From assembly GCF_014171595.1 (NCBI RefSeq), contig NZ_CP050451.1, positions 3,348,001-3,412,000 on the forward strand: a stretch of DNA of 64,000 nt. The letters are read 5' to 3'. A program made the position numbers and the translations under genes. Positions 1-64,000 of this stretch are shown piece after piece; within the stretch, counting starts at the first letter, position 1, and every line of letters starts with the position of its first letter. The notes below the pieces were generated by a model that worked only from the letters and a program-made list of their open reading frames with translations, did not search any database and was not told the origin of the DNA. The stretch is from Massilia sp. Se16.2.3. Its GTDB lineage: Bacteria > Pseudomonadota > Gammaproteobacteria > Burkholderiales > Burkholderiaceae_D.

Positions 1-2
1 GC

Positions 3-1142
3 GAGGCGCCCGGCATGATGGCGCTCGAGATCGCGATCGACGAGCTGGCGGAAAAGCTGAAGATGGACCCGGTCACCTTCCGCATCGTCAACGACACGAC
101 AGTCGACCCGGAGAACCGCACGCGGCCGTTCTCGCAGCGGCGCTTCGTGGAATGCATGCGCCAGGGCGCCGAGCGCTTCGGCTGGAAGGGTCGCAAGGCC
201 CAGCCGGGAAGCGTGCGCGAGGGGCGCTGGCTGGTCGGCATGGGTGTGGCCTCGGCCTTCCGCAACAACATGCTGATGAAGTCGGCGGCGCGCGCGCGCC
301 TGGAAACCGATGGCACGGTGACGATCGAAACGGACATGACCGACATCGGCACCGGCAGCTATACCATCATCGCCCAGACCGCGGCTGAGATGATGGGCTT
401 GCCGATCGAACGGATCGCCGTGCGCCTGGGCGACTCCCGCTTCCCCGCCTCGAGCGGATCCGGTGGGCAGTGGGGCGGCAACAGTTCCACGGCCGGCGTG
501 TATGCCGCCTGCGTCAAGCTGCGCGAGAGCGTCGCGACCAGGCTCGGGCTGGACGCGGCCAGCGCCGAGTTCAGCGACGGCCAGGTGCGTGCAGGCGGAC
601 GGGCGCTGCCGCTGGTCCAGGCCGCGGCGGGCGGCGCGATCGAGGTCGAGGACATCATGGAATACGGCGACCTGGAAAAGAAATACCAGCAGTCGACCTT
701 CGGCGCGCATTTCGTGGAAGTGGGCGTCGACGCCGCCACCGGCGAGACCCGCGTGCGGCGCATGCTGGCCGTGTGCGCGGCAGGGCGCATCCTCAACCCG
801 AAAACGGCGCGCAGCCAGGTGATCGGGGCGATGACGATGGGGGTGGGCGCGGCGCTGATGGAAGACCTGGTGGTCGACAAGCGGCGCGGTTTCTTCGTGA
901 ACCACGACCTGGCCGGCTACGAGGTGCCGACCCATGCCGACATCCCGCACCAGGAAGTGGTGTTCCTCGACGAACTCGACCCGATGTCGTCGCCGATGAA
1001 GGCCAAGGGTGTGGGCGAGCTGGGCATTTGCGGGGTGGCGGCCGCGGTGGCCAATGCCATCTACAACGCGACGGGCGTGCGCGTGCGCGACTATCCGGTC
1101 ACGCTCGACAAGCTGTTGCCGGGCATGCCGCCCCTCGTTTGA
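3..1142 (+). CDS. Molybdenum hydroxylase large subunit, C-terminal part (xanthine dehydrogenase/aldehyde oxidase family)
   Basis: The reading frame is open from the window edge, so the start lies outside; about 379 residues are visible. The first residues, EAPGMMALEIAIDEL, match the conserved 'EAP-x2-ALE' block of the family's molybdopterin-binding domain. Later come the glycine-rich stretch GGQWGGNSSTAG and, near the end, KGVGELGICGVAAAVANAI, whose Glu in GVGE is the usual catalytic base. Members carry Mo-molybdopterin-cytosine dinucleotide and oxidise aldehydes or N-heterocycles together with FAD and 2Fe-2S subunits, which should lie upstream. The substrate cannot be told. The gene ends 117 bp before the next one, with no clear terminator between. 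Confidence 0.88.
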   Translation, partial: EAPGMMALEIAIDELAEKLKMDPVTFRIVNDTTVDPENRTRPFSQRRFVECMRQGAERFGWKGRKAQPGSVREGRWLVGMGVASAFRNNMLMKSAARARLETDGTVTIETDMTDIGTGSYTIIAQTAAEMMGLPIERIAVRLGDSRFPASSGSGGQWGGNSSTAGVYAACVKLRESVATRLGLDAASAEFSDGQVRAGGRALPLVQAAAGGAIEVEDIMEYGDLEKKYQQSTFGAHFVEVGVDAATGETRVRRMLAVCAAGRILNPKTARSQVIGAMTMGVGAALMEDLVVDKRRGFFVNHDLAGYEVPTHADIPHQEVVFLDELDPMSSPMKAKGVGELGICGVAAAVANAIYNATGVRVRDYPVTLDKLLPGMPPLV

Positions 1143-1259
1143 CCCGGACAGGCGTGCCGGGAGCCCGGCGCGCCACCGCGCCGGCTGGCACCCGTGCGCC
1201 GCGCAAGTGCGCGCGGCCTTATCTTGTCGATAACAATTAGCTCTACTCGAGGCACGACA

Positions 1260-2823
1260 ATGGAATGGTTATCCGATCCGGGCATCTGGATAGGCTTCTT
1301 CACGCTGGTCGTGCTGGAGATCGTTCTCGGCATCGATAACCTGATCTTCATCGCCATCCTGGCCGAAAAGCTGCCGCCCGAGCAGCGCGACCGCGCGCGC
1401 CTGCTCGGCCTGTCGCTGGCGATGCTGATGCGCATCGGCCTCTTGACGATGATCGCCTGGATCGTCTCCCTGACCGAGCCCCTGTTTTCGATCGGCAGCC
1501 TGTCCCTGTCCGGGCGCGACCTGATCCTGCTGCTGGGCGGCCTGTTCCTGCTCTTCAAGGCGACGATGGAACTGCACGAGCGGGTCGAAGGCGCCACCCA
1601 CACGGGGGGCGGGCAGGTGGCCTACGCGGGTTTCGGCGTCGTCGTGGCCCAGATCATCGCGCTTGACGCCGTGTTTTCGCTCGATTCCGTCATCACGGCG
1701 GTCGGCATGGTCGACGAACTGGGCGTCATGATGGCGGCCGTGGTCGTCTCGATGGGCGTGATGCTGTTCGCTTCGAAGTCGCTCACCCGCTTCGTGAACG
1801 CCCACCCGACCGTGGTGGTGCTGTGCCTGGGCTTCCTCCTGATGATCGGCCTGTCGCTGATTGCCGAGGCCTTCGGCTTTCATATTCCGAAGAGCTACCT
1901 GTACGCGGCGATCGGCTTCTCGGTGATCATCGAAGCCCTGAACCAGCTGGCCAGGCGCAACCTGGCGCGCGAGGAGGCGCTGGTGCCCCTGCGCGAACGC
2001 ACTGCCGACGCGGTGCTGCGCATGCTCGGCGCCAAAGGGAGCGAGCGAGGGGCGCGGTGCTTGCGCCCAGTTCGTCGCGCCAGCCTCCCGAGCCGGCCTT
2101 CGATCCGGCCGAGCGCAATATGGTCAGCGGCGTACTGAGCCTGTCGCAGCGCTCGATCCGCTCGATCATGACCAACCGCTCGGACATTTCATGGATCGAC
2201 ATCGACGCCGACGCCGACACCATCCGCGGCCAGATCATGGAAACCCCGCACAGCTTCTTCCCCGTGTGCAAAGGGCAGCTTGACGAAATCCTCGGCGTGG
2301 TGCGGGCGCGCGACCTGATGGCCGACCTGGCCCTGGGCGGGCGCATCGACCCGGCCCACCTGCGCAGTCCCATCATCCTGCCCGAGTCGGGCGACGTATT
2401 GAAGGTCATGGAAACGCTGAAGCGCTCGCATGGCCAGCTGGTGATGATCGCCGACGAATACGGCACCCTGCAGGGCCTGGTCACGCCGATCGACATCCTG
2501 GAAGCCATTGCCGGCGACTTCCCCGACGAGGACGAGCAGCCGGCCGTGGTGCAGGAAGGCCCGGGCCGCTGGCGCATCGACGGCGGCGCCGACCTGCATT
2601 ACCTCGAGCAGGTGCTGGAAACGGATGCCCGGTGAGCGAAAGCGACGACTACACCTCGCTGGCCGGCTTCATGCTCGAGCGCTTCGGCACGCTGCCGGCC
2701 GCCGGGCAGGCTGTCGAGCTCGACGGCCTGCGCTTCGAGGTGCTGCGGGTGGCGGACCGGCGCATCGCCGAGGTGCTGGTGACGCGCGCCGCATCCGGCA
2801 GCGCGCGCGCCCGCAGCGCCTGA
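1260..2823 (+). CDS. TerC-CBS-CorC membrane protein (YoaE-like), two frameshifts
   Basis: Reading through two frameshifts gives about 521 residues, the usual length of E. coli YoaE-type proteins. The N-terminal 240 residues are a TerC domain with about seven membrane segments, opening [14 protein letters not shown] and carrying the acidic GIDNLIF and LDSVITAVG motifs typical of this metal-export-related family. A CBS pair follows ([17 protein letters not shown], then [15 protein letters not shown]), then a C-terminal CorC/HlyC domain ([18 protein letters not shown]). The breaks fit single G deletions near 2050 (GGGG run) and near 2630 (CCCGG). Each restores the family sequence when repaired, so I read them as sequence errors and not as a pseudogene. 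The start is the ATG at 1260; an in-frame upstream ATG at 1194 lacks TerC homology. Confidence 0.85.
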
Positions 2824-2897
2824 ATGTCGCCCGCGGCAAATGCGCCAGGCCGCGACCCTGCGCCAGCGTGCCGCCCGGTGCCGCTGGCGGCCGCTTC

Positions 2898-3176
2898 TCA
2901 GACCGGGATCGACGAATTGCCGCCCGCGGAGGAACCGTAGTTCTGCAGCTCGCCGAAGGGCAGGCGGCGGTCGTTCAGGGCCGCGAGGATGGCCTGCAAC
3001 TGCGCTTCGTCCGGATGGATGTAGACCATGACCTGTTCCACCTGGTTCTCGAAGTAGGGGGTGTAGGGCACGTCGGTCTCGGGCATGACCTTGGCCGCGA
3101 AGCTGCCGTCCTGCAGTTCGCCGAAGAGGGTGACGATGGTGGCTGGTGGTGCGCTGTTCTTGACTGTCAGTTCCAT
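2898..3176 (-). CDS. Small hypothetical protein, 92 aa
   Basis: I do not recognise the family. The start at 3176 is preceded by GGAG four bases away. The 92-residue product begins MELTVKNSAPPATIVTLFGE and ends GGNSSIPV. It has no signal peptide or membrane segment and looks like a small soluble alpha/beta protein: a beta-rich start, an acidic middle (YFENQVEQVMVYIHPDE) and an amphipathic helix (LQAILAALNDRRLP). It stands alone, converging on the TerC-type gene and divergent from the next small gene. Codon use looks like that of its neighbours. The longer in-frame extension to 3341 is Arg-rich and looks non-coding. Confidence 0.6.
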   Translation of the reverse strand: MELTVKNSAPPATIVTLFGELQDGSFAAKVMPETDVPYTPYFENQVEQVMVYIHPDEAQLQAILAALNDRRLPFGELQNYGSSAGGNSSIPV

Positions 3177-3520
3177 GATGCTCCGATGGTGAGATGGATG
3201 AGCGCGCGCCCGGTGCGCGCGGTTCGGGAACATGATCGCGCGAAATCGGCTGAGGCGGCGCAGCCTTGCGGTGCGCGAGTGCGCGAGTACGCGGCAAGGA
3301 CTGCGCGATCCGTGCGGGGCGCCTCGCGCGCCCGCCGGCATGCTTGCGCACTAGCGCGCGCCGCCCTCCGGCACTGCAATGTTAGCTTGATCGCCACGCG
3401 AGCCCGTCGTTGGGCTCCGGCGCGCCGCGCTCCAAGGCCGCGCTGTTCGAGCAGGGCTCACGCCCCGCATGCCCGTCCACGCGGGCCGGGGCTGCACATT
3501 CCACCACACAGGAGGTCATC
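3177..3520. other. 344-bp divergent intergenic region, no gene seen
   Basis: This gap separates the start of the 92-aa gene (reverse) from the 52-aa gene (forward) and should hold both promoters. Open frames here are Arg/Ala-rich shadows of GC-rich sequence. I see no convincing promoter pair, hairpin or repeat. The only clear signal is GGAGGT at 3511-3516, five bases before the ATG at 3521. Confidence 0.5.
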
Positions 3521-3679
3521 ATGCCGCAGGGAGACAAGTCGTCGTATACCGACAAGCAGAAGCGCCAGGCCAAGCATATCGAGCAAAGCTACGAGAAGCG
3601 CGGCACGCCGCCGGCGGAAGCGAAACGGCGCGCCTGGGCCACCGAGAACAAGGTGTCCGGCGGGGGCAAGAAGCATTGA
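3521..3679 (+). CDS. Small conserved protein of the 'plasmid stabilization protein' annotation group, 52 aa
   Basis: The 52-residue product starts MPQGDKSSYTDKQKRQAKHI and ends VSGGGKKH. It is highly charged (Lys, Arg, Glu, Gln), with a helical core containing RRAWATENK. From memory, this matches a widespread family of about 50-60 residues often labelled 'plasmid stabilization protein'; that label rests on weak grounds, and nothing here points to a plasmid or a toxin-antitoxin pair. The start is set by GGAGGT five bases upstream. It ends 24 bp before the converging FAD monooxygenase gene. The real function is unknown; small size and charge would suit nucleic-acid binding, which is inference. 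Confidence 0.7.
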   Translation: MPQGDKSSYTDKQKRQAKHIEQSYEKRGTPPAEAKRRAWATENKVSGGGKKH

Positions 3680-3703
3680 ACGGCCCGCTAGCGGCGCGCC
3701 GTC

Positions 3704-5371
3704 TCAAGGCTGGAGCGTCAGCCCGTTGAGCCGCAGGTAGTCGTCGAGCAGGGCCGCGCTCGGCGTGCCTGCCGCCAGGCCGACATAGGTGTCCGGTCGC
3801 AGCAGGTAGAGGGCGTCGCGCGCCAGGCCGGCACCCAGGCAGGCTTCGCTCCAGTCGAAGCGGCGCAGCGGCACGCCGTGCAGCGCGCACCAGGTGGCCA
3901 GTTCCGCGCCGGGCGTGCCATACACGTGCGCCTGCCAGCCCGGCCTGGGCAGCGGTGCGTAGTTGTCCGCGCCCCGTCCGTTGCCCGTGTCCGCCGTGGC
4001 CGCTGACCCGCTGGCAATCACGCTGGCTACCGCATCGTCGGCGGCGCGGACCGCCGCCTCCTCGTGTCGCTCGCTGCGCTTGCCGGCGCGCCGCCCGGGA
4101 ACCTCGACACCGCTACCCATGGCCACCCGGGGTAGCCGGTCTCCCCATGCACCTTGCCCGCGCTGCCCATGTTGAGGGGTGCATGGCGGTAGCGCAGCGC
4201 CGTCTGCGACACGACGCGGAAAAATCCCCGGCGCGCACGCGGAAAGCGTGCCAGCAGCGGCAGCACGCGCGGCACCAGGCCGGTGCGCACGACCTCGGCC
4301 AAGGGGCCATCGGCCGTGATCACGCTGAAGGCGCGGTCGGTGGTATCGACCAGGCGCCGGGCGAAGGGCAGGCGCTCGGCCTCGTAGCTGTCGAGCAAGG
4401 CCTCGCCCGCCTGCCGCCGCAGCACGGCCGCCAGCTTCCAGGCCAGGTTGAAGGCGTCGCCGATGCCGGTGTTCATGCCCTGGCCGCCGGCCGGGCTGTG
4501 GATATGCCCGGCGTCGCCGACGAGGAAGGCGCGCCCGCGGCGGAAACGGCTGGCTACCCGGTGGTGCACGTGGTAGGTCGAGAACCAGTTGAGGCGGCGC
4601 ACGTTGATCAGGAGGTTGTCGATGGCGCGCTGGCTCACGTCCGCGACCAACCCAGCGTGTCGGCGCGCCCGGCCCGTTCGTCGCGCACGGTGCCCACCAG
4701 GCGCGCGGCGCCGCTCGGCCCCAGCGCGAACACGGCCAGGATGTCGGACTCGTCGAGGTCGATGTGCAGCTCGCCGTTCAGGGCCGGGCTGTCGCCCTCG
4801 ATGTCGGCCACGTAGAACACCGGCGATAGGTCCCGCCCGGAAAGCCGGCGTCGATCAGGTGGCGCACCACGGAGCGCGCGCCGTCGCAGCCGACCAGCCA
4901 GAGCGCGCCGCAGGTTTCGGTTTCGCCCGATGCCCGGCGCAGGCGGGCCAGCACCTCGCCGCCGTGCTCCTCGAAGCCGAGCAGGGTGCAGTTGCGTTCT
5001 ACCTCGATGCCGGCTTCGCGCAGGCGCTCGACCAGCATCGCTTCATGGCGGTCCTGGGGGTAGACGTGGACGAAGGGGTGGGGCGTGAGGCCGCCTCCGA
5101 GCGCGCCAAGTTCCACGCGGGCCCGGTGTTCGCCCTCGGCCCAGAGATTCAGGGCCAGGATGGGATGGCCGGCGTCCAGCACCTGCCGGTCCAGCCCAAG
5201 GGTGCGGTAGAGTTCGAGCGTGCGGGCCTGCACCACCAGCGCGCGCGAGGTGGTACCGGGCCCGCTTGCCGCGTCGACGATGCGCACGGCCACGCCCAGC
5301 CGGTGCAGGCACAGGGCCAGCACCAGGCCACTGGGGCCAGCGCCGACGATCAGTACCTCGGTTTGCGCCAT
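3704..5371 (-). CDS. FAD-dependent aromatic-ring monooxygenase family protein, three frameshifts
   Basis: Joined over three frames this gives about 556 residues, normal for PheA/TfdB/MhpA-type flavoprotein hydroxylases. It opens MAQTEVLIVGAGPSGLVLAL, a Rossmann GxGxxG site. Further on come GCDGARSVVR (the DG motif) and FLVGDAGHIHSPAGGQGMN (the GD motif that contacts the FAD ribityl chain). The tail has a thioredoxin-like C-terminal extension (YLLRPDTYVGLAAG). Such enzymes hydroxylate phenolic or related rings with NAD(P)H and O2. Frame changes lie near 4820, near 4650 and at about 4030-4130; all three fit single-base deletions. No catabolic neighbours are present, so the substrate is open. 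Confidence 0.8.
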
Positions 5372-5559
5372 CGGTCACTCCGGCTCGTCATGCGTCAGCC
5401 CCCATCCTACGCCAGTCTGGCGCCCGACCGCCAGCGGTCAATCGTGTCGCCGCCAGCGGCGCGCCCAGGCCGCGAAGCTGTGGCGGCGCCGACATTCGTG
5501 CGCCGTGCACGCCCCCCGCGCTTGCATCATGAGAGAACAGGCGAACAGGGAGGACGGCC

Positions 5560-6687
5560 ATGGAGACTAGCGGCACGGACGCGCCAATCCGGCGCATCGG
5601 CATCCTGACCGGCGGGGGCGACGCGCCCGGCCTGAACGCGGTCATCCGCTCCTGCGTCCTCGCGGCGAATGGCCTCGGCTGGGAGTGCCACGGTATCCGC
5701 GACGGTTTCGATGGCCTGCTTGCGCCTGAACGCTGCGCCGGCGAGCCGGTCTGGCGCCTGGAGAGCGAGGACGTTCAGTCCATCGGCCACCTGGGCGGCA
5801 CCATTCTCGGCAGCACCAACCGCGGCAATCCGCTGCATTACCCGGTGCGCCTGGCCGATGGCAGCATCGGCGAACGCGACCGGATCGGCGAGGTGGTCAG
5901 CCTGTGCCGGGAGCGCGGGTTCGACGCCCTCGTCATCGTCGGCGGCGACGGCTCGATGGGCATTGCCCAGGCCCTGCATCTGGCGGGGCTGCGCGTGGTC
6001 GGGGTGCCGAAGACCATCGACAACGACCTGGCGCATACCTTTTCCACCTTCGGTTTCGATAGCGCCGTCGGCTTTGCGACCGAGTGCATCGACCGCCTGC
6101 ACACGACGGCGCACAGCCAGCACCGGGTGATGGTGGTCGAGGTGATGGGGCGCTACGCCGGCTGGATCGCGCTCCATGCCGGTATCGCGGGCGGCGCCCA
6201 CGCGATCCTGCTGCCGGAAATCCCATACCGGCTGGAAGCGGTGGCGGCAGCGATCGCCCGGCGCGACGCCGCCGGCCACCACCATTCGGTGCTGGTCGCG
6301 ACCGAAGGCGCGGCGCCGCTGGCGGGCAGCTTGGCGTTGCGCGCAGGGGCCGAGCCGGGCCGCGCCGAACGCCTGGGCGGCATCGGCGCGCGCCTGGAGC
6401 ACGAACTGGCGGCGCTCACGGGCAAGGAATGCCGCGCGGTGGTCCTGGGCCACCTGCTGCGCGGCGGCAGCCCGTCGGCCTTCGACCGTGTCTGCGCCTC
6501 GCGCTTCGGCGCGGCCGCGGTGCGCGCCCTGGCCGGCGGACGCGCCGGCGTGATGGTTGCGCTCGGCTGGCAGGCGATCGAACTCGTGCCGCTGGACCAG
6601 ATCGCCGGTCGCACCAGGAGCGTGCCCGTCGATGGCGACACGGTGGCGACGGCGCGCGAACTGGGCATCTGCCTCGGCGACAGCTGA
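5560..6687 (+). CDS. pfkA: 6-phosphofructokinase, group III type
   Basis: The 375-residue product has the fold's landmarks in order: RRIGILTGGGDAPGLNAVIR (nucleotide loop), VGGDGSMGIAQAL, GVPKTIDNDL (catalytic Asp), GFDSAVGFAT, and EVMGRYAGWIALHAGIAGGA. Gly in GGDGS predicts ATP as donor, because PPi enzymes usually have Asp there. Lys in PKTIDND replaces the Gly of the E. coli PfkA motif PGTIDND and is shared with PPi-type and mixed group III enzymes. The likely reaction is fructose 6-phosphate to fructose 1,6-bisphosphate in glycolysis. It stands alone. Donor choice is inferred from these two residues only. Confidence 0.88.
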   Translation: METSGTDAPIRRIGILTGGGDAPGLNAVIRSCVLAANGLGWECHGIRDGFDGLLAPERCAGEPVWRLESEDVQSIGHLGGTILGSTNRGNPLHYPVRLADGSIGERDRIGEVVSLCRERGFDALVIVGGDGSMGIAQALHLAGLRVVGVPKTIDNDLAHTFSTFGFDSAVGFATECIDRLHTTAHSQHRVMVVEVMGRYAGWIALHAGIAGGAHAILLPEIPYRLEAVAAAIARRDAAGHHHSVLVATEGAAPLAGSLALRAGAEPGRAERLGGIGARLEHELAALTGKECRAVVLGHLLRGGSPSAFDRVCASRFGAAAVRALAGGRAGVMVALGWQAIELVPLDQIAGRTRSVPVDGDTVATARELGICLGDS

Positions 6688-6836
6688 GCATGGGCATCGC
6701 GTCCCCGATGCGCCCGTCAATAACAGTGCATTTTTGTAATCCCTGTCCGACATGCTGTGAGGGTGCGTGCCGATGGGCGCGGCTGTGCCCAGGTTGGATA
6801 ATTCTGGTAATCAATCAACAATAAACCGACACGTTC

Positions 6837-8317
6837 ATGACGCCACCGCTCGTTACCGCTGTTCCCGCAGTCGCCCAGGCAGAAGTTGCCGGGGGTGCCG
6901 CGGCCACACGCCCTTCCGCCCCGCCTCCCGCGCCCGCCCGCAACCTGTACTTCGCGCTGTACGCCGACCCGCTGGGCAATGCCAGAGCCGGCGAGGAATT
7001 CCTGCGCCAGCAAATCGCCGCCGTGCAGGGCATCCCGGCCGACCTGCCGCCCACGCTTGCGCAGCTGGAGGACTGGATGGAAGCGCGCACCGACGCGGTC
7101 GGCGCCGAGTACCGCGATTACCTGGCCGCGCGCAAGAGCGGTGCGCCGCGCCGCTATTTCCAGAACCAGGCGCATGCGCTGTATTTCCTCAAGGCCGCCG
7201 CGCCCACCAAGCTGGTCGACGGCGCCTGGCTCTACGGCATGCTCAAGCACTGGGACAGCCCGGATTTCCACCCGCTGATCAAGACCTACCTCGAAGAGCT
7301 GGGTGGGGGCGCACCAAGCAAGAACCACGTGACGATCTACCGCAAGCTGCTTGCCACCCATGGCGTCGAGGGCTGGGAGAGCCTGAGCGACGACCATTAC
7401 CTGCAGGGCGCGATCCAGCTGGCGCTTGGCCACAATGCCGAACGCTTCCTGCCGGAGATCATCGGCTACAACCTTGGCTACGAGCAGCTGCCTCTGCACC
7501 TCCTGATCACGTCGTATGAACTGAACGAGTTCGGCATCGATCCGTATTATTTCACGCTGCACGTCACGGTCGACAACGCCGCCAGCGGCCATGCGCGCAA
7601 GGCCGTGCAGGCCCTGCGCGACCTGATGCCGCGCGTGGGCGACCGCGCCGCCTTCTACCGCCGCGTGCTCGACGGCTACAAGCTGAACGAACTGGGCGCG
7701 AGCACCAATTCCGTGATCGCCGAATTCGACCTCGAGACCGAACTGGTCGACATCCTTGCCCGGAAGAGCGGCGTCGGCAAGAACATGCACTCGGATTACT
7801 GCCGCGTGGCGGGGCGCTCCGTCAACGACTGGCTGGGCGACCCGGCGCAGATTCCGGGCTTCCTCGGCGCGCTGGAAAGCGCGGGCTGGATCAAACGCGG
7901 CGAAGATGTCGAGCACAGCCGTTTTTGGCGCCTGATCCACGGAGAGCGTGCCGAGATGTTCGGCGTCTTCTCGGCCTATGAGCAGCAGGTGCTGCGCGAC
8001 TGGATCCTGCACCCGCCGGGGGCACCCGCGCGCCAGGAACGGGTGCTGACCCACCGCGCGCGCCAGCGCACGCTCGACAACCTGGGCCAGCATGCGGACC
8101 GCAGCAGCAGCTTCCCGGGCGGGGCCTGATTCGCCGCCGCGCCGCCCGCGACACCGAGAACGACAACGAACTTGGCCTGCTGGAGCGCCGTGTCGCAGCG
8201 GCGGCCGGCAAGCCGGACGCGATGGCGCTGCTGGCCGAACTGATGGGACCCGGCGGCCACCACAGCGCGACAGGCCTGATGGCCACCCGCATGTACACGC
8301 AACTACTGGATATCTGA
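6837..8317 (+). CDS. Iron-containing redox enzyme family protein (heme-oxygenase-like diiron fold), one frameshift
   Basis: Reading through one G deletion near 8120 gives about 493 residues, ending MATRMYTQLLDI. The central part fits the Haem_oxygenas_2 / HDO superfamily: GYNLGYEQLPLHLL supplies a helix with a candidate Glu ligand, and TLHVTVDNAASGHARKA gives a His-x3-Asp-x5-His set as in diiron members. The first 30 residues are Ala/Pro-rich and no clear signal peptide is seen. Known HDOs (UndA, SznF, BesC) oxidise fatty acids or amino acids with O2; this one's substrate is unknown. It lies 105 bp upstream of cphA on the same strand, so a link to cyanophycin or arginine metabolism is plausible but inferred. 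Confidence 0.75.
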
Positions 8318-8422
8318 ACGCGTTGGAATCAGGGCAAGCTTCGGCGGCGCCTGCCGCTGTCGCCGTTTGCCGTTCCGAGCACGACCAGCCAGACCATACC
8401 AATTCCAACGATAGGGACTTCT

Positions 8423-11055
8423 GTGTATATCCTCGAACAACGTTTTTTGCGCGGCCCGAACATCCACGCCGACACGCCCTGCATCCTGAGCGTGATCGAC
8501 CTGGAAGACCTCTACGGCATCTCCTCGAAAGACTTGCCCGGCTTTAACGACGCCCTGCTGGCGGCGCTGCCATCCCTGCAACAGCAACTGCTGCCGACCG
8601 GGCAGCCCGGCGGCTTCGCCCAGCGCCTGCGCGCCGGCACCTATCTCGCGCGCGTGGTCGAACACGTGACGCTGGCGCTGCAGTCGCTAGCCGGTCCCAC
8701 CGTCGGCTATGGCCGCACCCGCCCGGCCACGGGCCGGCCCGGGAGTACCGCATCGTCTGCCAGTACGCCATCGAAAAGCTGGCCGAACCGGCATTCCGGA
8801 TGGCGGTGGACCTGGTCACCGCGCTTGCCCATGGCGAAGAATTCGACGTCGACGCGCGCCTGGAGGAACTCCGTTCGCTGGGGCACCGCTATGCCATCGG
8901 CACCAGCACCGCCGCCGTGCTGGCCGCCGCCCACGAGCGCGGCATCCCGAGCATGCGCATCACCGAAGAAGCGAACCTGTTCCAGCTGGGCTGGGGCTCG
9001 AAGCAGAAGCGCCTGCAGGCCACGACCACGGGCGACACCAGCTATGTCGCGGTGAAGATCGCCAGCGACAAGCAGCTGACCAAGGCGCTGCTGCAGGAAG
9101 CGGGCGTGCCCGTGCCCGAAGGCGGCACCGTCACGACAAGCGAGGAAGCCCAGCGCGTCGCGCGGCGCCTGCGCGTGCCCGTCACCGTCAAGCCGCTCGA
9201 CGGCAACCGGGGCAAGGGTGTCACCACCCGCTGCAGCACGCCCGAGGAAGTCGCGCGCGCCTTCGAGTTCGCGCGCGAGTACGGTCGCCGCATCATCGTC
9301 GAGCGTTTCGTGGAAGGGCGCGACTACCGCGTGCTGGTGGCCGGCGGCCGCGTGGCGGCGGCCTCGTTCCGCCGTCCCGCGCACGTGATCGGCGACGGCG
9401 TCAGCACGATTGCCGAACTGGTCGAACGCGAAAACGGCAACCCGGCGCGCGGCAGCGGCCACACCAACATCCTGACGCGCATCGCGCTCGACGCCCATGC
9501 CGAAGACATGCTGCGCCGCCAGGGCTACATGCCCGACTCGGTCCCCGCCGCCGGCGTCGCCATCGAGTTGCGCAGCAATGCCAACCTGTCCACCGGCGGC
9601 ACCGCCGAGGACGTGACGGACCTGCTGCCCGAGACCACGCGCGCCCTGCGTGCGCGCGCGGCCAGCAAGATCGGCCTGGACGTGGCGGGCATCGACATCG
9701 TCTGCCAGGACATTGCGGTGCCGCTGATCGAGCAGGGCGGTGCCGTCATCGAAGTCAACGCCGCGCCGGGCATCCGCATGCACCAGCATCCAAGCAAGGG
9801 CGAAGCGCGCGACGCGGGCGAAGCCATCATCGACGGCCTGATGGGGTCTTCGAACGGCCGCATTCCGGTCGTTGCCGTTACCGGCACCAACGGCAAGACC
9901 ACCACCACCCTGATGATCGGGCATACGGCGCGCGTCGCCGGACTGGGCACTGGCGTCACCACCACCGAGGGCGTCTTCGTCGACGGCCGCCGCCTGGTGC
10001 AGGGCGACTGCACCGGCTACTGGTCGGCGCGCACGGTGCTCACCGCGCCGGACGTCGACTTCGCGGTGCTGGAAACGGCGCGCGGCGGCATCCTGAAGCG
10101 CGGCCTCGCCTTCGACTACTGCGACGTCGGCGTCGTGCTGAACGTCTCGCCCGACCACCTGGGCCTCGATGGCATCGACACCATCGAGGACCTCGCCCAG
10201 GTCAAGGCCGTGGTGGCCCAGTCGGCCGCCCGTGCGGTGGTCCTGAACGCCGAGGATGCGCTGTGCGTCTCGATGGTGCGCCGTGCCAAGCCGGGCGCGG
10301 AAGTCATCTTCTTCTCGATGAACCCGGACAACCCGATCCTGCTCAAGCACCTGGAGGACGGCGGCCGCGGCACCTATGTGCAGGACAACGCGATCGTGAT
10401 CGCCGACGGCACGCGCCAGCAGGAACTGATGCGGGTCGAAGCCATGCCGGCTTCGTACAACGGGCTGGCGCGCTACAACATCGCCAACGCCCTGGCCGCG
10501 GCGGCCGCGCTGATGGCTGCGGGTTTTTCGAATGTCCAGATCGCGGACGGGCTGTCGACCTTTGTCTCCGACAGCAAGACCAATCCGCTGCGCACGAATG
10601 TTTTCGACGTGCGCGGCGTGACCGTCATCGTCGACTACGCCCACAACCCGGCGGCCTATGCGGCCCTGGCGGAGATGGCGCGCGCGCTGCTGCCGGGTCA
10701 ACTGGTCGGCATCGTCACCGCGCCTGGCGACCGCCGCGACAGCGATTTGATCCAGGTGGGCGAAATCTGCGGCGAGCGCTTCGACGAGCTGGTGGTCTAC
10801 GAGTCGCAGAGCCGTGGCCGGCCGACGGGCGGCGCGGTCGACCTGATCCTGGAAGGGGCGGAGAACGTCGTCGGACCGTCGGATACGCTGCACCGCGAGA
10901 TCGAGGTCGACAAGGCAATCCGCCTCGGCCTGTCGCTGTGCAGCCCGGGCGACGTGCTGGTATTTGCATGCGGTACCTCGCTGCAAACCTTCATCGACGC
11001 GCTGCGCGTGGACGATCCGGAGAGCGCGGCGAAGATCGAGGCGCAGACGGCGTAA
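8423..11055 (+). CDS. cphA: Cyanophycin synthetase (CphA1 type), one frameshift
   Basis: About 877 residues once a single G deletion near 8740 (GGGG read as GGG) is repaired. It makes multi-L-arginyl-poly-L-aspartate from Asp, Arg and ATP. Domains: an N-terminal domain (MYILEQRFLRGPNIHADTP); an ATP-grasp domain that adds Asp (ASDKQLTKALLQEAGVPVP, KPLDGNRGKGVTT, EVNAAPGIRMHQHPSKG); and a Mur-ligase-like domain that adds Arg (P-loop GTNGKTTTTLMIGH, then LETARGGILKRGLAFD and VVLNVSPDHLGLDG). All motifs are intact, so it should be active. It follows the diiron-type gene and ends at a strong terminator at 11077. It converges on a second synthetase. Confidence 0.93.
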
Positions 11056-11076
11056 GCCAATCGCACTTCGAGATAC

Positions 11077-11104
11077 AGCCCCGCCAGGTGCGGGGCTTTT
11101 TGTT
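11077..11104 (+). terminator. Rho-independent terminator of cphA
   Basis: A perfect 8-bp stem, AGCCCCGC (11077-11084) with GCGGGGCT (11090-11097), has a five-base loop and runs into TTTTT. It starts 22 bp after the cphA stop codon. Confidence 0.9.
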
Positions 11105-11107
11105 TCT

Positions 11108-11419
11108 GGTAGGGTGGGCGCCCCGTGCCCACGCGGTGACAGGTTCCGCACCGCCTCATGGCTCGGTCCCGCGTCGCACGGGCGCCCACCCTACGGTTGC
11201 CCGCGCCGATGCGCACACCGCGGGACCGCGTGGAGTCGGGACTCCACCCTACCGTTGCGGTGCGGATGCTCACATGGTGATCCCGCGTGGGGTCAAGACC
11301 CCACCCTGCGGTGCGCCGCCGCTGCTGGCCCGTGCATGAGGATCGGCCAGCTGCCCCAACCGGCCGCATGGCCTCGGCGGCCCCGATGTATCGCAGGGTG
11401 GGCACCTGTGCCCACGCGG
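11108..11419. repeat. Cluster of five GTAGGGTG/CACGCGG hairpin repeats between converging cyanophycin synthetases
   Basis: Five copies of a short element lie in this gap. Arms: 11114-11119/11127-11132 (GTGGGC/GCCCAC, forward); 11169-11196 (degenerate, reverse); 11230-11237/11240-11247 (GTGGAGTC/GACTCCAC, reverse); 11287-11294/11297-11304 (GTGGGGTC/GACCCCAC, reverse); 11398-11405/11408-11415 (GTGGGCAC/GTGCCCAC, forward). The flanks stay nearly constant (CGTAGGGTGG and CCACGCGG) while the inner arm bases differ from copy to copy and remain complementary. No T-run follows, so these are not ordinary terminators. The GTAG-like edge recalls REP elements moved by RAYT transposases; no transposase is present here. 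Confidence 0.88.
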
Positions 11420-11454
11420 ACTCGCCATTGGTTCATATGCACCGCTATCGCAAG

Positions 11455-11486
11455 CCCGAAAAGCAAAGCGGCCCCGCAGGGCCGCT
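11455..11486 (-). terminator. Terminator of the reverse cyanophycin operon
   Basis: A perfect 8-bp stem, AGCGGCCC (11467-11474) with GGGCCGCT (11479-11486), has loop CGCA. On the reverse strand it is followed by TTTGCTTTT. It lies just past the stop codon of the second synthetase gene. Confidence 0.75.
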
Positions 11487-11508
11487 CGCGAACACACGAC
11501 GCGAAAAC

Positions 11509-14102
11509 TTACGCCGCTTCCATCTCGATCCGCTGCGCGATCTCCGGCTTGGTCGGACGCAGCGCCTCGGTCAGTTCCGAAATCGACGAACCGCAGCCGA
11601 ACACCAGCACGTCGCCGGGCTGGCAGAGCGCGAGGCCGGCGCGGATCGCGCTGTGCACGTCCAGCTCGGTCTGCAGGTGCTCGCCCGGGAAGCGGCCCAG
11701 GCGCGCGCCTTGCACCAGCAGGGCGGCGACGCTGCCGGACACGCGGCCGCGGTTCTCGGTCTCGTAGACCACCAGGTCGTCGAAACCGGCGGCGCAGGTG
11801 CGGCCGATGTCGACCAGGTCGGCGTCGCGGCGGTCGCCCGGCGCGGCCACCACGCCGACCACGCGTCCCGGCGTCATCGCGCGCGCCGTTTCTGCCAGGG
11901 CCGCATAGGCGGCGCAGTTGTGGGCATAGTCGACGATCACCGTCACGCCTTCGACGTCGAACACGTTCGAGCGCAGCGGGTTGTGCTTGCTGTCGGAAAC
12001 GAAGCTGCGCAGGCCGGCGCCGATCTCGTCGTTGCCGAAGCCGCTCGCGGCCAGGGGCCGCGGCCGCCGCCAGCGCGTTGGCGATGTTGTAGCGCGCGCA
12101 GCCGCCGAGCGACACCGGCATCTGGCGCACGTCCAGCAGCGCTTCATGGCGGGCGCCCGTGGCCAGCACCAGGGTGTTGTCCTGCAGGTAGGCACCTCGC
12201 CCGCCCCGTTCCAGGTGGCGCAGCAGGACGGGGTTGTCGGCATCGAGGGCGAAGTACAGCACTTCGACGGTGTCCTGCAAATCCTTCGCCATCGCCACGC
12301 AGTAGTCGTCCTCGGCGTTGAGCACCACGGCGCGCGAGGCACGCTGGGCCACCACCGCCTTGACCTTCGCCAGTTCCTCGACGGTTTCGATGCCGTCCAG
12401 GCCCAGGTGGTCGGAGGACACGTTCAGCACCACCGACACGTCGCAGCGGTCGTAGGCCAGGCCGCGCTTGAGGATGCCGCCGCGGGCCGTTTCCAGCACG
12501 GCGAAGTCGACTTCCGGCGAGGTGAGGAGGGTGCGCGCCGAGCGGTAGCCGGTGCAGTCGCCTTCCATCACGCGCTGCCCGTTCATGTAGACGCCCTCGG
12601 TGGTGGTCACGCCCGTGCGCAGGCCGGTCTGGCGGACCGCGTGCTCGATCAGCAGCGAAGTCGTGGTCTTGCCGTTCGTTCCCGTGATCGCCACCGTCGG
12701 GATGCGGCCATCGTCCTGGCCGAACAAGGCCTCGACAATGGCGGCGCCGGCGTCGCGCGGGGTGCCGCGGCTTGGATACTGGTGCATGCGGATGCCCGGC
12801 GCGGCATTGACCTCGATGATGCCGCCGCCCTGTTCGCGCAATGGCTGCGCGATGTCCTCGCAGATCACGTCGATGCCGGCCACGTCCAGGCCGATCGTGC
12901 GCGCGGCGCGGATGCAGATGGCGCGGGTTTCCTCGGGCAGCAGGTCAGTGACGTCTTCCGCGGTGCCGCCGGTGGACAGGTTGGCGTTGCCGCGCAGGTC
13001 GACACTGACGCCGGCCGGCAGCACGGAGTCGAAGCCGTAGCCCTGTTTCGCCAGGACGTCTTCGGCGATCGCATCCATCGGGATCCTGGTCAGGATATTT
13101 GGTGTGGCCGTCGCCGCGCGCCGGGTTGCGGTTCTCGATCTCGACCAGCTCGCGCACGGTCGACCTGCCATCGCCCGTGACGCAGGGCGGACGTCGCCAG
13201 GAGGCGGCGGCGATCTTGCTGCCGGTGACGAGCACGCGGTAGTCGCGCCCGCGCAGGTATTCCTCGACGATCACGTGGCGGCCGTACTTGCGCGCGTGGT
13301 TGAACGCGGCTTCGACTTCCTCCGGCGTGGTGCAGACCGTGGTCACGCCCTTGCCCCGGTTGGCGTCGAGCGGCTTGATGGTCGCCGGGCCTTTCAGGCG
13401 GCGTGCCACGCGCTGCGCGTCTTCGAGCTTGCTGACGGTGGCGCCGCCCGGCACCGGCACGCCGGCCTGCTCGAGCAGGGTCTTGGTCAGCTGCTTGTCG
13501 CTGGCGATGCCCACCGCGATCGAATTGGTCGCGCCGGTAATGGTCGCCTGCAGGCGTTTCTGGCGGCTGCCCCAGCCCAGCTGGAACAGGTTCGCCTCGT
13601 CGGTGATGCGCAGCGCCGGGATGCCGCGGCGCAGGGCCGCGTTCACCACGGCGCCGGTGCTGGTGCCGATCGCATAGTCTTCCGCCGTCTCGTGCAGGGC
13701 CGCCACCGCGGCATCGAGGTCGAAGGCGTCGCCGCGGCCGAGCGCGGCGATCATCTCGAGGGCGACGTCCGGGGCCTGTCCCGCCACCTGTTCGGTGCGG
13801 TAGCCGCACACGGCACGGCGCGCGTGTGGCTTGCGCGGAATGTCGATCGTCGTGCTGAAGTCGCCGGCGGCACCCGCCAGGCGCTGCAGCTCCATCACGA
13901 CCGGTTCGACGGCGTCAACGGCGCAGGCCAGGTTGGCCAGCCGCGCGGACACCTGCGGCGCCAGGCCGGGCAGCAGGGCGACCAGGCGCGAGCCCGGGTG
14001 CGGCGCCACGGCCACGCCTTCGGTATCGATGACTGCCATCAGGCAGGGGGCTGCGCTGTAGAGGTTGGGGCCGCGCAGGAAGCGTTTTTCGATGGTTCTC
14101 AT
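11509..14102 (-). CDS. cphA: Second cyanophycin synthetase, two frameshifts
   Basis: About 863 residues after removing two single-base insertions, an extra A near 13098 and an extra C near 12058. It has the same layout as the first synthetase: ATP-grasp (ASDKQLTKTLLEQAGVPVP, KPLDANRGKGVTT, EVNAAPGIRMHQYPSRG) and Mur-ligase-like domain (GTNGKTTTSLLIEH, LETARGGILKRGLAYD, VVLNVSSDHLGLDG). Catalytic motifs are complete in both domains. The sequence clearly differs from the first copy, so this is an old paralogue, as in other betaproteobacteria with cphA and cphA'. Its start codon overlaps the cyanophycinase stop (ATGA), so it is translated from the degradative operon. Whether it makes the normal polymer, a variant, or re-uses dipeptides cannot be told. 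Confidence 0.92.
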
Positions 14103-14982
14103 GAGATCGGGTTCCGTTTCGTTACATTTTCCAAAAATTCGCGCAGCGAGGAAGACATCGCTTTTGCATTCGGGTCCTCGTCGGTCGGCAGGTACCAGCG
14201 GCTGCCGGCCGGCAGCAGGTGCAGGCGCACGTCGATCAGTTCGGGAGTGGCGCGCTCGCGGATGTCGGCCATGTTGGTGTCCATCGTGCGGCCATCGACC
14301 ACGGTGACCGAGCCTTCGCCCAGCACCTCGATGCCGCGCCCGCGCTCCACCACCGGGGCCGTGTCCTCGTCGATGCCGATGCCCATCAGGTAGGGGTTCT
14401 GCGCCACCACCGAGAGCAGCCGCGCCAGGCGCTGGCGCTCGGAGAAGTGCTGGTCGATCACGACCTTGTGCAGGAAGCCGAGGCCCGCGCCCAGGCTGAC
14501 CGCGCCCTTTTCCGGCAGCAGGTCGGTCTTGCCCGGGCCAGCATGTGCCCCGACATGGCCGAGGCGCCGGCGCTGGTGCCGCCGATGCAGGCGCCGCGCA
14601 CCTTGAGCGCCGTGTGCATCTCGGCGTCGAGCGCCGTACCGCCGATGATGGCCAGCAGGCGCTTCTGGTCGCCGCCGGTCATGAAGATGCCGTCGGCCTC
14701 GGACACCATGCGCAGCTTTTCTTCGTCGTTGGCGTCCTGGCGGCTCTCCAGGCGCAGGTGGGCGCGCTGTTTCACACCCAGGTCCCCGAAGGCCTTGTCG
14801 TAGACTTCCCACATTTCGTCGGCGATCTGGCTGGCGGCCGTGATGACGACGATGCGGGCATGCGCGCCGCCGGCAAGTTCCACGAAACGGGTCAGGATGG
14901 CCTTGTCGTGCTTGCGGTCTTCGCCTCCGCCGATGATGACGAGGTGGCCGTGCGATGCGGTCCGGTGCGGTTCGGTTTTCAT
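14099..14982 (-). CDS. cphB: Cyanophycinase, one frameshift
   Basis: A serine exopeptidase that cuts cyanophycin to beta-Asp-Arg. About 294 residues after repairing a G deletion near 14540. It starts MKTEPHRTASHGHLVIIGGG. Family motifs are FMTGGDQKRLLAIIGGT and GGTSAGASAMSG, where Ser in TSAG is the nucleophile, then GAGLGFLHKVVIDQHFSER and MGIGIDEDTA, all typical of CphB. There is no signal peptide, so it is cytoplasmic, unlike CphE-type secreted enzymes. Its ATG overlaps the stop of the isoaspartyl peptidase gene (ATGA), and its own stop overlaps the start of the next cphA the same way, showing tight translational coupling. Confidence 0.93.
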
Positions 14983-15891
14983 TTTTCTTCGATGGTTGCA
15001 GTTGGCATCTGGGTATTGCTGCACGAGGCAGCTTCGGTTTTGGTGACGGCAATGAGGCCCGTGTCCACGTCCTTGTCGATCAGGTCGATGCCGCGCTGCA
15101 GCGCGGCCGAGAGCGGCATGCCCTGTTCGAGATAGCCATAGACGGTGCGCGCCAGCATGGTGCGCACGATGTGCTCGCCGACGCCGGTAGCGGCGATCGC
15201 GCCCAGCGGTCCGGCATAGAAGCCGCTGCCCATGACGGCGGTGTCGCCCACGCGCCCCAGCAGCGAGGGTGCCGAGCCGCCGGTGGAGCCAGCCACGGCA
15301 AAGTGGCCGTCCGGGCCGCGCACGACGGCGCCGACGGTGTCGTGGGCGGCGTTCGGCGGCAGTTGCAAAGGGCGTCTTGTAGTTCCAGAAGCGTTCGAAC
15401 ATGCGGTTGTCGATACCGGGCATGGCGGGCACCGAGCCGGCCAGCTGCTTGAGCAGCTTCTCGTGCTTCTCGCGCTGGCTGGGCAGGATGGGTTTTGCCG
15501 GTTCCAGGCCGAGGGCGCGCGCCAGGCGGTCGGCGCCTTCGCCGGCGATGAACACGTGCGGGGTGTCGGCAATGGCGCGTGCCAGCAGGATCGGGTTGCG
15601 CACGTCGCGTACGCCCGCAACGGCGCCGAGGCGTCCGCGCGTATCCATGACCGAGGCGTCCATTTCGATCGTGGCGCCGTCCAGGCACAGGACCGAGCCG
15701 GTGCCGGCGTTGAAGCGTTCGTCTTCTTCGAACACCATGACGGCGGCGATGGCGGCATCGAGGGCGTCGCCTGTTTCGAGCATGTGCTCGCGGCCGCGGC
15801 GGGCGGCGGCTTCGCAACCGTCGGTGTAGTCCAGCGGTTCGCCGGCACCACCATGGGTGACAATCGCAAAACCTTTTAACGTGTTACTCAA
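14979..15891 (-). CDS. iaaA: Isoaspartyl peptidase / type-2 L-asparaginase, one frameshift
   Basis: About 303 residues after removing an extra T near 15366. It is an Ntn-hydrolase that splits itself before a Thr, here in AAHDTVGAVVRGPDG, so the Thr of HDTVGAV is the predicted nucleophile. The N-terminal half shows FAIVTHGGAGEP and NAGTGSVLCLDG; the second half shows GSTGGSAPSLLGRVGD and GVGEHIVRTMLAR. Members hydrolyse beta-aspartyl dipeptides. Here the natural substrate is very probably beta-Asp-Arg released by the cyanophycinase next to it, giving free Asp and Arg. It is the first gene of the reverse operon. Confidence 0.92.
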
Positions 15892-16037
15892 AGCAATTCC
15901 CCTCGAAATGTTCTTGCCATCGCGCTCGTGACGTGTGGCATATCTGATAGAGGATTATGCAAAATGAGATAGAGAACACCTATCGGTACAGCCGCTGTGC
16001 CAATGTAAGAAGAAACTTACATCGGAGACAACTTTTC

Positions 16038-16496
16038 TTAAGGCAGCAGTTTGGCTGGATGATGGCGAATGGCGCGCAGCAGTTCCTGCGCTACCTGCAG
16101 GCGGATGGGTTCCGAGACATAGCTGCCGATGTCGACCGTGCGGTCCGGCGCTTCCAGCCGGATCAGCTTGCGTTCGCGCGGGCGCGGCGGCAGCACGCGC
16201 GTGCGTACCGGGTCGAGCCGGATCTGTTCGCGCCGCCCGCAATCGATGCGCTCGACCAGCAGCCAGCGTTCGGTCAGCGCGATGTGTTCCACGTCGAGCG
16301 CATGGCGGGCGTAGTGCAGCAGCGCCCAGCCCACAGCGGTCATTTCGAGCAGGGCGAATGCGAGCACGATCCAGATACCCTGCAGCAGGAAGACAAGGGC
16401 GATGCCGAAGGAGCCGCAGCACAGCAGCGCATAGACGAGCAGCGACTGGCGCGGCGTCAGCGAGCAGTTGCGCTTCAGTGTCCAGGTGCGTGGCAT
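16038..16496 (-). CDS. DUF2244 family membrane protein
   Basis: 152 residues starting MPRTWTLKRNCSLTPRQ, a common DUF2244 opening. Two adjacent membrane segments (about residues 20-60: LLVYALLCCGSFGIALVF and IWIVLAFALLEMTAVGWAL) are followed by HYARHALDVEHIAL and a soluble C-terminal domain with basic loops (LPPRPRERKLIRLEAPD). Function is unknown; in many proteobacteria the gene sits with cytochrome c oxidase genes, but no oxidase is in this window. It is a single gene, divergent from the Hsp70-like gene and tail-to-head with the cyanophycin operon. Confidence 0.8.
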   Translation of the reverse strand: MPRTWTLKRNCSLTPRQSLLVYALLCCGSFGIALVFLLQGIWIVLAFALLEMTAVGWALLHYARHALDVEHIALTERWLLVERIDCGRREQIRLDPVRTRVLPPRPRERKLIRLEAPDRTVDIGSYVSEPIRLQVAQELLRAIRHHPAKLLP

Positions 16497-16683
16497 CGTG
16501 CGGCCGTGGGGGAAAGGGCAGAACCCGATGGATGCATTATAGATAAGAGCACGCCCAGGGCCCGCGCGGGTTCGCGCACTCCTGTCGGGCAGCGGACGTG
16601 ACTGCCATGCAACGCTGCGGCGGCAGGGATCGCCTGCCTGAGGGGATTCTGGTACTATTTCGCCCCTTCAACGAAAGGCTCAC

Positions 16684-17951
16684 ATGACGAAGGCTTGCGG
16701 CGTCGACTTCGGTACGTCAAATTCAACGGTCGGCTGGCTGGGACAATCCGCCGGCGGGGGCGGGGCGGCGCACAGCCTGCTGGCCCTGGAGGATGGCAAG
16801 GCAACGCTGCCTTCGGTCGTCTTCTTCAATGCCGACGACGACGAGGTGCGCTATGGCCGCGCCGCGCTGGCCGACTACCTGGCCGGCTACGAGGGCCGCC
16901 TGATGCGCTCCCTCAAAAGCCTGCTCGGCACCAGCCTGATGGACGGCCAGACGGAAGTCGCGGGGCGGTCATTGCCGTTCCGGCTGCTGCTGGCCCAGTT
17001 CATCGGCGAACTCAAGCGTCGCGCCGAAAGCCAGGCAGGGCGCCGCTTCGAGCACGCTGTCTTCGGCCGTCCGGTCTTCTTCATCGACGACAACCCCCAG
17101 GCCGACCGCCTGGCCGAGGATACCCTCGCCGAAGTGGCGCGCAGCGTGGGTTTCCGCGAAGTCGCCTTCCAGTACGAACCGATCGCCGCCGCCTTCGATT
17201 ATGAATCGACCATCGCCCGCGAGGAACTGGTCCTCATCGTCGACATCGGCGGCGGTACCTCGGACTTCTCGCTGGTGCGCCTCGGTCCCGAGCGCGCCGG
17301 CAAGCCCGAGCGCCGCGATGACATCCTGGCAACCGGTGGCGTGCACATCGGCGGTACCGACTTCGACAAATACCTGAGCCTGGCCGCAGCCATGCCGCTG
17401 CTCGGCTACCGCGGCCTGTTGCGCTCCGGTGCCGAGATCCCGTCGAGCTATTACTTCAACCTGGCGACCTGGCATACCATCAACCAGGCCTATACCCGCA
17501 AGAGCATCGCCCAGCTGGAAGACCTGGTGCGCGACGCCAGCGAGCCGGGGCCGCTGAGGCGCCTGCAGGGCCTGATCGACGAACGCGCCGGCCACTGGCT
17601 GGCAATGCAGGTCGAGGGCGCGAAGATCGGGCTCTCGTCGGAGGAAACGGTGGTGCTCGACCTCGACCGCCTGCGCCCGCCCGAGAAGCTCGTCGTGACG
17701 CGCCCGCGCTTCGAGGAAGCGATCGGGCCGCTCTGGACAGCATCGACGCCACCGTGCTACGGTTGCTGGCGGACGCCGGCGTGACGGCGAGCGCTGTCGA
17801 TACCGTCTTCTTCACCGGCGGCTCGAGCGGCGTGGGCCTGCTGCGGGCACGCGTCGGCGCCCCGGTGCCGGATGCGCGCAAGGTCGAGGGCGACCTCTTC
17901 GGCAGCATCGGCGCCGGCCTGGCGCTCGACGCCCGGCGCAAATTCGGCTGA
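16684..17951 (+). CDS. Hsp70-family ATPase without substrate-binding domain (YegD-like), one frameshift
   Basis: About 422 residues after repairing one deletion near 17735, where the stretch should read GPLLDSIDATVL. It has the actin-like ATPase motifs: phosphate 1 CGVDFGTSNSTVGWLG, phosphate 2 VLIVDIGGGTSDFSLVRL, and adenosine motif FFTGGSSGVGLLRARVG. DnaK is about 640 residues; here the peptide-binding half is absent, as in YegD. It presumably acts in chaperone-related work but the clients are unknown. It ends 39 bp before the exonuclease gene on the same strand, so the two may be co-transcribed. Confidence 0.83.
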
Positions 17952-17990
17952 CCCGGTCGGCACACCCCAGTTTCCACACCAAGGACCGCC

Positions 17991-18644
17991 ATGTTCGAAC
18001 GCCCCATCGTGATGCTCGACTTCGAGACCACCGGCCTGTCGCCCGACATGGGCGACCGCATTACCGAAGTCGCCGCCCTGCGCATCGAGGACGGGCGCGT
18101 GACCGAGCGCTATGTCTCGCTGGTCAACTGCGGCGCCCGCATCCCGGCCTTCATCACCGGCCTGACCGGCATCACCGGGGACATGGTCGACAGCGCGCCG
18201 CCGGCCCGTCAGGTGGTGCCGGAGCTGCTCGACTTCATCGGCGCCGATACCCTGTCGGCCCACAACGCCAGCTTCGACGAGAAATTCCTGGCGGCCGAGA
18301 GTGCGCGCCTGGGGCAGCAATGCCGCCACGTGGGCCTGGTCTGTTCGCTCAAGCTGTCGCGCCGCGTGTTTCCCGGCATGGCCAGCTACAAGCTCGGGCA
18401 GCTCTCGCGCCAGCTCGGCATTGCCTTTCGCAGCGCCGCGCACCGCGCCGAGGCCGACGCCGAAGTGGCCGCCGAGGTGCTGATCCACATCGGCCGCCAC
18501 CTGGGACGCTCCTACGACCTCAAGTTCATGACGCCCGAACTGCTGGTGGCGATCAACAAGCTGGCCGCGGCCAAGGTACCGGGCTGGTTAAGCAAGAACG
18601 CCAACCAATTCTCAACGGAAAAAGGTGCGACAGCCCTGCCTTGA
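17991..18644 (+). CDS. DEDDh 3'-5' exonuclease (DnaQ/PolC-epsilon-like)
   Basis: 217 residues with the DEDDh exonuclease set: Exo I VMLDFETTGLSPD (Asp and Glu), Exo II LSAHNASFDEKFL (Asp), Exo III HRAEADAEVAAEV (His and Asp). The middle carries ITGLTGITGDMVDSAPP, the usual substrate-edge loop of epsilon-like nucleases. The C-terminal 50 residues (TPELLVAINKLAAAKVPGWL) are outside the core and may be a partner site. It is too short for a fused UvrC or polymerase partner, so a stand-alone nuclease in repair or RNA trimming is likely; which one is not clear from the sequence. Confidence 0.85.
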   Translation: MFERPIVMLDFETTGLSPDMGDRITEVAALRIEDGRVTERYVSLVNCGARIPAFITGLTGITGDMVDSAPPARQVVPELLDFIGADTLSAHNASFDEKFLAAESARLGQQCRHVGLVCSLKLSRRVFPGMASYKLGQLSRQLGIAFRSAAHRAEADAEVAAEVLIHIGRHLGRSYDLKFMTPELLVAINKLAAAKVPGWLSKNANQFSTEKGATALP

Positions 18645-18666
18645 AAAGCATTACAATGCCGCCATC

Positions 18667-19014
18667 ATGATGCGTCGTTGTATTGTCCACGTCCTGCTGT
18701 CGCTGCTTCTGCTGGTCTCCCAGCAGATGGCGCTCGTGCATGCGATGTCGCACTGGACCGGCAAGCTGGGCGCAGGCAACCCGGCGGCGCAGCAACTGGA
18801 ACGCGACGCCGACCTGTCGAGTGCCGTCGCCCAGGACCAGAGCTGCAGCCAGTGCCTGGCGTTCGCCCAGATGGCCGGCGCCATCGGCAGCAGCACCCGC
18901 AGTTTCGTCCCCCTCGACCTGCGCACCGAGCGCGTCACCGCGTTCGCCTTCGTCGAAGCTTCCCCCAGCACTGTTCCCGTCTTCCATTCGCGCGCACCGC
19001 CGCGCTTCGTCTAG
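18667..19014 (+). CDS. DUF2946-like small exported protein
   Basis: 115 residues starting MMRRCIVHVLLSLLLLVSQQ, a clear signal peptide or membrane anchor. A His-containing segment (ALVHAMSHW) and a CxxC-type pair (SCSQCLAFAQ) follow, and the C-terminus is VPVFHSRAPPRFV, all reminiscent of DUF2946 proteins found beside metal-linked outer-membrane receptors. It is the first gene of a run to the porin, ZnuA-like and ZnuB-like genes. His and Cys residues would suit metal binding in the periplasm, which is inference. Just upstream, 18648-18659 is a short palindrome (GCATT-AC-AATGC) overlapping a TACAAT -10-like hexamer, a possible metal-regulator site. Confidence 0.6.
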   Translation: MMRRCIVHVLLSLLLLVSQQMALVHAMSHWTGKLGAGNPAAQQLERDADLSSAVAQDQSCSQCLAFAQMAGAIGSSTRSFVPLDLRTERVTAFAFVEASPSTVPVFHSRAPPRFV

Positions 19015-19090
19015 GTCCACGTCGTCCGCCATGGCCTGCCGTCCCCGACGGCAGCTGCCCTGTATTCCCTATTCGAACTGGAAGAACACG

Positions 19091-20524
19091 ATGTCGAAAC
19101 ACACCGTCCTGGCCGCGGCGATTGCCGCCGCCTTTGCTTTGCCCCTGTCCGCCCACGCGGCCACCAACACCGCGACTCCGGCCGAACTGGATGCCATCCG
19201 CGCCCAGATCGCCGAGATGAAGCAGTCCTACGAAGCGCGCCTGCAGGCGCTCGAACAACGCCTGCAGGATGCCCAGGCCGCCGTGGCCGAGGCCCAGAAC
19301 GCGGCGGCCGCCGCCCAGCAGGCCTCGAGCCAGCCGGCACCAGGCCCGGCCGCCGTCCCGGCGCCGGATGCCCAGGCTGCACCAGGCGCCCGCGCCGCAG
19401 GCGACAACAGCTTCAACCCGAGCATCTCGCTGGTCCTCGGCGGCACTTTCAGCAAGCTGTCGCAGGATCCCGAGACTTACCGCTTCGGTGGCTTCATGCC
19501 GCCAGGCGGCGAAGTCGGCCCCGGCAGCCGCAGCTTCAACCTGGGCGAGTCGGAACTGACGATGTCGGCCAATATCGACCCCCTGTTTGCCGGCCAGCTG
19601 ACCTTTGCCCTCAGCGGCGAGAACGAAGCCGAGGTCGAGGAAGCTTTCGTGCGTACCCGCGAACTGGGCGGCGGCTGGAACCTCAAGGCAGGGCGCTTCC
19701 TCTCAAGCGTCGGTTACCTGAATGGCCAGCACAGCCACACCTGGGACTTCGTCGACGCGCCGCTGGCCTATGGCGCCTTCCTCGGCGGCCAATACAAGCC
19801 GGACGGCGTCCAGGCGCGCTGGCTGGCGCCGCTCAACACCTTCCTGGAAGTGGGCGCGGAACTGGGCAGCGGGCGCAGCTTCCCAGGCAGCGACCGCAAC
19901 AAGAACGGCTTCAACGCCACCAGCGTGTTCGCCCACCTGGGCGACGACATCGGCGATTCGGGCAGCTGGCGTGCCGGCCTGTCCTGGCTGCGTACGGGTG
20001 CGGCCGGCCGCGCGTACGAGGACATGGAAAGCGGCATCCCGACCGCGTTTGGCGGCCGTTCGACGCTGTGGATCGCGGACGCCGTCTACAAATGGGCGCC
20101 GAACGGCAATCCGACGCGGCAGAATGTCAAGCTGCAGGGCGAGTACTTCCGCCGCAAGGAGAGCGGCAGCCTGTCGGTCGAGGACCTGTCCGACCGCTAT
20201 GCGAGTTCGCAGTCGGGCTGGTACCTGCAGGGCGTCTACCAGTTCATGCCGAACTGGCGCGCGGGCCTGCGCTACGATCGCCTGGCGTCGGGCACGCCAT
20301 CCATCGGCCTGGTCGACGACGGCGCTTTCGGATCGGACGCGTTCCCGGCCCTGGCACGCTACAACCCGAAGCGCGCGAGCGTGATGCTCGACTGGAGCCC
20401 GTCCGAATTCTCGCGCCTGCGCCTGCAGTTCGCGCGCGACGAGGCCCGTCCCGGCGCGCTTGATAACCAGCTCTTCCTGCAATACATCATGAGCCTCGGC
20501 GCCCACGCCGGCCACACGTTCTAA
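19091..20524 (+). CDS. Outer-membrane porin-like protein of the metal-uptake operon
   Basis: 477 residues. Signal peptide (MSKHTVLAAAIAAAFALPLSAHA), then an Ala/Gln-rich coiled coil at about residues 30-80 (AQIAEMKQSYEARLQALEQR) and a Pro/Ala linker, then a beta-barrel region with alternating aromatic strands (RSFNLGESELTMSANIDPLF, LKLQGEYFRRKE-like segments, WYLQGVYQFMPNWRAGLRYD) ending in Phe (GAHAGHTF), the usual signal for barrel insertion. It resembles porins found next to zinc ABC transporters. It sits 10 bp before the ZnuA-like gene. The likely role is metal or metal-chelate entry across the outer membrane, inferred from position. Confidence 0.75.
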   Translation: MSKHTVLAAAIAAAFALPLSAHAATNTATPAELDAIRAQIAEMKQSYEARLQALEQRLQDAQAAVAEAQNAAAAAQQASSQPAPGPAAVPAPDAQAAPGARAAGDNSFNPSISLVLGGTFSKLSQDPETYRFGGFMPPGGEVGPGSRSFNLGESELTMSANIDPLFAGQLTFALSGENEAEVEEAFVRTRELGGGWNLKAGRFLSSVGYLNGQHSHTWDFVDAPLAYGAFLGGQYKPDGVQARWLAPLNTFLEVGAELGSGRSFPGSDRNKNGFNATSVFAHLGDDIGDSGSWRAGLSWLRTGAAGRAYEDMESGIPTAFGGRSTLWIADAVYKWAPNGNPTRQNVKLQGEYFRRKESGSLSVEDLSDRYASSQSGWYLQGVYQFMPNWRAGLRYDRLASGTPSIGLVDDGAFGSDAFPALARYNPKRASVMLDWSPSEFSRLRLQFARDEARPGALDNQLFLQYIMSLGAHAGHTF

Positions 20525-20534
20525 GGAGTACGAC

Positions 20535-21449
20535 ATGACACCCATCTCTACCAGACTGCTCGCCCTCTGCACGCTGGCCCTCGGCATGCTCGCCCTGCCT
20601 GCGCAGGCTGCGCTGAACGTGCTCGCCTGCGAGCCCGAATGGGCCGCGCTCACACAGGAAATCGGCGGCGACAAGGTCAGCGTCTCGAGCGCGACGAATG
20701 CGCTGCAGGACCCGCACCGCGTCGAAGCCCGCCCCGACCTGATCGCCCGCACCCGCAATGCCGACCTGCTGGTCTGCACGGGCCTGGACCTGGAAGCGGG
20801 CTGGCTGCCGCTGCTGGTCCAGCAATCGGGCAATGCGAAGATTGCCAAGGGCCAGCCGGGCTATTTCGAAGCGGGCAGTTTCGTGCCGCGCCTGGAGGTG
20901 CCGGCGAAACTCGACCGCGCCGAGGGGGACGTGCATGCCTTCGGCAATCCGCACGTGCACTTGAACCCGCACAACATCGCCCTGGTCGGCAGCCAGCTGG
21001 CCAGGCGCCTGGCCAGCATCGACCCGGCGAACGCCGCGCTGTACGCATCGCGCCAGGCTGACTTCAGCGCGCGCTGGGCCCAGGCCATGCGCAAGTGGGA
21101 AGCCCGGGCGGCGCCCCTGCGTGGCCTGACGGTGGTCGAGCATCATCGCAACATGGAATACCTGCTGGCCTGGCTGGGCATGCGCCAGGTCGGCACGCTG
21201 GAACCGAAGCCGGGGATCGAACCCTCCGCCGCCCAGCTGGGGCAATTGCTGGCAGGGCTCGAGCGCCAGCCGGCGAAGATGGTGCTGCGCGCGGCCTACC
21301 GGGACGAACGCGCCTCGCAGTGGCTGTCGCAGCGCGCACGCATCCCCGCGGTGGTGATTCCCTTCACCGTGGGAGCGGACGCCCGGAGCGGCAACCTGTT
21401 CGCCCTGTTCGACACGACCGTGCAACGCCTGGCGGAAGCGGCCAAGTGA
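20535..21449 (+). CDS. znuA: Zinc/metal ABC transporter substrate-binding protein (ZnuA-like)
   Basis: 304 residues with a signal peptide (LALGMLALPAQAALNV). Candidate metal ligands are His in LQDPHRVEARPD, His residues in GNPHVHLNPHN, His in VVEHHRNMEYLLAW, and an acidic residue near the end. It lacks the long His-rich loop of E. coli ZnuA. It would hand Zn(II), or possibly Mn(II), to the inner-membrane permease. Its stop overlaps the permease start (GTGA), so the two are coupled. Metal choice is inferred from the porin and permease neighbours. Confidence 0.85.
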   Translation: MTPISTRLLALCTLALGMLALPAQAALNVLACEPEWAALTQEIGGDKVSVSSATNALQDPHRVEARPDLIARTRNADLLVCTGLDLEAGWLPLLVQQSGNAKIAKGQPGYFEAGSFVPRLEVPAKLDRAEGDVHAFGNPHVHLNPHNIALVGSQLARRLASIDPANAALYASRQADFSARWAQAMRKWEARAAPLRGLTVVEHHRNMEYLLAWLGMRQVGTLEPKPGIEPSAAQLGQLLAGLERQPAKMVLRAAYRDERASQWLSQRARIPAVVIPFTVGADARSGNLFALFDTTVQRLAEAAK

Positions 21450-22214
21450 ACACCGAGACCTTCGACTTCCTGATCGTCCTCCCGGCCTTCGTTGCCGGCC
21501 TGCTGGTACTGGCGACCCACATTCCCCTCGGCGCCCAGGTACTGCGCCGCGGGATCGTCTTCATCGACCTGGCGATCGCCCAGATCGCCGCGCTGGGGGT
21601 GATCCTGGCCAGCACCGTCGACCTCGACCCGCATGGCTGGACCATCCAGCTGGCGGCCGGCGGCGCCGCGGTGCTGGGCGCCTTGCTGCTGACCTGGACC
21701 GAGAAGCGCTGGCCGGACGTGCAGGAAGCGCAGATCGGCGTGCTGTTCGTGCTGGCTGCCACCGCCGGCCTGCTGCTGGTTGCCCACAACCCGCACGGCG
21801 GCGAGCACCTGCAGGACCTGCTGGCCGGCCAGATTCTCTGGGTCAGCTACGACCAGCTGGTCATCCCCGCGCTGGGCACGGTGCTGATCCCGGGGCTGTT
21901 GGCAGCCTTCCGCAACCGCTTGCGGCGCCCGGGCTTCTACCCGGTGTTCGCGCTGGCGGTGACGGCCTCGGTGCAGCTGGTCGGCGTCTACACCGGTCTT
22001 TGCCAGCCTGATCGTGCCGAGCCTGGCGGTGCGCCATTATCCCGAGTCGCGCAAGCTGCCGGTGGCCTACCTGGTCGGCGTGGCCGGCTACGCGGTCGGC
22101 CTGGTGCTGTCGGTGGTGCTCGACCTGCCGTCCGGCGCGCTCATCGTCTGGTGCCTCGCGCTGCTGGCGATGCTGGTGTACGCGCTCGGACCGAAACGGG
22201 CCATGCAGGCCTGA
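21446..22214 (+). CDS. znuB: Metal ABC transporter permease (ZnuB-like), one frameshift
   Basis: About 255 residues after removing an extra G near 21993, which restores VGVYTVFASLIVPSLAVRHY. It begins at a GTG overlapping the ZnuA stop. Roughly seven membrane segments follow: FLIVLPAFVAGLLVLATHIP, LAIAQIAALGVILAST, IQLAAGGAAVLGALLL and others, with the ABC-3 family loop LLAGQILWVSYDQLVIP. It pairs with the substrate-binding protein. No ATP-binding subunit is encoded beside it or elsewhere in the window; the only ABC ATPase, at 59.8 kb, is of the YbbA type. A terminator follows at 22253. Confidence 0.85.
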
Positions 22215-22252
22215 ACCGCCGAACAGCACGCGCGGTCCGGCCGCACCAACCA

Positions 22253-22282
22253 CCCGCCCGGCAGCGCCGCGGCGGGTTTTTT
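22253..22282 (+). terminator. Terminator after the metal-uptake operon
   Basis: Stem CCCGCC (22253-22258) with GGCGGG (22271-22276), followed by TTTTTT. It lies about 40 bp past the permease stop. Confidence 0.75.
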
Positions 22283-22452
22283 CATGCCCGCGCCACCGGC
22301 ACGATTGTGCCCAGTCAAACGGATGCAGACTCAATTCATTAAAATTTTGTTAATACTTATGAGGCCGCTTGTCCGCCTTATTCATGATCGCCGGCGCTGC
22401 GGAGCTGCGGCCCATCCTTGAGAGCATCCGCGCGCCTACACGGGGGAACAGC

Positions 22453-23841
22453 ATGAACCGGCAGAAGCTCGGGCAGGAAAACCAGCAAACCTACCTGTGG
22501 TTCCGCGAAGCCGCTGAACGCGGCAATGCCTACGCCCAGTTCAACCTCGCATTGCTCTACAAAAAGGGTGAAGGCGTCCCCCGCGACGACACGCGTGCCG
22601 TGGCCTGGCTGCGCCTGGCCGCCATGCAGGGCCTGGCTTTTGCCCAGAACCACCTGGGCGCGATGTATTACCACGGGCGCGGCGTGGCACGCTGCGATAC
22701 CGAAGCCGCGCGCTGGTTTCGCCGCGCCGCCGAGCAGGGCGATGCGTCGGCCCAGCAGAACCTCGGCCACATGTGCCGCCAGGGCCGCGGCGTCGCCCAC
22801 GATCCCGAACGGGCCCTGTCCCGGTATTACCGGGCGGCCGAGCAGGGCATGCCGGGCGCCCAGAACCAGCTCGGCGAATGCTACCTGGAAGGCATCGGCA
22901 CCGCCGTCAACCATCCGCTGGCAATGGCCTGGTTCCGCAAGGCGGCACTGCAGGGCGATGCCCCCGCGCAGCTGAACCTGGGCCTGATGTACCAGCGCGG
23001 CCAGGGCGTGGACGCGAACGACAAGCAGGCCCTGTACTGGTTCCGCAAAGCCGCAGCCGCCGGCGAGCGCGGCGCCCAGCGCCAGCTCGGCATCGCCTAC
23101 GCGGAGGGGCGCGGCGTGCGCGCCGACCCGCGCCGCGCCTGCGCCTGGTTGACGCGCGCGGCCGACCATGGCGACCGCGAAGCCCAGTTCCTGCTCGGGA
23201 ACATGTACGCCAGCGGCGCGGGCATCGAAACCGACGAGCGGCGTGCGCTCGACTTGTACACCGGGGCGGCGCGCCTGGGCCACGTGGCGGCCCAGTACAA
23301 CCTGGCCAACATGCATGCCCACGGCCGCGGCACCGAGCGCGACCCGAAGCAGGCCTTCGAGTGGTACCGGCGCGCCGCCGAGCAGGGCGCGGCGAATGCG
23401 CAGTTCAACCTGGGCGTGAGCTTTGCCAACGGCCAGGGCGTCGAACGCGACGAGGCGCGCGCCGCGCACTGGTACCGGCTGGCGGCCGAGCAGGGCGATG
23501 CCAGCGCCCAGAACAACCTGGGCGTCATGTACGCCAGCGGCCGGGGCCTGCCGCACGACGACCGCCTGGCCGTGTACTGGTACGAGCAGGCGGCCGAGCA
23601 GGGCCATGCGCTGGCCCAGTACAACCTGGGCGGCATGATCGGCAGCGGGCTGGGAGTTGCGCGCGATCCGGTGCGTGCCTACATGTGGATGCTGCTGGCG
23701 GCCGAGGGCGGAGACGCCACCGCCAACGTCAACAAGTCCATCGTCGCGCGGCGCCTGTCTCCCTCCGAGATCGGGCGCGCGCTCGACCTGTCGCACAAGT
23801 GGCAGCTGAGCCACCGCGAAGGGCGCAACCGGCAGGAGTGA
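22453..23841 (+). CDS. Sel1-repeat (tetratricopeptide-like) protein
   Basis: 462 residues built almost wholly of about twelve Sel1-like 36-residue repeats, with units such as AAEQGDASAQNNLG and LYKKGEGVPRDD. The repeats are intact and regular up to about residue 420; a charged helical tail follows (IGRALDLSHKWQLSHREG). No signal peptide is seen with this start. ATG 22453 is chosen because GGGGGA precedes it and the upstream in-frame extension to 22369 is not repeat-like. Sel1 proteins act as protein-protein scaffolds, often in envelope stress or signalling; no partner is encoded nearby. Confidence 0.85.
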   Translation: MNRQKLGQENQQTYLWFREAAERGNAYAQFNLALLYKKGEGVPRDDTRAVAWLRLAAMQGLAFAQNHLGAMYYHGRGVARCDTEAARWFRRAAEQGDASAQQNLGHMCRQGRGVAHDPERALSRYYRAAEQGMPGAQNQLGECYLEGIGTAVNHPLAMAWFRKAALQGDAPAQLNLGLMYQRGQGVDANDKQALYWFRKAAAAGERGAQRQLGIAYAEGRGVRADPRRACAWLTRAADHGDREAQFLLGNMYASGAGIETDERRALDLYTGAARLGHVAAQYNLANMHAHGRGTERDPKQAFEWYRRAAEQGAANAQFNLGVSFANGQGVERDEARAAHWYRLAAEQGDASAQNNLGVMYASGRGLPHDDRLAVYWYEQAAEQGHALAQYNLGGMIGSGLGVARDPVRAYMWMLLAAEGGDATANVNKSIVARRLSPSEIGRALDLSHKWQLSHREGRNRQE

Positions 23842-23954
23842 CCGGTGTATTGCCCCGTATTGACGCGCGCACCGATGTCGCTTACGGCCGGGTTTCGCGT
23901 TATGATGCCTTTCGGCACATTTCGCCTACCACGACTTTTCGTCCCGAGAACAAT

Positions 23955-26090
23955 ATGCACATGAGACACGCAACACTGGTCGCCGTCCTGGCGACGCTGT
24001 TCGGCGCCGCCCACGCCGCCCCACCGGCAAGCTGCCCGGCCGGCACCCCGACCTATCCGCTCACCCAGAAGGTCGACCAGGTCGACAATTACCACGGCAC
24101 CACGGTCGCCGACCCCTACCGCTGGCTGGAAGACGCCAACAGCGCCGACACCAAAGCCTGGGTCGATGCCCAGAATGTCGTCACGCAAGCTTACCTGGGC
24201 CAGATCCCCCAGCGCGAGGCGATCCGCCAGCGCCTGACGAAACTCTGGAACTACGAGCGCTACTCGGTGCCTTCAAAAGACGGCGGCCGCTACTTCTACA
24301 CCCGTAACGACGGCTTGCAGAACCAGTCGGTGCTGTTCACGATGAAACAGCTCGGCGACGCGCCGCGCATGCTGCTCGACCCGAACACCCTGGCCGCCGA
24401 CGGTACCGTCGCCCTGGCAGGCGCGGAGGTCAGCCCGGACGGCAAGCTGTTGGCCTACAGCACGGCCGCGTCCGGTTCGGACTGGAACGAGATCCGCGTG
24501 CGCGACATCGACACCGGCAAGGACCTCGACGACCACGTCAAGTTCGTCAAGTTCTCGAACACGTCCTGGACGAAGGATGGCAAGGGCTTCTTCTACAGCC
24601 GCTACGACGAGCCCAAGGAAGCGACCAGGCTGGCCGACGTCAACTACTTCCAGAAGCTGTACTACCACCGCATCGGCACCCCGCAAAGTGCGGACACCCT
24701 GGTCTACGACCGTCCCGACCAGAAGGAATGGGGCTTCGGTGGCCAGACCACCGACGACGGCCGCTACCTGGTCATCACGACGACCAAGGGCACGGCGCCC
24801 AAGTACCGCGTGTCGTACAAGGACCTGTCGACACCCGATTCCAAGGTCGTCGACCTGATCGACAACTTCGACGCCGGCTACACCTTCATCGACAATGTCG
24901 GCAGCGTCTTCTACTTCAGCACCGACCGCAACGCGCCGAAGAAACGCATCGTCGCCATCGACGTCAGTAAACCAGGCGAGTCGAACTGGAAGGAAATCGT
25001 CGCCGAGGGCGCCGACACCCTGGCCGGCGCCGACATCATCAACAACCAGCTGGTGCTGGAATACCTGAAGGATGCGAAGAGCGTCGTGCGCGTGCATGAC
25101 CTGAAGGGCAAACCCGTGCGCGAGATCGCCTTGCCGGGCATCGGCACCGTGGGCGGCCTGTCGGGCAAGCGCGGCGAAACCGAGACCTTCTATTCGTTCA
25201 CCGGCTTCACCACGCCGACCACGATCTACCGCCTCGACATGAAGACGGGCAAGAGCAGCGTGTTCCGCCAGCCGAAGGTCGATTTCGACCCGAACGCCTA
25301 TGAAACGCGCCAGCAGTTCTTCACCAGCCGCGACGGTACCAAGGTGCCGATGTTCATCGTCTCGAAAAAGGGCCTGAAACTGGACGGCAGCAACCCGACC
25401 TACCTGTACGGCTACGGCGGCTTCAACATCTCGATGACCCCGGGCTTCTCGCCGGCCAACCTGGCCTGGATGGAGATGGGCGGCGTGTATGTGGTGGCCA
25501 ACCTGCGCGGCGGTGGCGAGTACGGCGAAGCCTGGCACCAGGCCGGCACCAAGCTGCAGAAGCAGAACGTGTTCGACGACTTCATCGGCGCCGCCGAATG
25601 GCTGGTCGCGAACAAGGTGACCTCCCCAAGCAAGCTGGCGATCGGCGGCGGCAGCAACGGCGGCCTGCTGGTGGGCGCGGCGATGACCCAGCGTCCGGAC
25701 CTGTTCGGCGCCGCCATCCCGATGGTCGGCGTGCTCGACATGCTGCGCTTCCACAAGTTCACCATCGGCTGGGCATGGACCTCGGACTACGGTTCGGCCG
25801 ACAACGCGGACGAGTTCAAGGCGCTGGTGAAGTATTCGCCGCTGCATAACCTGAAAGCGGGCACGCAGTATCCGGCGACGATGGTCACCACCGCCGACCA
25901 CGATGACCGCGTGGTGCCGGCGCACAGCTTCAAGTTCGCCGCCGCGGCGCAGGTCGCGCAGGCGGGCTGCGCACCCGTCATCATCCGCATCGACACCAAG
26001 GCCGGCCACGGTGCCGGCAAGCCGACCGCGAAGCAGATCGAGGAGGTGGCGGATCGCTGGGGCTTCCTGGCGAAGGCGCTGAAGATGTAA
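23955..26090 (+). CDS. Prolyl oligopeptidase family serine peptidase (S9A), exported
   Basis: 711 residues. A signal peptide (RHATLVAVLATLFGAAHA) is followed by the S9A N-terminal seven-bladed propeller domain (YHGTTVADPYRWLEDANS) and a C-terminal alpha/beta-hydrolase. Catalytic Ser is in GGGSNGGLLVGAAMTQRPD, Asp in ADHDDRVVPAHSF, His in TKAGHGAGKP, the order and spacing of prolyl oligopeptidase. It cleaves short peptides after Pro, here in the periplasm or outside the cell. ATG 23961 is an alternative start two codons later. It stands alone and ends at a terminator and a repeat cluster. Confidence 0.93.
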   Translation: MHMRHATLVAVLATLFGAAHAAPPASCPAGTPTYPLTQKVDQVDNYHGTTVADPYRWLEDANSADTKAWVDAQNVVTQAYLGQIPQREAIRQRLTKLWNYERYSVPSKDGGRYFYTRNDGLQNQSVLFTMKQLGDAPRMLLDPNTLAADGTVALAGAEVSPDGKLLAYSTAASGSDWNEIRVRDIDTGKDLDDHVKFVKFSNTSWTKDGKGFFYSRYDEPKEATRLADVNYFQKLYYHRIGTPQSADTLVYDRPDQKEWGFGGQTTDDGRYLVITTTKGTAPKYRVSYKDLSTPDSKVVDLIDNFDAGYTFIDNVGSVFYFSTDRNAPKKRIVAIDVSKPGESNWKEIVAEGADTLAGADIINNQLVLEYLKDAKSVVRVHDLKGKPVREIALPGIGTVGGLSGKRGETETFYSFTGFTTPTTIYRLDMKTGKSSVFRQPKVDFDPNAYETRQQFFTSRDGTKVPMFIVSKKGLKLDGSNPTYLYGYGGFNISMTPGFSPANLAWMEMGGVYVVANLRGGGEYGEAWHQAGTKLQKQNVFDDFIGAAEWLVANKVTSPSKLAIGGGSNGGLLVGAAMTQRPDLFGAAIPMVGVLDMLRFHKFTIGWAWTSDYGSADNADEFKALVKYSPLHNLKAGTQYPATMVTTADHDDRVVPAHSFKFAAAAQVAQAGCAPVIIRIDTKAGHGAGKPTAKQIEEVADRWGFLAKALKM

Positions 26091-26129
26091 GGGAAGGGCG
26101 GGCGGACTCCGCCCGCGTTGCACGGACGT

Positions 26130-26170
26130 CGGGCCAGCGAATCAATCGATTCGGCTGGCCCGATTTGTTT
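26130..26170 (+). terminator. Terminator of the prolyl oligopeptidase gene
   Basis: Stem CGGGCCAGC (26130-26138) with GCTGGCCCG (26154-26162), with a second inner stem GAATC/GATTC, followed by ATTTGTTTT. Confidence 0.8.
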
Positions 26171-26230
26171 TCAATGCCAGTTGTTCGGCGCCGCGCATGA
26201 GTTCCACGCCGCCGCTGCACATGTTCTCTA

Positions 26231-26438
26231 CCGCGTGGAGTCAGGACTCCACCCTACGAACCGCGGCTCACGTAGGGTGGAGTCCTGACTCCACGCGGTA
26301 CGGCGCCTCCATGCCGAGGCGTAGCGTGGGCACCCCATGCCCACGCGGAAGTCAGCGCCGTGTTTGCAGATCAGATCGTGACCCGTTTGCTCATCGTTCC
26401 GCGCGGGCGCGGGGTGCCTCGGCGGCCCGCCCCTACCG
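26231..26438. repeat. Hairpin repeat cluster with a head-to-head pair
   Basis: Four copies of the GTAGGGTG/CACGCGG family. 26235-26242/26245-26252 (GTGGAGTC/GACTCCAC, reverse) and 26277-26284/26287-26294 (GTGGAGTC/GACTCCAC, forward) are exact mirror images with 12 bp between them, so the whole of 26231-26298 can also fold as one long hairpin. 26326-26332/26338-26344 is GTGGGCA/TGCCCAC. A degenerate copy at 26399-26438 (arms GCGGGC/GCCCGC) overlaps the stop codon of the XRE-cupin gene. The region lies between converging genes. Confidence 0.85.
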
Positions 26439-27011
26439 ATGCACGACAACGAGCAAGGCCTTCGCCTCGGTCTTGCCCAGATTGCGAATCACGTGATCCT
26501 GGTCCGCCGGATACCGCGCCGTCCCGCCCGCCTTCACCTTGCGCTTTTCCAGCCCGACCTCCACTTCCAGCGTCCCATTAATCACCGTCATGTGCTCCTT
26601 GGTGCCCGGATCATGCGCCTGCGAAGCGAGCGCGCCGCCCGGCGCGAGCGTCAGCTCATACCATTCATACTGCCCGGCCAGCTCCATCGGGCCCAGGATG
26701 CGCAGGATATAGCCGGCATGGTTGCCCGGCAGGGTAGGCGTCTCGTGGGCGTCGACGACGCGGATCGCTTCGACATCCCGGGTTTCGGAAGCCAGCAGTT
26801 CGCCGATCTGCACGCCGAGCGCGTTGGCGAGGCGCCAGGTGATGGCGATGGTAGGATTGGCCTTTTCGCGCTCGATCTGCGACAGCATCGATTTCGAGAC
26901 CCCCGCGATACGCGACAGGTCCTCCAGCGTCAGGCCGCGCGCCAGGCGCAGGCGCTGCAGGGTGGCGCCGACTTCGGGCGGGGCATTGTTGGTCATGACC
27001 GGGGTTTTCAT
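26433..27011 (-). CDS. XRE-family regulator with C-terminal cupin domain
   Basis: 192 residues. The N-terminal helix-turn-helix (GATLQRLRLARGLTLEDLSR, then GVSKSMLSQIEREKANPTIA) is followed by a beta-barrel cupin (GALASQAHDPGTKEHMTVIN, then GGTARYPADQDHVIRNLG). This layout is that of small-molecule-responsive repressors such as PuuR. It is divergent from kbl with about 214 bp between starts, which suggests control of the threonine/serine catabolic operon; that is inference. The start is uncertain: ATG 27011 is chosen, 26996 and 27083 are alternatives. The effector cannot be read from the sequence. Confidence 0.85.
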   Translation of the reverse strand: MKTPVMTNNAPPEVGATLQRLRLARGLTLEDLSRIAGVSKSMLSQIEREKANPTIAITWRLANALGVQIGELLASETRDVEAIRVVDAHETPTLPGNHAGYILRILGPMELAGQYEWYELTLAPGGALASQAHDPGTKEHMTVINGTLEVEVGLEKRKVKAGGTARYPADQDHVIRNLGKTEAKALLVVVHR

Positions 27012-27225
27012 CTCGATAAAGGCAGCACTGGTGTTGGAGTCGGCCGCAGCTTGCCAAGTTCGACAGGTGGGCGTAATATTCATTATATTGAATTTTAGTT
27101 CGAGATAGCGAAAAAGCAGCAGGGCACTGAAATCGAACGGGTTCGGAACAACGGTACAGCATAGTCCGGCGGACGGTCAAGCCGCCGCCAGTCATTCGCA
27201 CAGACAGCACAGACAGGGAAATCAC

Positions 27226-28440
27226 ATGAGCGATCAAGGGAAAAACGCGTTTTACACGGGGCTGCAGCAGAATTTGTCGACGCTGCGCGAACAGGGCCTG
27301 TTCAAGCCCGAGCGCGTACTGGCCTCGCGCCAGGGCGCGCAAGTGCAGTCCGATGACGGCCGCACCCTGATCAACATGTGCGCGAACAACTACCTGGGCC
27401 TGTCGGGCGACCCCGAGACGCAAAAAGCGGCGGAAAGCGCGCTGGCGAAATATGGCTACGGGCTGTCCTCGGTGCGCTTCATCTGCGGCACCCAAACCGT
27501 GCACAAGGAGCTCGAACAAGCCCTGTCGACCTTCCTCGGTACCGAAGACACCATCCTGTATGCCGCGGCGTTCGACGCCAACGGCGGCGTGTTCGAGCCG
27601 CTGTTCGACGAGAACGACGCCATCATCTCGGACGCCCTGAACCACGCGTCGATCATCGACGGCATTCGCCTGTGCAAGGCGGCGCGCTACCGTTATGCCA
27701 ATAACGACATGGCGGACCTGGAAAAGCAGCTGATCGCCGCCACTGAAGCCGGCAAGCGCCACAAGGTCATCGTCACCGACGGCGTGTTCTCGATGGACGG
27801 CACGATCGCCCAGCTCGATAAAATCGTCGCGCTGGCCGAAAAGTACGGCGCGCTCACGCTCATCGACGAATCGCATGCCTCGGGTTTCATGGGCGCGACC
27901 GGCCGCGGCACCCACGAGCACTGTGGTGTCATCGGCAAGATCGACATCATCACCGGCACCCTGGGCAAGGCCCTGGGCGGCGCGATGGGCGGCTTCACTT
28001 CCGGCCGCAAGGAAGTCATCGAGACCCTGCGCCAGAAGTCGCGTCCTTACCTGTTCTCGAACACCCTGGCGCCGATGATCGCCGGCGCGTCGCTGTCGGT
28101 GCTGGAACGGATCAGCAAATCGACCGAACTGCGCGACCGCCTGCATGAAAATACCGCCTACTTCCGCAAGGAGATCGAGCGCATCGGCTTCACCATCAAG
28201 CCGGGCACCCACCCGGTGGTGCCGGTGATGCTGTTCGACGCCCCGGTGGCGCAGAAATTCGCCGCGCGCATGTTCGAACTGGGCGTGCTGCTGTCGGGCT
28301 TCTTCTATCCGGTCGTGCCGATGGGGCAGGCGCGCGTGCGCGTCCAGATATCGAGCGCGCACACCCGCGAGCAGCTCGACACCGTGCTGAAGGCCTTCGA
28401 GCAGGCCGGGCGCGAGCTGGGCATCATCAAGAATAACTAA
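27226..28440 (+). CDS. kbl: Glycine C-acetyltransferase (2-amino-3-ketobutyrate CoA ligase)
   Basis: 404 residues, full family length. It is a PLP enzyme of the alpha-oxoamine synthase group; the PLP Lys is in ITGTLGKALGGAMGGF. Other landmarks are MCANNYLGLSGDPE, GLSSVRFICGTQTVHKELE and TLIDESHASGFMGATGRG. It converts 2-amino-3-ketobutyrate plus CoA to glycine and acetyl-CoA, the second step of threonine breakdown. The threonine dehydrogenase follows 28 bp downstream, then sdaA, as one operon. Confidence 0.95.
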   Translation: MSDQGKNAFYTGLQQNLSTLREQGLFKPERVLASRQGAQVQSDDGRTLINMCANNYLGLSGDPETQKAAESALAKYGYGLSSVRFICGTQTVHKELEQALSTFLGTEDTILYAAAFDANGGVFEPLFDENDAIISDALNHASIIDGIRLCKAARYRYANNDMADLEKQLIAATEAGKRHKVIVTDGVFSMDGTIAQLDKIVALAEKYGALTLIDESHASGFMGATGRGTHEHCGVIGKIDIITGTLGKALGGAMGGFTSGRKEVIETLRQKSRPYLFSNTLAPMIAGASLSVLERISKSTELRDRLHENTAYFRKEIERIGFTIKPGTHPVVPVMLFDAPVAQKFAARMFELGVLLSGFFYPVVPMGQARVRVQISSAHTREQLDTVLKAFEQAGRELGIIKNN

Positions 28441-28468
28441 TCAGGCATTACGACAGGAATACAAGAAT

Positions 28469-29425
28469 ATGGAACGCATCCTCATCATCGGCGCCAACGG
28501 CCAGATCGGCAGTGAACTGGTCTCCGCACTGGCGCAGCAGCACGGCGCGGACAACGTGCTCGCCACCGACATCGGCGCCACCAACGTGTACGGCGCGGCG
28601 CGCTACGCCCAGCTCGACGTGCTCGACAAGGCGCGCCTGGCGGCCGTGATTGCCGACGAGGGTGTGACCCAGGTCTACCAGCTGGCCGCGCTGCTGTCGG
28701 CCACGGGCGAAAAGGCGCCACTGAAGGCCTGGACGCTGAACATGGATGGTTTGCTCAACATCCTGGAAGTCGCCCGCGAACGCCTGGAAGCGGGCAAACC
28801 GCTGAAGGTGTTCTGGCCTTCGTCGATCGCCGCATTCGGCCCGAACACGCCGAGCGAGAACACGCCCCAGTACACGGTCATGGACCCGACCACGATCTAC
28901 GGCATCAGCAAACTGGCCGGCGAGCGCCTGTGCGAGTACTACCACAGCAAGTACGGCGTGGACGTGCGCTCGATCCGCTACCCGGGCATCATCAGCTTCA
29001 AGTCGCCTCCGGGCGGCGGCACGACCGATTACGCGATCGCCATCTTCCACGCGGCGCTCAAGGGCGAGACCTACGAGTGCTTCCTCGGCCCGGAAACGAC
29101 GCTGCCGATGATCTACATGCCCGATGCCATTCGCGCAACGATCGAATTAATGGACGCGCCGAGCGAGAAAGTGGCGATCCGTTCGTCGTACAATGTGGCG
29201 GGCGTCTCGTTCAACCCGCGCGAACTGGCCAGCGCCATCAAGCGCGCCGTGCCGCATTTCGAGATCGCCTACAAGCCCGACAGCCGCCAGGCGATTGCGG
29301 ACAGCTGGCCGAAGAGCCTGGACGACAGCCGCGCCAGCGCCGACTGGGGCTGGAAAGCCAGCATCGGCATCGAGGAAATGGTGGCGAGCATGCTCGAGAA
29401 TATCGACATCAAGGCCGCTGCCTGA
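28469..29425 (+). CDS. L-threonine 3-dehydrogenase, short-chain (GalE-like) type
   Basis: 318 residues of the extended SDR family and not the zinc MDR family of E. coli Tdh. The Rossmann motif is ILIIGANGQIGSELV; the catalytic set is Ser in FWPSSIAAFG and Tyr-x3-Lys in TTIYGISKLAGERL. The segments RYPGIISFKSPPGGGTTDYA and LGPETTLPMIYMPDAI are typical of SDR threonine dehydrogenases described from Cupriavidus and Flavobacterium. It oxidises Thr to 2-amino-3-ketobutyrate with NAD+, feeding Kbl encoded just upstream. Confidence 0.9.
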   Translation: MERILIIGANGQIGSELVSALAQQHGADNVLATDIGATNVYGAARYAQLDVLDKARLAAVIADEGVTQVYQLAALLSATGEKAPLKAWTLNMDGLLNILEVARERLEAGKPLKVFWPSSIAAFGPNTPSENTPQYTVMDPTTIYGISKLAGERLCEYYHSKYGVDVRSIRYPGIISFKSPPGGGTTDYAIAIFHAALKGETYECFLGPETTLPMIYMPDAIRATIELMDAPSEKVAIRSSYNVAGVSFNPRELASAIKRAVPHFEIAYKPDSRQAIADSWPKSLDDSRASADWGWKASIGIEEMVASMLENIDIKAAA

Positions 29426-29477
29426 TCCGACCCTTTTATCACCATAATAATAAAAACGCGCAGAGAGACAAATCCAG

Positions 29478-30875
29478 ATGGACATGAGTGTTTTCGATCT
29501 GTTCAAGATCGGTATCGGGCCATCGAGCTCGCATACGGTGGGCCCGATGGTGGCGGCACGCCGCTTCCTGCTCGAATGCGGTTCGCTCGAGGAAGCGGTC
29601 GGCGTCGAAGCCCACCTGTACGGGTCGCTGGCCCTGACCGGCGTCGGCCACGCGACCGACAAGGCCGTCATTCTCGGCCTGATGGGCGAGACCCCGCAGG
29701 ACATCGCTCCTGATACGGTCGAGGACAAGCTCGCGGAAGCGGAACTGGACGGCGTGCTGCGCCTGCTGGGGACAAAAGAAGTGCCGTTTTCCGCCAAGAC
29801 GGGCCTGGCCTGGCACATGGCCTCCACGCTGCCGGAACACCCGAACGGCATGCGCTTCGTGTTGAAACTGCGTGACGGCAGCCATATCGAACGCATCTAT
29901 TATTCGGTCGGCGGCGGCTTCATCACCGCGGCCGGCGAAGCCCAGGTGCGCGCGTCCGAGCCTCCTGGCACCCAGGCCGTGTCCGTGCCGTTCCCCTTCG
30001 ACACCATGGTGCAGTTGCTCGAGCAGGGCAAGCGCCACGGCCTGTCGATCCCGCACATGCTGCGCGCGAACGAACTGGTGCGCATGACCGAGGCCGAGCT
30101 GGACGCTGGCCTGGACCGGATCTGGAACGTGATGCACGACTGTATCGCGCACGGCCTGGTCACCGAAGGCCAGCTGCCCGGCGGCCTGAACGTCAAGCGG
30201 CGCGCGGCCAAGCTGTGGAAGCAGGCGCATTGCGTCGAAGGCAAGCGCGTCAACGAATTGCCCCACGATTCGACCCACCACGTCACCTTGTACGCGATGG
30301 CCGTGAACGAGGAAAACGCGGCCGGCGGACGCGTCGTCACGGCGCCGACGAATGGCGCGGCCGGTATCATCCCGGCGGTGCTGCGCTACTACGCCGAGGA
30401 CTGCCGCCCGAGCAACGCCGCGCGCGGCATCCGCGATTTCCTGCTGACCTCCAGCGCGATCGGCATGCTGTGCAAGAAGAATGCCTCGATTTCCGGTGCC
30501 GAAGTCGGCTGCCGGGGCGAGGTCGGCGTCGCTTGCGCGATGGCGGCGGCCGGCCTGGTGGCGGCGCTCGGCGGCAGCAACGAACAGATCGAGAACGCCG
30601 CCGAAATCGGCATCGAGCACCACCTCGGCATGACCTGCGACCCGATCGGCGGGCTGGTGCAGATCCCCTGTATCGAGCGCAACGGCATGGGCGCGATCAA
30701 GGCCATCACTGCCGCTTCGCTGGCACTCAAGGGCGACGGTACCCACTTCGTCAGCCTCGACAACGTCATCGAGACGATGCGCCAGACCGGGGCGGACATG
30801 CAGGCGAAGTACAAGGAGACCTCGCTTGGCGGGCTGGCGGTGCACGTGGTAACGGTGAATCACGCGGCTTGCTGA
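29478..30875 (+). CDS. sdaA: L-serine ammonia-lyase, iron-sulfur type
   Basis: 465 residues, single-chain SdaA form. It opens with [20 protein letters not shown], the beta-domain signature. The 4Fe-4S cysteines are in [18 protein letters not shown] and [10 protein letters not shown]. It deaminates Ser to pyruvate. Together with threonine dehydrogenase and Kbl (Thr to Gly plus acetyl-CoA, then Gly to Ser by glycine hydroxymethyltransferase elsewhere) it completes a route from threonine to pyruvate. It lies 52 bp after the dehydrogenase gene. Confidence 0.95.
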
Positions 30876-30893
30876 GCTAAATATCGTCGCTTT

Positions 30894-30933
30894 CAGGGTG
30901 GGCGGGGCCGCCGAGGCGCCCCGTGCCACGCGG
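30894..30933 (+). repeat. Degenerate hairpin repeat upstream of thrC
   Basis: One forward copy, CAGGGTGG...CCACGCGG, whose core carries GGGGC and GCGCCCC arms around CGCCGAG. The same core word, GCCGCCGAGGC, appears in reverse in the copy at 26399-26438. It lies between sdaA and thrC. Confidence 0.65.
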
Positions 30934-30996
30934 TGGGGACATGCCATCCCCGCTGCACCAATCTCGACCGCATCCGCAGGATTCCCCGGCCCGCAC

Positions 30997-31002
30997 TATA
31001 AT
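30997..31002 (+). promoter_or_regulatory. Possible -10 box of thrC
   Basis: A perfect TATAAT lies 39 bp before the thrC ATG. No good -35 hexamer is seen 16-18 bp upstream, so the promoter may need an activator or may be chance. Confidence 0.4.
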
Positions 31003-31040
31003 AAAAGAATCAACGCGAGCCCAACCGGATCATCCTACGT

Positions 31041-32516
31041 ATGCACTATGTCTCCACCCGCGCGACGAGCGCGTCCGCTTCCCGCAATCCGGAAACCTTC
31101 TCGACCATCCTGCTGGGCGGCCTGGCCCCTGACGGCGGCCTGTACATGCCGGCCGAGTACCCGCGTGTGACAAGCGAGGAGCTCGACGCCTGGCGCCGCC
31201 TTTCCTACGCCGAGCTGGCCTTCGAGGTGCTGCGCAAATTCGCCACCGACATCCCTGACGACGACCTGCGCGCGCTCACCCGCAAAACCTATACGCCCGA
31301 GGTTTACCGCAACGCTAGAAACGACGAGTCCGCGGAAGACATCACGCCCCTGCGCACGCTGGAGGACGAGGGCGGGCGCAAGCTGATGTTGCAATCGCTG
31401 TCGAACGGCCCGACCCTGGCCTTCAAGGACATGGCGATGCAGTTGCTGGGCAACCTGTTCGAGTATGCACTGGCGAAGAATGGCGATGAGCTCAACATCT
31501 TCGGGGCCACCTCGGGCGACACCGGCAGCGCCGCCGAATACGCGATGCGCGGCAAGCGCGGCGTCAAGGTGTTCATGCTCTCGCCGAGCGGGAAGATGAG
31601 CGCCTTCCAGACCGCGCAGATGTTCAGCCTGCAGGACCCGAACATCTTCAACATCGCCGTCGACGGCGTGTTCGACGACTGCCAGGACCTCGTGAAAGCC
31701 GTGTCGAACGACCTGGCCTTCAAGGCGCGCCACAAGATCGGCACCGTCAATTCGATCAACTGGGCGCGCGTGGTGGCCCAGGTTGTCTACTACTTCCGCG
31801 GCTATCTCGCGGCCACGGCGAACAACGAGCAGAAGGTCTCGTTCACGGTCCCCTCGGGGAACTTCGGGAATGTCTGCGCCGGCCATATCGCGCGCATGAT
31901 GGGCCTGCCCATCGACCGACTGGTGGTGGCCACCAACGAGAACGACGTGCTCGACGAGTTCTTCCGCACCGGCGTCTACCGCGTGCGCAAAAGCGCGGAG
32001 ACTCTCCACACCAGCAGCCCGTCGATGGACATCTCCAAGGCGTCGAACTTCGAGCGCTTTGTCTACGACCTGGTCGGGCGCGACAGCGAGCGTACCCACG
32101 CCCTGTTCCGCAAGGTCGACACCCACGGCGGCTTCGACCTGTCGGGCAGGCCCGGCGCGGACGGCGACGAGTTCGCGCGCGTGGGCGAGTACGGCTTCGC
32201 TTCCGGCAAGTCGACCCATGCCGACCGCCTGGAGACGATCCGCATGGCTTTTGATGACTACGGCATCGTGGTCGACACCCACACCGCCGACGGCATCAAG
32301 GTCGCGCGCGAGCACCTCGAACCGGGCGTGCCGATGATCGTGCTGGAAACCGCGCTCGCGGCCAAGTTCAACGAGACCATCCTCGACGCATTGGGCGAGG
32401 ACGCCCCGCGTCCCGCCGGCTTCGAGGACATCGAGTCGCTGCCGCAGAAGTTCGTGCTGATGCGCCCGAACGTCGACGAGATGAAGACCTTCATCGCCGC
32501 GCATACCGGACTATGA
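31041..32516 (+). CDS. thrC: Threonine synthase
   Basis: 491 residues, the longer fungal/proteobacterial class. It is PLP-dependent with the Lys in TLAFKDMAMQLLGN; the phosphate loop is ATSGDTGSAAEYAM; NSINWARVVAQVVYYF and VPSGNFGNVCAGHIARMMGL are further class marks. It turns O-phosphohomoserine into threonine. It starts a run with moeA and moaD. In many Burkholderiales hom lies directly upstream of thrC; here sdaA and a hairpin repeat occupy that place. Confidence 0.95.
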   Translation: MHYVSTRATSASASRNPETFSTILLGGLAPDGGLYMPAEYPRVTSEELDAWRRLSYAELAFEVLRKFATDIPDDDLRALTRKTYTPEVYRNARNDESAEDITPLRTLEDEGGRKLMLQSLSNGPTLAFKDMAMQLLGNLFEYALAKNGDELNIFGATSGDTGSAAEYAMRGKRGVKVFMLSPSGKMSAFQTAQMFSLQDPNIFNIAVDGVFDDCQDLVKAVSNDLAFKARHKIGTVNSINWARVVAQVVYYFRGYLAATANNEQKVSFTVPSGNFGNVCAGHIARMMGLPIDRLVVATNENDVLDEFFRTGVYRVRKSAETLHTSSPSMDISKASNFERFVYDLVGRDSERTHALFRKVDTHGGFDLSGRPGADGDEFARVGEYGFASGKSTHADRLETIRMAFDDYGIVVDTHTADGIKVAREHLEPGVPMIVLETALAAKFNETILDALGEDAPRPAGFEDIESLPQKFVLMRPNVDEMKTFIAAHTGL

Positions 32517-32529
32517 GGGGACTGTGAAC

Positions 32530-33786
32530 ATGGGTCCGAACGACAAAGCCGCAGCGCGGCCGATGCTGAGCGTGCGCGAAGCCCTCGATACGCTGCTGGC
32601 CGCGGCGCGTCCGGTAGCGGAGGTGGAACAGGTGCCGACATTGGCGGCGAACGGCCGCGTGCTGGCGCAGGACGCCGCATCGACCATCGCGGTGCCGTCC
32701 GCCGATAACACCCAGATGGATGGCTACGCCGTGCGCGCGGCCGACTGCATCGATGGCGCCGCCACCCTGAAGGTAAGCCAGCGCATCCCCGCCGGCACCG
32801 TCGGCGAGCCGCTCGAACCCGGTACGGCAGCGCGCATCTTCACCGGCGCCCTGATTCCGCCGGGTGCCGATGCGGTAGTGATGCAGGAGCAGTGCGAAGC
32901 CGCCGGCGACATGGTGACGATCCGCCATGCGCCAAAGGCCGGCGAATGGATCCGCCGCGCCGGCGAAGACATCCGCGCCGGTGCGACCATCCTGTCGGCG
33001 GGCACGCGCCTGCGCAGCCAGGAGCTGGGCCTGGCCGCATCGGTTGGACTGGCGACGCTGCCCGTGCACAGGCGCCTGCGCGTGGCGGTCTTCTTCACTG
33101 GCGACGAACTGACCATGCCGGGCGAAGCACCCGGCGGGCAGCTGCCGCCGGGCGCGATCTACAACTCGAACCGCTTCACCCTGCGCGGCCTGCTGGAGAA
33201 CTTCGGTTGCGAGATCGCGGACCTCGGCATCGTGCCCGACACGCTGGACGCCACCCGCGCGGCGCTGCGCGAAGCGGCGCGCACGAACGACCTGATCATC
33301 ACCTCGGGCGGCGTGTCCGTCGGCGAGGAAGACCACATCAAGCCTGCAGTGGAAGCGGAAGGGTCGCTGAACATGTGGCAGATCGCCGTCAAGCCGGGCA
33401 AGCCGCTCGCGTTCGGCGAGGTGCGCAAGGAAGGCGGCGATACCGCGTTCTTCCTCGGCCTGCCGGGCAATCCCGTCTCGAGCTTCGTCACCTTCCTGCT
33501 GTTCGTGCGTCCCTTCCTGCTGCGCCTGCAGGGCGTGAGCGGGCCGGTCGAGCCGCGCGCCTGGATGGTGCGCGCAGACTTCAACCTGCCCAGGGCCGAT
33601 CGCCGCAACGAATTCCTGCGCGCGCGCATCAATGCCGGAGGAGGCCTGGACCTGTTCCCGAATCAGGGCTCGGGGGTACTGAGCTCGACCGTCTGGGGCG
33701 ATGGCCTGGTCGACAATCCGGCCGGACGCACTATTCAAGAGGGCGACATGGTGCGCTTCATTCCCTTCAGCGAACTGCAGCACTAA
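32530..33786 (+). CDS. moeA: Molybdopterin molybdenumtransferase
   Basis: 418 residues. It inserts molybdate into adenylylated molybdopterin. Motifs: NTQMDGYAVRA (domain III), IFTGALIPPGADAVVMQEQ, IITSGGVSVGEEDHIK and FFLGLPGNPVSSFVTF, the conserved MoeA/MogA-like active-site loop. GAGGGG at 32515-32520 is nine bases before ATG 32530 and only three before GTG 32524, so the ATG is preferred. It is co-directional with thrC (13 bp) and moaD (10 bp). It would serve enzymes such as the molybdenum hydroxylase at the start of the window. Confidence 0.94.
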   Translation: MGPNDKAAARPMLSVREALDTLLAAARPVAEVEQVPTLAANGRVLAQDAASTIAVPSADNTQMDGYAVRAADCIDGAATLKVSQRIPAGTVGEPLEPGTAARIFTGALIPPGADAVVMQEQCEAAGDMVTIRHAPKAGEWIRRAGEDIRAGATILSAGTRLRSQELGLAASVGLATLPVHRRLRVAVFFTGDELTMPGEAPGGQLPPGAIYNSNRFTLRGLLENFGCEIADLGIVPDTLDATRAALREAARTNDLIITSGGVSVGEEDHIKPAVEAEGSLNMWQIAVKPGKPLAFGEVRKEGGDTAFFLGLPGNPVSSFVTFLLFVRPFLLRLQGVSGPVEPRAWMVRADFNLPRADRRNEFLRARINAGGGLDLFPNQGSGVLSSTVWGDGLVDNPAGRTIQEGDMVRFIPFSELQH

Positions 33787-33796
33787 GAGCGAGAGC

Positions 33797-34054
33797 ATGG
33801 ACATCGAATTGCGGTTTTTCGCCTCCGTGCGCGAGGCGCTCGGCACCAGCAACGAAAAGGTGGCGCTGCCGGAAGGCGTGGAGACGGTGGGCGCCGTGCG
33901 CGCGCACCTGGTCGAGCGTGGCGGCGCCTGGGCGGCGGCGCTCGGGCCGGAGCGCGCACTGCGCATGGCCTTCAATCATGTGATGTGCGGGCCGGAGACG
34001 GTAATCGAGGAGGGCGGGGAAGTGGCCTTCTTCCCGCCTGTGACCGGGGGGTAG
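33797..34054 (+). CDS. moaD: Molybdopterin synthase sulfur-carrier subunit
   Basis: 85 residues with ubiquitin-like beta-grasp character (MDIELRFFASVREALG) and the diagnostic C-terminal Gly-Gly (FFPPVTGG), which is thiocarboxylated and donates sulfur to precursor Z. The catalytic partner MoaE, usually next to it, is not in this window; a hairpin repeat pair and an unrelated reverse gene follow. Confidence 0.92.
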   Translation: MDIELRFFASVREALGTSNEKVALPEGVETVGAVRAHLVERGGAWAAALGPERALRMAFNHVMCGPETVIEEGGEVAFFPPVTGG

Positions 34055-34087
34055 ACCCGACGCCGCTTGCGGACAGGGTTTGATCCC

Positions 34088-34217
34088 GCAGGGTGGACGG
34101 CTCGCCATTCAGGCCCACGGCCTGAATGGCTCCACGCGGTCAACGCACGGGTGCAGGCCGACATCCGAGGGGAAGCGCGATGCGTACGCGTGGACGGGAA
34201 ACCCGTCCACGCTACGG
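34088..34217. repeat. Two hairpin repeats with long variant arms
   Basis: First copy 34088-34139 (forward): the flanks CGCAGGGTGGA and TCCACGCGG enclose a 12-bp perfect stem, GCCATTCAGGCC (34104-34115) with GGCCTGAATGGC (34119-34130). Second copy 34187-34217 (reverse): GTGGACGGG (34190-34198) with CCCGTCCAC (34202-34210) and loop AAA. Both lie between the converging moaD and TRAP genes. The arms differ from every other copy yet pair perfectly. Confidence 0.85.
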
Positions 34218-34223
34218 CCATGC

Positions 34224-35260
34224 CTACAGCGCTGCGATCGACTTTTCGGCCAGCGCCAGCAGTTTGGCGCAATTGTCGCTGCGCGCACCGAAGTCGCGCC
34301 AGGCCGTCGTGCGCGCCATCTCCTGCCACTTCTTCAGCGTTTCAAGGTCCATGTCGACCACGCGCGCCCCGACGCGCGAGTAGACGCTGGCGACCGCCGC
34401 ATCGTCGGCCTGCGCCATGCGCAGCGCGAACTTTTCCAGGTCCGCACCCACCTTCAGGATGGCCGCCTGCTGGTCCTTGTGGAGGCGGTCGAACACCGTC
34501 TTCGACATCAGGAGCGGCTCGAGCATGAACCAGTAGCCGCCGCGCGGCGTGGTCAGCGCGCCCGACACGTCCTGCAGGCGGAACGAGATCAGCGAGGTCG
34601 AGGACGTGAAGGCGGCGTCGAGCGCGCCGCTTTTCATGGCGTTGTGGATTTCGTTGGACGGCACGTTGACCACCACGCCGCCGGCTTCCTGCAGGACCAG
34701 GTCCATCTCGCGCGAGCCGCCGCGCACCTTCAGGCCGCGCACGTCTTCCGGTGCCGGGATGGGCGCGCCGCGCGACGCGACGCCGCCGGCCGCCAGATCC
34801 AGCTGACGATGACGAGGCCCTGGTCGGCCAGGATGCGGGTCAGCTCGCGCCCGACCTCGGCGTTCTTCCAGCCATAGCCCTGGGAGTACGAGGTGACCAG
34901 GCCCGGCATCAGGCCGATGTTCGCTTCCGGCGCCTCGGCGGCGGCATATGACAGCGGCACCAGGGCCAGGTCGAGGCCGCCCTTGCGCAGTGCGCTGAAC
35001 TGGCTGTTGGCCGGCATCAGGGCAGAATTCGGATAAATGGAAAACTTCAGGCCGCCGCGGGTGTGCTTCTCGACCTCGGTGGCGAACATGCGGCAGAGGC
35101 GGTCGCGGAAGTCGCCTTCCGTGATGCTACCGCCGGGGAACTGGTGCGAGATCTTCATCGATTGCGAAGCAGCCCAGGCGCTTTGCAACCAAAAGGGGCT
35201 GGACGCGATCGCGCCCAGCACGGTCCTGCGGGCCAGGAGCGGCCCTGTCTTCAACGACAT
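34224..35260 (-). CDS. TRAP transporter substrate-binding protein (DctP family), one frameshift
   Basis: About 345 residues after repairing a G deletion near 34797 (restoring VSWIWAAGG). A twin-arginine-like start (LLARRTVLGAIASSPFWLQ) leads to the mature protein, which begins SMKISHQFPGGSITEGDF. Family marks are MFATEVEKHTRGGLKFSIYP and RKGGLDLALVPLSYAAAE. GGAGG (35267-35271) touches an upstream ATG at 35266 with no space but sits six bases before ATG 35260, so 35260 is chosen. DctP proteins deliver organic acids to a DctQM pump; no DctQ or DctM gene lies nearby, so it is an orphan here. The ligand is unknown. Confidence 0.85.
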
Positions 35261-35355
35261 ATTCATCCTCCAAGATGAGCAAACGAACTACCGGGCGAAT
35301 CGTGGGCACATCGGGGTGCCCATCGTTCACATGTGTGCAGAGTACAGACTGATCT

Positions 35356-35373
35356 TATGCACTTTGGTGCATA
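35356..35373. promoter_or_regulatory. Palindrome upstream of the TRAP gene, possible operator
   Basis: TATGCAC (35356-35362), TTTG spacer, GTGCATA (35367-35373): a 7-bp inverted repeat about 100 bp upstream of the binding-protein start, in an unusually AT-rich stretch. A related half-site, ATGCACCGTG, lies further out at about 35428. No regulator is encoded beside it. Confidence 0.4.
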
Positions 35374-35502
35374 TAAGAATATTCTTTCGAGAATGCTTGT
35401 CAAGCAGAATATTGTTGTCTTAACAAATGCACCGTGAATAACTCGGCAGTATCGGGCCTGTCGCACCCGCCACGCTTAAGACCCGTCAAGGAGGAGGGCT
35501 TC

Positions 35503-35727
35503 CTACTTCTTGTCGAGGCGATCGCACACACCGCAGGCGATGCCGCGCCTCATGTTGCGGTAGCGCGTGCCGACAAACAGGGCCGAGGCGACGAGGGCCC
35601 AGGCCAATGCATAGGGCCAGGCGCGCGCGAAGAGCTCGCCGCGCGCCATGTCGACGCCGAGCAACAGGCCGAACATCGAGCAGGCAGCGGCACAGTACTG
35701 GACGATCCAGTGCGAGAGTGGGGGCAT
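35503..35727 (-). CDS. Small two-helix membrane protein, 74 aa
   Basis: 74 residues starting MPPLSHWIVQYCAAACSMFG. Two hydrophobic segments (VQYCAAACSMFGLLLGV and ALAWALVASALFVGTRY) are followed by a basic, Cys-containing tail (RRGIACGVCDRLDKK) with CxxxC spacing. AAGGAG lies six bases before the start. It begins 11 bp after the alpha/beta hydrolase gene, so it is probably the last gene of that operon. I do not recognise the family. Confidence 0.6.
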   Translation of the reverse strand: MPPLSHWIVQYCAAACSMFGLLLGVDMARGELFARAWPYALAWALVASALFVGTRYRNMRRGIACGVCDRLDKK

Positions 35728-35738
35728 GGCGGACTCCT

Positions 35739-36692
35739 TCACAGTTTGTCCAGGAAGCGGCGCAGGACGGCGTTCGTCGCCTGCGGCTGGTCGATCATGG
35801 CGAAGTGGCGGGCGTTGTCGACGGGCTCGACCTGGAGCCGCTGCGTGCCCGTCATCAGCTCCCGATAGTAGGCCAGCTTGTCGGCAGCAAGCATGCCGCC
35901 CGCCGTGGCGGCGTCGGGGCCGTACCGGGCGCCAGCACCAGCACCGGCGCCGTGATCCGCGGCAGGCCTGGACGCAGGTCGCGCGCCAGCACGGCACCGA
36001 CCCAGCTTGCCACGGCCGCCGGGTCGCTGCGCGCGGTGAGCTGGGCCAGGTCGTCGGCCTTGCCCATGTCGACCGCGCCGATGCTGCGCATGTACTGGCG
36101 TTGCTGGGCCGCGAAGGCGGGCGGCGGCGTGGCAGCCATGCGCTGGCGCATGTTCTCCGCCATGGCCGCGCGTTGTTCGGGCGGCGTATCTTCGCTGCGC
36201 GGCATCACCGGCAAGCCATCGATGCTGACCACGCCACCAATGCGCGCGCCCATGTCCTCGGCCAGCGCAATGGCCAGGGTGCCGCCCAGGCTGTGGCCGA
36301 CAAGTACCGGCCTGGACAGCTTGCGCGAATCGATCAGTTCCGCGAGCGCGGCCCTGGCCGCATCGAACGGTCGCCATTGACGCCCGGGCGGCCGTCGAAG
36401 CCCGGCAGCGTCACGACGTAGAGGGCGCGGGTGGGTGCGAATTCGCGCACCACTTCCTGCCACACCCATCCGCCGGTCGCCAGGCCGGGAATCAGGATCA
36501 TGGCCGGTCCGTTGGCGCGGCCGTGGCGCTCGACCAGCATGCCCGGAGCTCGAACTGTTCGGCGGGTGCGGGGGCTGCTGCAAAGCGGTTCGGCGCGGTC
36601 GCGGAAGCTGCGGGAGCGAGGGCTGAGGCAACCGGGGCGGCGGATGCGCTTGCAAGGCCGAGGACAACTGCGAACGACAAGACTGCTTTCAT
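35739..36692 (-). CDS. Alpha/beta hydrolase with signal peptide, three frameshifts
   Basis: About 318 residues when three frames are joined (breaks near 36545, 36375 and 35925, each fitting a one-base deletion). A signal peptide and Ala-rich linker (MKAVLSFAVVLGLASASAAP) lead to the hydrolase core: oxyanion region MILIPGLATGGWVW, nucleophile elbow VGHSLGGTLAIALAEDMG, and His in NARHFAMIDQPQATN. It is probably a periplasmic esterase or lipase-like enzyme of unknown substrate. Its ATG overlaps the stop of the XRE gene (ATGA), so its making is tied to that regulator's. Confidence 0.78.
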
Positions 36693-36893
36693 GCTGGCTC
36701 CTGGTCGGGGTGGAAGATGGTTTCGATCGGTTGCTGGAACAATGTGGAAATCGCGAAGGCAAAGGGGCAGGCTGGGGTCGTAGCGCCCGGTCTCGATGGC
36801 GATCACGGTCTGGCGCGACACGTCGAGCAGCTCGGCCAGGTGGGCCTGGCTCCAGCCCCGTTCGGCGCGCAGGTCGCGGATCAGGTTCTTCAT
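36689..36893 (-). CDS. Small XRE-type DNA-binding regulator, one frameshift
   Basis: 67 residues after removing one extra C near 36755. The helix-turn-helix is complete: MKNLIRDLRAERGWSQAHLA, then VSRQTVIAIETGRYDPSLPF, and it ends ETIFHPDQEPA. This is the common short regulator found with a membrane-protein partner. Its start overlaps the stop of the membrane-protein gene upstream (ATGA), and its stop overlaps the hydrolase start. The repeated TGTAAAG sites at the operon promoter are its likely target, which is inference. Confidence 0.8.
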
Positions 36894-37276
36894 CGGCCTG
36901 CCAGCTTGCGTACGATGCCGACGACGCCGGTGCCTCCGCAGAGCACGCACCAGACGCTGAACATCGAGAGTTTCGGATAGCCGGCGATTTCGAGAAAGCC
37001 GTAGCTGAAGGTGAGCCCGGCCGTCAGCGCCGCGCTGAGGGCCACGTTCTCCAGCAGGCGCATGCGCACGAATTCGTCCACGCGTCCCACCTGGCGCACG
37101 ATGGCCCAGATGGCGGCGGCGAAGCCGATCATGGGGCTGAGGAGGATGAGCGTGCGCAGGGCGCCGGGCGCCATCGGGCGGCCGACGTGGATGGCCACTC
37201 CCAGGATCAGCGCATACAGCGCAATGGCGCCGAACAGTTCGCGATGATAGATCCGGGCAACGCGTTTTTCGTGCAT
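36890..37276 (-). CDS. Four-helix membrane protein paired with the XRE regulator
   Basis: 128 residues. About four membrane segments: LFGAIALYALILGVAIHV, TLILLSPMIGFAAAIWAIV, ALSAALTAGLTFSYGFLE and MFSVWCVLCGGTGVVGIV, with a basic N-terminus (MHEKRVARIYHRE). No domain is recognised; similar short membrane proteins are often found upstream of the small XRE regulators that they accompany. First gene of the operon, with a near-consensus promoter about 30 bp upstream of its start. Confidence 0.7.
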   Translation of the reverse strand: MHEKRVARIYHRELFGAIALYALILGVAIHVGRPMAPGALRTLILLSPMIGFAAAIWAIVRQVGRVDEFVRMRLLENVALSAALTAGLTFSYGFLEIAGYPKLSMFSVWCVLCGGTGVVGIVRKLAGR

Positions 37277-37290
37277 GTCGAACTCCGTGG

Positions 37291-37348
37291 TGTAAAGGAT
37301 GCTTTACATCGTAGGCGCACCGGCGCCCGATGTCAAGCGACCTTTACA
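37291..37348 (-). promoter_or_regulatory. Sigma-70 promoter with flanking TGTAAAG operators
   Basis: Read on the reverse strand: TTGACA (37336-37331), a 17-bp spacer, then TACGAT (37313-37308). Directly downstream is the inverted repeat TGTAAAG-N4-CTTTACA (37291-37308), whose edge touches the -10 box. A further copy of the half-site (37342-37348) lies just upstream of the -35. Such placement suits a repressor that blocks RNA polymerase; the small XRE protein encoded in the operon is the natural candidate. Confidence 0.7.
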
Positions 37349-37409
37349 TCTGTCTCGCACACCGCAAACTCGTCTACAATGCGCCTCCGATTCCCGCGCA
37401 CCAGCCAGC

Positions 37410-38650
37410 ATGCCAGCTTCCTCGCCACCTCCACCCCGCGTCGCCATCGTCGGCGCAAACCCCGCCGGCCTGATGGCGGCCGAAGTCCTTGCCGCGGGCG
37501 GCGCCACGGTCGACGTCTACGATGCGATGGCCTCGAGCGCGCGCAAGTTCCTCCTGGCCGGGAAGGGCGGCATGAACATCACCCATTCCGAACCGCTGCC
37601 CGATTTCACGGGGCGCTACGGGTCGCGCACGGGCGAAGTGGCGCGCTGGCTGGAGGGCTTTGGCCCGGCCGAGGTGCGCGCCTGGATCCATGCGCTCGGC
37701 ATCGATACCTTCGTCGGCAGCTCCGGCCGCGTCTTCCCGGCCGACATGAAGGCGGCGCCGCTGCTGCGCGCCTGGCTGCACCGCCTGCGCGAAGCGGGCG
37801 TGCGCTTCCATACGCGCCACCGCTGGCAGGGGGCTGGCGCGAGGGCCAGCTCGTCTTCGCAACGCCCGAGGGCGAACGGCTCGAGAAGGCCGACGCGACG
37901 GTTCTTGCGCTTGGCGGCGCCAGCTGGGCGCGCCTCGGTTCGGACGGGGCCTGGGTCCCGCTGCTGGCCGAACGCGGCGTGGAAGTTGCGCCGCTCGTGC
38001 CCAGCAACTGCGGCTTCGACACCGACTGGAGCGCGCATTTCAGCGAGAAGCACGCCGGCAGCCCGCTCACGACGGTGGCGATCGCCCATGAGGATGCGCA
38101 TGGCGCACGGGCGCGCCGCCAGGGCCAGTTCGTGGTGACGGCGACCGGCATCGAGGGCAGCCTGGTGTATGCCTTATCGGCGCCGCTACGCGAGCAGATC
38201 GCCGCACGCGGCAGTGCCACGATCTGGCTCGACCTGCTGCCGGACCTGGCGGCCGCACGCGTGATGGATGAGGTGACGCGCCCGCGCGGCTCTCGCTCGA
38301 TGGCGAGCCACCTGCAAAGCCGCCTCGGCATCAAGGGCGTGAAAGCGGGCCTGCTGCACGAATGCCTGACGCGCGAGCAATACGCCGACCCGACCCGGCT
38401 GGCGCAGGCGCTCAAGGCGCTGCCGCTGGTATTGAAACGCACGCGCCCGATCGACGAAGCCATCAGCAGTGCGGGCGGCGTGCGTTTCGAGGCGCTCGAC
38501 CCCAACGGCATGCTGCGCGCGCTGCCTGGCGTATTCGTGGCCGGCGAAATGCTCGACTGGGAGGCACCGACCGGCGGCTACCTGCTGACCGCCTGTTTCG
38601 CCAGCGGCCGCGCGGCCGGCAGGGGTGTGTTGGAATGGATGGGCGCCTGA
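37410..38650 (+). CDS. HI0933/BaiN-type flavoprotein (TIGR03862-like), one frameshift
   Basis: About 413 residues after repairing a G deletion in a GGGGG run near 37833. The N-terminus is an FAD-binding Rossmann motif (VAIVGANPAGLMAAEVLAAG), followed by FLLAGKGGMNITHSEPLP, the hallmark of HI0933-like flavoproteins. The C-terminus, GVFVAGEMLDWEAPTGGYLL, is the second FAD contact. The family is often annotated as NAD(P)/FAD-dependent oxidoreductase; its reaction is not established for this branch. It is divergent from the XRE operon with 133 bp between starts. Confidence 0.85.
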
Positions 38651-38666
38651 GCGGCATCAAGCCGGC

Positions 38667-39472
38667 TCACTGCTCGAAGCGCACGTCCCCGCTGCCGGTG
38701 CGGCTGACGCTGCGCTGGGACGGCTCGCCATACACTTCCACATCGCCGCTGCCGCTGACCGAGGCGGCCAGGGGTTTCGCGCGCGGTGACACTGGTGTTG
38801 CCCGATCCCGTCTGGCGCACCTTCACGCGTTCGGCGCGCAGGCGCTGGGCATCGAGGGTGCCGGAACCGTCCGATTCGACCGAGACGCTGCGTGCGGCGC
38901 CGGCCAGCGTGAGCGAGCCTGAACCGGAGAGCCTCGCCTCGATCTCGTCGCCGTTGCCGGCGTCGAGTGTCAGGTCGCCGCTGCCCTGCACCGCGGCGTG
39001 GGCCTGGCGGTAGCGGCCATTGAAGACGATGCTGCCCGAGCCATTGAGCTCGACCTCTATGCGTTCTCCAGAGAAGCCGTTGACGACAGTGTCGCTGCTG
39101 CCGTCGACGGCCACGCGGTCCAGCGCCGGCAGCGTCAGTTCCACCGCCAAGGGGCCCGCGATGGCGCAGCACGATGCCGCGCGTGCCGATATGCAGCACC
39201 CGGCCGTCCTGCACCGTCTCGATATTGGCCAGCAGGCGTTCTTCGCCGCGCACGACCAGCTGCGGCTGGGCGCCATAGCGCAGGGTCAGGTCGATCGGGC
39301 CGGACAGCTCGACCGCGCGCACGTCGTGCCCGACCGTGCGGGTCTGTTCGTCCATCATGCGGCCTTCGAGGCGTGCCGGGCCGCCGTGCGTGCGCAGGGC
39401 GCCGAAGGCGAGGCCGATCAGCACGAAAGCCAGCAGTAGCAGGCCCAGGCCCACCCGTAACAAGGCGCGCAT
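38667..39472 (-). CDS. DUF2807 (head-GIN) putative auto-adhesin, two frameshifts
   Basis: About 267 residues after removing two extra bases (near 39150 and near 38785). An N-terminal membrane anchor (LLRVGLGLLLLAFVLIGLAF) is followed by a repetitive beta-solenoid-like domain with the DUF2807 rhythm, 'GSG-D/S-x-x-L/V': LNGSGSIVFNG, VQGSGDLTLDAG, LSGSGSLTLAG, ESDGSGTLDA, QTGSGNTSV, VSGSGDVEVYG, RTGSGDVRFEQ. The chain is therefore envelope-facing with seven regular turns. It sits 9 bp after the DUF1700 gene and is probably co-transcribed with it. Function unknown. Confidence 0.82.
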
Positions 39473-39481
39473 CGATTTTCC

Positions 39482-40227
39482 TTATCCGCCCCGCAGCAGG
39501 GCCATGTTCATTTGCAGGTAGCGTTTCGCGCCCAGCCCCGCGTAGCGGGTGATCACGATCGACAGCAGGAACAGCAGGATGCCGCCGACGACCATGGCCA
39601 GCCCGAGCGCGGCCTGGGTCATGCGCGACTCTTCGTCCATGTCGGTCGAAATCTCGATGGCGCTGCCGGCCACGCGCTCCGCGCCACGCACCACGCGCGA
39701 GGGCGACACGGCGCCGTCTTCGGCCTTCTCGTCGACCACCTCGATGCCGTGCTCGCCGATCGTCACCCGGGTGCGCGCGCTCGGTGCCGACTCGACGGCG
39801 ACCCGCGCAGCGGGCCGTCCAGCACGAGTTCGTTGGCACCGGCCAGGCCGCTGGCCGTGAGGGCGATGCCGCCGATATAGAAACCGAAAGCGCCCACGTA
39901 CAGCGCGGCCAGGAGCGCACCGAACACCGCGGCGGGAATGACCATGAACAGATTGAAGATCAGGAGTCCGACGACCGACACGAGCATGCGCAGCAGGTTG
40001 GCCGGGTTCTTCTGCTCGGCGAAGGCGTTCATGTGGGTGTTGGCGCGCAGCGTCAGCGCGACCTTCTTCGGGTCGTCGAGTTCGCGGCCAATCTCGTCTT
40101 CGCGGCGGCCGCTATTGACGCCGTCGACGAAACGCTGCTCGTACCAGGCCAGGGTCTTGGCCTGCAGCTCGGGCGGCAGGCCGAGCATGGCGCGCTTGAG
40201 CTGGTCGAGGTATTCCAGTTTGCCCAT
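39482..40227 (-). CDS. DUF1700 family membrane protein, one frameshift
   Basis: About 248 residues after repairing a deletion near 39800. The N-terminus, MGKLEYLDQLKRAMLGLPPE, is the DUF1700 (HAAS-type) helical domain; two or three membrane segments follow (LVSVVGLLIFNLFMVIPAAV, GALLAALYVGAFGFYIGGIA), and the C-terminus has another (AALGLAMVVGGILLFLLSIV). Such proteins usually sit with a PadR regulator and a DUF2807 protein. The DUF2807 gene follows, but no PadR gene is present; a 53-aa reading frame takes the upstream place. Confidence 0.8.
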
Positions 40228-40243
40228 GGGTGCTGTGGTCTCG

Positions 40244-40406
40244 TCAGGCGTGGCCGAGGGCGAACATCGAGAGCAGGGCGGGCGTATGCGCGCCAGCGCG
40301 GCCGCCGAACAGTTCCGGCAGCACGAGCGCCGCCGTACTGGCCGCAACCGGGGCGAGGGACGGCGATGGCCGAGAGGCCCAATCTGTAGTGCAGGTTCCA
40401 GCGCAT
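40244..40406 (-). CDS. Possible small hydrophobic protein, 53 aa, one frameshift
   Basis: Starting at ATG 40406 (MRWNLHYRLGLSAIAV) and removing one C from GTCCCTCG gives a clean continuation (LAPVAASTAALVLPELFGG, then AHTPALLSMFALGHA) that stops 17 bp before the DUF1700 start. The product has one long hydrophobic stretch. The single indel is like those in the neighbouring genes, but the family is unknown and the frame could be chance. Confidence 0.4.
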
Positions 40407-40462
40407 GTGTGTGTCTCGCGTGTGCCGCGTGCGGCGAAGTGGGGTAGTGCTATCGGATGCTG

Positions 40463-41879
40463 CTACTGTACGGATCCGGCCGGCCCCTGGCCAGGGGCGT
40501 GCGACAAACTGTCGTTTTGAGGGGCCGGGCTGCGCCCTTCGATGATGACCGCGGCGGCGTCCTGGCCGCTGCGCACCGCCGACTCGAGGGTGGCGGGGTA
40601 GTCGCCGGCCGTGTAATCGCCCGCCAGGGCGAGCCGGGAAGTGGCGTGGCGTTCGGCGGACGCACCAGGCCAGGCGTGCAGGCGAAGGTCGCGCGCTTTT
40701 CGGTGATCACGCGGGTCCACAGCGGCTCGGCCAGCGCCGGGTTGCCGAAGGCCTCGGCCAGCTGGGCGGCGACCAGGCGTGCCAGCGCTTCCTGCGGCAG
40801 CGCGGCGGCAGCTGCCGCGGCGCTGATCACGACGGCGACCAGGCCGGCCTGGCTGGCATCGAGCTGGCCGCGGTCGAACGCGAACTGGCCATGGCGGCCT
40901 TGCGCGGCATCGTCGAGCAGGGCGCAGAAGGGCAGCGGCAGGCGCAGCGCCGTATCGTATTGCAGGTAGCAGGTGGCGATCGGCTGGTAGTCGAAAGCCT
41001 GCAGCTGGCCAGTCAGCGTGGCGGCTTCGGGGAAGGGGACCAGCAGCGCCGCGGCCCCCGTGGGCGGCAAGGCCAGCACGACGGCATCGAACACAGCGGC
41101 GCCCTGGCGCTCGACCCGCAGCTCCCAGCCGGCGGCCAGCCGTGCCAGCCCCGCGACCTTGGCGCCATGGTGCACGACGCCGCCCGGGCCGCCAGGTGGC
41201 GCGCCGCCGCCTGCGGGAACAGGGCGCCCAGTTCCACGCGCGGGATCAGCATGTCGGACGCGGCGCGGCGCGCGCCCAGGCTGTCGCGCAGCACCGCCGG
41301 GAACACGTTGGCCGAGGCCTCCTCGAGCGGGGTATTGAGTGCGGCCAGGCACAGCGGGCGCCACATCAGCGCAACCAGGCGCGGCGTCTGCTCGAAGCGC
41401 TCCAGCAGCTCGGCGACGGGAACATCCGTGTTCAGGCGCCAGCCCATCCAGCGTGCGCTGGTGGAAAAGCGGCCCAGTGCCAGCTTGTCTTCGCGGCCCA
41501 GGCCTTTGGCGCGCAGCAGCCCGACGATCATGTGCCAGGGCGCCGGCAGGCGCGGGGCGACCAGGTCCATGCCGCCGCTGCCCTGTGGGTAGCGCATCTG
41601 CAGCGGCAGGCGCAGCAGGGCCCGGTCCCGGTCGACCTCGAGGCGCTTCAGGAGGCGCAGGGTCTGGTCGTAGGCGCCGAGCAGGATGTGCTGGCCGTTG
41701 TCCAGCATGCGGCCTTGCAGTTCGACGCCGCGCGCGCGTCCGCCCAGGGTGCGGCTGGCTTCGAACAGCGTGACGCGCTGGCCCTCGCGCGCGAGCGCCA
41801 AAGCCGCCGCGCAGCCAGCCCAGCCGCCGCCGACGACGGCGACCGAGCGGGCGCCAGCCGTCTTTCTAGTTGCGAACAT
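40463..41879 (-). CDS. hpnE: Hydroxysqualene dehydroxylase, two frameshifts
   Basis: About 472 residues with breaks near 41200 and near 40690, both fitting deletions. A phytoene-desaturase-like FAD enzyme: SVAVVGGGWAGCAAALALAR at the start, then FEASRTLGGRARGVEL, MLDNGQHILLGAYDQTLRLL, and C-terminal LALAGDYTAGDYPATLESAV, the second FAD contact. HpnE reduces hydroxysqualene to squalene. The start overlaps hpnD by 14 bp. With hpnC and hpnD it makes squalene from farnesyl diphosphate, a precursor of hopanoids. Confidence 0.9.
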
Positions 41880-42699
41880 AGGTCTTCCACGCCAGCCAGA
41901 GTTTCCTCAGCGGGGTGAGCGAGATGCGCTGGTTCAGCACGTGGAAACCGTCGCGCGCGATCTCGTCGAGCAGCGTGCGGTAGATGGCCGACATCATCAG
42001 CCCCGGACGCTGGGCGCGCCGGTCTTCCTTCGGCAGCAGCGCCAGCGCCTCGTCATACATCTTCTGCGCGCGCTCGGTCTGGAAACGCATCAGCGCCTCG
42101 AATTTGTCGCTGTGGCGCGCGTTCAGCAAATCGGCCGCCGTCACGCCGAACTGCTGCAGCTCGTTCACCGGCAGGTAGATGCGGCCCTTGCGCGCATCTT
42201 CGCCGACGTCGCGGATGATATTGGTCAGCTGGAAGGCCAGGCCCAGCTTCTCGGCGTACTGCAGGGTTTGGGGATTGGTGACCCCGAAAATGCTGGCCGA
42301 GAGGATGCCGACCACGCCGGCCACGTGCCAGCAGTACTTGCGCAGGCCCGCATAGTCCAGGTAGCGGCTCTGGTCGAGGTCCATCTCCATGCCGTCGATG
42401 ATCGCCTGCAGGTGCTGCTCTTCCAGGTGATAGACCTCCAGGTGGGGCTTGAGGGCCTGGGTCACCGGATGCGTCGGCGTGCCTTTGACCATGCTCGACA
42501 CTTCCGTGCGCCACCAGGCCAGCTTGATGCGTGCCAGCGACGCGTCGGTCGCCTCGTCGACCGTGTCGTCGACCTCGCGGCAAAAGGCGTACAGGGCCGT
42601 GATGGCGCGCCGGCGCTCCGGGGCGAGGAACAGGAAACTGTAATAGAAGCTGGAGCCGCTCTGGACCGTCTTTTGCTGGCAGTATTCGTCAGGAGACAT
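41866..42699 (-). CDS. hpnD: Presqualene diphosphate synthase
   Basis: 277 residues, no frameshift. Trans-prenyltransferase with two Asp-rich metal sites: FCREVDDTVDEATD and FQLTNIIRDVGEDARKGRIY. It opens MSPDEYCQQKTVQSGSSFYY, typical of HpnD. It joins two farnesyl diphosphates to presqualene diphosphate. Middle gene of the reverse hpnC-hpnD-hpnE cassette. Confidence 0.94.
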   Translation of the reverse strand: MSPDEYCQQKTVQSGSSFYYSFLFLAPERRRAITALYAFCREVDDTVDEATDASLARIKLAWWRTEVSSMVKGTPTHPVTQALKPHLEVYHLEEQHLQAIIDGMEMDLDQSRYLDYAGLRKYCWHVAGVVGILSASIFGVTNPQTLQYAEKLGLAFQLTNIIRDVGEDARKGRIYLPVNELQQFGVTAADLLNARHSDKFEALMRFQTERAQKMYDEALALLPKEDRRAQRPGLMMSAIYRTLLDEIARDGFHVLNQRISLTPLRKLWLAWKTYVRN

Positions 42700-42789
42700 G
42701 TAAAAATGACAATGTTAGGCGTTGCGAATGCGCTATCTTAGCCGATGGCGGGCTCCGCGCGGGCGGCGCGCCGGCTTTTTCGCGGGTGT

Positions 42790-43654
42790 TCAGCGCATGC
42801 GCAGGGCGCGCCACAGCATGACGAGGTAGTCCGCCTTGCCCAGTACGGGGCGCTGGCGGTAGACGTCGAAGCCGGCGCGCTCGATGCGTTCGAGGATACG
42901 CAGGCCGCCCTGCACGACCAGGCGCAGCTCCCAGCCGATGCGCCCGGGCAGGCGCGCGGCGAGGGGCGCCCCCCAGCATCAGGGCGCGGGCGCGCTCGAC
43001 CTCGAAGGCCATCAGGGCGCGAAAGGCCGGCGTGTCGGCCTGCGCCAGGATATCCGCCTCGTCTACCCTGAAGCGCGCCAGGTCTTCCCGCGGCAGGTAG
43101 ATGCGCCCCTTGGCGATGTCGACGCCGACGTCCTGCCAGAAGTTGATCAGCTGGAGGGCGCTGCAGATGGCATCCGAGTCCTGCAAGTCGCGCTCGTCCT
43201 GGATGCCATACAGGGCCAGCATCAGGCGCCCGACCGGGTTGGCCGAGCGCCGGCAATAGTCGAGGAGCAGCGGATAGTCGGCGTAGCGCGTGGTGACCAC
43301 GTCCTGGCGGAAGGCCGACAGCAGGTCGCGCAGCGGCTGCAGCGGCAGCCTGAATGCGGCGACGGCAGCGGCCAGGCGCGCGAATACCGGATCGGAAGGG
43401 ACCGCGCCGGCAGCGATCTCGTCGAGCCCGGCCTCGTAACGGACCAGGCCGGCCAGCCGTTCGGCGGGCGTTGCGTCGCCTTCGTCGGCGACGTCGTCGG
43501 CGCCGCGCGCGAACGCATAGATGGCCTCGACGGCAGGCACGAGGCGGCGCGGCAGCAGGATGGAAGCGACAGGGAAGTTTTCGTAGTGGTCGACGGGCAT
43601 GGGGTGGCGCGACGCATTTGCGAGCGTCGCGTCATATGAAATGCGGGTTTGCAT
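42790..43654 (-). CDS. hpnC: Hydroxysqualene synthase, one frameshift
   Basis: About 287 residues after removing one G from a six-G run near 42970, which restores LAARLPGRIGWELRLVVQGG to the stop. Asp-rich sites: FARGADDVADEGDA and LQLINFWQDVGVDIAKGRIY. The opening, DHYENFPVASILLPRRL, is characteristic of HpnC. It converts presqualene diphosphate to hydroxysqualene. First gene of the cassette, divergent from the RND genes. No squalene-hopene cyclase gene is in the window. Confidence 0.92.
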
Positions 43655-43780
43655 GAATATCATGATTATAATTGTCGGCTTGGCAGTATGCGGACCCGGC
43701 TTGCAGCTTTGCTGCTGATCATCCTTATGCAAGCTGCTGCCAGCGAACGTTTCAAGACCGAACAATAAAGGATACGCCCC

Positions 43781-44967
43781 GTGAGCATGCCGACCCACTC
43801 TTCCGCCCGCCTTCCGGTTCGTGGGCCTCGCCCGATCACCGTCCTGGCCATGGCGCTGAGCCTGCTGCTGGCCGCCTGCTCGAAGGACGAGCCGCCGCCA
43901 CCGCTGCGCCCGGTACGCGCCGCCGTGCTGACGCCCGCTGCGGGTGGTGCCAGCACCGAGTTTTCCGGCGAGGTGCGCCCACGCATCGAGTCGCGCCCGG
44001 GCTTTCGGGTCGCCGGCAAGATCACCGCGCGCAAGGTGGATGTCGGCGCCCCGGTGAAAAAAAGGGGGACGTGCTGATGCAGCTCGATCCGCAAGACCTG
44101 CGGCTGGCGGCGGCGGGCGCCCAGGCCAGCCTGCGCGCGGCCGAGACCAACCGCGACCTGGCCAGCGCCGACTTCAAGCGCTACCAGGAATTGCGTGCCA
44201 AGAACTTCGTCAGCCAGTCCGTGCTCGACTCGAAGCGGGCCGCCCTGCGCGCCGCCCAGGCCGAAGCCGACGCCGCCCGCGCCGCCTACCGCGGCCAGTC
44301 GAACCAGGCGGGATATGCCAGCCTGGTGGCCGACATCGACGGCGTGGTCACCGGCATCGACGCCGAGGTCGGCCAGGTGGTGAACGCCGGCACGCCGGTG
44401 GTGCGCGTGGCCCGGACCGACGAGATGGAGGTCGTGATCGGGATCCCCGAGGACCAGGTCGGCGGGCTGCGCAATGTGACGGCCGTGCTGGTGCGCCTGT
44501 GGGCGAACGGGGCCAGGCGATTCCCTGGCCGGGTGCGCGAGGTGTCGCCGGTGGCCGACCCCGCTACCCGCACCTATGCGGCGCGCATCGCGATCCCGCC
44601 GCGTGCGGACGTACGCCCGGGAATGACAGCCACGGTGCAGTTTGCTTCCAGCAGCGGGGGCAGCGGCCTGCGCGCGCCCCCTGACCGCGCTGTACCACGA
44701 AAAGGGTGCGACGAGCGTCTGGGTGGTGGAGAACGGCGCCGTGCGCCTGGTTCCGGTACAGGTCAATGCCCTGGTCGGCGGCAACGACGTGCTGCTCGGC
44801 GGCGGCGTCAAGGCCGGCCAGACCGTGGTCACGGCCGGCGTCAACATGCTGCGCAATGGCCAGAAGGTGCGCATCCTCAGCGCCGATGTCGCCCGCCGCG
44901 GCGACACCGAGGCGGCCGCCACGGGTGGCGCGGCCGCGGGCGGGGCCGCAAGCGGGGACGCAAATGA
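43781..44967 (+). CDS. RND efflux membrane-fusion lipoprotein, probably three frameshifts
   Basis: About 395 residues. The lipobox LLLAACSKDE predicts a lipid-anchored periplasmic adaptor. Then come the barrel-sandwich and hairpin regions (STEFSGEVRPRIESRPGF, ADFKRYQELRAKNFVSQS, DIDGVVTGIDAEVGQVV) and the beta-barrel (IGIPEDQVGGLRN, TYAARIAIPPRADVRPGM). Breaks near 44060 (A7G5 run), near 44680 and near 44950. AAAGGA is seven bases before GTG 43781, which is chosen over ATG 43787. The stop overlaps the pump's ATG (ATGA) if the last break is real. Confidence 0.82.
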
Positions 44968-47900
44968 GGGGCTTCAACCTGTCGCGCTGGGCGCTCGAGA
45001 ACATCCCGCTGACGCGCTACCTGATCGCGGCGCTGCTCATCGGCGGTATCCTCAGCTACGGCCAGCTCGGCCAGGACGAGGATCCCCCCTTCACCTTCCG
45101 CGCCATGGTCGTGCGTGCCGTCTGGCCGGGCGCGACCGCGGTGCAGATGGCCGAGCAGGTGACCGACAAGCTCGAGAGGAAGCTGCAGGAAACGCCCTAT
45201 ATCGACCGCATCCGCAGTTTTTCGAAACCCGGCGAGACGACCATCATCCTCGAGCTGCGCGAGTCGACGCCGCCGAAGGACGTGCCCGACTCCTGGTACC
45301 AGGTACGCAAGAAAATCGGCGATATCCAGGGGACGCTGCCGGCCGGCGTCATCGGTCCCTTCTTCAACGACGAGTTCGGCGACACCTACGGCTCCATCTT
45401 CGCGCTTTCGGGCGACGGCTTCACCTATGCCGAAATGAAGGATTACGCCGATTTCGTGCGCCAGCAGCTGCTTGGCGTGCCGCTGGTGGCCAAGGTCGAA
45501 CAGTTCGGCGTGCAGAACGAAAAGGTCAACATCCTGTTCTCGAACAAGAAATTCGCCCAGCTCGGCGTGCCCTTCGAGCAGATCGTCAACCAGCTGGCGA
45601 CGCAGAACGGGATCGAACCGGCGGGCGTGCTGGTCACGCCCACCGACAACCTGCAGGTACGCGTGACCGGCGCGATCCGCAGCGTGCGCGAGCTGGAAGA
45701 CCTGCAGCTGCGCGCCGGCTCGACCACATTCCGCCTGGGCGATTTTGCGGTCGTCAAGCGCGCCTACCAGGATCCTCCCGTCGAGAAGATGCGCTATAAC
45801 GGCAAGGAGGTGATCGGCCTGGGTGTGTCGATGGAGAAGGGCGGCAATATCATCAAGCTGGGCAAGTCGCTCGACGAAACGGCGGAGCGCATCCGCGAGC
45901 AGCTGCCGGTAGGTATCGAGCTGGAACGGGTGTCGAACCAGCCGCTGGCGGTGACGAGTTCGGTGAACGAATTCATCCGCACCCTGATCGAGGCGGTGTT
46001 CATCGTGCTGGCCGTCAGTTTCGTGGCGCTGGGCCTGCATACCAGGCCCAAGCTGTCGATCGATGTGCGCCCAGGGCTGGTGGTGGCGCTGACCATCCCC
46101 CTGGTGCTGGCGATCACCTTCCTCTTCATGCGCATGCTCGACATCTCGCTGCACAAGGTGTCGCTGGGCGCGCTGATCATCGCGCTCGGCTTGCTGGTGG
46201 ACGACGCGATCATCGCCGTCGAGATGATGGTGCGCAAGATGGAGGAGGGCTTGTCGCGCTTCGAGGCGGCCACCTATGCCTACACCTCGACCGCGATGCC
46301 GATGCTGACCGGCACCCTGATCACGGCCGCCGGTTTCCTGCCGATCGGGTTGGCCAAGTCGGCCGCAGGCGAATACACCTTCTCGATGTTCTCGGTGAAT
46401 GCCATTGCCCTGCTGGTGTCGTGGATTGTTGCCGTCACGTTCACGCCCTACATCGGCTTCATCCTGCTGAAAGTGAAGCCACACGCGCCCGGCCACTCGC
46501 ACCACGACGTGTTCGATACGCCGATGTTCCAGCGCTTCCGCCGCCTGGTTACCTGGTGCGTGGAATTTCGCATGATGACGATTGCCTTGAGCCTGGCCGT
46601 GTTCGCGCTGGGCGTGTTCGGCTTCAAGTTCATCGAGAAGCAGTTCTTCCCGGACTCGAGCCGGCCGGAACTGATGGTCGAGATGTGGCTGCCGGAGGGC
46701 ACGAGCTTCGCCGCCAACGAAGTGCTGGTGAAGAAGTTCGAGGCTTTCGTGCGCAAGCAGGAGGGCGTGGAGAGCATCACGAGCTATGTCGGCACCGGCA
46801 GCCCGCGCTTCTACCTGCCGCTCGACCAGATCTTCCCGCAGTCGAACGTGTCGCAGTTCGTCGTGCTGCCGGTTGACGCCGCCGCGCGCGACCGACTGAA
46901 GGCCAGAATCGAAGACGTGTTCCGCAACGACTTCCCGGAAGCACGTGGGCGCGTCAAACTGCTGCCGAACGGGCCCCCGGTGCCGTATCCGGTGCAGTTC
47001 CAGGTGGCCGGTCCCGATATCGGCGTCGTGCGCGGCCTGGCCGACCAGGTGAAGGACGTCCTGCGCGCCAATCCGAATGCGGTGGGCGTGAACGACAACT
47101 GGAACGAATCGGTCAAGGTGTTGCGCCTCGACCTGGACCAGGACAAGTTGCGCGCGCTCGGCGTTACCTCGCAATCGGTGCGGCGGGCGATTGCCACCGT
47201 GCTGTCGGGCACGACCATCGGCCAGTTCCGCGAGACTAACGAGCTGATCGACATCGTCGTGCGCCAGCCGGTCGAGGAGCGTTCGACGATCTCGGTGTTG
47301 CAGGAAACGAATATCCCGACTGCTTCGGGGCGCTCGGTGACGCTCGGCCAGGTGGCACGCGTCGAATTCGTCTGGGAGCCGGGCGTGATCTGGCGCGAAG
47401 GGCGCGAGTGGGCGATCATGGTGCAGTCGGATGTGGTGGCCGGTATCCAGGGGCCGACCGTTTCCGGGCAAGTGAGCGACAAGCTGGCCGGCATCCGCGA
47501 GAAACTGCCGGCGGGTTACCGCGTGACGCTGGAGGGCGCGGCGGCCGACAGCTCGGAAGCGGAAGCATCGATTTCCGCCAACGTGCCGCTGGTATTGTTC
47601 ATCGTCTTCACGCTGCTGATGCTGCAACTGCACAGCTTCTCGCGCGCGCTGCTGGTGTTCCTGACCGGGCCGCTGGGCGTGGCGGGGGCGGCGATGGCGC
47701 TCCTGATCCTGAACCGTCCTTTCGGCTTCGTCGCCAACCTGGGCGTGATCGCCCTGTTCGGCATGATCATCCGCAACTCCGTCATTCTGGTCGACCAGAT
47801 CGAGCAGGACATCAAGGCCGGCGCCGAGCCCTGGGACGCGATCGTCGAGGCCGCGGTGCGCCGCTGCAGGTCGATCCTGCTGACGGCCGCCGCCGCCGCG

Positions 47901-48050
47901 CTGGCCATGATCCCGCTGTCGCGCTCGGTGTTCTGGGGGCCGATGGCGGTGGCGATCATGGGGGGCTTGCTGGTGGCGACGGCCTTGACGCTGCTGTTCC
48001 TGCCTGCGCTGTATGCGGCGTGGTTCAGGGTGAAGAAGCCGGTGCGTTGA
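44964..48050 (+). CDS. RND efflux transporter, inner-membrane pump (AcrB/HAE family)
   Basis: 1028 residues, uninterrupted and full length. N-terminal helix (RWALENIPLTRYLIAALLIG), the porter-domain start DEDPPFTFRAMVVRAVWPGA, and the membrane core SLGALIIALGLLVDDAIIAV, where the Asp pair is the proton-relay site. Later FGMIIRNSVILVDQIEQDI and AALAMIPLSRSVFWGPMAV complete the second half. It drives export of drugs, solvents or similar compounds with proton entry. The adaptor gene is directly upstream; no outer-membrane channel gene is near. Substrate unknown. Confidence 0.93.
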   Translation: MRGFNLSRWALENIPLTRYLIAALLIGGILSYGQLGQDEDPPFTFRAMVVRAVWPGATAVQMAEQVTDKLERKLQETPYIDRIRSFSKPGETTIILELRESTPPKDVPDSWYQVRKKIGDIQGTLPAGVIGPFFNDEFGDTYGSIFALSGDGFTYAEMKDYADFVRQQLLGVPLVAKVEQFGVQNEKVNILFSNKKFAQLGVPFEQIVNQLATQNGIEPAGVLVTPTDNLQVRVTGAIRSVRELEDLQLRAGSTTFRLGDFAVVKRAYQDPPVEKMRYNGKEVIGLGVSMEKGGNIIKLGKSLDETAERIREQLPVGIELERVSNQPLAVTSSVNEFIRTLIEAVFIVLAVSFVALGLHTRPKLSIDVRPGLVVALTIPLVLAITFLFMRMLDISLHKVSLGALIIALGLLVDDAIIAVEMMVRKMEEGLSRFEAATYAYTSTAMPMLTGTLITAAGFLPIGLAKSAAGEYTFSMFSVNAIALLVSWIVAVTFTPYIGFILLKVKPHAPGHSHHDVFDTPMFQRFRRLVTWCVEFRMMTIALSLAVFALGVFGFKFIEKQFFPDSSRPELMVEMWLPEGTSFAANEVLVKKFEAFVRKQEGVESITSYVGTGSPRFYLPLDQIFPQSNVSQFVVLPVDAAARDRLKARIEDVFRNDFPEARGRVKLLPNGPPVPYPVQFQVAGPDIGVVRGLADQVKDVLRANPNAVGVNDNWNESVKVLRLDLDQDKLRALGVTSQSVRRAIATVLSGTTIGQFRETNELIDIVVRQPVEERSTISVLQETNIPTASGRSVTLGQVARVEFVWEPGVIWREGREWAIMVQSDVVAGIQGPTVSGQVSDKLAGIREKLPAGYRVTLEGAAADSSEAEASISANVPLVLFIVFTLLMLQLHSFSRALLVFLTGPLGVAGAAMALLILNRPFGFVANLGVIALFGMIIRNSVILVDQIEQDIKAGAEPWDAIVEAAVRRCRSILLTAAAAALAMIPLSRSVFWGPMAVAIMGGLLVATALTLLFLPALYAAWFRVKKPVR

Positions 48051-48096
48051 CGGCGGGTGCATGAATGCGCGTTAGTGGCCGGCGTCGGTGCCAATT

Positions 48097-48233
48097 CGCG
48101 TGGGCTCGAGAGCCCACCCTACGAAACCAGCGATACGTAGGGTGGAGTCCTGACTCCACGCGGTCCACCGGTCGAGTTGACGCGCCATCGTTGGCAACGT
48201 GATTTCGTAGGGTGGGCTTTCAAGCCCACGCGG
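48097..48233. repeat. Three hairpin repeats between the RND pump and tRNA-Leu
   Basis: 48100-48107/48110-48117 (GTGGGCTC/GAGCCCAC, reverse), 48142-48149/48152-48159 (GTGGAGTC/GACTCCAC, forward), 48212-48219/48222-48229 (GTGGGCTT/AAGCCCAC, forward). All three keep the CGTAGGGTGG and CCACGCGG flanks. The rest of the 409-bp gap, 48234-48459, holds no gene that I can support; it should contain the tRNA-Leu promoter. Confidence 0.88.
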
Positions 48234-48459
48234 TCTCACCGCCGGATTCCGCGCGGCGACTGACGGCAACCGGGCCGTCCGCACGCCCCGCCATATATGC
48301 ACACCACCTACGCCCCGCACTCCATCAAATTTCATACTGTAGTGTCAGAAAATCCAGTAAAATACCGGGTTGAAGTTGTAGCCCCTAAACAATGGAGTGC
48401 AAGGGCGGCCGGTTTGACTCTCGGGCGCCCTTTGTTTTTGTGGCAATATGCAATCCTGC

Positions 48460-48546
48460 GCGAGGATGGCGAAATTGGTAGACGCACCAGGTTTAGGTCC
48501 TGACGCCAGCAATGGTGTGGGGGTTCGAGTCCCCCTCCTCGCACCA
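48460..48546 (+). tRNA. tRNA-Leu (anticodon TAG)
   Basis: 87 nt with encoded CCA. Acceptor stem GCGAGGA/TCCTCGC, anticodon loop TTTAGGT giving TAG, long type-II variable arm, and T-arm loop TTCGAGT. It ends 31 bp before tig on the same strand, so the two may share a transcript. Confidence 0.97.
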
Positions 48547-48577
48547 CGAATAATTATTTTTTTGGACGATTTTTACG

Positions 48578-49918
48578 ATGGCAACTGCAGTCGAAACCCT
48601 GGGTAAACTCGAGCGTCGCTTGACGATCACTTTTCCGCTGAGCGACGTCCGTACGGAAGTTGAGAAACGCCTCAAGAAGCAGGCCAAGACCGCCAAGGCA
48701 CCTGGTTTCCGTCCAGGCAAAGTGCCGCTGAAGATGGTCGCTGCCCAGTACGGCTACCAGATCGAATCCGACGTGCTCAACGACCGCGTCGGCCGCGCCT
48801 TCAACGACGCCGCCAACGAGAACGGCCTGCGCGTTGCCGGTTTCCCGAAAATCGAGCCGAAGCAGGACGCACCGGAAGGCATGCTGGCCTTCGACGCGAC
48901 CTTCGAAGTTTTCCCTGAAGTCAAAATCGGCGACCTCGCCGGCGTCGACATCGAAACCGTGTCGGCCGAAGTCACCGACGTCGAGATCGACAAGACCATC
49001 GACATCCTGCGCAAGCAGCGCGTGCACTACCACACCAAGGGCGAGGCAGGCGAGCACGGCGACGGCGGCGAAGCCGTGGCTGCCAATGGCGACCGCGTGA
49101 CGGTCGACTTCGTCGGCGTCATCGATGGCGTGGAATTCCCAGGCGGCAAGGCTGACGACTACGCCTTCGTGCTCGGCGAAGGCCGCATGCTGCCGGAATT
49201 CGAAGCCGCGACCGTCGGCCTGAAAGTGGGCGAGAGCCGCACCTTCCCGCTGGCTTTCCCTGAGGATTACCATGGCAAGGACGTGGCCGGCAAGACCGCT
49301 GAGTTCACCATCACTTTGACCAAGCTGGAATGGGCGCACATGCCCGAAGTCGACGCCGAATTCGCACGTTCGCTGGGCATCGAAGACGGCTCGATCGAAA
49401 AAATGCGCGCCGACATCAAGACCAACCTGGAGCGTGAAGTCAACGCCCGCGTCAAGGCCCGCAACAAGGAAGCCGTGATGGACGCGCTGGTGAAGGTCAC
49501 CGAGATGGACGTTCCGACCGTCATGATCCAGCAGGATTCCGAGCGCCTGGCCGAGCAGACCCGCCAGGACATGGCCCAGCGCGGCATGGACGTCAAGAAC
49601 ATGCCGTTCCCGACCGAACTGTTCGCCGAGAAGGCCGAGCGCCGCGTGCGCCTGGGCCTGATCCTGTCGCAGCTGGTGAGCGAAAACAGCCTGGAAGCAA
49701 CGCAAGAGCAGGTGAAGGCGCAGATCGAAGACTTCGCACAGAGCTACGAAGATCCGAAGGAAGTGCTGAAGTACTACTACAGCGACCGTCGTCGCCTGGG
49801 TGAAGTCGAAGCCCTTGTATTGGAAGAAAACGTCGTTAACTATGTACTTGGCAAGGCGAAGGTCAGTAGCAAGGCCGTCGCTTTCGATGAATTGATGGGC
49901 AGCAACCCACAAGCTTGA
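48578..49918 (+). CDS. tig: Trigger factor
   Basis: 446 residues, full length. Ribosome-binding N-domain with the signature [18 protein letters not shown]; PPIase domain with [21 protein letters not shown]-terminal chaperone arms ([20 protein letters not shown] onward). It binds at the peptide exit and shields nascent chains. First protein gene of the tig-clpP-clpX-lon block, a common order in proteobacteria. No frameshift here. Confidence 0.97.
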
Positions 49919-50005
49919 GCGAAGTCGTAAGCTCGGCGACTGGACCCTCAGGGGACGGTCGCCCGGCCGCTTCACCAGGCACCACTTACAAGGAACGAGA
50001 CAGGT

Positions 50006-50623
50006 ATGAACCGTAATCCGGCATTGGACACCCAAGCACTCGGCCTCGTGCCGATGGTAGTTGAGCAAAGCGGGCGCGGCGAGCGCGCGTACGACATCTA
50101 CTCGCGCCTGCTGAAGGAACGCGTGATTTTCCTCGTCGGTCCTGTCAACGACCAGATGGCGAACCTGATCGTGGCCCAGATGCTCTTCCTGGAAAGCGAG
50201 AATCCGGACAAGGATATTTCGCTGTACATCAACTCGCCGGGCGGTTCGGTGTCTGCGGGTCTGGCGATCTTCGACACGATGAACTTCATCAAGCCGGACG
50301 TCTCGACCCTGTGCACGGGCCTGGCCGCGTCGATGGGCGCCTTCCTGCTGGCCGCTGGCGCCAAGGGCAAGCGTTTCTCGCTGCCGAACTCGCGCGTCAT
50401 GATCCACCAGCCTTCGGGCGGCTCGCAGGGCATGGCGTCCGACATCGAGATCCAGGCCAAGGAAATCCTGTACCTGCGCGAGCGCCTTGCGCGCATCATG
50501 GCCGACAACACCGGCCAGACGATCGAACAGATCCACAAGGATACCGACCGCGACCGCTTCATGTCGGCCGAGGAATCGGTCGATTATGGCCTGATCGACA
50601 AGGTGTTGACCAACCGAGCTTGA
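50006..50623 (+). CDS. clpP: ATP-dependent Clp protease proteolytic subunit
   Basis: 205 residues. Catalytic Ser in [18 protein letters not shown], His in [13 protein letters not shown], Asp in [13 protein letters not shown]. The N-terminal propeptide stretch [20 protein letters not shown] precedes the usual [17 protein letters not shown]. It forms the double heptamer used by ClpX. It lies 87 bp after tig and ends at a terminator. Confidence 0.97.
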
Positions 50624-50647
50624 TGCAACCCACAAGGTGTTGCTGAA

Positions 50648-50687
50648 AAACGCCCGGGCGCCAACACGTTCGGGCGTTTGTTTTTTA
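50648..50687 (+). terminator. Terminator after clpP
   Basis: Stem AAACGCCCG (50648-50656) with CGGGCGTTT (50671-50679), then GTTTTTT. It separates clpP from clpX, which has its own promoter-like signals. Confidence 0.85.
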
Positions 50688-50718
50688 TTTCGGGTAGCAT
50701 GGCGGTGTACGTGAGCTC

Positions 50719-50748
50719 TTGTTGCGTGCTCCGTGATCGCACTATATT
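50719..50748 (+). promoter_or_regulatory. Possible sigma-70 promoter of clpX
   Basis: TTGTTG (50719-50724), an 18-bp spacer, then TATATT (50743-50748), about 55 bp before the clpX start. It follows the clpP terminator, which makes a separate promoter here sensible. Confidence 0.5.
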
Positions 50749-50802
50749 GGGGAAGTTCGAGGCGAGCTTCCCATCCATAGCAATTCATTAGAAACCTGCC
50801 CC

Positions 50803-52071
50803 ATGTCTGACAAAAAATCTTCCAGCGGCGAAAAGCTTCTGTACTGCTCGTTCTGCGGCAAGAGCCAGCACGAGGTCAAGAAACTGATTGCGGGACCCTC
50901 GGTCTTCATCTGCGACGAGTGCATCGACCTGTGCAACGACATCATCCGCGACGAGACCTCGAACGTGGAATCGGTGAGCGGCGCCAAGTCCGACCTGCCG
51001 ACGCCGCACGAGATCGCCGAGCTGCTCGACCAGTACGTCATCGGCCAGCAGACCGCCAAGCGCATCCTGTCGGTGGCTGTCTACAACCACTACAAGCGCC
51101 TCAAGCACCTGGGCAAGAAAGACGACGTCGAGCTGGCCAAGAGCAACATCCTGCTTGTCGGCCCGACCGGCTCGGGCAAGACGCTGCTGGCGCAGACGCT
51201 GGCGCGCATGCTCAACGTGCCTTTCGTGATTGCCGACGCGACCACGCTGACCGAAGCCGGTTATGTGGGCGAAGACGTCGAGAACATCATCCAGAAGCTG
51301 CTGCAGAGCTGCAACTACGAGGTCGAGAAGGCCCAGCGCGGCATCGTCTACATCGATGAGATCGACAAGATTTCGCGCAAGTCCGACAACCCGTCGATCA
51401 CCCGCGACGTGTCCGGCGAAGGCGTGCAGCAGGCGTTGCTGAAACTCATCGAAGGCACGATGGCCTCGGTGCCGCCACAAGGCGGGCGCAAGCACCCGAA
51501 CCAGGATTTCGTCCAGATCGACACGACCAACATCATGTTCATCTGCGGTGGCGCTTTCGATGGCCTGGCGAAGATCGTGCAGAACCGTTCGGAAAAGGGC
51601 GGCATCGGTTTCGCAGCCAGCGTGAAAAGCAGCACCCAGCGTTCGAACAGCGAAATCATGATGGAAGCCGAGCCGGAAGACCTGATCAAGTTCGGTCTGA
51701 TTCCGGAACTCGTTGGCCGTCTGCCTGTCGTTGCTACGCTGAATGAATTGACGGAAGAAGCACTGATCCAGATTCTGATCGAGCCGAAGAATGCGCTGAT
51801 CAAGCAGTATTCGAAACTGCTGGAAATGGAAGGCGCGGAACTCGAAATTCGCCCAGCCGCATTGCACGCGATTGCCAAGAAAGCATTGGCACGCAAGACC
51901 GGCGCACGCGGTCTGCGTTCCATTCTGGAACACGCGCTGCTCGACGTGATGTACGAATTGCCTAATCAGCAAAACGTCGTCAAGGTCGTGATCGATGAAA
52001 ATACGATCACAAATGGTGCCAAACCTTTGCTGATTTACAGCGAAACCGCAAAAGCCTCCGGAGAAAATTAA
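50803..52071 (+). CDS. clpX: ATP-dependent Clp protease ATP-binding subunit
   Basis: 422 residues. N-terminal zinc-binding domain with four Cys ([13 protein letters not shown] and [11 protein letters not shown]). AAA+ core: Walker [20 protein letters not shown], Walker [17 protein letters not shown], pore-loop area [16 protein letters not shown], and sensor 2 [20 protein letters not shown]. It unfolds tagged substrates and feeds ClpP. It is separated from clpP by a terminator and probably has its own promoter. Confidence 0.98.
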
Positions 52072-52160
52072 AAAATTCCGCGCGGAAACCACAAAAAGGC
52101 TTGTGCGCGGGATGCTTGGCGGTACAATTTACCTCAATAAAAGCATCCGGCTTCAACCGA

Positions 52161-52200
52161 AAAGCCACTCGTGACGCCGCGTCACGCAGTGGCTTTTTTA
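52161..52200 (+). terminator. Terminator after clpX
   Basis: Stem AAAAGCCACT (52161-52170) with AGTGGCTTTTTT (52189-52200), with an inner GTGAC/GTCAC stem. A strong intrinsic terminator. Confidence 0.9.
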
Positions 52201-52283
52201 TTTCAGAACGGGGCTTTTATTGGAACGACCAGATTGCATTTGCGACTTAAGTTTTTTACTCGCAGAAAATATCTTTGGCCGGT

Positions 52284-52312
52284 CTTGAGATTTAACCGTG
52301 TACGCCCAACAT
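52284..52312 (+). promoter_or_regulatory. Heat-shock (sigma-32-like) promoter of lon
   Basis: CTTGAGA (52284-52290), a 14-bp spacer, then CCCAACAT (52305-52312). This is close to the sigma-32 consensus (CTTGAAA, 13-15 bp, CCCCATnT) and lies 28 bp before the lon ATG. Lon is a known heat-shock gene, so the match is meaningful, though unproved. Confidence 0.6.
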
Positions 52313-52340
52313 CCGTTACACGATTTTTATAAGGTATGCC

Positions 52341-54746
<2,406 letters not shown>

Positions 54747-54769
54747 TCGACGTTGGTACCAGGAATGGA

Positions 54770-54795
54770 AAGGCGCCTTCGGGCGCCTTTTTTTG
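54770..54795 (+). terminator. Terminator after lon
   Basis: AAAGGCGCC (54770-54778) pairs with GGCGCCTTT (54783-54791) around TTCG, followed by a T-run. Confidence 0.92.
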
Positions 54796-54814
54796 TCTCT
54801 CCCGTTTGGAAAAC

Positions 54815-54989
54815 CTGGGGTCAGGTCTGACATTCGGACACAGACTCGACATTAGGGGCATGACAACGGATCACGACAGTGCGTGACGGCTCGCGTGCCG
54901 TTCGCAAGACGCTTTGATAACTGGTCGCCAGGCATCGACGAAAGCGTGCAATAGCAGAGTTCGTGTCCAAATGTCAGACCTGACCCCAG
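54815..54989. mobile_element. MITE-like element with 32-bp imperfect terminal inverted repeats
   Basis: The ends are near-perfect inverted repeats: left 54815-54846 starts CTGGGGTCAGGTCTGACATT, right 54957-54989 ends ATGTCAGACCTGACCCCAG. The 110-bp inside has no convincing gene. The end sequence (GGGGTCAGGTCTGACATT) is, from memory, like those seen bordering RAYT-type transposase genes in proteobacteria, so this looks like a non-autonomous or deleted copy. It sits between the lon terminator and the hupB promoter. Confidence 0.75.
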
Positions 54990-55074
54990 CTTTTCTTGCA
55001 TGCCAATTGCCAATTATTTGGCCTGCATGGAGTACCAGAGCCGCAACGTGTAAGCAGATCGGTAACAATGTTGC

Positions 55075-55103
55075 TTGACAGAAGCAAATCGCCCTTGTTT
55101 AAT
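55075..55103 (+). promoter_or_regulatory. Sigma-70 promoter of hupB
   Basis: Perfect TTGACA (55075-55080), a 17-bp spacer, then TTTAAT (55098-55103). Transcription would begin near 55110, leaving a leader of about 58 nt before the GTG start. Confidence 0.8.
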
Positions 55104-55167
55104 ACGCCGTTGCAGTTTTTTGCAGGAAGGCGCAGCGCCGCCGCGCCAGAACGACAAGAGGATACGA

Positions 55168-55440
55168 GTGAACAAGACAGAACTGATCGAAGAAATCGCG
55201 AAGTCCGCGGACATTACCAAGGCGTCGGCGACGCGCGCCCTGGACGCGATGATCGAAGCGGTGACGAACACCCTGAAGAACAATGACAGCGTGACCCTGG
55301 TCGGTTTCGGCACGTTCACTGTTGGCGAACGCGCTGCCCGTACCGGCCGCGATCCGCGCACCAAGGAACCAATCAAGATCAAGGCAGCAAAGGTTCCAAA
55401 ATTTAAGGCTGGTAAAGCGTTAAAAGATGCTGTAAACTAA
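55168..55440 (+). CDS. hupB: DNA-binding protein HU-beta
   Basis: 90 residues, the normal HU length, starting at GTG ([19 protein letters not shown]). The DNA-bending arm is [18 protein letters not shown] with the conserved Arg-rich tip and Pro, followed by [16 protein letters not shown]. It compacts and bends chromosomal DNA. Downstream of lon, as in many proteobacteria; here a MITE-like element lies between them. Two short hairpins (55447-55466 and 55471-55498, no T-run) follow, before the tRNA genes. Confidence 0.97.
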
Positions 55441-55518
55441 TGCCTTCTCTGCGATGACACGCAGAGGAAACATCCTGGAAGCGTATGCCGCCAGGATGAG
55501 GTAATACCAAGTATTTGT

Positions 55519-55595
55519 GGAGCGGTAGTTCAGTTGGTTAGAATACCGGCCTGTCACGCCGGGGGTCGCGGGTTCGAGCCCCGTCCGCTCCGCCA
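55519..55595 (+). tRNA. tRNA-Asp (anticodon GTC), first copy
   Basis: 77 nt with encoded CCA. Acceptor GGAGCGG/CCGCTCC, anticodon loop CTGTCAC, T-loop TTCGAGC. Identical to the second copy 69 bp downstream. Confidence 0.97.
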
Positions 55596-55664
55596 CCGAT
55601 TTGGAAAGACATGTGTTCCCGTGCAGGGTGCTTTGTCCGCTCCGTCGAAAAATACACAGAATTT

Positions 55665-55741
55665 GGAGCGGTAGTTCAGTTGGTTAGAATACCGGCCTGT
55701 CACGCCGGGGGTCGCGGGTTCGAGCCCCGTCCGCTCCGCCA
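55665..55741 (+). tRNA. tRNA-Asp (anticodon GTC), second copy
   Basis: 77 nt, identical to the copy at 55519. The pair forms a 77-bp direct repeat, a likely spot for recombination or assembly collapse. A terminator follows at 55845. Confidence 0.97.
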
Positions 55742-55844
55742 GATTCAAAGTGATAAGCATGTTGTCCCGGCGGAAGGTCGGCGAGTCCATCTTATCGCTT
55801 CCGGAATAGTAGTGTGTGGCGCCAGTGTGGCGCCTCAGAGAAGA

Positions 55845-55871
55845 GGCGAACGCGAGTTCGCCTTTTTTTTT
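55845..55871 (+). terminator. Terminator after the tRNA-Asp pair
   Basis: GGCGAAC (55845-55851), loop GCGA, GTTCGCC (55856-55862), then nine T. Another GGCGCC-type hairpin lies just upstream at about 55819-55834. Confidence 0.9.
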
Positions 55872-55912
55872 AACTTGTGCTTTGTAGCCATTGCCAAAGT
55901 GATTGGTTGACC

Positions 55913-57835
55913 ATGTTTGATTTCGTACGTAATAACAAGCGCGTGTTGCAGCTCCTGCTTCTGCTGCTGATCATTCCCTCGTTCGTGCTGGTCGGCGTCG
56001 AGAGCTACCAGAACCGCGGCGACAGCGCTGCCGGCGTCGCCACCGTGGAAGGCCGCAATATCACCCAGCAGGAGTGGGACGAGGCCCAGCGCGCGCAGAT
56101 CGACCAGGCGCGCGCCCAGATGGGCGCGCAGTTCGACCAGAAGAAGTTCGACACCCCGCAAGCCAAGCGCGACGTACTCGAAAACCTGGTGGCCGAGCGT
56201 GCCGTCGGCGCCGAGCTGGCCCGTAGTCACCTGACCGTGACGGACCAGGCCCTGGCGAAGCGCATCATGGACTTGACCGGATTCCGCAAGCCTGACGGCA
56301 GCTTCGACACCGACCAGTACAAGGCGGCACTGGCCGCCCAGAACATGAATCCGGTCGTGTTCGAAGAGCGCATGCGCCGCGACATGGCGATCCAGCAGCT
56401 TGCCGGCTCCGTTCAGTCCACGGCCTTCGCGCCACGCTCGGTTGCCGCGCGCGTCTCGAGTATCAACGACCAGGAACGGGAAGTCCAGGAACTGATGTTC
56501 CCGATCGCGCAGTTCCTGCCGCAGGTGAAAGTCACCGACGCCATGGTCAAGGCCTTCTACGACAAGAACGCCAACCTGTTCGCCATTCCCGAGCAGGTGA
56601 AGGCCGAATACGTCGTGCTCGACGCGGCCGCCGTCGAAAGCCAGGTCGCCGTCACCGACGCCGAAGTGGCCCAGTTCTACAAGGCCAACCAGAAGCGTTT
56701 CACGACGCCTGAAGAGCGTACCGCCAGCCACATCCTGATTACCAAGGCACAGGGTGCCAAGCCCGCCGAAGAAGCCGCTGCCCGTGCACGCGCCGAAACC
56801 GTGCTGGCCGAGGTGCGCAAGAACCCGGCCGACTTCGCCGCCATCGCCGCGAAACAGTCGCAGGATCCCGAGTCGGCAGCCCAGGGCGGCAACATCGGCG
56901 TCGTGAAACCTGGCGAAGGCGTCTTCGGCAAGGCCGTCGAAGAAGCGATCTATGGCCTGAAAGAAGGCGAAGTCAGCGGCATCGTCGCTTCCGAATTCGG
57001 TTTCCACATCCTGAAGGTCACCGCCATCAAGCCGGCCGCGCAGAAGCCCCTCGAGGCGGCACGCGAAGAAATCGCCGGCGAACTCAAGAAAGCCAGGCTG
57101 TCGAAGAAATATGGCGAACTGGCCGAGCAGTTGAACGACATCGTCTACGAGCAGTCCGATAGCCTCAAGCCGGCGGCGGACAAGCTGGGCCTGAAGATCC
57201 AGACCGTCGAGAACCTGACCCGCAAGCCGAATCCGGCCCTGGGCGAGGCGCCGTACAACAACGAGAAGTTCCTGAACGCGCTGTACTCGGCCGATTCGAT
57301 CAAGAACAAGCGCAATACCGAAGCCGTCGAAGTGGCGCCGGCTGTGCTGATCGCCGGCCGCGTGGCCGAATTCAAGCCGGCGACGAAGCGTCCGCTCGCC
57401 GAAGTCGAGCCTGCAATCCGCCAGCGCGTGACCATGGAAGAAGCGCTGCGCCTGGCCCGCCAGGCAGGCGAAGCGAAAATGGCTGCCGCCAAGGCGTCCG
57501 GCGACGCAGCCGGCTTCGGCGAGGTCAAGGTCGTGTCGCGCACCAAGGAGCCGACGATCAACCCGGCAGGCGCCATGGCCGTCTTCAAGGCCGACGTGAC
57601 GAAGCTGCCGGCCTATGTCGGTGTCGACGTGCCGGGTAGCGGCTACGCCGTCTACCGCATCGGCAAGGTGTCGCAGCCGGCCCAGCCAGACCAGGCCCGC
57701 CGCGCCCAGGAAGCCGAGCAGATCGGCCGCCTGATCGGCGAAGCCGAGCTGTACAACTTCGTGGAAGCGATCAAGGCCAAGTCCAAGGCGAAGATCAATG
57801 TCGCTGCCGGCCAGGAAGCGGCGAAGACCGAGTAA
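55913..57835 (+). CDS. ppiD: Periplasmic folding chaperone / peptidyl-prolyl isomerase PpiD
   Basis: 640 residues. An N-terminal membrane anchor (VLQLLLLLLIIPSFVLVGVE) is followed by a SurA-like N-domain (EGRNITQQEWDEAQRAQI) and a parvulin domain (RTASHILITKAQGAKP, then GGNIGVVKPGEGVFGKAVEE, SEFGFHILKVTAIKP). The protein is tethered to the inner membrane and helps newly exported proteins leave the Sec channel. ATG 55913 is chosen because the anchor begins there; 55877 is a read-through. A terminator follows. Confidence 0.94.
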   Translation: MFDFVRNNKRVLQLLLLLLIIPSFVLVGVESYQNRGDSAAGVATVEGRNITQQEWDEAQRAQIDQARAQMGAQFDQKKFDTPQAKRDVLENLVAERAVGAELARSHLTVTDQALAKRIMDLTGFRKPDGSFDTDQYKAALAAQNMNPVVFEERMRRDMAIQQLAGSVQSTAFAPRSVAARVSSINDQEREVQELMFPIAQFLPQVKVTDAMVKAFYDKNANLFAIPEQVKAEYVVLDAAAVESQVAVTDAEVAQFYKANQKRFTTPEERTASHILITKAQGAKPAEEAAARARAETVLAEVRKNPADFAAIAAKQSQDPESAAQGGNIGVVKPGEGVFGKAVEEAIYGLKEGEVSGIVASEFGFHILKVTAIKPAAQKPLEAAREEIAGELKKARLSKKYGELAEQLNDIVYEQSDSLKPAADKLGLKIQTVENLTRKPNPALGEAPYNNEKFLNALYSADSIKNKRNTEAVEVAPAVLIAGRVAEFKPATKRPLAEVEPAIRQRVTMEEALRLARQAGEAKMAAAKASGDAAGFGEVKVVSRTKEPTINPAGAMAVFKADVTKLPAYVGVDVPGSGYAVYRIGKVSQPAQPDQARRAQEAEQIGRLIGEAELYNFVEAIKAKSKAKINVAAGQEAAKTE

Positions 57836-57856
57836 GCCCAGGCCCGCTCGAAGAAA

Positions 57857-57887
57857 AACCCGGTTGCGCGAGCTGCCGGGTTTTTTT
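57857..57887 (+). terminator. Terminator after ppiD
   Basis: AACCCGG (57857-57863) pairs with CCGGGTT (57876-57882), then TTTTT. Confidence 0.88.
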
Positions 57888-57921
57888 ACGTTCTACAGCG
57901 CCATGATGGACAGCGACCTGC

Positions 57922-57984
57922 CGCAGGGTGGACGGCGAAACCGCCATCAGCTGCGTAGAGCAGACGCTTGCGCCGTCCACGCGT
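57922..57984 (+). repeat. Long-loop hairpin repeat between ppiD and mnmH
   Basis: GTGGACGGCG (57928-57937) pairs with CGCCGTCCAC (57971-57980) across a 33-bp loop. The left flank is the usual CGCAGGGTGG; the right flank is CACGCGTTCAAT in place of CACGCGG. The degenerate copy at 60609-60690 carries the same ATTGAACGCG word, so the two form a sub-family. The remaining 57985-58169 holds no gene that I can support. Confidence 0.75.
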
Positions 57985-58169
57985 TCAATCGGGCCCGATG
58001 GGCTGCGCGGCGCGCGACGGGGATTGCCGGAGAGGGAGAGCAGGGAGGAAGGCCGCTATTGCGGCCCGGCTTGCCTACGCGGCATCCTTGACGCCGATGG
58101 TTTCAATCAGGACCGGTTATCCAGGGCGAGCGCGCAGGGACGGCGCCGGCGGCCTGCGCCGACGCCGTT

Positions 58170-59225
58170 TTAACCGGCGTGCAGCGTTCTTGCAGCCGCA
58201 AGAAAATCCGCGGGCGCGATGTCCGCCAGCGCGAGCACCTGCGCGCGCCCAACCTGCACGAAATTGCGGTCGATCGAGCGCAGGTAGGCCGGATCGTAGT
58301 GCTCCACCAGCAGCTGGTCCACCAGTTCCGGCATGGCGCCGCTGTTGGCGAGCGCATGCCAGGCGTCGATGCGGGCGCGGACCATGCAGCTGCACCGGTG
58401 ATCGAGCTGGCCATTGAGCGCCCGGGCGTCGCCCGCGAAGTGGCTGTAGTCTTCCATCAGCAGCCGCACGCGGTTCGGGCGTGACAGCTGCAGGGCGATG
58501 CAGGGAGAGGCGCGCATGCGTTCCATCACGGCGTCGGGCACGCGCAGGTTGCCGACCTTCTTGCTCTCGGACTCCACGAACACGGGCTTTGCCGGATCGA
58601 AGTGGCGCAGCTTGTCCCAGATGCGCGTTTCGAACATCTTCTGGCCAGGTTGCGGCTCGTTCGGCAGGTGTCCCAGCACCGAGCCGCGGTGGGCCGCCAG
58701 CCGCTCGAGGTCGAGCACCCGGGCGCCGATGCCGTCCGGGGTCTCGAGCAGCCGGCTCTTGCCGCTGCCGGTGGTACCGCAGATGACGCGGTAATGCAGC
58801 GCCGGCGGGTTCTCCAGGGCGCCGCTGACGTGGGCCCGGTAGGCCTTGTAGCCGCCATCGAGCTGCACCACCGGCCAGCCGATTTTCGCGAGGATATGCG
58901 CCAGCGAGCCGCTGCGGTTGCCCCCGCGCCAGCAATACACCAGTGGCTTCCAGTCGCGCGGCTTGTCGGCGAACTCGGTCTCGAGGTGGCGCGCGATGTT
59001 GCGTGCCACCAGTGCCGCGCCGAGCTTTTTCGCCTCGAAGGATCCAACCTGCTTGTAGAGGGTGCCGACGCGAATGCGCTCCTCGTTGTCGAGGACCGGG
59101 CAATTGATCGCGCCGGGCAGGTGGTCGAGGGCGAACTCGCCTTCGCTGCGGGCATCGATGATGGTATCGAACGTGCCCAGGTCGGGCAGGATGTCGGCGA
59201 AGCTCAGTACGGCAGGGTATTTCAT
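58170..59225 (-). CDS. mnmH: tRNA 2-selenouridine synthase
   Basis: 351 residues. N-terminal rhodanese domain with catalytic Cys in PLVYCWRGGNRSGSLAH; C-terminal P-loop ATPase domain with GTTGSGKSRLLET. It replaces sulfur by selenium at the wobble uridine of tRNAs for Lys, Glu and Gln, via a geranylated intermediate. It needs selenophosphate, so selD should exist elsewhere. Its ATG overlaps the tesA stop by 4 bp. No frameshift. Confidence 0.93.
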   Translation of the reverse strand: MKYPAVLSFADILPDLGTFDTIIDARSEGEFALDHLPGAINCPVLDNEERIRVGTLYKQVGSFEAKKLGAALVARNIARHLETEFADKPRDWKPLVYCWRGGNRSGSLAHILAKIGWPVVQLDGGYKAYRAHVSGALENPPALHYRVICGTTGSGKSRLLETPDGIGARVLDLERLAAHRGSVLGHLPNEPQPGQKMFETRIWDKLRHFDPAKPVFVESESKKVGNLRVPDAVMERMRASPCIALQLSRPNRVRLLMEDYSHFAGDARALNGQLDHRCSCMVRARIDAWHALANSGAMPELVDQLLVEHYDPAYLRSIDRNFVQVGRAQVLALADIAPADFLAAARTLHAG

Positions 59226-59848
59226 CGTGATTTGATCAGGTTCGAGAAGGTCGGCCAGATGTTATTGAGGATAATCGGGTGCGCCTGCGCGGTCGGGTGC
59301 AGGCGGTCGGCCTGGAACAGCGCCGGCTTGTCGGCCACGCCTTCGAGCATGAAGGGCACCAGCGGCGCCTTGTATTCGGTGGCCAGCACCTTGTACATGC
59401 CGAAGAAGCGTTCGGTGTATGCGCGGCCATAGTTCGGCGGCATGCGCATGCCAACCAACATGACTTTCGCCTCCTTCTTCTGCGACAGATTGATCATCTG
59501 GCGCAGGTTGTTTTCTGCCGCCGCCACGGCCAGGCCGCGCAGGCCATCGTTCGCCCCGAGTTCGATGACGACGATCTGTGGCTTGTGCTGATCGAGCAGG
59601 GCCGGCAGGCGTGCGCGTCCGCCGCTGGTGGTTTCGCCGCTGATGCTGGCGTTGACGATGCGCGCGTCGATCTTCTCGCGCTGCAGCTTCTGTTCGAGCA
59701 GGGCGACCCAGCCCGCGCCCCGTGCAAGGCCATATTCGGCCGAGAGGCTATCGCCCAACACCAATACGGTTTTTGGTGCAGAATAAGCGCTCGCCGACGC
59801 GGCCAACATGAGCGCACCGACAGACAATTTCTTGAAAATGGCAAGCAT
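59222..59848 (-). CDS. tesA: Periplasmic GDSL esterase / thioesterase I (TesA/arylesterase)
   Basis: 208 residues with a signal peptide (MLAIFKKLSVGALMLAASAS). SGNH blocks: I VLGDSLSAEYGLARG (Ser), II ASISGETTSGG (Gly), III IELGANDGLRG (Asn), V ADRLHPTAQAH (Asp, His). It cleaves acyl esters and acyl-thioesters in the periplasm. It is divergent from ybbA; the two start codons overlap inside GCATGC. It runs into mnmH by a 4-bp overlap. Confidence 0.92.
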   Translation of the reverse strand: MLAIFKKLSVGALMLAASASAYSAPKTVLVLGDSLSAEYGLARGAGWVALLEQKLQREKIDARIVNASISGETTSGGRARLPALLDQHKPQIVVIELGANDGLRGLAVAAAENNLRQMINLSQKKEAKVMLVGMRMPPNYGRAYTERFFGMYKVLATEYKAPLVPFMLEGVADKPALFQADRLHPTAQAHPIILNNIWPTFSNLIKSR

Positions 59849-60563
59849 GCGTGATAATCCCGAGGGCTATAAAAATACGACCACCGCCGCGGCGGGCCAA
59901 CCGGCCGCGATCGAGGTGGCGGGGCTGTCGAAGCGGGTGGCGGACGCCAGCGGCGAACTCACCATCCTGCACAGTGTCGATTTTACCGTGCAACCGGCCG
60001 AGACGCTTGCCATCGTGGGCGCGTCCGGTTCCGGCAAGTCGACGCTGCTCGGTTTGCTGGCCGGGCTCGACACGCCCAGCAGCGGCCGTGTGCTGCTCGA
60101 TGGCACCGACATCTTCGCGCTCGACGAAGACGACCGCGCCGCCTTCCGCATGGCCAAGCTCGGCTTCGTGTTCCAGTCCTTCCAGCTGCTGCCGCACCTG
60201 ACCGCGGTTGAGAACGTGATGCTGCCGCTTGAACTGCGTGGCGACGGCGAGGCGCGCGCCAAGGCCGAAGCGATGCTCGGCCGGGTGGGGCTTGCCAGCC
60301 GCCTGCGCCACTATCCGAAATACCTGTCCGGCGGCGAGCAGCAGCGCGTGGCCCTGGCGCGTGCTTTTGTTACCGAGCCACCCTTGCTGTTTGCGGACGA
60401 GCCGACGGGCAGCCTGGATGCCACCACCGGCGAAGCGGTCATCGGGCTGATGTTCGAGCTCAATCGCGAGCGTGGGTCGACCCTTGTGCTGGTGACGCAC
60501 GATCCGGCGATGGCGGCACGCTGCGGGCGGACGATTACGATTGCGGCGGGGCGCCTCGTCTGA
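59847..60563 (+). CDS. ybbA: ABC transporter ATPase (YbbA/LolD type)
   Basis: 238 residues from ATG 59847 (MRDNPEGYKN); starts at 59838 and 59808 are also possible but would lie inside tesA. Walker A GASGSGKSTLLGLLAG, signature LSGGEQQRVALARA, Walker B LLFADEPTGSLD, switch His in LVTHDPAMAARCG. It works with a YbbP-type permease, which is not in the window (a hairpin repeat and nnr follow). The tesA/ybbA divergent pair is widely conserved. The LolD-like fold suggests lipoprotein or lysophospholipid handling. Confidence 0.88.
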   Translation: MRDNPEGYKNTTTAAAGQPAAIEVAGLSKRVADASGELTILHSVDFTVQPAETLAIVGASGSGKSTLLGLLAGLDTPSSGRVLLDGTDIFALDEDDRAAFRMAKLGFVFQSFQLLPHLTAVENVMLPLELRGDGEARAKAEAMLGRVGLASRLRHYPKYLSGGEQQRVALARAFVTEPPLLFADEPTGSLDATTGEAVIGLMFELNRERGSTLVLVTHDPAMAARCGRTITIAAGRLV

Positions 60564-60608
60564 AGATGGTGGTGCCGGGTTGTTCCACCCGGCGTCGTGA
60601 CAGGGCGC

Positions 60609-60690
60609 CGTAGCGCGGGCCGTATTGAACGCGTGAGCGGCGCGTACGGTGCGTAGATGCGGACGGCCGGGTGGAGCCGCGCACCCTACG
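60609..60690 (-). repeat. Degenerate hairpin repeat between ybbA and nnr
   Basis: A worn copy read on the reverse strand: GCGTAGGGTGCGCGG on one side, CACGCGTTCAAT-like on the other. It matches the 57922 copy in its end word. It lies in the convergent gap of ybbA and nnr and slightly overlaps the end of nnr. Confidence 0.55.
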
Positions 60691-62209
60691 CCACCGGCAA
60701 GCGGCCTGCCACGAGGTCGTTCAGGGTCTGCCTGACGGCGGCGGGCAATTCGCCGGCCGTCATCCCGATCGGGCCGACGCCGGCGTCCACCAGGCGGTCA
60801 GCCGCCGCGCCATGCATCCAGACCGCACCCATTGCCGCCTCCCAGGCGGGCCACCCTGCGCCAGCAGGGCGCCGCAGACGCCTGCCAGTACGTCGCCGCT
60901 GCCGCCGGTCGCCAGGCCGGGGTTGCCGGTCGGGTTGATCACGACTTCGCCATCCGGCCGCGCCAGCACCGTTCCCGCACCCTTGAGCACGACGACGGCC
61001 TGCATGCGCCGCGCCAGGTCGCGCGCCGCGGCCAGGCGGTCGGCCTGCACCTCGGCGGCGCTGCTGCCGAGCAGGCGCGCCGCTTCCAGCGGATGGGGCG
61101 TGAGGATGGTCTCGGCGCGGCGGCGCGACACGCGCGTTCCCAGCTCGGCGCTGGCGGCGATCAGGTTCAGGCCATCGGCGTCGACGACGATCGGCTGCGC
61201 GGCATCGATGCCGTGGCCCAGCACGCGCATCGCTTCGTTCGAATCTCCCATGCCCGGCCCGAGTACCAGCACGCGGCCGCCGATGTCGAAAGGAGCCCGA
61301 GGGACGGAACATCAGTTCGGGCTGGCTGCTGTCCCAGAGCGGCATTGGCACCGGGTCTGCAGCATCGATCGTCACCGCGAACACGCGGCCGGCGCCGCCG
61401 TACAGCGCGCCGCGCGCGGCCAGCACCGCCGCGCCGACCATGCCATGCGCGCCGCCAAGCACGGCGACGTCGCCATACTCGCCCTTGTGCGCGTTGCTCC
61501 GGCGCGGCACCAGCTGCGCTGCAAAGAGGCCAGGGCTGGCCAGGCGCGCGCGCGGCAGCTCGAACGCTTCCGGGTCCGTCCCCAGTGCATCGACCACGAC
61601 CGCGCCCGCGTGCTCGCGTCCTTCAGCCGTGTGCAGGCCAGGCTTGTCGGCGATGAAGGTGATGGTGTGGGTCGCGCGCACGGCCACGCCTGCGGGGCCG
61701 ACCACGGCGCCGGTATCGGCATCGAGCCCGCTCGGCACGTCCAGCGCCAGCACCGGGCAGCGCAGGAAGGCGACCGCGAGCACCAGCTCGCGGTAGCGGC
61801 CTTCCAGCGGACGCGCCAGGCCGATGCCGAACAGGCCGTCGACCACCAGCGCCCAGTCGCGCACGTCGGGCGCCACGTCGGCGAAGTTGGAATTGCTGGC
61901 GCGGGCGCGCGTCAAGGCCTGCGCCGCTTCGGGAGTCGGCGTGCCGCTGCCGGCCAGGTGCAGCACCACGACGTCGACCCCGGCTTCGCTCAGGTTGGCC
62001 GCCAGCTCGAGGGCGTCGCCGCCGTTGTTGCCGGGACCGGCCAGCACCAGCACCGGTTTGCTCTTCACGTCCCCGAAGCGTTCCAGCACGAGGCTTGCTG
62101 CGGCGCGCCCGGCCTGGCGCATCAGGCTCCCCTGTTCGACCTGGGGCGCGAGGCCCGCTTCGATTGCGCGCACCTGGGCCACGCTGTATAGACTACTTCC
62201 CATCCTCAC
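60686..62209 (-). CDS. nnr: Bifunctional NAD(P)H-hydrate epimerase / ADP-dependent dehydratase, two frameshifts
   Basis: About 507 residues. The N-terminal epimerase half has [20 protein letters not shown] and [17 protein letters not shown]; the C-terminal dehydratase half has [27 protein letters not shown] and [20 protein letters not shown]. It repairs hydrated NAD(P)H: the epimerase interconverts R and S forms, and the dehydratase restores NAD(P)H using ADP. Breaks near 61290 (extra base) and near 60855 (missing base) cancel each other, so start and stop share a frame. Read as sequence errors. Confidence 0.9.
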
Positions 62210-62363
62210 TCCGATTCACATGGCTAGGCATGCATTCTCGCCAATTTTGGGCCTCAGCGTGAATACAATTGGCAAAAACTTCAGGCCCGGGCAACGAATG
62301 CGGAAGCGGACGCATACAATAAGCGCACGCAATTTCTACTTTCCACCAGCACGAGGATACACA

Positions 62364-64000
<1,637 letters not shown>

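Follow-up and report, generated by a model that had tools for sequence, protein, structure and literature searches.

Paired arm words in a GTAG-type REP family of a Massilia/Telluria-like bacterium and their possible replacement as whole hairpins

REP copies in the window and across the genome

The window, by which we mean the whole 64 kb stretch of DNA analysed here (G000:C1:3348001-3412000; GC 66.7%), belongs to a source genome of 5.35 Mb. Judged by threonine synthase, the nearest named relatives are Massilia sp. IC2-477 (86%), Telluria antibiotica (85%) and Massilia sp. MS-15 (84%), a ranking from which records very close to the source genome may be absent. A search of the window with Rfam returned three tRNAs only, with no REP above the gathering score. 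The REP clusters of the window lie outside Pfam-supported genes, and a few matches of the family pattern elsewhere look coding. On the minus strand at 34224-35266, a solute-binding protein of the DctP type is matched in parts by two overlapping frames, and a frameshift may have split this gene.

The hairpins of the window (Table 1) are almost certainly GTAG-type REP elements of a Massilia/Telluria-like bacterium, often placed as inverted pairs (REPINs). The sequence GTAGGGTGG, with at most one mismatch, occurs 19 times in the window compared with 7.4 expected, and none of 100 shuffles reaches 19. The first-pass annotation had counted about 16 copies with constant edges. Twelve copies carry both edges together with three paired first inner bases, and the long-arm copy at 34088 can be added on account of its fold, which is strong relative to shuffles; four others are weak. 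The constancy of the edges did not hold, as the heads GCAG and GTAGC are also present.

Table 1. Family copies and candidate copies in the window. "Yes" marks the 12 copies with both edges and three paired first inner bases; z compares the predicted fold with shuffles.
Position	Strand	Feature	Edges and pairing	Fold
11109..11134	+	REP, 11-nt class, arms GGGCGC/GTGCCC (one G-T)	Yes
11170..11195, limits approximate	-	Decayed REP, 3' arm broken (copy at 11186)
11228..11252	-	REP, arms GGAGTC/GACTCC	Yes
11285..11309	-	REP, arms GGGGTC/GACCCC, head GCAG	Yes
11393..11417	+	REP, arms GGGCAC/GTGCCC, head GCAG	Yes
26233..26257	-	REP, arms GGAGTC/GACTCC; inverted pair with 26272..26296	Yes
26272..26296	+	REP, arms GGAGTC/GACTCC; inverted pair with 26233..26257	Yes
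26321..26346	+	REP, head GTAGC closing lower mismatch, arms GGGCAC/ATGCCC	Yes
26398..26438	-	Doubtful degenerate REP with insert		Wider stretch folds like shuffles, z 0.9
30894..30933	+	REP with insert, GTAG head lost		Folds like shuffles, z 0.0
34088..34139	+	Nested 12-bp perfect palindrome inside REP edges		z -4.8
34188..34215	-	REP, head GTAGC, arms GGACGGG/CCCGTCC	Yes
48098..48122	-	REP, arms GGGCTC/GAGCCC	Yes
48137..48161	+	REP, arms GGAGTC/GACTCC	Yes
48207..48231	+	REP, arms GGGCTT/AAGCCC	Yes
57923..57982	+	Long inner stretch within REP edges and arms GGACGGCG/CGCCGTCC	Yes
60600..60692	-	Copy of the first-pass annotation, family membership unconfirmed		60609-60690 folds like shuffles, z -1.1

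Searched genome-wide, the exact edge pattern AGGGTGG-N(5-30)-CCACGCGG found 306 copies of ~27-29 nt each, compared with one match of the reversed pattern that served as control. On the strength of this contrast and of the window shuffles (0 of 100), a chance origin was rejected. The analysis covered 177 copies, namely the 178 distinct places listed among the 306 matches minus one that overlapped another copy. The inner part measured 10 nt in 82 of these copies, 11 nt in 56, and 7, 12, 13 or 21-30 nt in the remaining 39. The heads seen in the family were GTAG, GCAG and GTAC. Neighbouring copies less than 300 bp apart were inverted in 50 of the 60 pairs listed, which is the REPIN arrangement. 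Members of an inverted pair belonged to the same length class in 38 of 50 cases (18 expected; 0 of 2000 shuffles), and arm-word agreement within REPINs of two 10-nt copies was at chance level (8 of 18, with 6.8 expected). With a slightly wider pattern, at least 10 matches were obtained in 26 of 36 congeners and at most 7, near the control counts, in 24 genomes of other families. The family reaches its highest abundance in the Massilia/Telluria-like genus.

More elaborate forms were also recorded. BIME-like tandem arrays of REP pairs occur in the source genome at 69965-70467 (period ~218 bp) and 2896646-2897471 (~213 bp). Perfect palindromes of 11-12 bp nested within REP edges were found eight times: at 34088-34139 in the window, at 202397 (L020) in the source genome, and in the compared pieces of two congeners, G010 and G019, where some shared sites hold the nested palindrome in one species and a plain REP in the other. 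An insert of 14-16 nt, which follows inner base 2 of the 5' arm and is similar in sequence across several arm classes, is exemplified at 742307, 1416070 and 726539 in the source genome, at 30894 in the window and in REPs of G010 and G019. Two contig starts of G019 (G019:C1:17-61 and G019:C2:10-54) are nearly alike and each is fused to a REP; the stretch is perhaps a repeated element that inserted in REPs and broke the assembly.

Arm pairing, predicted fold and RAYT genes

The two main length classes differ in how strictly their arms pair. Among the 82 copies of the 10-nt class, Watson-Crick pairing holds for 326 of 328 inner pairs, a proportion that falls to 0.70 after shuffling of the 3' arms, and imperfect arms are confined to two copies. 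The arm words of this class in the source genome are GCTC, GCAC, GCAT, AGTC, ACTC, ACAC, GGTC and a single GCGC. The 56 copies of the 11-nt class pair at 0.89, barely above the shuffled value of 0.87 because their arms are nearly constant; at arm position 3 of this class, 34 copies in the source genome are Watson-Crick, 14 are G-T and 8 are unpaired. The genome-wide count of arm classes and complementarity that the first-pass annotation had proposed, run here as an edge-pattern search, thus found a paired 10-nt class and a less strict 11-nt class, and the statement that the arms always stay complementary describes the former but fits the latter only loosely.

When the 10-nt class was reduced to its 19 distinct types, 99.3% of cells were paired, compared with 17-60% in shifted frames, and the covariation score was 0.406, compared with 0.000-0.069. 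Three of five structure measures on these types lay above all 500 shuffles; those for pairs changed on both sides (4/8) and for further pair types did not. For the plain unit, folding as single-stranded DNA is predicted to give a stem of ~7-8 pairs with a short loop, in which GTA is unpaired and the last G of GTAG is paired, followed by a G-G mismatch. The loop base and the arm word are linked in the source genome (Fisher 1e-10), which suggests that the hairpins travel as units. The earlier proposal that the folded form itself is kept is sustained insofar as pairing is held while letters change, but letter-by-letter compensation is not the best reading of that pattern.

The source genome contains three Y1_Tnp genes. 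A RAYT gene whose own flanks carry the family repeat, which the first-pass annotation had suggested looking for, is present outside the window: L033 (Y1_Tnp match at 465423-465791) lies between two inverted AGTC-arm REPs, at -187 (+) and +125 (-) of the match. Its protein scores 180.7 bits with NCBIfam NF047646, above the cut-off of 80, and the structure of E. coli TnpA-REP, 4er8, is matched at 2.2e-47. The other two genes, L031 and L032, fall below the NF047646 cut-off; L031 has no flanking REPs and L032 has two, both on one side. L032 was rejected as a REP-type RAYT owing to its score below the cut-off and the absence of a TnpA-REP structure match. In both G010 and G019, one RAYT at a place common to the two species is flanked by ACAC-arm REPs and another RAYT by GTAC-headed REPs of the 11-nt class. 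GCAC, the common 10-nt word of G019, flanks none of the three RAYTs examined among the four of that genome. In other members of the genus, 29 Y1_Tnp loci (L114-L142, those of the best-scoring matches) showed no recognisable paired family REP in the 1.5 kb around the match.

Arm words at sites shared by two congeners

Arm words at orthologous sites allow the mechanism of class switching to be tested: an exchange of blocks predicts whole-word steps toward the common word of the genome, whereas compensation predicts half-changed intermediates. G010 and G019 were aligned at 92.0% identity over 454 kb of compared pieces, a comparison that represents one species pair. The pieces hold 66 and 67 REP sites, respectively, of which 26 and 27 have no syntenic partner there, as counted from the edge pattern with at least one included match that looks coding. 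Each species thus has 40 syntenic REP sites, of which 35 and 36, respectively, carry a REP in the other species as well, and the number of REPs differs between the two species at some of them. One-to-one pairing was feasible at 21 of 45 unique sites and yielded 36 REP pairs; the other 24 sites were excluded for a different number or order of REPs or for want of a usable REP. Inner lengths of 10, 11 and 22-27 nt entered the pair comparison and other lengths were excluded. The list of switched sites was compiled without requiring paired inner bases.

In the 10-nt class, the arm word differs in 14 of 19 one-to-one pairs, and pairing is complete in all 28 of the hairpins involved. Thirteen of the 14 changes have A:T as the first pair in G010 and G:C in G019, with none in reverse (sign test 2.4e-4); the fourteenth is GCAC versus GCTC. 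The words at the switched sites are the common ones of the respective genome: ACAC (26) and ACTC (10) account for most of the 47 10-nt words in the G010 pieces, and GCAC (36) and GCTC (9) for most of the 50 in the G019 pieces. Five pairs keep the same word, including the two RAYT-flanking REPs, which are the only A/A pairs, and an insert-bearing copy whose arms pair imperfectly in G010. All 17 pairs of the 11-nt class have the same arm word in both species, although their heads and loops do differ. The contrast between the classes (14 of 19 versus 0 of 17; Fisher 3.2e-6) is subject to the bias that insert-bearing copies were assigned to the 10-nt or 11-nt class by better pairing, and these p-values are optimistic, since the REPs of a pair, and the sites, are not independent. 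Imperfect arms are found in 1 of 47 and 0 of 50 10-nt copies in the G010 and G019 pieces and in 10 of 52 11-nt copies in the G019 pieces. Of the 36 REP pairs, 5 have the 14-16 nt insert in just one of the two species.

Fifteen spacers were compared, each ranked against the 14 others. Between two switched REPs, the ortholog was the best match at four of five sites, one of these four spacers being just 14-15 nt long, and at the fifth it did not rank first among the spacers compared; beside a single switched REP, it ranked first in 0 of 3 cases. Spacer identity at switched sites is ~60-75%, so there has been time enough for ordinary mutation. At the tRNA-Leu site (48.1-48.2 kb in the window), the words of the source genome form a third set in the same position; between G010 and G019, the tRNA-Leu spacer measures 40 nt in one species versus 15 nt in the other. 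The flank on the GTAG side was less alike than that on the CGG side in 24 of 36 orthologous REPs (G010/G019; Wilcoxon p 0.009), a divergence that could reflect the start of exchange or cleavage.

Proposed replacement of hairpins, rival readings and known systems

One-way change of whole words at fixed sites, loops linked to arms and movable inserts suggest, most simply, that units are replaced. The arm variation is probably best explained by a REP/RAYT family in which whole hairpins are overwritten at established sites. The likely reader would be the transposase TnpA-REP. In the species studied, this enzyme recognises GTAG, the folded strand and irregularities of the loop or stem; arm letters would therefore be free to differ between sub-families if paired. 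At an established site, the arms, the loop and the optional insert would be overwritten as one block, and the incoming arm word would be the one common in that genome. Because such a block would bring the donor's complementarity with it, base-by-base rebuilding would be unnecessary. The agent might be TnpA-REP itself, which would cleave REPs and transfer strands between them, or template switching or gene conversion primed by the constant edges. Gene conversion was reportedly put forward for REP evolution by Higgins et al. in 1988; the idea that conversion homogenises REPs is common to that account and ours, and here it is followed at orthologous sites, where the arm word serves as a label. 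Whether REPs are overwritten singly by a spreading arm word, with location and often spacer kept, in a short-tract homogenisation perhaps catalysed by TnpA-REP, we consider evenly balanced. Support for block replacement comes from sequence comparison. Among the observations that count against it are the divergence of the spacers and the four that do not rank first, the 11-nt class, in which G-T and unpaired positions (22 of 56 at position 3) look like ordinary stepwise decay, the chance-level agreement of words within REPINs, and the flanks of the G019 RAYTs.

The first-pass annotation favoured a different course, in which hairpins drift singly and a change in one arm is made good in the partner base by selection for folding. 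Letters do change while pairing persists, the divergence of the G010 and G019 spacers leaves room for such steps, and G-T intermediates are frequent at position 3 of the 11-nt class. Imperfect arms are nonetheless rare in the 10-nt class of all three genomes, 13 of 14 changes run in one direction while the equally exposed 11-nt class shows none, and unpaired loop bases change together with the arms; stepwise compensation seems to us rather unlikely. The loss of REPs followed by fresh insertion of a spreading class at the same favoured places is decidedly improbable. It would accommodate the differing REP numbers at some sites, the five spacers near switched REPs that lack clear orthology and the unequal tRNA-Leu spacers, but most syntenic sites are common to both species and the spacer between two switched REPs is still the ortholog at four of five sites.

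Two further readings have, in our estimate, very little probability. If one arm templated the correction of its partner at replication, a single event would alter both and paired changes would arise without selection, but the same word at independent sites, the changes of loops with arms, and the gain and loss of inserts would be left unexplained. An RNA role that keeps the fold, such as transcript ending or protection, draws on the position of window clusters between convergent 3' ends (~11.1-11.4, 26.2-26.4, 34.1-34.2 and 57.9 kb), but such a role would give a genome no reason to prefer a single arm word. Around the 11.1-11.4 kb cluster, each of the two convergent genes has a terminator-like hairpin with a T-rich tail, at 11077-11097 (+) and 11487-11466 (-); both hairpins fall outside the REPs, and the RNA reading is weakened there. 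A terminator scan of window positions 11000-30999 called 13 sites (12.4 expected), none of them a REP, and identity as intrinsic terminators was rejected for that part of the window.

If block replacement is correct, "covarying arms" record the exchange of blocks and not selection on single base pairs. A hairpin copied whole can carry its complementarity along, so covariation in a dispersed hairpin family does not on its own prove that an RNA fold is under selection.

Paired arm variation and class switching in REPs are already published, and the ortholog comparison is a useful addition to them. The arm variation as such was known, in the accessible text of each paper, from Di Nocera et al. 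(2013), Nunvar et al. (2013) and Bertels and Rainey (2011), and the earlier statement that classical REP families keep the arm sequence is contradicted by passages in PMC3733652 and PMC3686654. Within the open-licence literature searched, we found no report of a REP family in Massilia or of in-place replacement of REP arms. Within most GTAG families, sub-families that differ by "alternative complementary stem residues" are described (Di Nocera et al. 2013, PMC3733652), and the GTAG superfamily, above all in its GTAG-1 format, resembles the present family in having GTAG at one end, extra bases separating GTAG from the stem and a short tail opposite, as well as 2-4 nt loops, alternative complementary stems, G-T pairs, inverted dimers and a RAYT link. 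The main text of that paper contains no match for Massilia, Janthinobacterium or Burkholderi, and its family table is a figure. In E. coli, an irregular stem is stated to be required by TnpA-REP (PMC8266576, in the part available). The REPINs of P. fluorescens SBW25, for which compensatory changes in the spacer hairpin are reported in the accessible text (Bertels and Rainey 2011, PMC3116915), share the inverted REP pairs and the variable spacer; unlike them, the pairs studied here often differ in arm word (8 of 18 10-10 pairs agree in the source genome).

The nearest parallel in form is found in Pseudomonas, where, as far as the accessible text goes, REP classes have similar edges and different complementary arms, a change termed orthoswitch (Nunvar et al. 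2013, PMC3686654). PF8-PF16 of orthogroup IV have near-constant edges with different complementary arms, an arm class tied to its RAYT and several classes per genome, as here. The same text treats the molecular mechanism of class switching as speculation only, and replacement of whole units, if true, is a candidate mechanism for this unexplained orthoswitch. In the model given there, switching begins at the RAYT-flanking REPs and old copies decay in place; here, in contrast, the RAYT-flanking ACAC copies are the same in G010 and G019, and it is the dispersed copies at shared sites that differ.
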